Source: Perkinsus marinus ATCC 50983 | Lineage: Eukaryota > Perkinsozoa > Perkinsida > Perkinsidae | Direction of reading: 5' to 3' | Assembly (NCBI RefSeq): GCF_000006405.1 | Contig: NW_003203827.1 | Coordinates: forward strand, 24,961-65,250 | Length of the DNA stretch: 40,290 nucleotides | In this document: positions 1 to 40,290 of the stretch, one piece after another | Position numbering within the stretch: position 1 is the stretch's first letter | How the letters are laid out: each line of letters opens with the position of its first letter | Made by a program: the position numbers and the translations under genes | Notes under the pieces: model-generated | Database searches by the model: none | What the model saw: the letters and a program-made list of their open reading frames with translations, nothing else | What the model was told of the DNA's origin: nothing

Positions 1-709
1 CCAATCGAGATGACACTCACCCTCCCATGAGCATGGTGAAGACCATGAGAGCAGAGGGGGAACTGATATCCCTGGATGACGAATCTGAAGAAAGACAGCT
101 GTGCATTAGGCTCGATCCTGTACAGGAAAGTATTCTTTACCACACTCCGCGCTAATCGTCATCACCTTGACCAGTAGTAGATAATAGCAAAGATGAACGA
201 CGAGCCCAACAGTGGCATGCCAGATGGGTAGTTGAGGAATACGGACAAAACTGCTATGAGGAAGGTCACAACGACCGAGAAGTACCTGGGGCACCGTGGT
301 AAACGACAACGAACACCGTTTGCCTTACGCATAGTCGCCCGGCATTGCGCTGAATCGATCCGAGCGCTCGAGCTTGCTCCCGAATGAAGTGAAGAAGTAC
401 AGCTGAATAGGAATGCGCAGTGTGAGTTATACACTGGTTCGGTACTCACTTGCATGACGAAGTTGAAACTGAATTTGCCTAGAAAGAGCACGCTGGTGAA
501 GACCCTCCAAAAATTCAGTTTCTGGTAGACTAGTCGCCAATCCAATATAATCAGCATTGGGTTCAGCAACCTGAGATGAGATACGAGACTTGATCGGAAC
601 AGGAGTGGTACCCCATCTGGACCAGGCAAGTGGTGATGAACATCGTGGTGAAGATAGCACGGGTCACTATGGGCAGGCCGCGGTACCAACCTTCGGGCGT
701 ATTATCCAT
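1..709 (-). CDS. Derlin family ER membrane protein (N-terminal part; C-terminus off the window)
   Basis: Derlins are multi-pass rhomboid-like pseudoproteases that help move misfolded proteins out of the ER for degradation. Visible exons on the minus strand are 709-571, 529-450, 402-329, 285-166 and 117-21, with GT-AG introns of 41, 47, 43 and 48 nt; the next donor (gtgagt) starts at position 20. The ATG at 707-709 gives the usual short cytosolic start (GWYRGLPIVTRAIFTT), followed by the family pattern NFWRVFTSVLFLGKFSFNFV, a loop with SKLERSDRFS and GDYA, and hydrophobic spans ending in IIYYWSR, then NAQLSFFRF. Near the edge the frame breaks at a run of five G (56-60 on the plus strand). One base fewer would restore the conserved hydrophobic block FTMLMG, so this is probably an assembly indel. 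An upstream in-frame ATG at 851-853 exists, but family length favours 709. Family identity is strong; the subtype is not resolved. Confidence 0.85.
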
Positions 710-1911
710 GTTACGATGAAAAACTGGCCAGGGAATCACATATTTGTGCAGGAACGCAACATACAGGTCATACTGTAGGAAAACTGCATTACTCCGAGGC
801 TTTCCTACGAAGACCCAAACGTGGAAATTTAAAATTTCCGTAATTTTTTTCACATTTTCAGACTAGACAGTAGCACATTTCCCGAGAAAACGCCTGTATG
901 AATTCTTATTGTGCAAATAGTGAGCCGTAGCAGTATGTGCACAATGGAATATATGCTATACTATGGTGCGAAGGGTTGGAAAACTGCGCTCTGATTTTGG
1001 TCACGCGATTGAGTGGTAAAAGTCAATCCCTGTACGACCTAGGGGATGCCTCCTCGACTATCTCATACCAGACCTGGTCCGATAAGTAGGAAAGCTCCCA
1101 CGTCAAACTGCATGGACAAATCGAGCTCTACCGTAGTTACCATTGCCACGTTAGTGCCGTGGAGTTACCATTACATATCACCCCACTGTGTACAATATAA
1201 GAACGAGCCAGAGTCCATGGTATTCTCAATAGCATACCCTATCCCCTTGTCACTCAGATCCTATCTTGATCGGATTCCCACACCGGCGCCCTAGTACTCA
1301 AGTCGGTGCCGAACTTCCGAGACCGAGCTGATATCACTTCAACTTCAATTATTCAAATTAAAACTTAAATTAGGGGAAATTGACTCAGTTCGAGTTCTTA
1401 GCAAGATCGATGGATCGCACTTCAATCTATGAACTCTCGGATGAAGAACTCAGAGGGTCGGATCACAAGCCTCGTCAAATCATCCGACAGTGAAAGGATA
1501 TCGCGCCCGCCTCGGTATCTATGAATGTACGCATAAACATATGTCGTATCCTTTGCTGTGCACTACGAGGGTTTATCTCGCGTATTCAACAATTTGCTTC
1601 TCGAGCTCGAGCTACAGTGATCTTCCGGGCGAGTCTGAACCCTCGTTTGTCAGCGTGGAGCGCGGTGGTCCACAGTGATGTATTCCCGCCGGACGCCGCG
1701 TGAATAAGTAGATGTGTGCACCTGAGTGCATATTGATCAAGTAGCTTCTCTGTTTCTCCATCCCGAATCTTTGAGGATAATCTTATGATGGTATCATTCT
1801 TGTGCTTTTCCGTTCACGCCTGTTGTTGCGCCCTGTGGATAAGGGATACCAGATTGACTGTTACAGTACCTTTTGCTTTATTCCTTGGTGCCTCCATCTC
1901 CCACTCGATCT
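710..1911. other. Divergent intergenic region between the Derlin and amidinotransferase genes
   Basis: About 1.2 kb between two divergent host genes, so it should hold both promoters. Small ORFs of 60-82 codons occur but show no recognisable motif or exon structure. An A+T-rich patch lies around 1340-1375. I see no tandem repeat, transposon or RNA gene. Confidence 0.5.
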
Positions 1912-3514
1912 ATGTGTTCCCCCACTGATAAGACTGTGTCCGATGCTCCTTTGGTCAACAGATGGAATGACTTCGACCCCCTAGAAGAAGTAAGTTGGCC
2001 TTGCCATTCAGTCTGCCAGTGCTGTTATTCAGGTTGTGGTCGGAATAGCTGATGGAAGCTGTTTTCCCCCGCACGAGCCAGCTTGCGAGTCTGAGTTTAA
2101 CGATCAGTGAGTGCCTTTTGGTGGTTTTCCGTAACCAATTTGACGTAGATATACCAAGTATGGTTCGTCCATGTCCCATCCATTTTCGGAGTTCTTGCCT
2201 TGGCCCACCGGTCCGAAGTTGAAGAGTTTCATCGACCGCTGCAACGAGGAGCTCGACGGCCTCAAAGAAGTACCATCCACGACTCGATCTCGCAGAATCT
2301 TCAGCGGACCGCTTCGCCCTGTTAGGTTCTCGAGTCTGAAGGTGTTATCGTGAGACGCCCCGACCCTGCGTGCTGTGATTTCAACGTCCGCACCAAGACT
2401 CCTGATTTTGAGAGCCCGAACCAATACTGCGCTGTCTGTCCTCGTGACGTCATTTGTACGATCGGCAATGAAATTTTAGAAGCCACTATGAGCAAGAGAT
2501 CTCGGTGAGGGCTACATTTGTCTCCTGTCGCTCTATCCTCTGCATCATTTTCAGTTATTTCGAGTACCGCCCTTACCGTAAACTCTGCCGTTACTACTTT
2601 GACAACGACCCCAGAATGAATTGGGTCTCGGCCCCTAAGCCTCTCATGGCAGACTCGTCTTACAATCCAGAGTTCTGGACTTGGAACGAAGAACAGAGAA
2701 AAGTGATTCAACTCGGTTTTATCCGACTCCTGTGATGTATCCACTCAGGCCAACATGCATGACTATCACTTTTGCTGTAACGAGAATGAGGTCCTCTTCG
2801 ATGCCGCTGATACCCAGCTGATTGGAGATGTGATGCTCGTCCAGCACTCTATGACCACCAACTTGGCCGGCATTCGTTGGCTCAAGAGACAGTACCAGCC
2901 CAAAGGCATCACTGTGAGCGTGGCGGAGTATGGAGAGGAAAAGTTTTCTCATTTCAGGTCCGTACTCTACATTTTCCTTACGATTTGTATCCGTCGCATA
3001 TCGACTGTACATTTGTCAGTGTCAGGCCTGGACTAGTAAGCCATGCGAGTAACTCTCTCTTTGCCCGCAGTAGTGTCCGTGGTAGGTTTTGACCAATCCT
3101 GATCGCCCTCCTGTTGAGGAAGAAGTCAAGTTCTTCAAGCAGAATGATTGGAGACTTGTTGACGTACTGTTCGTTCGGAAGGCTTGCTCATTTGGATGTC
3201 GTTTTGTCCAGGTTCCTATGTGGAACGGCAGCAAGGAACATCCGGTATTCTGCCAGTCATCCCGTTGGCTATCTATGAATGTCTTCTCTATCACTCCTGA
3301 TAAAATTTGTGTGGAGGATGATGAGCAGGACTTAATCCGCCTCCTTGAGGGAGAATACGGCTTCGACGTTCTGGGCATTCCTTATCGTGGAGTTTTCGAA
3401 TTCGGAGGTTCGTTGCACTGCTCCACTTGGGATGTGCGCCGTCGCGGCGGCAAACGTAGCTATTTCCCAGAATGGGCAGGTAGATTTGACCATTATCGTG
3501 AAGTTACACAATGA
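1912..3514 (+). CDS. GATM: Glycine amidinotransferase (L-arginine:glycine amidinotransferase)
   Basis: The family transfers the amidino group of arginine to glycine, giving guanidinoacetate and ornithine, the first step of creatine synthesis. Nine exons are supported by family alignment and GT-AG sites: 1912-1989, 2033-2106, 2149-2269, 2326-2504, 2555-2702, 2749-2913, 2958-3035, 3086-3163 and 3212-3514, separated by eight introns of 42-56 nt. They encode about 407 residues against 423 for the human enzyme, without an obvious mitochondrial presequence. Conserved blocks in order are NRWNDFDPLEEVVVG, GVIVRRPDP, KTPDFES, YFEYRPYRKL, APKPLMAD, LFDAAD (catalytic Asp region, about 218-221), PSHIDCTF (His about 269), TNPDRP, SSRWLSMNV and SLHCSTWDVRRRG (catalytic Cys about 377). 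All three catalytic positions are present. A further possible intron (3482-3535) would give a different short tail. The start is the first ATG in frame with the NRWNDFDPLEE block. Confidence 0.92.
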
Positions 3515-4056
3515 ACGGTTCTATTGTATGCAGGTTGCGAGGAGGATATTGGCCTAACCAAACTCACTCAACTTCCATAAGGTTGGCTGAGAGATTAACA
3601 TGAGCAAAGACTCAGAATGGAAAAGGGCGTGCTATCTTATTTAATCCTATGATTTTGACAGTCATATGACGTGTTATGTTATTGGTCAATTACGGTGGAA
3701 ATCCATTCCCAAATGAAAACTACATTCTTATCCTTCACTGCTATAAGTGGTAGCAGACGATATGCTGTAACATCCAACCTCTTGCGAAACAAGCACGGTC
3801 CAGAAAAGACATGAGATAAAATTTTATGTAGCTCGCAAAAGTATATCAATTTGCGTATCACTACATGCGTACTATGACAAATTAGCGCACTAACAATGTA
3901 GAAAACGCACAACCTTATCACGTAATAATAATGCAGGTTTTTTCCGGGATCCGGAACCCGAAACGCGCTAATCAGTCACCAATTTAATGGACAATCACCG
4001 GTGTATAATAACTAGCGACGCAACACTTAGTTTGAGCGTAAACGAGTAGATAGTGT
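3515..4056. other. Convergent intergenic region
   Basis: The 3' ends of the amidinotransferase and cysteinyl-tRNA synthetase genes face each other across about 540 bp. It must hold both polyadenylation regions. No further gene, repeat or RNA is apparent; the minus-strand ORF at 3679-3921 has no family signature. Confidence 0.5.
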
Positions 4057-7000
4057 TCAGTCTTCATCCGATGATGATGCAGTGACTTGCTGCAGCTGCT
4101 CTTGAATGCCATGCAGCTCCTTCTCAACAGACTGTACATAGCTCTCACCGCCGCGAGTTTCAACCTAACAAGATGCAAATTCAGTCGCCACCAAATCAAT
4201 GTACACAATAAGGTATGTCCCACCTCAGTATGATCCTTCACGTGCTTATCCATTTCCTTGATCGCTTGCTTCCTAGCTTTCTTGCTGATCTCTGAACCGT
4301 CGGCGAACGTCAGAGGCAATCCAGCATCGTCCCAGGACCCGTATCTGCGTCCACCATTGATGGAGCTCTCAATATTCTATTATACTACTTCGATTCGTCT
4401 CTGAGGAACTCAGCAGGGTCTACCAGAGCCTTCGTCCACCGCTGAAGTTCTTTCGTCTTCTCTTGAACTTTAGTCTCCAACTTGCGCCTCTCCTTCATAC
4501 GGGCCTCACGTTTCTTCTGGGCTTTCTTCGCCTCGATCTCGCGCTTCAACGCTATCGGATCCTCCAGCGACCACACACTGAAACACAGAAATCAGTTCCC
4601 CCGACTCAGCCGATGTCTACGGCCCGTAGACGATCCATCACCTGCTTCCATCTGGCTTATCTTCAAGGCGAACTCCGAGATCGACCATAGTCTCATCGCG
4701 AAGGTCATCACACATCTGCAATAGCATCTTGTTCTTGTCTGCTTGGGCCGTCGATCGCAGCTGCTCCCGGAAGGAGGCGAAAGCGGTAAGGACGTTAGAG
4801 AGAGTCTTTGACTCCTCCCCTTGAGCTCCGCTCGATAGGCCTAGGACATCCGCGTTGTCAGTAACACCGAAGATCGTTAGCATTTTTTGCACCTGAAATA
4901 ACGTCACGCGCCACGAAATTGCTCTTTTCCTAGGCCTCACATATTGTGCCGCCTGCTGAATAAGAGGTGCCTTCGGATTTTCGGACTTCACCATATACGA
5001 GTTCACCGCCGTAACGATATTGTCCAGTTGAGTCATCGCCTCCGACCTTGAAGCGGAATTATCACTTCCATATAACCACAATTTCTATTACGTGTTGAAA
5101 TTGTCGCACAGTGCCTCATGAACAGCGGCCATTGCAGTAGCAATTTGCTCGTTTATGGCGAAATCGAGAGACTCTTCTTCCCACCTACACATAAGTGCAT
5201 AAAGCTGGCTTAATGCATTCCAATAGCGCTACTTCTGTCTGATAGAATAAGGGGGACGGGTACGAAGGAGTTCCTTCACGCGGTTGAAAAAGGAATTAAA
5301 ACGAGTTTCCTGCGGGAACGAAAACATCAAATAAGGCGGAGCGAAGCAACCATCATCACCTTATCCTTCGCCTCGGCAATTGTCTGATCAGAGAAGTTGA
5401 TTGGCTTGTCCCACTGCTGCAGCAAAAACATAATACGCAGCTGGCGCGCAGTGTAACTGACAAACGTGAAACCGAATCTCCTATGATCTGGTATAAAACT
5501 ACAGCAATTTCCGACACATTTTGAACACTCAACCGTAGCATGTAGTTCGTTAATCACTACTCAGAATGCATACTATACAGCGGCTCTCGGCACCCACGCG
5601 TTACCTTTGCAGAGCTTGTCTAATAGTAATGAAGTTCTTCAGGCTTTTACTCATCTTAAGGCCCTTTATGTGCAAGTGACCAGCATGCAGAAAGTAGTTG
5701 ACCCACTGGGCGTCTGCCGTATTGCAATCGCCACAAGAATCGCCTAAAGCCAAATACTCGAGTAAGTACCCTACAAGAGGACTTACTGAAGTGATAGGCT
5801 TCACTCTGAGCAATCTCATTATCGTGATGAGGGAACTTCAGATCAGACCCGCCACCGTGGATATCAATGTGAGCTCCCAAAACCTCACTAGCCATCACCT
5901 GACACATACTCGTCGACCCAAAACGTCGACCTGTAGGTTTGAGTCCAACTCACACTGCACTCAATGTGCCAGCCGGGACGGCCTAGACCCCAAGGTGACT
6001 CCCAGCTAGGCTCCCCGCGCTTTGAACTCTTCCACAGGGCAAAATCGTTCCTATGCCTCTTCTCAGAGCCGAAGTCCCCACCAGTGGCATTCGTCGACAA
6101 AGCACCTACACCACGCCTCGACTTAGAAATACTCAGTATAGATGTTCTTCGTCCTCACCTTCTCCTTCGGCTATCTCAGCGTCGGTCGCTCCCTTGCCGG
6201 CGGAAGGCACCAGTTTCGGATAATTGAAACCGTGGGTCTAAACGGACCAAATGCTACTACTACTAATGCTGCTACTAGGAAAGTCAGGCTAGTACCTTAT
6301 ATCGCTGGGTGTCGAAGTAGACAGAGCCCTTACTCTCATAAGCAATCCCACGCTGCACCCATAGTTTGAATGAACTCGACGACTTCTGGCACGTACCTAC
6401 CAGAACCTCGACCACTTCCTACACACTTGTAAAGCCTCACTCTGTAATGCGAGTCATGACCGTTGGCTCCCTTATACCCAACGACTCGCAGTCTTCAAGG
6501 AACTCCTTCTCATACTTCCTATCCGATGAACAAGATCTTCATCATCAGCATACGACCATCGCCCACCCACCTAGCATGAGCGTAGAATATCTCCTTATCC
6601 TCAATAGTAGCCCCGAACTGCTCATCAAGCCAGTCAGCGAGGAGATCTCGGCAGAGAGTGATGAAACGCTGACCCTGAGCACAGACGACGAAGGCTCCTC
6701 ACTCTACTTCATTAGTGACTCCGCCCTACATCAGTGGAAGGAGATGCCGAAAGCGTGTCGAATTTGAGCTTGAGAGCTTCGGCCTGCTCAACTTTCATTT
6801 CCTGTTGGGCCACAAGAGTTGCATGCTCCTCGAATTCTCGGGAAGAGGGATCGATCTGATGAACCACAACCGTGGCGAGTGACAAATACACTGCAGCCAT
6901 CTCTAGTACATTCTCGGCCTTCATTTCAGTCAACTTTTGATGGGCCTTCTGTATATTCCTTTCCACTACGACTCCACAGTCTGCCTTGACCTTCTCAAGG

Positions 7001-7515
7001 CTGTGATGGCTACTGGAGTATCTAGTGATGTGGCATATAGTCCGACACTCCCCCGTCAAACAACTACTACTGTCGAACAAGCTCGCCCTTTCGCGCCTTT
7101 AAGATGATCTTATCGTCAATGTCAGTGATATTCATCTGGTAGAAAACACGGTACCTACACAAATCCATCACTGCTCACTCTCGAGAGCGGATTGCATACA
7201 AAACCATATCACCCTGGTATTACTGAAAGTAGTCCTCCAAGATCCTACGAATAATATCGAAGGTAAGATACGCTCGAGCGTGACCCATATGGGCCGAGTC
7301 ATATACAGTGGGACCACAAACATACATGCGGACCTCCTTCCCATTGATGGGTACAAAAGGAACCTTGACCGATTATTAATACACAGCTTTTCGTGACTTC
7401 CAGTGAGTTGGATTACCTTAGTGTCTGTGAGGGAATTATGAACCCTCAGGCCCATGTCACCCAGAGTGTTGGTCTTAGGCTTGTGCCACTCAGGAAAACC
7501 GCTTGCAGAAGACAT
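4057..7515 (-). CDS. CARS: Cysteinyl-tRNA synthetase
   Basis: This class I synthetase charges tRNA-Cys. About 19 exons are joined by introns of 44-73 nt, for example exons 7515-7417, 7363-7224, 7154-7071, 7021-6730, 6674-6571, 6518-6441, 6396-6296, 6237-6159, 6105-5954, 5898-5787, 5713-5605 and 5456-5360. Signatures in order are [20 protein letters not shown] (eukaryotic N-terminus), [19 protein letters not shown] (zinc Cys plus HIGH-type motif), [22 protein letters not shown] with [55 protein letters not shown], then a Lys/Glu-rich eukaryotic C-terminal extension ([20 protein letters not shown]) and a Glu/Ser-rich end. Exon 7021-6730 is a 97-residue helical insert between the Rossmann halves. 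Phase counting shows one extra base in the exon 6396-6296, next to the C run at 6358-6360, which breaks the frame; this is probably an assembly homopolymer error. The start is the ATG at 7513-7515. Confidence 0.92.
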
Positions 7516-9494
7516 ACGACTGGTTAGCCGTGACACTAAGGACAGTGTGTGGTAAAAGCTGAATGAACAAGCCACTTCAGGCGAGTTTTACGTCAGTACG
7601 AAAAGGAACTCCAAAGAAATGCCGTCCGTCATGGAAAGACCCGCGTCAAATCCACAATCATATGGCAATGGTCCCAGGTGCTTGTCTCGGAACGAAGTCG
7701 AGCCTAACTCTCGGTGTACACGATTTGGCAAGAGCGGAGGTGTAGGCTCAAAAATCGATCCGAGTTGCCTAATGTTGTCGCGTGTTGAGTACTTGAGCCT
7801 GACGGCTACGAGGTATGCATGCAGCCACAACCACTGGAATAGCAATAATACTCAATAAAAAGCTGTCCACACCCCATTCTTAGGCCTCAAGACGTTGTAC
7901 TGTCCCTGTAGGACCGCGGAGCTACTTACTTCTCGCTCGCCTCATGTTGTAATGCTACGATCGATGAGATTGAACTTAACTTTCGAGTCTTAGCTATCTG
8001 TGGAGCTTCGTCAGTGTTACCTATACATCTTGCAGAAGACACACGGGATGCTGCTGAGGGCTGGAGGGGAGGAAATTATCTTCACCTTTCAACGCTTATT
8101 TGAAACATTTGAAAAACTAGCAGATCCCGTCGCTTCGCTCCGGGGGATCCTACTGTGAAATCCGGGCACTGCATCAAATCTAAGCGAGATGCATAAAAAC
8201 CAAAGAAGCGCGCGCCATTGATGGAAAGTAAAGGTTGATATCCAGGTGACGACCATAACGCAAGTGAGAATCTAAACTGCAAATTCCAAAAAAACAAGAA
8301 CTGCAGGTGAAAGCGGAGAAAGGGAAACCCGAAACCCCACCCGAAACCCGACGGGAAACCAGAAACCCGAACTGTTATCCAAGGCTAAGTCGAAATGCAA
8401 GTGAGAGCATGAGCTAAACTTCTTTAGAAAAGAGGCCTATTCTTTAGAAATGAGGATTTCCCCGTGAAATCCCATCGAATACGGGGTTGCGGGAGGTAGC
8501 ACCGTGATTGGTCGGTCCGTCGGTATTTTCAACCGTAATGACCCAAACTGTTTGGGCCACACACGGTCCGACCACATCAGGTGCTACCAATGCCTTCAAT
8601 TGATCTCGTGACCCCCACGTAGCTGCGCGAAGGGCCCACCTAAGATGGAAGCCGGACATACCTGTCCGGTTTTCCAAATGTTGGTGGGATCAGTATGAAG
8701 GCATCGCCATATTCAAGGGAATAAAAAAAATTATTCTGGCCCGTCGAGGGACCCCTCGACTCTCGTGGTTGAGCTCGGCCTCACAGCCGTACTCAATCTA
8801 CGTTGTAGACCTGTATGGTCCAACTCAAGGTATGTTTCACCTTCGTTTTCCGCTTTGCAACACTCAAAAACCGTTTACGGGCGCGCGCACTTCACTTGTG
8901 TCATATGTCCTTCAAGGGTGCACCCCTCCTTGCGCGACATTTCACTCACACTACAGGACTGTTGTCCTTCCGCTCACCAGAATATTCTCCAGCGCGCCCC
9001 GAAAATGCTCGCCGCGCCCCGAAATTTCTCCTCTTGCCCCTAAAATACTCTTTTTGCCCCGAACATACTCTTGCGTGCCCCTAACTTTTCTTTCGCCAGA
9101 TGCTCTCCAGGACGTCTTGCCATCGATAATAATACCTTGTATGGCATTGTATGCAGCATCATGGTTAAGCTCTCAGTCTAATTCGAAGTCGAATTATAAT
9201 GTCCATGACTGATACGGTTCAAGTATACACCCAGATTCTGTAAACTAGAGAGTGGGGGAGCGTGGATGAGATTTGAGGGTTCATGTCAGCGATTGCTGAA
9301 CTTTGGTGTCTCGAATATCATATTCATGGCTATTCTGACCCCTCTGGTCTGGTTTTAGTAGTGGTGTTATTGGTGATAATACTGTTGATAGTCCTTCGGT
9401 GGGGGTACGCGTGATAATAATGTTGTGGTAGATGTTTTTGTTCTTGCCGCATTTGGCAGCCTTCCTCAGACGGCAGCCTTGTGATGGCCAAGAA
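7516..9494. other. Intergenic DNA upstream of cysteinyl-tRNA synthetase
   Basis: About 2 kb with only short ORFs lacking recognisable motifs. It contains a purine-rich stretch repeating a gaaaccc motif around 8319-8370 and the degenerate minisatellite listed separately. It separates the host genes from the transposon-rich part of the window. Confidence 0.45.
8992..9094. repeat. Degenerate 20-21 bp minisatellite, five units
   Basis: Five successive units share a core of roughly gccccgaaaatactc with variants such as gcccctaaaatactc and gccccgaacatactc. Unit length is 20-21 bp and the units differ by several substitutions, so the array is old. No coding role is evident. Confidence 0.7.
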
Positions 9495-9514
9495 AGAAGG
9501 CCCTTCTTAGAAGG
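9495..9514. repeat. Inverted-triplication site (hexamer agaagg)
   Basis: agaagg, c, its reverse complement ccttct, t, agaagg. The flanks obey the rule (first spacer complements the base after, second spacer the base before). Non-coding, about 430 bp before the Merlin remnant. Confidence 0.85.
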
Positions 9515-9875
9515 GTTGAAAGAATGAAATAATGATAACAAATAATAGTGGTACTTTAGATCGTATAATACTATTGTTCTTATGCATATCTTTTTAATTC
9601 TTATATTGGCATTGTCCTTCCATTCCACAGCTGACTTCTTCTTCTGTTCCACGGGATTTCAGCCGGGTAACCGTTTTGTTCCTTCTCTCAGCTTAAACTC
9701 CAATCCTGGCGGAACCTCCCGGCCACCTCAGGTGACCTCATGTCATCATTTCATACCCGTTACCTTCTCAGCCATCTACCCACCACCTTCATGCCTGCTG
9801 TCACTCGCAATCAGCTGGCCGTCTGTGCGCTGGTTGACCAAGCCTTGTGGTAAATTTCCTGGCGTGCACAGGTTG

Positions 9876-9895
9876 CCCTGAGTCAGGGCCCCTGA
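9876..9895. repeat. Inverted-triplication site (hexamer ccctga)
   Basis: ccctga, g, tcaggg, c, ccctga. Flank rule obeyed. Just upstream of the Merlin coding remnant. Confidence 0.85.
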
Positions 9896-9929
9896 CTTCA
9901 AATGTCTATGAACCTTTTCTCCAACCAGG

Positions 9930-10605
9930 CTCATCCCGCTCCTCGAAGAGGAACCTCTCCTCGAGTGGCTGCAAGCTCATAAGCTCTTGAGCACGCATCT
10001 ATTATGCAGCTGTGGATTGCTCCGACGTTACTCCGAAACCACCAAAAGCGGCCTTCGCGTTTGGTATCTCAGATGTACCAACTCTGAGTCAGAGTCTCTG
10101 ACTGTCCTGTCACTGATACTCCTGTGAAATCCGGGATATGGTCAAGAACTACTCTATCATTCGCAATGATGGTAAGCATCTTATCCCTCATCGCCGTCGG
10201 TCGACGGCCTAAGGACATCGTCTCTGAACTCGGTGTGTCCTCGCGAAGCGTAACTTGTTCGGATTCAGTGGAACTGGAACCCGGTGGTTGCAAATAGCAG
10301 GCCAGGCTTGTGTCCTCTTCAATACGTCACAGGTACAGCAATCAAACAATATACAGTGCGATGAGATGGTGGTAGGTGGTAAGCTCAATTACCACAGACG
10401 TAAACCCGTGAGGCAATCCAAGCAGCTACTTCGGGTTGAAACTCTTGCTACTTTGGACGGCAATGGCCGTGTTAGTGGTGTTGTGGCTAGGCATGTCCCT
10501 GATAGGAAAGCTACCTCTTTGGTACCTCTGATAGATGAAGTTTCCGCTCCTGGTGCTACTTTAACTACTGATGAACTGAAATCTTACCTTTTCTTAATAC
10601 TTTAA
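9930..10605 (+). pseudogene. Merlin/IS1595-type DDE transposase remnant
   Basis: Merlin transposons encode an IS1595-like DDE transposase with an N-terminal zinc ribbon. Here a Cys-rich segment (LLCSCGLLRRY, then LRCTNSDC) and PVKSGIWSRTTLSF precede the helix-turn-helix-like RPKDIVSELGVSSRSV. The start of the catalytic domain follows as CDEMVVGGKLNYHRRK, then VARHVPDRKATSLVPLI and TLTTDELKSY, giving two of the acidic residues. The third acidic motif is missing because the ORF stops at 10605. The zinc ribbon and helix-turn-helix are in different frames only because of the 14-bp insertion at 10082-10101. The exact 5' end is unknown. Confidence 0.7.
10082..10101. repeat. Inverted-triplication site (hexamer ctctga), in the Merlin transposase
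   Basis: ctctga, g, tcagag, t, ctctga. Flank rule obeyed. The zinc-ribbon frame and the helix-turn-helix frame differ by exactly the 14 bp. Confidence 0.88.
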
Positions 10606-11620
10606 CTTTGCATTTTCTTCTATTCCTTTTTATTTTCTTTTATTTTTTTTTCTGTTTGTAGACAACAGTGTTAGATGGTAATGCAATAGCCGTAAATAAT
10701 TATTGTTCATAATCGAGCAATGTTGGTGGTAAATCAAGGTTTCCATTCCAGAATAGATTCTGAGAACTCATTCTGAGAGCGCGATTCGTTGAACGCGTTT
10801 CGGAATCGATTCCAGAATACATGCCGGAATATTTGTGGTAGTTGTACATGGCACCACCATCACAGCAGCTGCCGTCGTCACCGCTACCATTGATCAGTCC
10901 TAGGACAGCCCTAGGTTTGACACCGTTTTCCGCCCTACCGAGGTGAGTTTATCATTAAGTGTAGTAGTTGAGTGGAAGGGTGTGTATAGATCTATGGTTG
11001 AGGGTGTTCTCCGAAGCCCAGCCCCCCGACAACGGGACCAGTTAGGCTTCTCACAAGAGGCGGCCCAACAACCCCGATAACATTTACGGTGAAGTTAACC
11101 CCATTATCTCTACATGTCTCCCTCTTCGTACGTTACCTATTTCTTTTCCATTTTGGGAGGACCTTTAAACTTCGACTATCATCACGCTTAATACTCCACT
11201 GAGCTGTGGTTGTTGACACCCCCCTCCAAAGAGGATGTATTGTTACGTTATTGTTCGTCACCTTTGCAGTAGAGCATCATTAGTAGCCTGGTTTGTTCAA
11301 TTCTCAAATAATAGAGTTACCGTTTGCGTTAGCGTCCGTCTCATGACGATCATGCCTATATTACTTTTCCATACGATTTCACTCGTGGGGCTTTGCGTCG
11401 AAGTAAATGAGTCGAGAATACTATTCTCAGAATAGTATCGATAATGAGTCGACCGTTGATCTGTACGGAACTCACGCGCTCAAACACGTAGGACGTTTGT
11501 ATGATAAGCATCGTGTCATGTACGTAAGACAGCAACGTTTAATCCACTGTATTAGCGATCAGTACAACACATTGCACGAGGACTTTTGCTGACCTATAGC
11601 AGTGTATTTCTCCCACAGAA
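10606..11620. other. Non-coding stretch after the Merlin remnant
   Basis: It begins with a pyrimidine-rich tract (10608-10657). An imperfect set of gaatc/gattc motifs lies around 10741-10835 and one inverted-triplication site at 11415-11434. Short plus-strand ORFs (11235-11435, 11407-11592) have no recognisable domain. Confidence 0.4.
11415..11434. repeat. Inverted-triplication site (hexamer agaata)
   Basis: agaata, c, tattct, c, agaata. Flank rule obeyed. Lies about 190 bp before the helicase remnant. Confidence 0.85.
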
Positions 11621-12683
11621 ATGGACAGTCAACAAACCTTCGCCCTGAACGATATTTTGAATGATATATGCAATCCTGATAGACCACGAAACAGGATGTA
11701 TGTGGTAACAGGCATCGCTGGCGCCGGTAAAACTTATCATTCGTTTCACTTCGGTAAAGTCGAAGTGAAACTCGGCTGTCGTGTGTTGGTCAATATGAAC
11801 TACGGCGATCTCGCGTGCAACGGAGATTTGGGTACTGTCGTATCGTTCTCGTTCGAGAATCTCGAACGTGAATGCTACGGTCGTAGCAATCGAAAGGCAT
11901 TCAAGACGTGATTCGCGCATCAATGTCCGCCTAGATCGAACGGGAATTGTAATCGGTCTATACCCTCTGAAGCAAGAGGTGATCAGGCCGGACGGGACTA
12001 CACTTTGCCACATACGCAATATAGGCATAGAGCTCGGAGCAGCAGTAACGTGCCATAAATCGATTAGAGTCACATTGCAGTACGTGGTAGTCGATTTGAG
12101 CCCGATGATGGGTGATAGAAACATGAGCACGGCCTCAATCCACAACTCCATGGAGTCTCGTTTGGCCCAGCCATGGCTCTTCGGAGCGGTTTATACCATG
12201 CTGTCGCGTGTTGGGTCTTCGAATCGCATATACCTTAAATTTGTTGGATCGAGCAGATTCGCCAGAAAGATTTTCTTCTCTGGAAGTGCTCGACGATTTG
12301 ACAGGCTCTGTCATGAGAAAAGCCGTACATTTCTGGCGGTCAATGCGAGATTCGGCGCTCCTCGCAATATTCCCGAGGCCGCATCGTACTCATCGAATGA
12401 TGATTGGAATCAAGAGCTGACAGCCTTGATGAAGAACGTATCGGATGAAGTGAAACAGACTGGTGAAGAACTCTCGAATAAAGCTGTCAACTTCATGATC
12501 AACGCGAGTGCCGCGGGGTTCTTCGCTCAAGATGGGGAATCAGGGAACGGAGAGACAAGCTCAGCTTATGATGCGATGTCAAGGGCTCGGAGAGATTCCT
12601 TCATCGACATGGCTCGCAACAACAACGAGGCATGCCGTGAGCTTCTCACCAGTCATCCCCGCTCGGCAGTGCCAATGATTTGA
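11621..12683 (+). pseudogene. PIF1-like (possibly Helitron) helicase remnant
   Basis: The first ORF (11621-11911) starts with a Walker A motif, YVVTGIAGAGKT, then jumps directly to GCRVLVNMNYGDLACNGDLG, the late PIF1 segment before motif V. The central helicase motifs are therefore deleted. The junction coincides with an 11-bp inverted repeat with a 7-nt loop around 11744-11772. A shifted frame (11868-12683) carries ELGAAVTCHKSIRVTLQYVV and AVYTMLSRVGSSNRIYLKF, the PIF1/RecD motif V-VI region. PIF1 helicases of this kind are common in Helitrons, but no Rep domain is visible, so the source element is uncertain. With the core missing it cannot be an active helicase. Confidence 0.65.
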
Positions 12684-12686
12684 CGT

Positions 12687-13190
12687 ATGCGGGAGTACGA
12701 GCAAGGTGGCAACAGTGAAAATCATGATAATGATATTAGTTCGCCACGAAGTTGTACTGCCCCATCCGTGGTGATATCATCGTCTGAGAATCGCGAACCA
12801 ATGCCATTCGACATACCAGACGTTTACGACACGTCTTCGCATACTCAAAACAACTCTGAAACCCCCCAACAAACTGTTGATGGATCATTCGTTTTCGTCG
12901 GAGCGGAAACAGACCCTGATAAAAGCGGAAACGGTGATTGCGATACAGATTGGCAAGCTGGATCAGAGTCTGAACCCGACTCGGATAGTGAGTCTTCGGC
13001 AGATGAGACTTGCTCAGTGGATGAAAACGATCTTGCGAATGCTCCCAATACAACAATAGACCCGAAGCATGACGATGCTAGGTGGGATGATGAGGCTTAT
13101 TATACCATGGTTGGCGATATCGAATCCGTAGTCGAGAGGTACATATCCCGTAAACCATGCCTGTATCGGTCTAAGAGCAAGTCGGAGTAA
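12687..13190 (+). CDS. Acidic low-complexity ORF, same frame as the helicase remnant
   Basis: A 167-residue product rich in Asp, Glu, Ser and Asn (for example ESEPDSDSESSADE). It is in the same frame as the preceding helicase segment, separated only by the TGA at 12681-12683, so it was probably the C-terminal tail of that protein or is read after stop readthrough. No known domain. It ends 10 bp before the LINE fragment on the other strand. Confidence 0.4.
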   Translation: MREYEQGGNSENHDNDISSPRSCTAPSVVISSSENREPMPFDIPDVYDTSSHTQNNSETPQQTVDGSFVFVGAETDPDKSGNGDCDTDWQAGSESEPDSDSESSADETCSVDENDLANAPNTTIDPKHDDARWDDEAYYTMVGDIESVVERYISRKPCLYRSKSKSE

Positions 13191-13199
13191 AGGAATCGG

Positions 13200-14101
13200 C
13201 TAGTTCTGTGTTGTATGCCTGATAACTTGGCGCACCGCGTCCTTTAGACGCCTCTGTAGCTGTCCTGCTCTTGTTTCTAACTCCTCCGCATCCCTTATCT
13301 CCGTTCCCGAGTTGCACTTGTCTACTTGCTCTATGAACTTCTCCCAGTTCGTTCTCTTGAGATTTCGCCTTCCTTTCGCCGTGCGCCCATCCTGCCTGTC
13401 TCCCCTTCCGTCCCCCGGTGGTGCGAGACTGAGCCCAAGGGCTTCATGGTCGCAGGGAACGGCGAGGCCCATGACATCCGCCCCTTTTGCGCAGCATTCC
13501 GCGAGGCTTTCCCCCAAGAAGTTGCCGTCTATGGCGGAGCCCCATCTAGTATTGCGGAAGGTGTCGCGTCCCACATTGACGTTCACACATCTCAGGTTCT
13601 CCGAGTCAGCCCACCTGTCTATCTCGGCACCCCTTCTCCAGGACTCTCTGTCGTACTGGTTCCGGTGCTGTCTGCTCGGCGCTCTGGAGCACCAGCTGCC
13701 GGATTGAGCGTTAGGGTCCCCTCCCACTAGTGACCAGGGCCCCCCTTTGACTCTGCCCAGTACCTGTTCGAGTGCCTTGTCCCTCCCCAGGTAAAGGGAT
13801 GTGAGCTTAATCCATCGTCCCCAACCCGGTGGTCTGACCTCAGCTGTGACGTGGTCCTCCGCTGCTGTGCCAACCTTGTAGCCTACAAGTTGTAGGGGAC
13901 TCCCTGAGCAATCAGTATAGCCGCCCGCGGCCTTCTGGCGTTGGGGTCTCTCACGATGTCATAGGCCCCGCACCGCACTGGAGTTCCGGCTGGCGGTTCC
14001 TGTATAAGCACCGCTAACACGCCGGCTCTCTGAAACTCCTCCACGGCGATTGCCAGGGCTCCTGGCGACCTCATTATGTTTATGCAGCCCACCCTCATCA
14101 T
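13200..14101 (-). pseudogene. LINE ORF2 start: apurinic-type endonuclease domain (truncated)
   Basis: The endonuclease of non-LTR retrotransposons nicks target DNA. The ORF opens with MRVGCINIMRSPGALAIAVEE and LAVLIQEPPAG (the catalytic Glu region), continues with SLVGGDPNAQSGSW (Asp-x-Asn type motif) and RGAEIDRWADSENLRCVNV, then WGSAIDGNFL. This order is typical of R1/TRAS/Jockey-like LINEs. The frame is interrupted once, by the 14-bp insertion at 13876-13895; otherwise it reads through. It ends at 13200 before any reverse transcriptase, so the 3' two thirds of the LINE are gone. Confidence 0.75.
13876..13895. repeat. Inverted-triplication site (hexamer ttgtag), in LINE endonuclease
   Basis: ttgtag, c, ctacaa, g, ttgtag. 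Flank rule obeyed. Without the 14 bp the two halves of the endonuclease share one frame. Confidence 0.9.
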
Positions 14102-14141
14102 CCCCCTCGAAGAGCCCTGCTCGCCTGGCCCTTGTGGGCCA

Positions 14142-14161
14142 CCTGCCGGGCAGGTCCTGCC
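14142..14161. repeat. Inverted-triplication site (hexamer cctgcc)
   Basis: cctgcc, g, ggcagg, t, cctgcc. Flank rule obeyed. Falls in the short spacer between LINE ORF1 and ORF2. Confidence 0.85.
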
Positions 14162-14691
14162 CGCCCTTGCCCTGAATCAGGCCCGGACATTTATCTCTGG
14201 TGCCCTGCCCGGTTGCTCAAGCTCGTTCGCTGGCCCGCCGGCCTCACGAATAGCTCTCCCCGCGTCACATTTCATGTATTTCATAGAGCCATGCCCTTTG
14301 CATTTGCAGTGTCCACAGGTCCTTTGCGATGCCGGCAGGTTCCTCAGTGTGAAGTCCCTCTGTTGATGCCCAACCTGACCACACCACGCGCATCTCTCTG
14401 GTCTGTCCCCACAGCCCTCGCTTTCCGGGTGCCTCCCACCACAGACAAAACACACCCTGGTGTAGTAATGTGGTCTAACCCTCACCCTGGTGGCCCCGAT
14501 ATACAGGGCGTCCTTCGTACCTCCCTTCCCTAGGAACCTATTGGCAACCGCCTCTTCCATTTTGACGATGGCCGTGGCACTGATCGGCTCCCCTTGCTCA
14601 TCTTTCTTCGTCCATATTTTCACAATTTCCCATGGGACCTCCTCTGGAATCCCGTTCCTTCTAACGATCTCTCTCCTCAAGCCTTGCTCAC

Positions 14692-14711
14692 TGGCAACTT
14701 GCCAGTGGCAA
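14692..14711. repeat. Inverted-triplication site (hexamer tggcaa), in LINE ORF1
   Basis: tggcaa, c, ttgcca, g, tggcaa. Flank rule obeyed. Breaks the ORF1 frame upstream of the zinc-knuckle part. Confidence 0.9.
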
Positions 14712-14781
14712 GAGCGAGCGGAATGTCCGAAATGGAGAGCTCGCATGACTTTTGGGCCAGCTCTTTTGCCGACAGCCCTAG

Positions 14782-14801
14782 TGGCGGCCCGCCACTGGCG
14801 G
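14782..14801. repeat. Inverted-triplication site (hexamer tggcgg), in LINE ORF1
   Basis: tggcgg, c, ccgcca, c, tggcgg. Flank rule obeyed. Breaks the same ORF1 frame about 90 bp from the previous site. Confidence 0.9.
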
Positions 14802-14939
14802 GGCTCTGAGAATGTCCTGTAGGCTCCCGCGATCGCCTAGTTCAATGGCCAACCCAAACGAGGTTCTCCACATCCCAAGGATCTTCCATTGCGCTCCTTC
14901 CTCCCAGAGAGCCGTTTCCCGCATCTTTTTGAGGCAGGT

Positions 14940-14986
14940 GTTGTAGTCCTCGACGAGGACTACAACACGACGAGGACTCCTCGTCG
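14940..14986. repeat. Compound palindromic insertion in LINE ORF1
   Basis: Two linked one-base-centre palindromes: arms of 13 bp (14940-14952 and 14954-14966) and of 9 bp (14968-14976 and 14978-14986). About 31 bp exceed the length that keeps ORF1 in frame. Looks like a repeated or nested event of the same type. Confidence 0.7.
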
Positions 14987-15070
14987 TTGAGGTTCGGCCA
15001 CCTTCTCCCCTCTGGGATCCCCTGAAGCCTGCTGGAGAGGGTGATGACCAGCAGATGTTTGGGGCTACCC

Positions 15071-15090
15071 CTCTGACTCAGAGGCTCTGA
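15071..15090. repeat. Inverted-triplication site (hexamer ctctga), LINE ORF1 N-terminus
   Basis: ctctga, c, tcagag, g, ctctga. Flank rule obeyed. Confidence 0.85.
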
Positions 15091-15340
15091 GGGGCACCTG
15101 AGCGCTTCCTCTGTCTGCTCCGGTTTTTGCGATCCACTTGTGTCCAACCAGCTCCTTCTACCTGTTGCGAATCGCGATTCGCTGCCCTGGACTCGACCCT
15201 CCTCTGGCTGGGTTGTCCGGGCGGCCTCCTTGCTGCCCCGTCAATGGGAACTAACCTTCCGCCACCATGGCATGGTGGCGGACTTGTAGGTCAGCCATAA
15301 GTCCACTCTAACCGTGCGCACGTCTGCGAGACACGTGCAT

Positions 15341-15390
15341 CCGCGTGACGTGACGTCCGCAGTGACGTGACGTTCGCAGTGACGTGACGT
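15341..15390. repeat. 17-bp minisatellite, three units (copy A)
   Basis: Units of ccgcagtgacgtgacgt (the first 16 bp, lacking the central a). The paralogous array at 32849-32932 has five units. Each unit carries the repeated tgacgt motif. Confidence 0.85.
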
Positions 15391-15400
15391 TTTTTCCTGC

Positions 15401-15405
15401 CTCGC
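15401..15405. repeat. Target-site duplication, left (ctcgc)
   Basis: The five bases immediately before the 5' LTR of element A are repeated immediately after its 3' LTR at 20220-20224. Copy B has a single ctcgc at the empty site. Confidence 0.92.
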
Positions 15406-15537
15406 TGTTAAGGTTCGCCCGCCCTGTTATAGCTGTAGCTTATCGATTACGCTATTTGGTGCAATGAGCAACCATAGTTATTATGCAACCCTCTCAAGCT
15501 GTTACCTATTGCGTTCCATATGGCTAGTAACTTAACA
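15406..15537 (+). repeat. 5' LTR of element A
   Basis: 132 bp, identical by eye to 20088-20219. Its last 18 bp contain an ATG (15520-15522) in the frame that, without the 14-bp insertion at 15544-15563, leads into Gag. Confidence 0.93.
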
Positions 15538-15543
15538 AGTGGT

Positions 15544-15563
15544 GAAGAAGTTCTTCAGAAGAA
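15544..15563. repeat. Inverted-triplication site (hexamer gaagaa), element A Gag start
   Basis: gaagaa, g, ttcttc, a, gaagaa. Flank rule obeyed. Seven bp after the 5' LTR; it separates the LTR-borne Gag start codon from the Gag frame. Confidence 0.9.
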
Positions 15564-16348
15564 CCCGTGCTTCAAGAACCCTTTGCCCCACTGCTGCAAG
15601 CTCTGCAATTACGTGATCCTTCAGACCTTGAATTTGTCACTGCTGCCGACGTTACCTCAGCATTGCCACGTGAGGCCACACTTCAACAGAAGGTGGACTT
15701 ACTACGCCTCCTTAAGCAAGCCCATCACTCACAGCGTGCATTAAGCTCAGTTGCCTCTGTGTCCGGTAGCTCCCCTTCTGTTATGCTCGACGCCGCTCTG
15801 GACAACGATGATGAAGATGGTAGAGCTCTTGCTGGTGTCCTTCGACTTCAACCCCCAGATTCGGCTAAGTGGAAAGGCTCCTCTGATCTACGCCCAGCGA
15901 AAGCCTTCTTATATAAGGTTGCAGCCGCTGCTCGCCTTACCGCTTTATCTGAGATCAACACGTGGAGGTTTCTCACGCAAGTATGCCTACAAGAGCGCCA
16001 TACCAGAGAGCTACTAAGCTATCTAGAGGCTAATCATGGTGCTGGACTATCGATTGCCGATAAACTAAGGTTCACCGAACTATGGTTTAACCATCGCTGG
16101 AACATTACCAACAGTGTGGATCGAGTTTACCAGGAACTGGAGGCCATCAAGGTCAACGACTTCACTGATACAGAAACTCTACACAGCAGGCTTCTTAGCG
16201 CTCAGCAAGATGCGTCCTATCTAGGACATACCATTCCTCCGTCGACACTAAGGAGATCATTCCTAAAGGCCTTACCTGATGCTCTAAAAGCACCTCTGCT
16301 ACAGGTTATACCGAGCCCGGACGCCCCCTTGAACGACTTGGTGAACTG

Positions 16349-17578
16349 GTGTGTGGCGACGGAACAAAATGCCCCAAAAAGGCGGGGTTACAGACACCAA
16401 ACGCAGGGTATCCCCCGTTATGTCGATTGTTTACACAGGGACGGTGCCACTTTGGAGCTCAGTGCAAGTTCTCTCACGAAACCACAAGACCAACTGTTGC
16501 GCCGATCAGCGAGCTATGCCGCAATTATCAAGCTGGACGATGTGTCCTTGGAGAGCGATGCCGCTACCAGCACACCACAGGTGAGCACCCTAAAGAGCAG
16601 CTCAAGGAGGATACTAATCCGCCTACCTTATCTCCAGAGCCCAAGAATGCGTTAGGTGGTCTACACTCTACTGCCGGTAATCCCACTATACAAGTCACCT
16701 TCGACAACCACCCATCAACACCATTCAACGCCATTATCGACACTGGGTGTACAGACAGTATTGTCGCAGACTGGGTACTGTACCAGTTACATATGACGCC
16801 GACGCCACTAGATGTGCCTTACAGTGCCCGCTTACTAAATGGTGATAATGTAATTTATAAAGAATCGGTTGACTTATCTTGGGCCTTCGATTGGGAAGCG
16901 AACATGAAGAGGCTCTCAACATTTCTGGTATCTGCCAGTCTACCTTCGGGTTTGGCTGCTATATTTGGCCTCGACATCCAGAAGGAGCATAACTTCTTCT
17001 TCCATCCAGGTCGCTCTGAGATAGTCATTGACCAGCCCCAATGCCAACATATCTATGAGCCACCTGTCGACAAACTCAAGGTCTCCCATGCACTATTAAC
17101 CCCTTGCACTGCATCATTGGATCTATGTACCAACCCAATTAGAATCGCCGACACTAAGTCGTTTTTTATCGAAGTTAGTGCCGATGATGATGACCCTACG
17201 AGGAAGGTTTTTACTGTGGATATTAAAAGTGAGGCAATGCCAGCGGTGGGACAGAAGAAGCGGAGAACCCGTAAGCAGCACCCGCTCAACAAGCCCGACC
17301 CTGCAGACCCTGGGCTGTATGAGGAAACCAAGCAGAGGTTAACCAACCTCGTTGATACTGGACGCCTGGCACTCACAGTGGAGGATGGAGACTATGGTTA
17401 CCTGGCTACTACATACTACGGGGTTAGAGGAGCAAAAAGGGCACGACCAGTCTTCCCCTTAACATTGCTGAATGCCGCCATTAAGCCCTTGTTGGTTGAT
17501 TGCCCTTCACTGCAAGAGTCACTCCCGACGGGAGTCTCCCGTCTATTTTGGATGCAAGCAGAGGTCTTGCTAGGTTAA
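16349..17578 (+). CDS. Element A: CCCH zinc fingers, protease and start of reverse transcriptase
   Basis: Reached by a -1 shift from Gag. Two tandem CCCH fingers (Cys25-x7-Cys33-x5-Cys39-x3-His43 and Cys57-x7-Cys65-x5-Cys71-x3-His75, counting from 16349) replace the usual CCHC knuckles. The aspartic protease active site IIDTGCTDSIV follows at Asp131. The reverse transcriptase opens with RGAKRARPVFPLTLLNAAIK. The frame is lost at the 14-bp insertion 17522-17541 and ends at a TAA, while the catalytic domain continues in the next frame. Confidence 0.85.
   Translation: MCGDGTKCPKKAGLQTPNAGYPPLCRLFTQGRCHFGAQCKFSHETTRPTVAPISELCRNYQAGRCVLGERCRYQHTTGEHPKEQLKEDTNPPTLSPEPKNALGGLHSTAGNPTIQVTFDNHPSTPFNAIIDTGCTDSIVADWVLYQLHMTPTPLDVPYSARLLNGDNVIYKESVDLSWAFDWEANMKRLSTFLVSASLPSGLAAIFGLDIQKEHNFFFHPGRSEIVIDQPQCQHIYEPPVDKLKVSHALLTPCTASLDLCTNPIRIADTKSFFIEVSADDDDPTRKVFTVDIKSEAMPAVGQKKRRTRKQHPLNKPDPADPGLYEETKQRLTNLVDTGRLALTVEDGDYGYLATTYYGVRGAKRARPVFPLTLLNAAIKPLLVDCPSLQESLPTGVSRLFWMQAEVLLG
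16373..16379 (+). promoter_or_regulatory. Candidate -1 ribosomal frameshift heptamer (C CCA AAA)
   Basis: In the Gag frame the codons read gcC CCA AAA, a canonical X XXY YYZ arrangement. A -1 slip here moves from the Gag frame into the CCCH/protease frame, exactly the shift needed, and it lies 48 bp before the first zinc-finger cysteine. No downstream pseudoknot was worked out, so function is inferred from position and pattern only. Confidence 0.55.
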
Positions 17579-18678
17579 GCCTCATCGATGTCAGTGACGC
17601 ATTCATGAGGATCCACTGTGGGCCAAACCTGCAACGACTCCTGTGTGTATGGACTGATGGTGTACCGTATTCGTTCAGGGCAGTACCGTACGGCGCATCC
17701 TTCAGTCCATGGTGCCTCATCACTTGTATGAATTACCTTTGCAGTTCCCCACTCCTCGGCAAGTCCATCAGATTTTATATGGATGATGTAATCACCGAAC
17801 AACCTGATGAAGTACGACAACTTTTTGCAGCTCACGGATTCCCCACTACCTTAGCTGACACCAACAATTCGGACATCACCCCCTATTTGGGTATCGAAAC
17901 GGTGAATTATGGCAATGGTGTTCGTTATAGTGGCCGTGGTTGGCAGCAGTTTATCGACTTCAAACTCACTGGTAACCCTACTCTACGTGATGGTCTATCC
18001 TTGCTTGGCAAGGTGATGAGCTTGCCTGATTTTTTACCCTTATTCTTTTTACCAATACGTAACCTTCTACAATCTGCTATAGCACGTACTAAGCACGTGT
18101 TCGGCCTTACATGGGATTCTCCTATGCCTGAAGCATTGAGTAAACTACTCCATGCGTTTCACCAGCAATATAAGCTGGAAAAGCTACCGTTACTCAGCAG
18201 GAAAATCGATTCTGATGACGAGATCCATATCTACAGTGATGCTGGCGCTTATTGTGGCTGCTTTCGTGTCTATCAGAAACAGTCAGAGATCCTCCGGGGA
18301 CAGCACACATTCACCACAAGCGAGCTATCCTTACATATTAACTGTAAGGAATTCCATATGGTTCTATTGGCCTTACAACGTATTGTCCTCCTCGAAGGCC
18401 GCTTACGGAGACCGTTCGTGCACGTGACCTTGCATATCGATAGCCGGACTGTCTTGGCGGTCCTGCGTAATCGGCGCACGCGTGTGGGCCCTGTGCAACC
18501 ATATATGGACAAGACATTGAATTTGATTCAAGAACTACTTGGTGAACGCCTCTCTATGCTGGAACTGGTATATGTACCTACGGACGAGAACCCTGCCGAC
18601 GCTGGGACTCGGAACGACCTTCACAAGGAGCTCACAAAGTGGCGAGATAATTTCGAAGTTGTAGGCTACAACTTGTAG
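17500..18678 (+). CDS. Element A: reverse transcriptase catalytic part and RNase H
   Basis: Reverse transcriptase motif A is SLIDVSDAFMRI, motif B region VPYGASFSPWCL, and motif C FYMDDVI. RNase H shows IHIYSDAGAYCGCF (first Asp), LHINCKEFHMVLLAL (Glu), LHIDSRTVLAVL (second Asp) and NPADAGTR. The upstream end of this ORF is an artefact of the insertion at 17522-17541. The downstream TAG (18676-18678) is created by the insertion at 18659-18678. Taking out both 14-mers places this segment in one frame with the protease and with the integrase. Confidence 0.85.
   Translation: MPFTARVTPDGSLPSILDASRGLARLSLIDVSDAFMRIHCGPNLQRLLCVWTDGVPYSFRAVPYGASFSPWCLITCMNYLCSSPLLGKSIRFYMDDVITEQPDEVRQLFAAHGFPTTLADTNNSDITPYLGIETVNYGNGVRYSGRGWQQFIDFKLTGNPTLRDGLSLLGKVMSLPDFLPLFFLPIRNLLQSAIARTKHVFGLTWDSPMPEALSKLLHAFHQQYKLEKLPLLSRKIDSDDEIHIYSDAGAYCGCFRVYQKQSEILRGQHTFTTSELSLHINCKEFHMVLLALQRIVLLEGRLRRPFVHVTLHIDSRTVLAVLRNRRTRVGPVQPYMDKTLNLIQELLGERLSMLELVYVPTDENPADAGTRNDLHKELTKWRDNFEVVGYNL
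17522..17541. repeat. Inverted-triplication site (hexamer ctcccg), element A pol
   Basis: ctcccg, a, cgggag, t, ctcccg. Flank rule obeyed. Splits the reverse transcriptase between its fingers and motif A. Confidence 0.92.
18659..18678. repeat. Inverted-triplication site (hexamer ttgtag), element A pol
   Basis: ttgtag, g, ctacaa, c, ttgtag. Flank rule obeyed. Creates the TAG that ends the RNase H ORF and separates it from integrase. Confidence 0.92.
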
Positions 18679-18722
18679 CTTCTGGGAAAGATGACTCTGA
18701 GCCCACTGTCCAAGCAGTCCAC

Positions 18723-19919
18723 GTGTGCTCCCCTATAACAACCCCTACTAAGAGGCCCAGACATATAGCGTTCACGGACGCTGACGCTTTCATAAGCCCG
18801 CCTAAGCGTCGTCGTATTTCGTCGAAGCTCCCTCACCACTTCACCTCTGAAGTGCTACAGGATAACTGCCAAGAACGACACACTCTACTCCAAAAAGGAC
18901 TTATAGATGAGGATGATGACGGTGTGGCGCACCTACCGAACTCAGCTCGACTTTATGTTCCACCGGCATTCCGTTCCGACTTGATCGAACTATACCATGA
19001 GGAATACGCCCATCCATGTGGTAAGACATTGCATTCTCTACTTGCTGACAACTACTGGTGGCCGCATATGCGCAAGGAGGTCGTGACTTTCAAGTGCACG
19101 GCCTGTACTATCGGCAAGAAGTACCATGCCCCTAAAACTTGGTCTAAGCTACCGCATCCGCGCGGTAGTCTCACACACTTGGCTATAGATTTCACTGGAC
19201 CCTATGAGAATACTGCTTATCCTTATGCTGTTACCATTACATGCTTACATAGCCGGTTCTTTCGGGTATATCCTATCATTTCTCCTTCTACTATTGCTGC
19301 ATGCTCTGCGCTGGAAGATTGGGCGAGAAGCTATGGAATGTACCCACGAATAATTATGCATGACAATGATAAAGCCTTCCAGCTACAATTCACTTCTTGG
19401 TGCATGCAACGTAATATTGTGCAAGCTGCGGTACCTCTTCATGCACCTGAGTCCAACTCGGCTATTGAGCGTCACCATCGAACATTTCACGATGGGTTGA
19501 GAGCCTGTATTGCTTCTACTGGTGTACTGGATTGGACTGCCCATTACGACCGAGTCGTTAATCGCATTAACCATGCCCCTAATTCTACAACTAAAACTGC
19601 TCCTTATGATGTCTTATTCAAGGTTCAACATCATTGCCCCTTACGCAACGACTACAAGGCCTTGGACTCCTTTGTCTACCCTTTCCCGCCCGATCATTCC
19701 CCACGTTTTCAGCAAGGCTCGGTTGTGGCGCGCAGATCGGAGAGAGCTGGCAAGTTGGATCCTGCATATGAAGGCCATTATGAGGTTCTAGAGGAAGTTA
19801 GACCCGATGTCTTCTCTATCCGGCGTATTGGTGGTACTGGTGTCAACTCTGTCCCTATACAACTCAAAGCAGATCGCCTTAAACTATTACCAGGGTTGCC
19901 TAGAGTACAGAAATCCTAG
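18723..19919 (+). CDS. Element A: integrase
   Basis: Zinc-binding HHCC (HEEYAH with Hx4H, then CTAC) is followed by the DDE core: AIDFTGPY (Asp), IMHDNDKAF (Asp) and ESNSAIERHHRTF (Glu). The C-terminal domain contains RRSERAGKLDPAYEGHYEVL. All catalytic residues are present. The first residues (CSPITTPTKRPRHIAFTDAD) are the linker after RNase H; the ATG used by ORF finding is probably not a natural start, because the polyprotein was one frame before the insertion at 18659. Confidence 0.88.
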   Translation: MCSPITTPTKRPRHIAFTDADAFISPPKRRRISSKLPHHFTSEVLQDNCQERHTLLQKGLIDEDDDGVAHLPNSARLYVPPAFRSDLIELYHEEYAHPCGKTLHSLLADNYWWPHMRKEVVTFKCTACTIGKKYHAPKTWSKLPHPRGSLTHLAIDFTGPYENTAYPYAVTITCLHSRFFRVYPIISPSTIAACSALEDWARSYGMYPRIIMHDNDKAFQLQFTSWCMQRNIVQAAVPLHAPESNSAIERHHRTFHDGLRACIASTGVLDWTAHYDRVVNRINHAPNSTTKTAPYDVLFKVQHHCPLRNDYKALDSFVYPFPPDHSPRFQQGSVVARRSERAGKLDPAYEGHYEVLEEVRPDVFSIRRIGGTGVNSVPIQLKADRLKLLPGLPRVQKS

Positions 19920-20070
19920 TATGCGCATTACCTATCACATCCTACTCAGCGAGCATTACTCACTGCTTTAGGCTGTTGATACTATTTCATTGGGTTGCAG
20001 TATTATCTCGCTAATCTCTTATTCTTGAATCTCCGTCCTTCCCTTTTTTTTTCTTCTTTTCTGGTTCTCG

Positions 20071-20087
20071 AGGGGGGGGGGGGCAAG
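20071..20087 (+). promoter_or_regulatory. Polypurine tract of element A
   Basis: A run of a followed by twelve g and then caag ends immediately before the TG of the 3' LTR. This is the position and composition expected for the plus-strand primer. Confidence 0.8.
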
Positions 20088-20219
20088 TGTTAAGGTTCGC
20101 CCGCCCTGTTATAGCTGTAGCTTATCGATTACGCTATTTGGTGCAATGAGCAACCATAGTTATTATGCAACCCTCTCAAGCTGTTACCTATTGCGTTCCA
20201 TATGGCTAGTAACTTAACA
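20088..20219 (+). repeat. 3' LTR of element A
   Basis: 132 bp identical to the 5' LTR and followed by the second copy of ctcgc at 20220-20224. Confidence 0.93.
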
Positions 20220-20224
20220 CTCGC
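20220..20224. repeat. Target-site duplication, right (ctcgc)
   Basis: Second copy of the 5-bp duplication. Joining it to the left flank gives the uninterrupted sequence present in copy B around 32940. Confidence 0.92.
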
Positions 20225-20302
20225 CTTCCTTCCTTCGCTCGCTCTCATTCGCTCTTTCCAACCTTCCTCAAGGTTGTTGCGTTCTGGCAATTAACTCTCA
20301 CT

Positions 20303-20322
20303 TACCGGCCCGGTAATACCGG
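20303..20322. repeat. Inverted-triplication site (hexamer taccgg), only in copy A
   Basis: taccgg, c, ccggta, a, taccgg. Flank rule obeyed. The matching place in copy B (about 33024-33040) has the single hexamer context with two substitutions and no insertion. Confidence 0.93.
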
Positions 20323-20680
20323 GGTAGAGCGACTCTCACCATCCGCAAATCGAAGTCTGACAGACGGCGTCTGTTACAGCTAAGCGAATAGTGAAGTCAG
20401 TGAGAGACTGCCCCTCCATGAAAATCACGCAAGACCTTTTTCACGCATGCATCTCTACTAGCTATCGATACAGAAATTGCTAACGCTCGAATCAACGTGA
20501 CATTATGGCCTTTATTGGTTCGAATCATAGCACTCCGGTATCAGACATGTAGCCCGGTCGGGCAGTAGTATATCAGGATGTTGCTAACATCATTAGGGTT
20601 GCTCCTCACAACATCTCCCCGATATTGGTCTGTGTTGTTTAGTAGTTTCACTTAATCTTCAGGAGGCTCTACTCTCAATA

Positions 20681-21091
20681 ATGATGACACCCCATATGAT
20701 CTGCTTGATGGCCTGTTATGTTCTGGTATTTGTGGGAGCCTTGCCTGCTGGTAGATACGTTCACGAAGGGCAGGGCTACAGATTGACCTATGTATTCACC
20801 GATTCTAGAATCGGGCTTGAGTTCGAGGTCAAAGGCCAGGCTCCCTTCGTGGACCCGCCGATCTACCCCCTGAAGCGCATCGAGGAGGCTTGGGCCGAGT
20901 CTTACTTCGTCGATTTCGAAGGCTCACCTGAGGGAGTTGATTACTTGTACCGAGGAATCAGGCATCTCTTCCCGGAAGTGGAGATTGCATCTGCCGACCT
21001 GACAAGAGTGGTGGTTTACCCATACGATTCGTCGAATTTACTTGCTAAATTCCAAGATCAAGTCGTTGATTTTTTCGCCGAATCCGCTTGA
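20681..21091 (+). CDS. Small secreted protein of unknown function (copy 1)
   Basis: 136 residues. The N-terminus (MICLMACYVLVFVGALPA) is a clear signal peptide with a likely cut after ALPA, leaving a mature protein of about 113 residues that starts GRYVHEGQGYRLTYVF. It has no cysteines, is mildly acidic, and has aromatic-rich strands (GLEFEVKGQAPF, YFVDFEGSPEG). I do not recognise a domain. The copy at 33392 differs at two residues (Glu to Ala in KRIEEAW, Leu to Trp in VDYLYRG), and an open frame is kept in both. It is intron-free in this window. The role is unknown; secretion is predicted. Confidence 0.75.
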   Translation: MMTPHMICLMACYVLVFVGALPAGRYVHEGQGYRLTYVFTDSRIGLEFEVKGQAPFVDPPIYPLKRIEEAWAESYFVDFEGSPEGVDYLYRGIRHLFPEVEIASADLTRVVVYPYDSSNLLAKFQDQVVDFFAESA

Positions 21092-22132
21092 GGACCTCAA
21101 GTTCAGGCTCGGTTGCACTTTTTGTACCACATTACTTATCAGACGTCTCACGGCCCTGATGTGGCTATACATGTCATACGTCCTCTATTGTTGCGGAACC
21201 CACCGCCTTATTTTGTATGAGAGAAGCCATAGTCCCAGCTCTAGGATCAGGGTCTGATCAAAGATGTTGATGACCTCTGGGGCATTCTCGCTCGTGGTTC
21301 ACGCTGTATTGCTCTCTTCGACTCGACTGAGGACCTTTTTTCTACTCAATCTCCATTATTGAGTCCATAATCTAGTTCATATTTGCGTTTAGGAGTAGAA
21401 TTTATTGCAAGCAAATACATATCGTCGAGACTCGAGTCGGGAGCAAACATCGCGACTCTGGGAGAGGCATCAATCTTCACTTGACGCAAATGGCTTCATC
21501 TCGTTCGCAAATCCCAATGAACATGAAGATTGGCATGTGAAGAAAGCGATCTTCGACTTCCGCTTTTGAATCGGCGATCCACAATTGACTGAGTTCAACC
21601 GAGACGCCATATTAGCCGAGAAGCTTGTAATCCACGCTCCTCGACTCGAGATGTCTGAAGCTTGGAAGTTCAGCGGAGCCTCCTTGATTCCACCTTGGAT
21701 TTTTCCGGCTTCCTTGGGAAACACAAATCTCCTTAGAAAACTTACACTCTCCTTAAATTTTTGTGGTTCACCCACCTTTTCAATCTGAAATTCAGCAATT
21801 GAAAGAACAAATTTGACGAAAGCAATTTGTTTTTCGACGAGTGAAAGGAGTTTTTCACGAAATGAAAGTTCAAATTTGAAAGGAAAGTTCGATTTTCGTA
21901 GACCGGTCAAAAATGAGAGTTCAAATTTGTAAATGAAATTTATGAACTCGGAAACGCAAGTTCAAATTCGTCGGACACGATACCAATTTCGACCAATGAA
22001 AGCTCACTTTCACCACATCTCGATATGCACTATTCAGTGAATAGTATTCACACTCCACGAGTTGACAACTCGCACAATGTTGACTACTCGAGGCACTTCT
22101 CAAATGTGAACAGTTGTTGCGCAGAGTGAGAC
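21092..22132. other. Non-coding DNA between the secreted-protein gene and the LINE
   Basis: About 1 kb, A+T-richer than its surroundings, with repeated gttcaaattt/gaaag motifs between 21780 and 22000 and one inverted-triplication site at 22031-22050. It may include the LINE 3' UTR, since the LINE reads toward it. The same DNA is present at 33803-34860. Confidence 0.5.
22031..22050. repeat. Inverted-triplication site (hexamer tattca), shared by copies A and B
   Basis: tattca, g, tgaata, g, tattca. Flank rule obeyed. Also present at 34756-34775, so it predates the duplication. Confidence 0.88.
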
Positions 22133-23605
22133 TCACGGGTGGTTCTCCGGAACGTTGGGTCGCAATGTTCCGCTGCTCTCGTACGTTCTTTCATGGGGAA
22201 GCTCACCAGATGCTTTCCTCAACCATGATTCTGTGAGTCCCGCGTATTTGATTTCACGAAAACTCGGACAATGTAGTCGTTTCACCGCATATCTGAATAG
22301 CAGCTTCTCATAGGTCGAGACATAATCTTCGAGCAAAAGCTTTAGAACGTATTTGTTGGCCGTCCTTGGTAGACCGCAGATCACCTTATCAAGATATGTG
22401 TCGATACCATCCAACACACTCCTGACTCCTTTTTGTACCAAGGTATGTCCCCACGCTCCTAAGCCATACCCGCAAATAGATGCGAGGTGATTGCGTAGTG
22501 CTGTCACCGCCCTCTTCCTGAGCCTTCTGAAAGTGTTCCACAGGGGAGTCAGGGTGCCTCTGATCAGCTCAATCTCCTGTCTAGCTTTGGCTGCTAGGGC
22601 TTTAACATGCGGATTCCACGAACTGCCCATTCTGATCACGTACCCAAGGTACGTTATTTCCCGTTCTACTGGTATGTTCAGCAGGCTCTCCTCCTCTAGG
22701 TCTTCGGTCAGAATAACACTCTTTTCTCTGTTCATGACCAACCTATAATTTGGTAATATCTCCTCTAATTGTCGTATTAGCCAGCTCACCTTGTCGCGCA
22801 GCTCGATTTCGCTCGTCGCTTTCACCAAGATAATCGTGTCGTCAGCATAGCTGATCATCTCGTAATCGCCTACTAGCTCTCTGGCAATCGATGCATGAGC
22901 AATCCTGTAAACCGCTGGAGACGCTACTCCCCCTTGTGGAGTCCCATAAGCATAGTTCGTGAAACGAATCTCTCCTTCCTTGCCTTCTTGTCCATTCTCG
23001 TAATATATCTCACGACCATATAGATAGTCACAAAGTAGGTTGACCACAGGAGAGGGGGAAAATTCCCCGATCGCTTGTCCCACGCAACTGTGCTTGATTA
23101 GATTGAATGCATTAGACATATCAATGGATACACCAGCCATAAACATATTCTTCTTTTTCCCTTCTTCGATCAGTGCTCTCAGCGACTCTACTGCTGTCGC
23201 TGTGCTTCCTCCTTTCTTATAGCCGTGAGCATTTTCCAAATCTATCTTCAGTCTGCTACCGCTTGTAATCTCAGCTTCATATTTCTGTAACAGTTGCACT
23301 TCTAGGCACTCTAGGGCCTTGCCGAGAGTAGAGCATATGCAAATAGGCCTCAACTGCTTAAAGCGATCGACGTTGGCCCTGCCACCCTTATTTATTAGGA
23401 CTATTTTTGCTATCTTACCTAATTTAGGATGATAGCCCATGGTAATCATATTGATGAAAACTTGCCGAATGCCCTCGGCCAACTCTTTGTGAGCGAACGC
23501 GAAGTCAGAGTACTTTATCCCATCGCGTCCTGGGGAGGTATCTTTCCTGCCCTGTAATCTCCTCAGAGACGCCTCCACGAAGGAATGCGAAACCATCTGC
23601 AGCAC
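22133..23605 (-). CDS. LINE 2 reverse transcriptase (R1/Jockey-like)
   Basis: 490 residues covering most of the reverse transcriptase: KDTSPGRDGIKYSDF, FKQLRPICICSTLGKALE, GVSIDMSNAFNLIKH (motif A Asp), YGTPQGGVASPAVYR (motif B), ISYADDTIILV (motif C), then LGYVIRMGSSWNPHVKALA and a C-terminal tail with HCPSF. All catalytic aspartates are present. The upstream linker and endonuclease are in other frames (23606-24705). A 5'-truncated relative is at 34861-35437. Confidence 0.85.
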   Translation of the reverse strand: MLQMVSHSFVEASLRRLQGRKDTSPGRDGIKYSDFAFAHKELAEGIRQVFINMITMGYHPKLGKIAKIVLINKGGRANVDRFKQLRPICICSTLGKALECLEVQLLQKYEAEITSGSRLKIDLENAHGYKKGGSTATAVESLRALIEEGKKKNMFMAGVSIDMSNAFNLIKHSCVGQAIGEFSPSPVVNLLCDYLYGREIYYENGQEGKEGEIRFTNYAYGTPQGGVASPAVYRIAHASIARELVGDYEMISYADDTIILVKATSEIELRDKVSWLIRQLEEILPNYRLVMNREKSVILTEDLEEESLLNIPVEREITYLGYVIRMGSSWNPHVKALAAKARQEIELIRGTLTPLWNTFRRLRKRAVTALRNHLASICGYGLGAWGHTLVQKGVRSVLDGIDTYLDKVICGLPRTANKYVLKLLLEDYVSTYEKLLFRYAVKRLHCPSFREIKYAGLTESWLRKASGELPHERTYESSGTLRPNVPENHP

Positions 23606-24279
23606 GCTCCGTGTTTCCGCCGGTGTGACGGGAACTCTGAACTCCCCCTCCCCCCTCGTCCGGCTGCTCGGGTGTGTAGAGGATGTCTCGAGGAGCTCAA
23701 CGAAAGCATTCTACATCAGCAGCTTTCCTATAAACGGGAGTTGCCTTCCGCCATTTAAGGATGGATTCATGCCCTCCATCACTGGCCAAAACTTTGCTCA
23801 AATGCTCTCTCTTGTACTGTCGGAGTAGTAACCCATATTGCCGCCGTTTGTCCTTATATGCCTTTTGGTCATCGGGATGAGCTGTTCTGTGAGCCTTGCG
23901 TTGTAGTCGCCGTAGATCTCGACGGCACTCTTTTAGTTGGTGACCCCACCACGGTGCAGAGCCCGCCCTAACTACAAGTACCGCGTCGACAACAGTTGTT
24001 GTTTAGCTTTCGTAATGATTCCACTCAGTTTCGTCATCTCATGATCTATCTCCTGGCATCGCAACCTCTCCGGTACCTCCCTACTCCAGTTCTGTATCTC
24101 ATCCTTGACTCGTTTTCTATATTCCTCTCAGTCTTTCGACGATTGCTGAAGGACTCTGAGAACCTTGTGGTTACCTGCGTTCACCGCCACTTGCATTGTG
24201 ATGATGCGATGGTCGAAGGCAATCACATCAGTCTCAGTGCACCAGTTGAATATTCTTAGCCCGCATGATATCGAGAGAT
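23606..24279 (-). other. LINE 2 linker between endonuclease and reverse transcriptase (broken frames)
   Basis: Minus-strand pieces such as PWWGHQLKECRRDLRRLQRKAH resemble the basic linker that follows the endonuclease in R1-like LINEs. Several stops and frame changes interrupt it, so no continuous product can be drawn. Confidence 0.5.
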
Positions 24280-24705
24280 CTATGGAACTCTCCTGCAGAC
24301 CTCCACGGCCAAAGCGAGTCGCTTTAAGCGACAGAAATTCCTCGCCCTTGGATCATTCTGTATGTCGTAGCCCTTAATTTGCAGCCAATTGACAATTGCT
24401 GCACCTCTCCTCCGTGAGTCAGTATGTACAGAACTCCGATTGGACCAGACACCGTCCTCGGCGTTAGCATCGCAACATAATAAAAAATTGGAATCATCAC
24501 AATCATCAATTAATATGTCTAAACTATCCAACGTGCTATATATATTCTCATCCTGTGGGAAACAAGCACAGATAAATAAATTCCCATAGGCTTCCACCGC
24601 AACTATATCCTTTGCGAGTTTAGTCTGTCGCACTATTGCATCTTTTTTGACAGCTATGCAGGCTCGATTCCCACACCTCCATATGTATGATAATAGCGAG
24701 GCCAC
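24280..24705 (-). pseudogene. LINE 2 endonuclease domain (partial)
   Basis: Contains RACIAVKKDAIVRQ, DIVAVEAYGNLFICACFPQDENI and NFLLCCDANAEDGVWSNRSS (Asp-x-Asn motif of the apurinic-type endonuclease), then RRRGAAIVNWLQIKGYDI. The N-terminal catalytic Asn/Glu part falls in or near the 100-N gap. The frame is lost before the reverse transcriptase. Confidence 0.7.
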
Positions 24706-24745
24706 TGTGCCGACCAGTGGAAATTTTCGGGCTCACATATACATA

Positions 24746-24845
24746 NNNNNNNNNNNNNNNNNNNNNNNNNNNNNNNNNNNNNNNNNNNNNNNNNNNNNNN
24801 NNNNNNNNNNNNNNNNNNNNNNNNNNNNNNNNNNNNNNNNNNNNN
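24746..24845. other. Assembly gap (100 N)
   Basis: A run of exactly 100 N, the usual placeholder for a scaffold gap of unknown size. It separates LINE 2 ORF1 from its endonuclease. Order across the gap is consistent with one LINE but is not proven. Confidence 0.98.
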
Positions 24846-24878
24846 CGGACATCTAAGAACATCAAAGGTCCCGTTCCC

Positions 24879-25424
24879 CTAGACGCCACAGTTCACGCAT
24901 CGAGACTTCGAGCGATAACTCTCTCCTTCCTCGAGACACTCGTCAGTTTTATGATCATTACCACCGCAGATCTTGCAGACAGACCGTCTCTCACATGTTC
25001 TGAAGTCGTGCTTGCGATCCAGAGAGCCGCATTTGTAGCACTGGTTAACATAGACACACGATTGTACCCTGACTCTAACACAGTCAAGGTAAATGAACTT
25101 ATTCTCAACTTCGTTCATAATCTTGAAGGGAACCTTGATGTGAACATTGTCAGCGGTAATGCGACTGACTCTGAGATCGTCAGCCTCGCATCTCAGTCCA
25201 TTCATCTTTATCATGTCATCGAGTAGCTTCCCTCCCTTTTCAATTCCATAACCATGACCTCGTATTTTTATCTCACATAACCTAGGCTGATCAAAAGATA
25301 CTTTCCAGCCCTGATCATCCCCATGCTCGATACATTGCTTGACCTTTAGGCGCCAGACACCCGCCTTGACCAGACGCCGGGCTGCCCGGCGATGCCTTGA
25401 GTCCACAATGCCCGGCCCGGGCAT
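24879..25424 (-). CDS. LINE 2 ORF1, zinc-knuckle protein fused to the element B leader
   Basis: The product has CYKCGSLDRKHDFRTC and CKICGGNDHKTDEC knuckles and the start of a third (CVNCG) before a TAG. The N-terminal half (KVSFDQPRLCEIKIRGHGYG) is typical of LINE ORF1. The start (ATG at 25422-25424, product begins MPG) and 5' flank are the same leader that precedes Gag of element B, so the native LINE N-terminus has been replaced or the LINE is broken here. A 14-bp-arm palindrome marks the junction. Confidence 0.65.
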   Translation of the reverse strand: MPGPGIVDSRHRRAARRLVKAGVWRLKVKQCIEHGDDQGWKVSFDQPRLCEIKIRGHGYGIEKGGKLLDDMIKMNGLRCEADDLRVSRITADNVHIKVPFKIMNEVENKFIYLDCVRVRVQSCVYVNQCYKCGSLDRKHDFRTCERRSVCKICGGNDHKTDECLEEGESYRSKSRCVNCGV

Positions 25425-25430
25425 TGTGGA
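25402..25430. repeat. 14-bp-arm palindrome at the leader/LINE junction
   Basis: Arms 25402-25415 and 25417-25430 are perfect reverse complements around one c. The adjacent bases 25383-25400 are the reverse complement of the first Gag codons at 31041-31058, so the junction contains an inverted piece of element B. Confidence 0.8.
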
Positions 25431-25736
25431 TGACAATTAATAACTTGAGCCAAGATGGCTTGAGCCAAGATGGCTACGGTACCAATCTCAACATCATTGA
25501 TCGTTCAACAGTGAATCTGATACCACAACCGTATACACGTGCAAACTGGCACGCAGACGCAATTTGGCACGCAGACGCAACCGCACAAGAAAGGTAGCAG
25601 GCCTTGGCAGAAACTATAAACTTGAAGGACTAAAAAGTTGGAGTTGTCTAACACATCCCAAAAAGATGCCCCCTAGAAAGGCACAATACCATCGAAATGA
25701 GGGACAGTTAGGCACTGACCATGGTACAATCGCCCC
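25416..25736 (-). repeat. Leader repeat of element B, left copy (LTR-like, with double spliced leader)
   Basis: About 300 bp nearly identical to 31052-31347: one substitution plus a 15-bp duplication of spliced-leader sequence. Read on the minus strand it begins TGTACCATGG, preceded by a G-rich stretch (ggcaggggcgat) that could be a polypurine tract, and runs through the start codon ATGCCCGG. It behaves like the 3' LTR of element B, but no target duplication or clean CA end was found, so the LTR reading is tentative. Confidence 0.6.
25444..25480 (-). other. Tandem spliced-leader relic (22 nt plus 15 nt)
   Basis: On the minus strand a complete 22-nt spliced leader (ACCGTAG followed by CCATCTTGGCTCAAG, plus positions 25459-25480) is directly followed by a second leader lacking its first seven bases (25444-25458). 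The truncated copy starts immediately after the AG inside the first seven bases. This is the arrangement seen in dinoflagellate genes made from recycled, re-trans-spliced mRNA. The LINE 2 ORF1 start lies 19 nt downstream. Confidence 0.85.
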
Positions 25737-25797
25737 TGCCGTTCGACGGGAGATTATTTAGCAGGGAATAAACGACAGGTAATTAATTTATGACAAG

Positions 25798-26193
25798 TCA
25801 GGCGTCCAAGTCGTATCCAAAGGCACTGAGCCTTGACTGAGACTCATCACTGAGCGGAACCTTCAGCCATGATCCACTGAAAATGACGTCGTCCACCTTG
25901 ACCACCACGGGATCGGCATGATGCATCGTGAAATCACCACTGGCCAACCGTCTTGCACGGTAGACTCTGAAGGTTTCATCCTCAACAGAACCCTCGACAC
26001 GATGGATCCGTCCAATATCCAGACTAACCACCTGGCCGTCAAGTTCACTAGTTTCCCACGCAACCCAATCATCAGCTTCGAGTTGATCGAGGGGAACCAC
26101 CAGGGCAGGAGGTGTGGCGTCGACAGCATCGAGCTCGTTACCAGCATACTTGACCAGTTGACCGAGCGCCACTGGACCGCTGAGACCTTCCAC
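25798..26193 (-). pseudogene. Element B: C-terminal tail after the integrase stop
   Basis: In frame with the integrase after a TGA. About 130 residues rich in acidic and aliphatic residues (LVVPLDQLEADDWVAWETS), perhaps the end of the integrase C-terminal domain. No separate domain is recognised. It is read only if the stop is bypassed. Confidence 0.5.
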
Positions 26194-27621
26194 TCAAGCC
26201 CTATTTCCCTGAATTTTAGTGACACGGTACGGGCCTATAGCGCCAGACCGACGTGAACCACGCCTCACTACGAAGGCTAAATCGTTCTGTCGTACGACAC
26301 CAAATGAGTTTGGTCGATATCTCCCGGCCACATCATCAGCCGCCTTCCTCTTTCTCTCACGCAATAAAGCTTTCTTGGAGAGGTAGTTCTCAACAGTAGC
26401 AGCATATTGATCAGGAGGCAGTCGCTTAAAGGGATCCTCGCCGTCGTTGAAGTCGCATAGGGACCCAGCAGCAGTACGTGGCTGGTACCCTAAAGCCACT
26501 TCCATCGGTGAGCTTGGTAACCCATCGCTTCTGGACATATTATGAGCGCTTCGCGCCCCAGCACAAGAAAGTTCCAACTCTGCCTCAGTCGTTGGCGTCG
26601 TCTTGCTCATCACTGTCTTCAGTTCCTTGATTATAGCCTCACTCACGCCGTTAGCTCTCGGCCAAAATGGGGGACTGAATGTCACTTTGGCACCGTATCT
26701 CTCCCACACGGCGATAGTAGCAGCCGACCGAAAGCATGGAGCATTATGGCAGTGAACACTCTTTGGCCAACCATACCGAGACGCCCAACTTTCATAAAAG
26801 GCGTCTGTAGTAGCCGTAGAGGTAACGCTGTGCACCTTTTTCATCTCACAAAACCCACTCCTCATGTCCACCATTATGAGAACGTAGACTCGCCCTGATT
26901 TCTCCAAGCTGGTCTCAACAACGAATGGACCGGCGTGGTCGAGACTTACGGCCTCCCATAATCGGGCGGAATCCTTATCATAATCAATAACCTCCGTCAA
27001 AGCAGCCCGCGGGTGAGCACATGCCTGGACAGCAGCACTGCGAGCGCAGCGAACACATTTTTGGACATAGTCTGTCGCATCCTGGCGCATTCCAGGCCAC
27101 CACAGAGATCGAGTCAAGTCGTCGATCATTCTCACAGTTGACGCGTGGAAGTCACCGTGCGCAATGCTGAGTACTTTGAGCCGTGACATAATAGGGTCAT
27201 AATATGGCTTACGACCCTTCTTACCGGTATAGAGTATACTCTGTTCACGCACTTCTATTCTGCCTCGACCATATAGGCGCTGAAGCTCCTCAGGAACTGG
27301 GGCATCATCAGGCAGTTCACAGAGTAGCAGAGAACCAGAACCAATGTCAATCTCAGCCTCACCAAGTAGAACCACCGGGGGGCATACCTCGATCTCGCCC
27401 TTGATACTAGTTTCATCGTCGTCTCCAATGTCCACAAGGACCCGCGAGAAGAGGTCTGCCAGATTGTTGCTGTCGCCCCGTATATGCTCCATCCTGACGA
27501 AGGGGACCAGGTCGCCGATGGCTTCCAGCCAACGGCACCATCTCTTGTAACGAACACCATTTTTGAGGAAATCCTTATAAGAAGGTACCTCTCGACAATG
27601 GTGAATGGCAACAACGCTATC
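26194..27621 (-). pseudogene. Element B: RNase H end and integrase
   Basis: Starts with the RNase H end (SDSVVAIHH, then GDSNNLADLFSR). HHCC is HGDFHAS with CVRC. The catalytic core shows VSLDHAGPF (Asp) and ANGVSEAIIKELK (Glu), but the second aspartate is replaced by His in SVHCHNAPCF (codon cat at plus-strand atg 26752-26754). A C-terminal basic region (RERKRKAADDVAGRYRP) follows. The Asp-to-His change should abolish strand transfer. Confidence 0.8.
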
Positions 27622-27624
27622 TGA

Positions 27625-27972
27625 TTAGACCACGACTTGAGCTCTTTCTCCGCGAGCGTCAGGTATTAGAAGATATGCCCTAAGTCTGCGGAGGCCTTCA
27701 ACCAGGGCCAGACCTTCCAGGTCAAACATGGCCCATCTTCTTTCGGAACCACGAAGCTTGCGACTCCAAGTACTCACAACATCACCAAATTGCCCCAGAA
27801 TCTCGGGAGTTACCTGCGTACCATCTTCCACCTTATCAAAGTGGAAACGCCACAGTACACAGGCTATTCCCAGGTCGGAAGCATCCGTCTGAAGAACCCA
27901 TCCTTCACCTTGCTGTAGCTGCGTTCCAAACGAAACAGGCTGGTGAGCATAGAGCTGGTTCTTGATGGAGGT
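27625..27972 (-). pseudogene. Element B: RNase H segment between two stops
   Basis: QTDASDLGIACVLWRF carries the first RNase H Asp, and LEGLALVEGLRRLRAYL the Glu. It is in the same frame as the segments on either side, with TAA codons at both ends, so nonsense changes rather than frameshifts divide the polyprotein. Confidence 0.75.
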
Positions 27973-30900
27973 TTATAGCCATTCGAAAGCTAGATCATGA
28001 GCCTCCGACCACTGGAAACGTCGACCTTTCACCAATAGGTCTTGAAGAGGAGCTAGGTGTTTCTGGAGTTCTGAGGGGTCGTACACGCCCCTTAGATAGT
28101 TCACCACACCCAGAAAGGAGTGAAGTTCACCACGGTTTCTCGGCTTTGGCAATCTTCTCAACTGGTCTAGAGGTTCCTCTTGAGGCTTCCAACCGTGCTC
28201 GTCAATAACCAGTCCCAAGAAGTTCACGGAGCGAGCAGGCCCACAACACTTCTCCTCGGCGACCATCACGTTCTTATTAACCAGTGCACTGATGATGGCC
28301 TTCTTAGCAGCTAAGGCGGATACATCATCGAGCGCACAGATTATAATGTCATCAACATACCATAACACGGTCACCTGTGGGGGAAACTCGATACCACTCA
28401 ACAAAGACGAGAGATATAACTCCCAGAAATACGGGCTGATACTCAGACCTTGGGGGCACACAAGCCACTTGAAGCGGATGCCGCCAAGTACCCCTCCCAA
28501 AAAGCGCTGTGACTCAACATATCGGGGTATCCCACCTAGGACAGCCCCGAAGGAGCTCTGCGACGCAAAAGACCGTATTCGGGCGTTGACCTCCCGGAGA
28601 TCATTGAGGACACGAACCTTACCGTTACTTTTAAGCTTCAAGAAGGTAGGACAGAACCATTGAGAGGTATCCTTGTCGTCAATGATTTTGATCCAGCCCT
28701 TGTCTTCCATCTCTCTTACCAGCTTGTGGGCTACCTCCAACTTCTCAGGAGCCAGTGGGTATCCCCTATGTCTGGGAATAGGGTGCTCTCTTATCACATC
28801 AAGATGAGCTGTGATGTCGATAGAGGACGACTTGATGGGGAGCTTATCGTTGTTCGCTAGAGCAGAAGCGCATAGACTCATTTCGCCGACACCAAGGTCG
28901 AGCCGAGCTTTGAGCGCTCTTAGCCCCGGTATGCCCAAGAGCACCTCACTTCCACCAGGCAGCTCGGGGACTGAGTACCCCTTCAACCGTAGAACCCTTT
29001 TAGATGCCGGACCGTAGATTTTTATTGTGACAGGTTTACCACATATCTTGCCGCCGATGCCCGAGATAGACATGTCCTTCCTGGAGGTATCAGAGCTGGC
29101 TAAGGCATCAGCACCATTGACAACACTCTCTTCAACAAGATTAAGTTGACTTCCTGGGTCAATCAGCGCCTTGAAGCTACGACCATTGACGCTCGTCAAG
29201 TGGACATACACAAGATCGTCATCTCTGGAGGAGCTGATATCGTATGTGTGTTGCGATGGATTGGCCACAGCACAAGCGCACAAACGAGCGGGCTCCGAGG
29301 TTTCGGACTCTTCGTCAGTGAAGGGTTCTCCGGCTCCGACATACGCAGTCTCCACCCTCCTTGGACTCATTGCAGTGACATTCACAGCAGGCGCCTTCCT
29401 CGAGACCGTCTTTGACCCATCAGTCTTCTCAACCTCCCCATCTATGGGGCAGTCTCGGGCCAAGTGGCCTTTTACGTGACACTTGAAGCATCGACCTTCC
29501 GACCGGTCTTTCGCCTTCTGCTTGTTGACGGGTCGCTGAGGTTGTCGAGATGCCGATTGGAACTTCTTAGTCTCAACCTTTGGAGCTGTAGGGTCGCGCC
29601 CTCTGGGCCCACGCCCTTGTGTACCATCAGCCTTGGGCCCCGATCGGCAAGCCCCTGACACTACTCCGGAGTCCGGCGCTTTGGCGCTCATTGGTTCTGG
29701 TAGATGAGGATCGACCGATCGCTTCCAGGTCGGGCCTCGGAAGACCGTACTCGGTAAGGGACCAAAATGCATAGGATTGTCACACGTCAAGATGGCTTCA
29801 GACTTGGGTAAAGCCTTGAGCGTCAAGATGGTCTTCTTAGCTTCCTTGATCAGCTCACGGAAGACTGAGTAGTTGTCAGCGGTTTTCAACGCCGATATCC
29901 ACGGACCAATAGAGCTTCTCCATGACGGAACAACGAGTATTGCGGATAGTATCCTCGCTCTTCTTTCCTTCCAGTTGAAGGGAGACTGATCTGTAGCAGC
30001 AGAGTGGCTGGCTAGCAAGAGCCACAACTCGCTTTCGCGTTGTAGGAAACTCTCGATACTCTCGCCTTCTTGGAGCGATAAGGTCGCCCATGACGACATT
30101 GTACGAGCCAGAGATATCTTAGGACGAACTCTATCATTAATGAGCTCCAGCACGTCCTTCAGCCAGCGCGCGACAACGGCATTGTAAGAGTTGTATTCTG
30201 CTTTGAATGCCTGACGTACATCAACTGCGGCTTCAGACATATCTTTCCCAACCCAGTAGCTCCATCTGCTGACAGCTTGTCTGTCACCACCACTATCTTG
30301 ACAGACCTTCACCAAGCTAGAGCGAAGAGATGATACCAGAGCAGGTGGACAGAGGTAGGCTAACGTGAGGAGTCGAACGGAAGCAGCTGATCTGGAGACA
30401 CTGAAAGCCCTGTCCAGGCGTTCCAACCAGTTCCATACAACAGGCGAGCCCTCGGCAACATCTAAAACACGTAGGGATCTTGAGGCAACCGGATTCGAAG
30501 ACATTTTAGACGCAAGGGAACCTCGCAAGCATTCCAGGCGCCAACTTTGACAGAACTTTGTCACATTGACACCTAGGGGTTCCCCTCCTCGACCGATAAG
30601 GGCGAAAGAAGGAGAAATCCATGGGTTGAAGCCAATACCCAAGATGGATTCCAACAAATAAAAGGTGTCTACCTGAAGAGCCTGCACAACCGAGGGCAGT
30701 GGTTGCATGTTGGCCCCTGTCACACCTTCCACCTCAAAGAGGAGTTCGTCAATTGCAGCCCTTCGTCGAGAGGGGACGTGGGGGCTGGGAACCCCAAGCG
30801 GTACGGTAACTTGGTGGATGATTTGATTGTCATTGTCGTTGTCATCGACTGGAGATTGACGTTGTTGACTTCTGGTATGGATAACCGCCGTCACTCGTTC

Positions 30901-31059
30901 TTCATCTGATGCACCCCCTCGGGCCCCACGGTGGGTGCCAGTTGTCCCGTTGTTTCCAGACGACTCAGAAGAATCAACACCGAGACAAGGAGAGGCGGGG
31001 TTGCGAGGAGCTTGTGCATCGTCGGGGGACTGGGAAGAACTCAAGGCATCGCCGGGCAT
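27973..31059 (-). CDS. Element B: Gag, protease and reverse transcriptase
   Basis: About 1,028 residues from the ATG at 31059, 20 nt downstream of the genomic spliced leader. The Gag helical region spans roughly residues 100-430. A CCHC knuckle CFKCHVKGHLARDC lies near 525. The protease has FKALIDPGSQLNLV near 635, with Pro where Ser or Thr is usual (DPG for DSG/DTG). Reverse transcriptase from about 765: VRVLNDLREVNARI, KWLVCPQGLSISPYF (motif B) and VLWYVDDIIIC (motif C). Motif A with its catalytic Asp is missing between GGIPRYV and ESQRFLGG, so this copy has an internal deletion of roughly 25-30 codons. Confidence 0.85.
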   Translation of the reverse strand: MPGDALSSSQSPDDAQAPRNPASPCLGVDSSESSGNNGTTGTHRGARGGASDEERVTAVIHTRSQQRQSPVDDNDNDNQIIHQVTVPLGVPSPHVPSRRRAAIDELLFEVEGVTGANMQPLPSVVQALQVDTFYLLESILGIGFNPWISPSFALIGRGGEPLGVNVTKFCQSWRLECLRGSLASKMSSNPVASRSLRVLDVAEGSPVVWNWLERLDRAFSVSRSAASVRLLTLAYLCPPALVSSLRSSLVKVCQDSGGDRQAVSRWSYWVGKDMSEAAVDVRQAFKAEYNSYNAVVARWLKDVLELINDRVRPKISLARTMSSWATLSLQEGESIESFLQRESELWLLLASHSAATDQSPFNWKERRARILSAILVVPSWRSSIGPWISALKTADNYSVFRELIKEAKKTILTLKALPKSEAILTCDNPMHFGPLPSTVFRGPTWKRSVDPHLPEPMSAKAPDSGVVSGACRSGPKADGTQGRGPRGRDPTAPKVETKKFQSASRQPQRPVNKQKAKDRSEGRCFKCHVKGHLARDCPIDGEVEKTDGSKTVSRKAPAVNVTAMSPRRVETAYVGAGEPFTDEESETSEPARLCACAVANPSQHTYDISSSRDDDLVYVHLTSVNGRSFKALIDPGSQLNLVEESVVNGADALASSDTSRKDMSISGIGGKICGKPVTIKIYGPASKRVLRLKGYSVPELPGGSEVLLGIPGLRALKARLDLGVGEMSLCASALANNDKLPIKSSSIDITAHLDVIREHPIPRHRGYPLAPEKLEVAHKLVREMEDKGWIKIIDDKDTSQWFCPTFLKLKSNGKVRVLNDLREVNARIRSFASQSSFGAVLGGIPRYVESQRFLGGVLGGIRFKWLVCPQGLSISPYFWELYLSSLLSGIEFPPQVTVLWYVDDIIICALDDVSALAAKKAIISALVNKNVMVAEEKCCGPARSVNFLGLVIDEHGWKPQEEPLDQLRRLPKPRNRGELHSFLGVVNYLRGVYDPSELQKHLAPLQDLLVKGRRFQWSEAHDLAFEWL

Positions 31060-31347
31060 TGTGGATGACAATTAATAACTTGAGCCAAGATGGCTACGGT
31101 ACCAATCTCAACATCATTGATCGTTCAACAGTGAATCTGATACCACAACCGTATACACGTGCAAACTGGCACGCAGACGCAATTTGGCACGCAGACGCAA
31201 CCGCACAAGAAAGGTAGCAGGCCTTGGCAGAAACTATAAACTTGAAGGACTAAAAAGTTGGAGTTGTCTAACACATCCCAAAAAGATGCTCCCTAGAAAG
31301 GCACAATACCATCGAAATGAGGGACAGTTAGGCACTGACCATGGTAC
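31052..31347 (-). repeat. Leader repeat of element B, right copy (LTR-like)
   Basis: Counterpart of 25416-25736 in the same orientation. It includes the single spliced leader and runs into the first codons of Gag. On its right edge it directly abuts the RNase H end of element D on the plus strand. Confidence 0.65.
31079..31100 (-). other. Genomic spliced-leader sequence upstream of element B Gag
   Basis: The reverse complement is the complete 22-nt leader, ACCGTAG then CCATCTTGGCTCAAG, with C at the pyrimidine position reported for Perkinsus. It ends 19 nt before the Gag ATG. Normally this sequence is added by trans-splicing and is absent from the gene, so its presence implies passage through a trans-spliced RNA. 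Confidence 0.88.
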
Positions 31348-31717
31348 ACACGGCCGGTTCTGCTGAGGCACGACTTCCGATGAAGATACCATCGAGGTCT
31401 CAGGCTTTTCAGTGTCTTATCATTACGTGGAGAGTGAGAGGAATCCGGCCGATCATCTCACACGAGCTCCCACATACCTCCGTTGGAAGAAACCCTCCCG
31501 TCGATCACCCGCTCCACAGTTGGCTGCTCCAGCTATTCTTGCAGATCAGAAGTAGTCGTGGCGCGAAGCTTCTCAAGCCAATGTTGACGGATTGCACATT
31601 CCTGACTCTCACCTAATTGAGCTCCTTACTGAGGTACACAACGATCATCACGAAGGCTCTGAAGGTCTGTTCAACAGATTGCGAGGATGGGTTCGCGCTC
31701 CTGGGCTACGAGCACAA

Positions 31718-31763
31718 TGCCGACTCGGCATTGTGCTCGGCATTGCCGAGTCGGCATTGCCGA
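31718..31763. repeat. Compound inverted-triplication cluster (hexamer tgccga), element D integrase
   Basis: tgccga and its reverse complement tcggca alternate six times. The right part (31744-31763) is tgccga, g, tcggca, t, tgccga. The left part has 14-bp arms (31710-31723 and 31725-31738) around one c. About 40 extra bp account for the frame change inside the HHCC domain. Confidence 0.8.
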
Positions 31764-32559
31764 CGTACGCTCCTACAGTGTGCGATGTGTCGTGCAAGTA
31801 AAGCGCACCCATATCAAAACTCTGATGGTCTCCAGGTACACAGCGACGGAATTGGGCGTAAACGTAGCAGAACCCCAGCCGAGATTGCTGACACGCGAAA
31901 GTCTGCCGTGCCCTTCAATAAGCTACACCTAGACATAGTCGGCCCTTTCCGTAAAGTTAACGATCGCTCTCAGTTTTACGTGGTCCCCTGCATCTGCAAC
32001 GCAACGGGTTATGCCCTTGGTAAGCCTGTCAGATCAGCACCCGTTGGCAAGGATGTGATCGACCTCCTGTCTCACATTTTTGCAACTTTCCACACACACC
32101 CCTTGGTGCTGTGTACCGACGGGGGTTCGAATCTAGTGTCAGGGCAGGTCACGGATTTCGTGATGGGGTTTGACATTCTTCCGCACATTACGGCAAAGAA
32201 CACGTCTCTCAGCAACGGACGTATCGAACGTCTTCATCGCACGATTGAAGAATATTCACGTTCGCACGTTCGCTGCGACCAAATAGCCTATGGCGTCTTC
32301 CATCGCACTGTTGGCAACAGTCTGTTGCTGAGTTTTTGCGCATGTACAATCACTACCCCTCTCCGAGGTGGAAAGAGTGCGCATGATAAGGTTTTCACTT
32401 TTCCGGCCAACTGCGACCGTTTTCGTCCAGTTCAAACGCGTCCGGAATATGCTCTCCTGTGTAAAGACCCGCGAGAGACCTGGGGTCCTGGTTTCCTGGT
32501 TGATAGTCCTGTGCTCTTGCGAGTCATGAGACCGACAAACAAGCTCTCGCGACGATGGG

Positions 32560-32579
32560 TACCGGGCCGGTACTACCGG
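32560..32579. repeat. Inverted-triplication site (hexamer taccgg), element D integrase end
   Basis: taccgg, g, ccggta, c, taccgg. Flank rule obeyed. Causes the early stop at 32588. Confidence 0.9.
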
Positions 32580-32757
32580 CAACCATAGCTGAACGTCTAG
32601 GGAAGAAGACTCACAGCCTCGTTGGTATGTCTGGTAAATTCGACCTCAAGGACCTCAAACCATTACCTGATTCGCGTTTCGGAGACCCTTGAGGCTTCCA
32701 TTTTTCCATCTTCCCTGTACATTCCTTTCGTTTATTTCTCTCTCTGTTTTTTTGCTT

Positions 32758-32778
32758 CGAAGGAGGGAGGGTGAGTGG
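32758..32778 (+). promoter_or_regulatory. Candidate polypurine tract of element D
   Basis: cgaaggagggagggtgagtgg lies 65 bp after the restored integrase stop, just where a 3' LTR would start. The sequence that follows leads into copy B of the 2.6-kb repeat; no matching 5' LTR is in the window. Confidence 0.45.
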
Positions 32779-32848
32779 TACGCCACCAAGCACGCGATCA
32801 TATCGCGCTCGCCATGAAGAATAGCGCACGTCTGCGAGACACGTGCAT

Positions 32849-32932
32849 CCGCGTGACGTGACGTCCGCAGTGACGTGACGTCCGCAGTGACGTGACGTCC
32901 GCAGTGACGTGACGTTCGCAGTGACGTGACGT
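32849..32932. repeat. 17-bp minisatellite, five units (copy B)
   Basis: Same unit as at 15341-15390 but two units longer, a clear copy-number polymorphism between paralogues. Confidence 0.85.
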
Positions 32933-33391
32933 TTTTTACTGCCTCGCCTTCCTTCCTTCGTTCGCTCTCAATCGCTCTTTCCAACCTTCCTCAAGGTTGT
33001 TGCGTTCTGGCAATTAACTCTCACTTACCGGGTTGGAGCGACTCTCACCATCCGCAAATCGAAGTCTGACAGACGGCGTCTGTTACAGCTAAGCGGATAG
33101 TGAAGTCAGTGAGAGACTGCCCCTCCATGAAAATCACGCAAGACCTTTTTCACGCATGCATCTCTACTAGCTATCGATACAGAAATTGCTAACGCTCGAA
33201 TCAACGTGACATTATGGCCTTTATTGGTTCGAATCATAGCACTCCGGTATCAGACATGTAGCCCGGTCAGGCAGTAGTATATCAGGATGTTGCTAACATC
33301 ATTAGGGTTGCTCCTCACAACATCTCCCCGATATTGGTCTGTGTTGTTTAGTAGTTTCACTTAATCTTCAGGAGGCTCTACTCTCTCAATA

Positions 33392-33802
33392 ATGATGACA
33401 CCCCATATGATCTGCTTGATGGCCTGTTATGTTCTGGTATTTGTGGGAGCCTTGCCTGCTGGTAGATACGTTCACGAAGGGCAGGGCTACAGATTGACCT
33501 ATGTATTCACCGATTCTAGAATCGGGCTTGAGTTCGAGGTCAAAGGCCAGGCTCCCTTCGTGGACCCGCCGATCTACCCCCTGAAGCGCATCGCGGAGGC
33601 TTGGGCCGAGTCTTACTTCGTCGATTTCGAAGGCTCACCTGAGGGAGTTGATTACTGGTACCGAGGAATCAGGCATCTCTTCCCGGAAGTGGAGATTGCA
33701 TCTGCCGACCTGACAAGGGTGGTGGTTTACCCATACGATTCGTCGAATTTACTTGCTAAATTCCAAGATCAAGTCGTTGATTTTTTCGCCGAATCCGCTT
33801 GA
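33392..33802 (+). CDS. Small secreted protein of unknown function (copy 2)
   Basis: 136 residues with the same signal peptide and length as the gene at 20681-21091, and two amino-acid differences (KRIAEAW, VDYWYRG). The 5' flank differs by a two-base insertion just before the start. Retention of the open frame in both copies is compatible with function, but the duplication may simply be young. Confidence 0.75.
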   Translation: MMTPHMICLMACYVLVFVGALPAGRYVHEGQGYRLTYVFTDSRIGLEFEVKGQAPFVDPPIYPLKRIAEAWAESYFVDFEGSPEGVDYWYRGIRHLFPEVEIASADLTRVVVYPYDSSNLLAKFQDQVVDFFAESA

Positions 33803-34355
33803 GGACCTCAAGTTCAGGCTCGGTTGCACTTTTTGTACCACATTACTTATCAGACGTCTCACGGCCCTGATGTGGCTATACATGTCATATGTCCTCTTTT
33901 GTTGCGGAACCCACCGCCTTATTTTGTATGAGAGAAGCCATAGTCCCAGCTCTAGGATCAGGGTCTGATCAAAGATGTTGATGACCTCTGGGGCATTCTC
34001 GCTCGTGGTTCACGCTGTATTGCTCTCTTCGACTCGACTGAGGACCTTTTTTCTACTCAATCTCCATTATTGAGTCCATAATCTAGTTCATATTTGCGTT
34101 TAGGAGTAGAATTTATTGCAAGCAAATACATATCGTCGAGACTCGAGTCGGGAGCAAACATCGCGACTCTGGGAGAGGCATCAATCTTCACTTGACGCAA
34201 ATGGCTTCATCTCGTTCGCAAATCCCAATGAACATGAAGATTGGCATGTGAAGAAAGCGATCTTCGACTTCCGCTTTTGAATCGGCGATCCACAATTGAC
34301 TGAGTTCAACCGAGACGCCACATTAGCCGAGAAGCTTGTAATCCACGCTCCTCGA

Positions 34356-34375
34356 CTCGAGTCTCGAGTCTCGAG
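34356..34375. repeat. Inverted-triplication site (hexamer ctcgag), only in copy B
   Basis: ctcgag, t, ctcgag, t, ctcgag (the hexamer is its own reverse complement). Flank rule obeyed. Copy A has a single ctcgag at 21645-21650. Confidence 0.92.
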
Positions 34376-34755
34376 ATGTCTGAAGCTTGGAAGTTCAGCG
34401 GAGCCTCCTTGATTCCACCTTGGATTTTTCCGGCTTCCTTGGGAAACACAAATCTCCTTAGAAAACTTACACTCTCCTTAGATTTTTGTGGTTCACCCAC
34501 CTTTTCAATCTGAAATTCAGCAATTGAAAGAACAAATTTGACGAAAGCAATTTGTTTTTCGACGAGTGAAAGGAGTTGTTCACGAAATGAAAGTTCAAAT
34601 TTGAATGGAAAGTTCGATTTTCGTAGACCGGTCAAAAATGAGAGTTCAAATTTGTAAATGAAATTTATGAACTCGGAAACGCAAGTTCAAATTCGTCGGA
34701 CACGATACCAATTTCGACCAATGAAAGCTCACTTTCACCACATCTCGATATGCAC

Positions 34756-34775
34756 TATTCAGTGAATAGTATTCA
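34756..34775. repeat. Inverted-triplication site (hexamer tattca), copy B counterpart
   Basis: Same as 22031-22050. Confidence 0.88.
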
Positions 34776-34860
34776 CACTCCACGAGTTGACAACTCGCAC
34801 AATGTTGACTACTCGAGGCACTTCTCAAATGTGAACAGTTGTTGCGCAGAGTGAGACTCA

Positions 34861-35437
34861 CGGGTGGTTCTCCGGAACGTTGGGTCGCAATGTTCCGCTG
34901 CTCTCGTACGTTCTTTCATGGGGAAGCTCACCAAATGCATTTCCTCAACCATGATTCTGTGAGTCCCGCGTATTTGATTTCACGAAAACTCGGACAATGT
35001 AGTCGTTTCACCGCATATCTGAATAGCAGCTTCTCATAGGTCGAGACATAATCTTCGAGCAAAAGCTTTAGAACGTATTTGTTGGCCGTCCTTGGTAGAC
35101 CGCAGATCACCTTATCAAGATATGTGTCGATACCATCCAACACACTCCTGACTCCTTTTTGTACCAACTTGGTACAAGTTGGTACTACCAAGGTATGTCC
35201 CCACGCTCCTAAGCCATACCCGCAAATAGATGCGAGGTGATTGCGTAGTGCTCTCACCGCCCTCTTCCTGAGCCTTCTGAAAGTGTTCCACAGGGGAGTC
35301 AGGGTGCCTCTGATCAGCTCAATCTCCTGTCTAGCTTTGGCTGCTAGGGCTTTAACATGCGGATTCCACGAACTGCCCATTCTGATCACGTACCCAAGGT
35401 ACGTTATTTCCCGTTCTACTGGTATGTTCAGCAGGCT
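34861..35437 (-). pseudogene. LINE 2 paralogue, 5'-truncated reverse transcriptase end
   Basis: Carries only the last part of the reverse transcriptase (NIPVEREITYLGYVIRMG to ESWLRK). An eight-codon in-frame insertion (35167-35190) lies between GHTLV and VQKGVRS-type residues, and a one-base change shifts the extreme C-terminus. The body matches 22133-22690 closely. Confidence 0.8.
35161..35193. repeat. 24-bp palindromic insertion in copy B LINE
   Basis: Copy A reads gtaccaaggt at 22435-22444. Copy B has 24 additional bp forming arms gtaccaacttg and caagttggtac around gta. The insertion is in frame and adds eight codons. It starts like a standard site (taccaa, c, ttggta, c) with 10 more bp before the last taccaa. 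Confidence 0.88.
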
Positions 35438-35764
35438 GAGCCTATGCACACAAAATACACTCGTGTGCGCTCAGAAATAACCACAATTGCGGTAGTCCAG
35501 CGTGGTTCAATGCTAGAGCTAGTAAGATGCTAGCAATAAGGCACATCCATGTGCTCACAGTTGTAATAATGGCGGACGCGGGCTCGACCCAGCCCTCCGC
35601 TCCCTGGATGTGGAGTTAGGATATTAGAGACTGCTGACTCGACCCGTACCGGCTATGGAGTCGGGTAGCTCTTGTGTCCTACTGAACCGTGTTGGCCACC
35701 AATTCATAGTTGGCAGCAGGCACAGGTTACTGCCTGGTTGCTGGCTCTGACATAAATGAAGATT
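35438..35764. other. Unassigned DNA between copy B and LTR element C
   Basis: About 330 bp with no ORF or repeat I can place. It follows the break in the LINE and precedes the truncated integrase of element C, so it may be the 3' LTR of that element, but no matching copy is present to the right. Confidence 0.4.
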
Positions 35765-36148
35765 TCACAGGTCAGAGCTGAGCCATTCACGATTCACACC
35801 CCCAACCTCTGCATCATGGGAATTTCGCGTGTGGGGATGCTTCGCAGCACCCGCAGAAGGTTTTGCTTGAAAACATACTTTACATGATGATAGATGTGAG
35901 TAGACATCCTTATCCATAGCTGGCCAGTAGTAATGCTTGAACAGTTCGTGGCGTATCTTGGGAGCTCCTGCATGATTGAACTCCTCGTGAATGTCGGCAA
36001 TAAGACGACCTCGTTTGGATCGTCGAGGAATAGGAACAGTAACCCGATAGCCGACATCAACAGGGACATAACTTCGGTAAACCAAACCGTTCTTGGTCGA
36101 TAATTGCACATGACAGCGTTGGTATTGTTGAGGAATTGGTGGTTTATG

Positions 36149-36168
36149 AGCAGAATCTGCTCAGCAGA
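36149..36168. repeat. Inverted-triplication site (hexamer agcaga), element C
   Basis: agcaga, a, tctgct, c, agcaga. Flank rule obeyed. Separates the linker frame from the integrase HHCC frame. Confidence 0.9.
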
Positions 36169-36211
36169 TACCAACTGATATAGAACCTTTAGATCATGAT
36201 CGTCCTCGTAG

Positions 36212-36231
36212 TCGGCACTGCCGACTCGGCA
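36212..36231. repeat. Inverted-triplication site (hexamer tcggca), element C
   Basis: tcggca, c, tgccga, c, tcggca. Flank rule obeyed. Lies in the RNase H-integrase linker, where one further single-base offset remains. Confidence 0.88.
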
Positions 36232-36327
36232 GGGACGTCAGGCGAACGAGAGATAGTAGCTAGACTCTGTAGGATTGGAGTACCATGTGAAAACCTCATC
36301 CAGCTGCGGGGAAGCGATCCATGACTG

Positions 36328-36347
36328 CCTAGAATCTAGGCCCTAGA
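36328..36347. repeat. Inverted-triplication site (hexamer cctaga), element C
   Basis: cctaga, a, tctagg, c, cctaga. Flank rule obeyed. End of RNase H. Confidence 0.9.
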
Positions 36348-36350
36348 TAG

Positions 36351-36370
36351 ATGATACTATCATCATGATA
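36351..36370. repeat. Inverted-triplication site (hexamer atgata), element C
   Basis: atgata, c, tatcat, c, atgata. Flank rule obeyed. Only three bp from the previous site. Confidence 0.9.
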
Positions 36371-36393
36371 GTCAGCACGTGAATTCTCCTCGG

Positions 36394-36413
36394 AAGTTAT
36401 TAACTTCAATTCA
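36394..36413. repeat. Degenerate inverted-triplication site (aagtta), element C
   Basis: aagtta, t, taactt, c, then aattca: the third copy has two substitutions but both spacer bases obey the flank rule. Taking out 14 bp here restores the RNase H end. Confidence 0.7.
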
Positions 36414-36632
36414 AACTTAATGTCGCTCCCGTTGGGAACTTCTCAACGAAGTACTCGACATGCTCACGTATGACATTAAGCAAACGATTTATTGCTTGCG
36501 TTGCGACAGTTTTGGTCTTGAGAGTTAACGGAGAACCTTTACACCAGCGATATACCGTACTACTATCGACGTAAGCTGTAACCAAGGATATGAGAAGACC
36601 TCGTTCTTCATGCCAAGTAATCAGGGAACTGA

Positions 36633-36652
36633 GACCTTGAAGGTCTGACCTT
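36633..36652. repeat. Inverted-triplication site (hexamer gacctt), element C RNase H
   Basis: gacctt, g, aaggtc, t, gacctt. Flank rule obeyed. Splits RNase H between its Glu and second Asp motifs. Confidence 0.92.
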
Positions 36653-37030
36653 CAGCCAAGCTTCGAGCTTCTTTTCTATTAATATGCCATGTCAGTTCTC
36701 GCTGAGACCAACTCCGAGACACTTCTTCGAGAGGGACTCCACCAACAAAGATAGAGTAGCCAGAGGCCCGTGAAGAGACATCAGAATGGAGGCTAATATC
36801 CTTACTTCTGGTGGAAGCATCATGAATACATGCTACCTTAGGCAAAAACCGAGTTAGAGAATCAATGCGTGAGCGCGAGTTAACCAGAGTATCATGGTCG
36901 GTAATGGGAACATCCCATTTTTCCAACTTACCAGCGAAGGAACGTATAGAATCACAGAGACAATGACTTTCAGGATGCAGTTTTAGTAAATCGGAGAAAT
37001 GACCATCAATGGAATAGGCAATTCGCTTGG

Positions 37031-37809
37031 TCAAATAACTGAAGTCAGTGTCCGCCGGACACTGTCCGGAAGGGCTTTTGCTTGGCATCGAAGTTGTAGA
37101 TCACCTTCTTCTCCTAGACGTAGTAAATAGCCAAGATGCTGAACCCATGGAGTAACACCGTTCTCGTTCTTGAGAGAGGACCGTTTCGAAGGTGGGAAAT
37201 CCCAGCCGAGGACATGGGCATAAGTTGAAAGGCTTTCGGCGTGTTGAAGGAGATTTTGACCTACTAGAGAGATATCATCATAATACCATGCATGATATTT
37301 CACTGTGGAGCCTGTGGAACATTTCCGAAGTACTTCATCAAAATGATGGGTTGCTTCTTCTAATGCACCCGGCCCACAATTAATACCAAACAGCATTCGT
37401 TGTGATCTGAAAATTTTGTTACCAACCTTCACATACAGTGGCTCAACTGTTCGAAATCTATAGTAGCATTTCGACAAATCTAGCACCATGAGTTCGTCAC
37501 CACGACGGAAGTGCGAACGAAGGCGGTCAAGAACCTCAGTTGTCGATAGACCAGAAATTTTGGTCCAGAATAGGAAGAGGGGATATCCAAAGAATCATTG
37601 AAGACTCTCAGATCAATAACCGGACGAACCGGTGTTGTATGACCAGGTTGGCTGAAAGGAAAGCATATCGCAACTGGTGCTCCTTGGGGTACGTCCGCTC
37701 TCGAAACTTCCTGCCACCAAGCTTTTGCTTGATAGGAACCAGTTTCCGACCAGAATAAAGCCTTCTCTTGCTCAGGGAGTAGATTCAGAAGATTCTGGGA
37801 GTAGTCCAC
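37031..37809 (-). pseudogene. LTR element C: reverse transcriptase
   Basis: Motif A is MVLDLSKCYYRF, motif B LFGINCGPGALEE, motif C AWYYDDISLV, and the upstream fingers include PFSQPGHTTPVRPVIDLRV. A one-base frame change near 37550 divides the fingers from motif A. The insertion at 37049-37068 divides the connection domain from RNase H. All three catalytic aspartates are present. Confidence 0.8.
37049..37068. repeat. Inverted-triplication site (hexamer tgtccg), element C
   Basis: tgtccg, c, cggaca, c, tgtccg. Flank rule obeyed. Splits reverse transcriptase from RNase H. Confidence 0.92.
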
Positions 37810-37883
37810 TGGAGTAGGAAGACGTATTCGGTGCTGTTCTTGCCATCAGATCTCACAGGTCACTCCTTGGTCTGGTGTATCCT

Positions 37884-38396
37884 TTACCTCATCCGCTCTA
37901 AGACTCTTAGACTAAGAGGTCGTACACGAAACTGATAGCCCGAACCAGAGCATGAGCGTAAAGGACGCCAAGGGCATACAAGTTCCTGAGCAATTGCAGA
38001 GAGTTGGTGTTGTTGTTGTTGTTGTTGACCCGGTGTTGTTGATGGTGAACGCGATGTAGTTGCGAAAATCAGCTGTCCACTTGCCGGATGATCTTGACCA
38101 AGCTCAAGTTTAGCAGAGTACTTAGAGAGGAAGTCGTGACCAAGTATACAAGTAGGAAGATTGCCAAGACTGGCAATGTAAAAGTAATGAATGAACTCCT
38201 GAGGAGTACCTTGTAGATGAAATTGTATACCAAGCTTAAACTGTACAGAGAGAGTAGTATCAGGAGTAGTAAATCTCAGAAATTTAGGCAGTTTCCGAGC
38301 AAACTTATTGAGCCCGAGATTTGAAGTAAATCGAGAGTCGATAAAAGATGCCGAGGCACCCGTATCCACTAAGGTTCGACACGTTACCGGATTCAT
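37884..38396 (-). pseudogene. LTR element C: aspartic protease
   Basis: Active site TLVDTGASASFIDSRF, flap region and PTCILGHDFLSKYSAKLELG (second conserved block), then a Gln-rich spacer (codon repeat at 38010-38028). It starts by a -1 overlap with Gag, as in element A. The ORF ends artificially after the insertion at 37898-37917, whose removal joins it to the reverse transcriptase frame apart from one in-frame TGA near 37845. Confidence 0.8.
37898..37917. repeat. Inverted-triplication site (hexamer ctaaga), element C
   Basis: ctaaga, c, tcttag, a, ctaaga. Flank rule obeyed. Splits protease from reverse transcriptase. Confidence 0.92.
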
Positions 38397-38978
38397 TGGG
38401 AAATGCTTTGAAGGATCAAAGGCTCCTTTGAGGACGACGGGCCGGTAGATGCCGCCGCCCTCTCCCCGTTTGGGTGATCATCGGAGGCAGTAGATGTAAC
38501 AGTAGATATATTTGATCTGTTCCCCACTTCACGTTCTCGAGCGAGCCGTGCAATAGCCTTGCATTGAGAGGTCCAGTGAGAATCAATTTTATGATAGGCA
38601 CACCATTTTTTTCCATCACCATCATCCTGTTGACCATTTTGCCGATTATACCGGCGCTTTTGGCGTGAGTCACGCTCCAAATAGATAGCAGACATTGTTG
38701 AGGGCGTCATGGTAGCACCGATAGAGGCTCGAGAGGAATCGTATGACTGAGTGATCATCTCGATACGAGCTTGATAAGCGAGATCTTCCACCTTAGTAAA
38801 CTGCATTACACGAAGCCTTGACGATATATTTGGAGGTAGAGCATCCAAAACCTTGAGAATCATATCACGGTGGTAGCTCTCGTTGGCATCAACCTTGATG
38901 AGATCATCAAACTTGGGCAGCTTCTCAGGAGAAGTAGTAGCCAAGTCAGGAACAACAAAGTGTGCTTCAAAATATAAC

Positions 38979-38998
38979 TTGTTCTGAACAAGTTGTTC
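38979..38998. repeat. Inverted-triplication site (hexamer ttgttc), element C Gag
   Basis: ttgttc, t, gaacaa, g, ttgttc. Flank rule obeyed. Splits Gag into two frames. Confidence 0.92.
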
Positions 38999-39204
38999 AA
39001 CTCATAGATGAGGGTGTCAACAGACTCCCCCGCCTCCAATGAATGGTCTCGAAGGTTAGCAGCGGCCAAGTAAAGGGGGCGTAATGAGGCGACAGAGCGA
39101 AGCAACTCGTACCGCATTATAAGAAACCTGGACCATGGGATTGATCTGCGACCCTAAGTGTTCGGGCCTCAGATTTCCCATTTTGTTAGCCTCGCTGCAT
39201 TGTG

Positions 39205-39224
39205 TCACGACTCGTGACTCACGA
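39205..39224. repeat. Inverted-triplication site (hexamer tcacga), element C Gag
   Basis: tcacga, c, tcgtga, c, tcacga. Flank rule obeyed. Confidence 0.88.
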
Positions 39225-39236
39225 GTACCGTGTACA

Positions 39237-39256
39237 TTGCTGACAGCAATTTGCTG
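39237..39256. repeat. Inverted-triplication site (hexamer ttgctg), element C Gag
   Basis: ttgctg, a, cagcaa, t, ttgctg. Flank rule obeyed. Overlaps the next site by two bp. Confidence 0.88.
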
Positions 39257-39274
39257 TCTCGGAGACAATGTCTC
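39255..39274. repeat. Inverted-triplication site (hexamer tgtctc), element C Gag
   Basis: tgtctc, g, gagaca, a, tgtctc. The two spacer bases do not follow the flank rule, perhaps after later substitution. Confidence 0.8.
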
Positions 39275-39436
39275 TTCATGCTCTCTATGCATGTCTTTTT
39301 ACATTCATAGATGGCATGGTTACCTGATATTACTATCAGCTATTTCTGTCGCAAATCAATTCTCTTTCGCTGAGTCATCTGGGAAAGATGACCACATCGT
39401 CAGGTTGCTGTGATTGGTGCGTGAAGGTGACGCACA

Positions 39437-39456
39437 AGGCTGACAGCCTTAGGCTG
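39437..39456. repeat. Inverted-triplication site (hexamer aggctg)
   Basis: aggctg, a, cagcct, t, aggctg. Flank rule obeyed. Non-coding, between element C Gag and the Gag-like ORF at 39576. Confidence 0.85.
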
Positions 39457-39575
39457 TGTGCAAGGTGGCCTGCACACGTGAATTGATCGATTTTTCCGTA
39501 GCTAAAACCAGACCAACCGCTCAATAAGTATTCTTTCTTTCACATCACATCGGCAACAAGTGTCGAGTTGCTTAC

Positions 39576-40290
39576 ATGGCGACACCTGGGAGATCACACG
39601 ATCCCCCAACTGATGAGCATGATCGAGCTGACGCTCCCGGAGCTGGGAACGATGCCACCACACAGAGAGCCCGTCGCAGGCAGCGTAGAGAGCATCACCA
39701 CGAGCAAGACCCCCATGACGACCCCGTGGGGGAAGTTGAGTTTGAGGCCCCTCCTGAACATCCTACCGAGGAAGAGCTGAGGAGGGAGGAGGAGGAACTC
39801 GACGAGGCGCGAGAGCGTCCCGAGGGGTTCGTGTCGCTCGGAGAAGAATCTGACGATGCGAGCGACCATGGGACCCAGGGGCCAGCTAGGGGAGAGACAC
39901 CTGGCGAAGCATTCCAAGAAGCGATAGAGAGGTTGGTCGAGGAGCAGCGAGAGCTGAGGAAGCAGCTCCTCGATCAGCAGGACAGATTTGCCAGGAACCT
40001 CATGGATGCCATCCATGAGCTACGTCGAGAGAGGCATTCCAAACATGACTCAGAGCCCGAGATTGAGCGTCGAAGGGAGAGTGAGCAAGCGGTTTCACCC
40101 TTCGAGAAATCGGTTCACTTGGCCCCCAGGGAGGAACACGAGAGAAAGAGTCCCTTCCGTGCACTCCCGAGGGACGTAGCGAGAGTGACCCTGTGTCAAT
40201 GCGAGTCAAAAGCAGAGTTGATGGCTCACATTGAACACCAGGAGTCCATTCTCACGGCTTACGGCATGGGGGATTACAACGGGAAAGACG
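39576..40290 (+). CDS. Gag-like ORF, open at the right edge
   Basis: From the ATG at 39576-39578 the frame is open for 238 codons to the end of the window. The product starts MATPGRSHDPPTDEHD, is strongly charged (EEELRREEEELDEARE), and has a coiled-coil-like stretch (EAIERLVEEQRELRKQLLDQ) near residues 110-145, then VTLCQCESKAELMAHIEHQE. Composition and position among retroelements suggest the N-terminus of a retrotransposon Gag. No zinc knuckle or catalytic domain falls inside the window, so this is inference. Confidence 0.55.
   Translation, partial: MATPGRSHDPPTDEHDRADAPGAGNDATTQRARRRQRREHHHEQDPHDDPVGEVEFEAPPEHPTEEELRREEEELDEARERPEGFVSLGEESDDASDHGTQGPARGETPGEAFQEAIERLVEEQRELRKQLLDQQDRFARNLMDAIHELRRERHSKHDSEPEIERRRESEQAVSPFEKSVHLAPREEHERKSPFRALPRDVARVTLCQCESKAELMAHIEHQESILTAYGMGDYNGKD

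What the first reader, a model, noticed from the sequence alone, without database searches (positions are those of the whole stretch)
9495..39456. A stereotyped 14-bp inverted-triplication insertion occurs 31 times
Seen directly: at 31 places a hexamer A is followed by one base, its exact reverse complement, one base, and A again (30 exact, one with two substitutions in the last copy). In all but two (31744, 39255) the first spacer is complementary to the base after the block and the second to the base before it. Each event is therefore an 8-mer W turned into W(1-7), reverse complement of W, W(2-8): always +14 bp, always the same geometry, with a different sequence each time. With 14 constrained positions the chance rate is about 4 to the power -14 per site, well under 0.001 expected in 40 kb. 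Template-switch mutations are known to give inverted copies, but with variable lengths; a fixed 8-nt unit suggests an enzyme with defined geometry. I know of no named element or repair signature of this kind.
Basis: seen in the sequence. Interest (0 to 1): 0.96.

Follow-up and report, generated by a model that had tools for sequence, protein, structure and literature searches.

The report
Uniform scars of jumping genes
The genome of an oyster parasite (Perkinsus marinus) carries what look like thousands of identically shaped 14-base scars, of the kind that hAT-type jumping genes should leave when they cut themselves out, and the break seems to be healed in nearly always the same way.

Summary
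W(1-7)+rc(W)+W(2-8) with |W|=8 occurs 30 times exactly in the window (42 with up to 2 mismatches; 20 simulated windows give none exact) and on other contigs. In 235 kb there are 82 distinct exact contexts at |W|=8 with a one-base offset, none at 6, 9 or 10. Paralogous copies show the empty site: W alone, exactly 14 bp shorter.

Best explanation: stereotyped excision footprints of hAT DNA transposons. Eight is the hAT target-site duplication; the one-base offset fits hAT flank hairpins centred on the complement of the neighbouring base; opening both hairpins and annealing the complementary 3' tails gives exactly this product. Independent support: W shows the Hermes-type preference nTnnnnAn (p about 1e-10), and the same genome holds recent hAT elements with different, perfect 8-bp duplications, one absent from a second contig identical over the 608 flanking bases.

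New is the near-single outcome and the scale (roughly 8,500 exact by extrapolation from 96 kb), where described hAT footprints are heterogeneous. No site was caught in both element and footprint states, so the link stays inferred.

The parts
9494..9515 (.). exact footprint, W=AAGAAGGG
   Evidence: empty site in L015
9875..9896 (.). exact footprint
10081..10102 (.). exact footprint
11414..11435 (.). exact footprint
13875..13896 (.). exact footprint
14141..14162 (.). exact footprint
14691..14712 (.). exact footprint
14781..14802 (.). exact footprint
15070..15091 (.). exact footprint
15543..15564 (.). exact footprint
17521..17542 (.). exact footprint lying where two overlapping open frames (16349-17578, with a protease match, and 17500-18678, not scanned for domains) meet; their phase difference is that of a +14 shift
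   Evidence: arithmetic on ORF coordinates
18658..18679 (.). exact footprint at the end of the frame 17500-18678
20302..20323 (.). exact footprint; empty site in the second copy at 32980-33077
22030..22051 (.). exact footprint, shared with the copy at 34755 and with L029
24311..24332 (.). exact footprint
32307..32328 (.). exact footprint
32559..32580 (.). exact footprint
34355..34376 (.). exact footprint; empty site in the other copy at 21599-21696
34755..34776 (.). exact footprint, copy of 22030
36148..36169 (.). exact footprint shared with contig C12 (L029)
36211..36232 (.). exact footprint; empty site in the 98% identical copy on C12 (L029)
36327..36348 (.). exact footprint shared with C12
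36350..36371 (.). exact footprint shared with C12
36632..36653 (.). exact footprint shared with C12
37048..37069 (.). exact footprint
37897..37918 (.). exact footprint
38978..38999 (.). exact footprint shared with C12
39204..39225. exact footprint in a repeated stretch (39142-39571, many copies); empty site in L031
39236..39257 (.). exact footprint in the same repeated stretch; empty site in L031 and L032
39436..39457 (.). exact footprint in the same repeated stretch; empty site in L031, L032, L036 and others
4609..4630 (.). decayed footprint (1-2 mismatches)
8542..8563 (.). decayed footprint (1-2 mismatches)
14970..14991 (.). decayed footprint (1-2 mismatches)
20353..20374 (.). decayed footprint (2 mismatches), shared with the copy at 33062
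21087..21108 (.). decayed footprint (2 mismatches), shared with the copy at 33798
31736..31757 (.). decayed footprint (1 mismatch, W=CTCGGCAA) abutting a natural palindrome; the overlapping match at 31743 is not counted as a second event
33062..33083 (.). decayed footprint, copy of 20353
33798..33819 (.). decayed footprint, copy of 21087
36393..36414 (.). decayed footprint (2 mismatches), shared with C12
37550..37571 (.). decayed footprint (1-2 mismatches)
39254..39275 (.). older decayed footprint (2 mismatches) next to 39236

Best explanation
Each block is the healed donor site of a hAT-superfamily DNA transposon. (1) The element inserts with an 8-bp target-site duplication, W-element-W. (2) On excision the transposase nicks one base outside each element end; the freed 3'-OH attacks the opposite strand at the element boundary. 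This closes the flanks as hairpins: W1..W7 joined to W8'..W1' on the left, and the mirror image on the right. (3) A host nuclease opens both hairpins several bases from the tip, leaving 3' tails that contain W8'..W1' and W1..W8. (4) The tails are complementary over the target duplication, so they anneal; flaps are trimmed and gaps filled. The result is W(1-7) rc(W) W(2-8), +14 bp, for any W. The form does not need a precise nick: pairs of nicks whose tails overlap by a few bases converge on it. Shown here: the block, its empty sites, its length and target preference, and hAT elements with matching duplications in the same genome. Inferred: that these elements (or their kin) once sat at the blocks, and steps 2 to 4, which rest on published hAT biochemistry and on the product.
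For: Geometry: at offset 1 only |W|=8 is populated, 82 distinct exact contexts against 0 at 6, 9 and 10. hAT footprints in yeasts and plants are described as P-nucleotide palindromes centred on the complement of the base next to the transposon end (PMC5873905), and hAT transposases make hairpins on the flank (PMC6900584). Target preference: after collapsing shared events W has T at 2 or A at 7 in 138 of 324 positions (expected 0.259, p 8.5e-11); this is the Hermes preference nTnnnnAn (PMC10368747, PMC2803484). Decayed blocks show it as well (75 of 180); the short +6 to +8 classes do not. Source elements in the same genome: 14 PF05699 matches over the cut-off; three nearly identical 4.34-kb hAT elements, each with its own perfect 8-bp duplication; twelve shorter elements that share both ends (1.43-1.59 kb), of which I read the ends of ten: one unreadable on one side, 8 of the other 9 with perfect 8-bp duplications. 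These 11 duplications also prefer T2/A7, 15 of 22, p 4e-5. One insertion is absent from a contig identical over the 608 joined flank bases. Empty-site paralogs: 23 distinct blocks, examples. Convergence of the product over nick positions: simulation. A DRMBL (SNM1/Pso2/Artemis-type) and a Mre11 DNA-binding match exist.
Against: No site was found in both states, element in one copy and footprint in another: no filled site among the paralog flank comparisons, and a search with eight predicted footprint alleles found nothing, though its sensitivity is unproven. hAT footprints elsewhere are heterogeneous (28 types among 128 in Candida, PMC5873905), whereas here partial P-nucleotide products are nearly absent. 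Footprints vastly outnumber the 15 two-ended copies of the one family that I could size. T1/A8 is rare in W (49 of 324) but not in the 11 element duplications (6 of 22), so that family need not be the main source. Deletion-type footprints would not be recognised by these scans.
Confidence: 0.87

Rival explanations
1. A dedicated or domesticated hAT-type enzyme makes these blocks as a programmed or defensive mutation (frameshifting mobile elements) without ordinary transposon traffic, or couples excision to one fixed repair route.
For: Single product form; high density in a retroelement-rich stretch, 30 exact in the 40-kb window against 15 in 95,766 bases of other contigs; an uninterrupted hAT-like gene with a 79% identical relative in P. 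olseni.
Against: Two copies of W must exist before repair, which an integrated element supplies and a bare cut does not. Lower density in long frames is what loss of broken genes gives. Recent ordinary hAT elements exist.
Confidence: 0.07
2. Replication template switching (snap-back copying) gives the inverted copies.
For: Template switching is known to create inverted copies and hairpins (PMC8794818, passages).
Against: It is expected to give variable lengths (passages speak of events of six bases and more, up to 59); here the neighbouring lengths are empty. It predicts no T2/A7 preference.
Confidence: 0.02
3. Another transposase superfamily with an 8-bp duplication that makes flank hairpins, not hAT, is the source.
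For: The product only demands an 8-bp duplication and a one-base-offset flank hairpin.
Against: hAT elements with matching duplication length and T2/A7 preference are present. I know of no other superfamily with both features (recalled). No other superfamily was searched for.
Confidence: 0.03
4. Assembly or sequencing artefact.
For: None found; raw reads were not available.
Against: Blocks are shared by different contigs with the same flanks, have decayed forms with scattered substitutions, follow a target preference, and are rarer in long frames.
Confidence: 0.01

Closest known systems
Ac/Ds excision footprints in plants, Saccharomyces and Candida (hAT superfamily)
   Same: Inserted bases are palindromic copies of flanking DNA centred on the complement of the base next to the element; flank hairpins; microhomology at the joints (PMC5873905 and PMC4561436, passages seen).
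   Different: Those are mixtures of short P-nucleotide insertions and deletions. Here nearly all recognisable ones have the full 8-nt inverted copy, exactly +14 bp, and they are spread over the genome.
Hermes (hAT) integration sites
   Same: 8-bp duplications with nTnnnnAn (PMC10368747, PMC2803484, passages); the same T2/A7 preference here.
   Different: Hermes is an insect element; the elements here are Perkinsus hATs with ends beginning CATAC.
TcBuster excision footprints
   Same: Small insertions complementary to the flank, ascribed to hairpins and end joining (PMC3499496, passages).
   Different: Target preference nnnTAnnn and variable outcomes with deletions.
Template-switch mutations
   Same: Create inverted copies in situ (PMC8794818, passages).
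   Different: Variable unit length, no target-duplication length or preference.
mPing (PIF/Harbinger) excision repaired through target-duplication microhomology
   Same: The target duplication guides the repair (PMC4561436, passages).
   Different: Repair is mostly precise, by staggered cuts in the duplication; no flank hairpin footprint.

Membership tests
hAT excision footprint | Extra bases come from flanking DNA as an inverted copy | tested here: met
hAT excision footprint | Palindromes centred on the complement of the base next to the element (one-base offset) | tested here: met
   30 of 33 window blocks obey both spacer rules; at |W|=8, offset 1 has 87 contexts, offsets 0 and 2 none, 3 and 4 two each
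hAT excision footprint | Unit length equals the 8-bp target duplication | tested here: met
   duplications
hAT excision footprint | Unit shows a hAT target preference (nTnnnnAn) | tested here: met
   138 of 324, p 8.5e-11
hAT excision footprint | Same site seen with the element and with the footprint | tested here: inconclusive
   none; small sample, sensitivity unproven
hAT excision footprint | Mixture of footprint types as in Ac/Ds (usual, not defining) | tested here: not met
   partial products nearly absent, short classes without preference; deletions not testable
hAT transposon (source elements) | hAT dimerisation domain PF05699 | tested here: met
   L020-L022 among the matches; other loci
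hAT transposon (source elements) | 8-bp target duplication and short TIRs | tested here: met
   3 of 3 long copies, 8 of 9 readable short copies; ends begin CATAC[AT]
hAT transposon (source elements) | Active transposase | not testable with these tools
   near-identical copies and an insertion present in one contig and absent from its twin suggest recent movement; the coding parts of the 4.34-kb copies lie in several frames and were not resolved
Template-switch mutation | Variable length of the inverted copy | tested here: not met

The most novel reading that the evidence does not exclude
Perkinsus marinus has a near-deterministic route for healing hAT hairpins, host-run or transposase-coupled, that turns almost every excision into one and the same +14 frameshift. 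It has been used many thousands of times, amounting to a mutational brake that breaks mobile-element genes.
Probability: 0.15. Interest if true: 0.88.

Novelty: new variant of a known kind. Interest (0 to 1): 0.68.

Why it matters
Excision scars of DNA transposons are normally hard to recognise. Here each scar is self-identifying from one genome, with no need for an outgroup: it records the original 8-bp target, its position and, by decay, its age. That would allow excisions to be counted against surviving copies, gives a large set of natural hAT target sites, supplies a self-explaining source of +14 frameshifts (relevant to gene annotation in Perkinsus), and makes the question of how hAT hairpins are resolved in vivo testable, because this lineage gives nearly one outcome where yeast, Candida and plants give many.

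Tried and rejected
Template switching, assembly artefact and chance: disfavoured on length distribution, target preference, decay and simulations. Spliced or excised mini-introns: considered because some blocks lie in retroelement frames. Not needed: blocks are rare in long frames (1 in 29,785 bases of stop-to-stop frames of at least 400 aa against 169 in the rest of 215,418 bases; at 150 aa 24 in 72,902 against 146; five overlapping or near-duplicate loci dropped before the count). This is partly circular, since a frameshift itself tends to end a long frame, and no RNA is held. Search for intact elements by duplication plus TIR in the fetched DNA: the strict version gave, for 8-bp duplications, only microsatellite hits in L012; the relaxed one gave two of the known long copies plus one weak candidate, with 6 and 3 hits for the 7- and 9-bp controls. 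Ku loss as a reason for the single product: not supported, two neighbouring Ku matches exist, one over the cut-off, its frame holding two stops. Classical short hAT footprints: the +6 class is in excess over one shuffle (222 against 52), but after removing simple repeats it shows no T2/A7 preference (77 of 310; +7 and +8 classes 5 of 44, 6 of 38, 4 of 22), so it was not counted as footprints. A +16 block in L034/L035 reads as the product with one extra CA; out-of-register annealing or later slippage, undecided. Element-versus-footprint alleles: none. On re-checking I found that L029 and L030 are overlapping stretches of one contig; the counts that held both were redone without L030 (82 contexts, both strands collapsed, in 235,302 bases instead of 87 in 238,808; flank pairs 38 empty and 65 same-block, the tandem array of L003 left out too, instead of 54 and 98).

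In print: searches (Perkinsus + inverted repeat + insertion; Perkinsus + genome assembly + introns; 25 of 35 listed; Perkinsus + hAT + transposon; 15 of 20 listed; Perkinsus marinus + transposable element + footprint) and, for footprints or hAT in general: no listed title or abstract start describes such blocks. Papers opened: passages only, of PMC7789003, PMC8721813, PMC3499496, PMC5873905, PMC10368747, PMC6900584, PMC2803484, PMC4561436, PMC8794818; none was read whole. Subscription papers are mostly not held.
Full report
What was checked. A script reading every position of the window for hexamer - 1 nt - reverse complement - 1 nt - hexamer found 33 exact places outside runs of N, 30 of them obeying both spacer rules. 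Written as W(1-7) rc(W) W(2-8) with an 8-base W, the window has 30 exact blocks and 42 with up to two mismatches; twenty first-order Markov copies of the window had none exact and three with up to two mismatches in total.

It is not confined to the window and is sharply of one size. The window lies in a 54.5-Mb genome of 347 contigs. A hAT-like protein on contig C25 is identical to a Perkinsus marinus ATCC 50983 protein whose contig has the same length, which names the organism. Eleven 10-kb stretches asked for by place on other contigs (one reads N throughout, one in part) hold 15 exact blocks, and 47 with up to two mismatches, in 95,766 readable bases; scaled up, about 8,500 and 26,700 (stretches at arbitrary coordinates, repeats not removed, so a rough figure). 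Over the window and the loci fetched by then (235,302 readable bases, L030 left out because it overlaps L029), unit length 8 with offset 1 has 82 distinct exact contexts; length 7 has 5, three of them in a microsatellite; 6, 9 and 10 have none; 5, with only 8 constrained bases, has 9. In the wider table, lengths 11 to 13 have none, offsets 0 and 2 none at length 8, and other combinations of short lengths or larger offsets a few each (at most 9), which were not inspected.

Each block is an insertion of 14 bp. Aligning blocks with their paralogs shows copies with W alone, exactly 14 bp shorter, and others with the same block (printout cut). Placing the two flanks independently, 38 pairs show W alone and 65 the full block, and no pair was read as a filled element; 23 distinct blocks have an empty-site relative. 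The few larger gaps fall in duplicated stretches or next to a second block; L003, a tandem array, was left out (before that correction, printed the pairs). Among 39 distinct paralog insertions of at least 4 bp, 15 are exactly 14 bp and all 15 overlap a block of up to four mismatches; the next commonest size is 15 bp with 4; 9 of the other 24 touch a block as well. Near-identical copies differ by blocks: the one at 36211 is empty on contig C12, while C12 has two that the window lacks, so the process is recent.

Why hAT excision. The passages that I saw say that Hermes cuts the non-transferred strand first and makes a hairpin on the flank (PMC6900584), that Hermes makes 8-bp duplications at nTnnnnAn (PMC10368747; PMC2803484), and that Ac/Ds footprints are deletions and palindromic insertions centred on the complement of the base next to the element (PMC5873905). 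That the nick is one base outside the element is recalled and agrees with that centring. Writing this out with an 8-bp duplication W gives flank hairpins W1..W7-W8'..W1' and W8'..W2'-W1..W8. Opened to leave 3' tails, their ends are exactly complementary; annealing and fill-in give W(1-7) rc(W) W(2-8). A simulation with random W and flanks (400 trials a cell, microhomology of at least 3) gives this product in 0.99-1.00 of trials when both nicks lie six or more bases from the tip, in 0.83-1.00 when one lies eight or more and the other three or more, and mostly not with nicks nearer the tip. Length 8, offset 1 and +14 thus follow without an exact nick.

Independent evidence for hAT. After collapsing shared events, 162 W sequences have T at 2 or A at 7 in 138 of 324 positions (0.426 against 0.259, p 8.5e-11); positions 3/6 and 4/5 are not significant, and T1/A8 is depleted (49 of 324). 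Exact and decayed blocks agree. The genome has 14 matches to the hAT dimerisation domain, all over the cut-off, three of the loci with open frames of 725 to 850 aa. Three copies of a 4.34-kb element differ at five aligned positions and each has its own perfect 8-bp duplication. Twelve shorter elements share both ends, nine of 1,433-1,445 bp and three of 1.50-1.59 kb (coordinates); of ten whose ends I fetched, one was unreadable on one side, eight had perfect and different 8-bp duplications, one had none. The eleven duplications prefer T2/A7 in 15 of 22 (p 4e-5), but do not share the T1/A8 depletion (6 of 22). Joining the flanks of the three long copies as a query found contig C202 identical over all 608 bases of one site, that is, without the element, at the same coordinate as in C79, so this insertion differs between twin contigs.

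What is unusual. A scan over all left and right P-nucleotide lengths found 96 full products (repeats not removed) against at most two for any partial or longer product with four or more P-nucleotides. The short classes that chance also fills do not show the hAT preference (77 of 310 for +6). In Candida 128 events gave 28 footprint types (PMC5873905). So either the hairpins here are nearly always opened far from the tip and then annealed through the target duplication, or a dedicated route exists. Footprints with deletions would escape these scans. The genome has one DRMBL (SNM1/Pso2/Artemis-type) match, one Mre11 DNA-binding match and two neighbouring Ku matches; none explains the uniformity by itself.

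Consequence. Fourteen is not a multiple of three, so each block in a gene shifts the frame. Blocks are rare in long open frames (0.34 per 10 kb in frames of at least 400 aa, 9.1 outside; 3.3 against 10.2 at 150 aa), partly by construction, since a shift ends a frame. The single one inside a frame of at least 400 aa, at 17521, sits where two overlapping frames meet in the phase difference that +14 gives (arithmetic). Of seven window frames scanned against Pfam, six carry reverse transcriptase, integrase or protease matches; the window is thus rich in retroelements, which goes with its high density of 30 exact blocks in 40 kb.

Limits. The step from element to footprint at one site was not observed: no filled paralog, and a query of eight predicted footprint alleles of intact copies found nothing, with sensitivity unproven. 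The transposase that made most footprints is not identified. Raw reads and RNA were not available.

Noticed in passing
L015:1-1791 (contig C25): Long uninterrupted hAT-like frame (792-aa protein in the databases, named a 52-kDa repressor of a kinase inhibitor) with a 79% identical relative over 97% in Perkinsus olseni; might be a domesticated hAT gene.
   Followed up: partly
C79 and C202 (L020, L040): Two contigs share sequence at the same coordinates, one with and one without a hAT insertion; the assembly seems to keep twin (haplotype) contigs.
   Followed up: partly
L034:1620 and L035:1620: A +16 block equal to the usual product with one extra CA; could be out-of-register annealing or later slippage.
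   Followed up: partly
L008:2462 and L026:376: Two exact blocks of unit length 7 outside microsatellites, more than chance should give; 7-bp duplications or decayed 8-bp ones.
   Followed up: no
window 35162-35185; L029:3071: A 24-bp insertion that looks like the usual block plus ten more palindromic bases.
   Followed up: no
window 27973-31071: A 1032-aa open frame with a reverse transcriptase match in a stretch (24333-31735) free of blocks; may be the youngest retroelement of the window.
   Followed up: no
C79, C157, C333 elements, element positions 375, 2022, 3666, 4045: The 4.34-kb hAT element itself carries four blocks of up to 1 mismatch, at the same places in all three copies, so it was hit before it spread.
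   Followed up: partly
window 24746-24845: A run of 100 N inside the window.
   Followed up: no
window 21773-22172 and many contigs: A repeat of about 240-400 bp with dozens of listed matches, often as nearby inverted pairs (only 40 of 118 candidates were scored).
   Followed up: no
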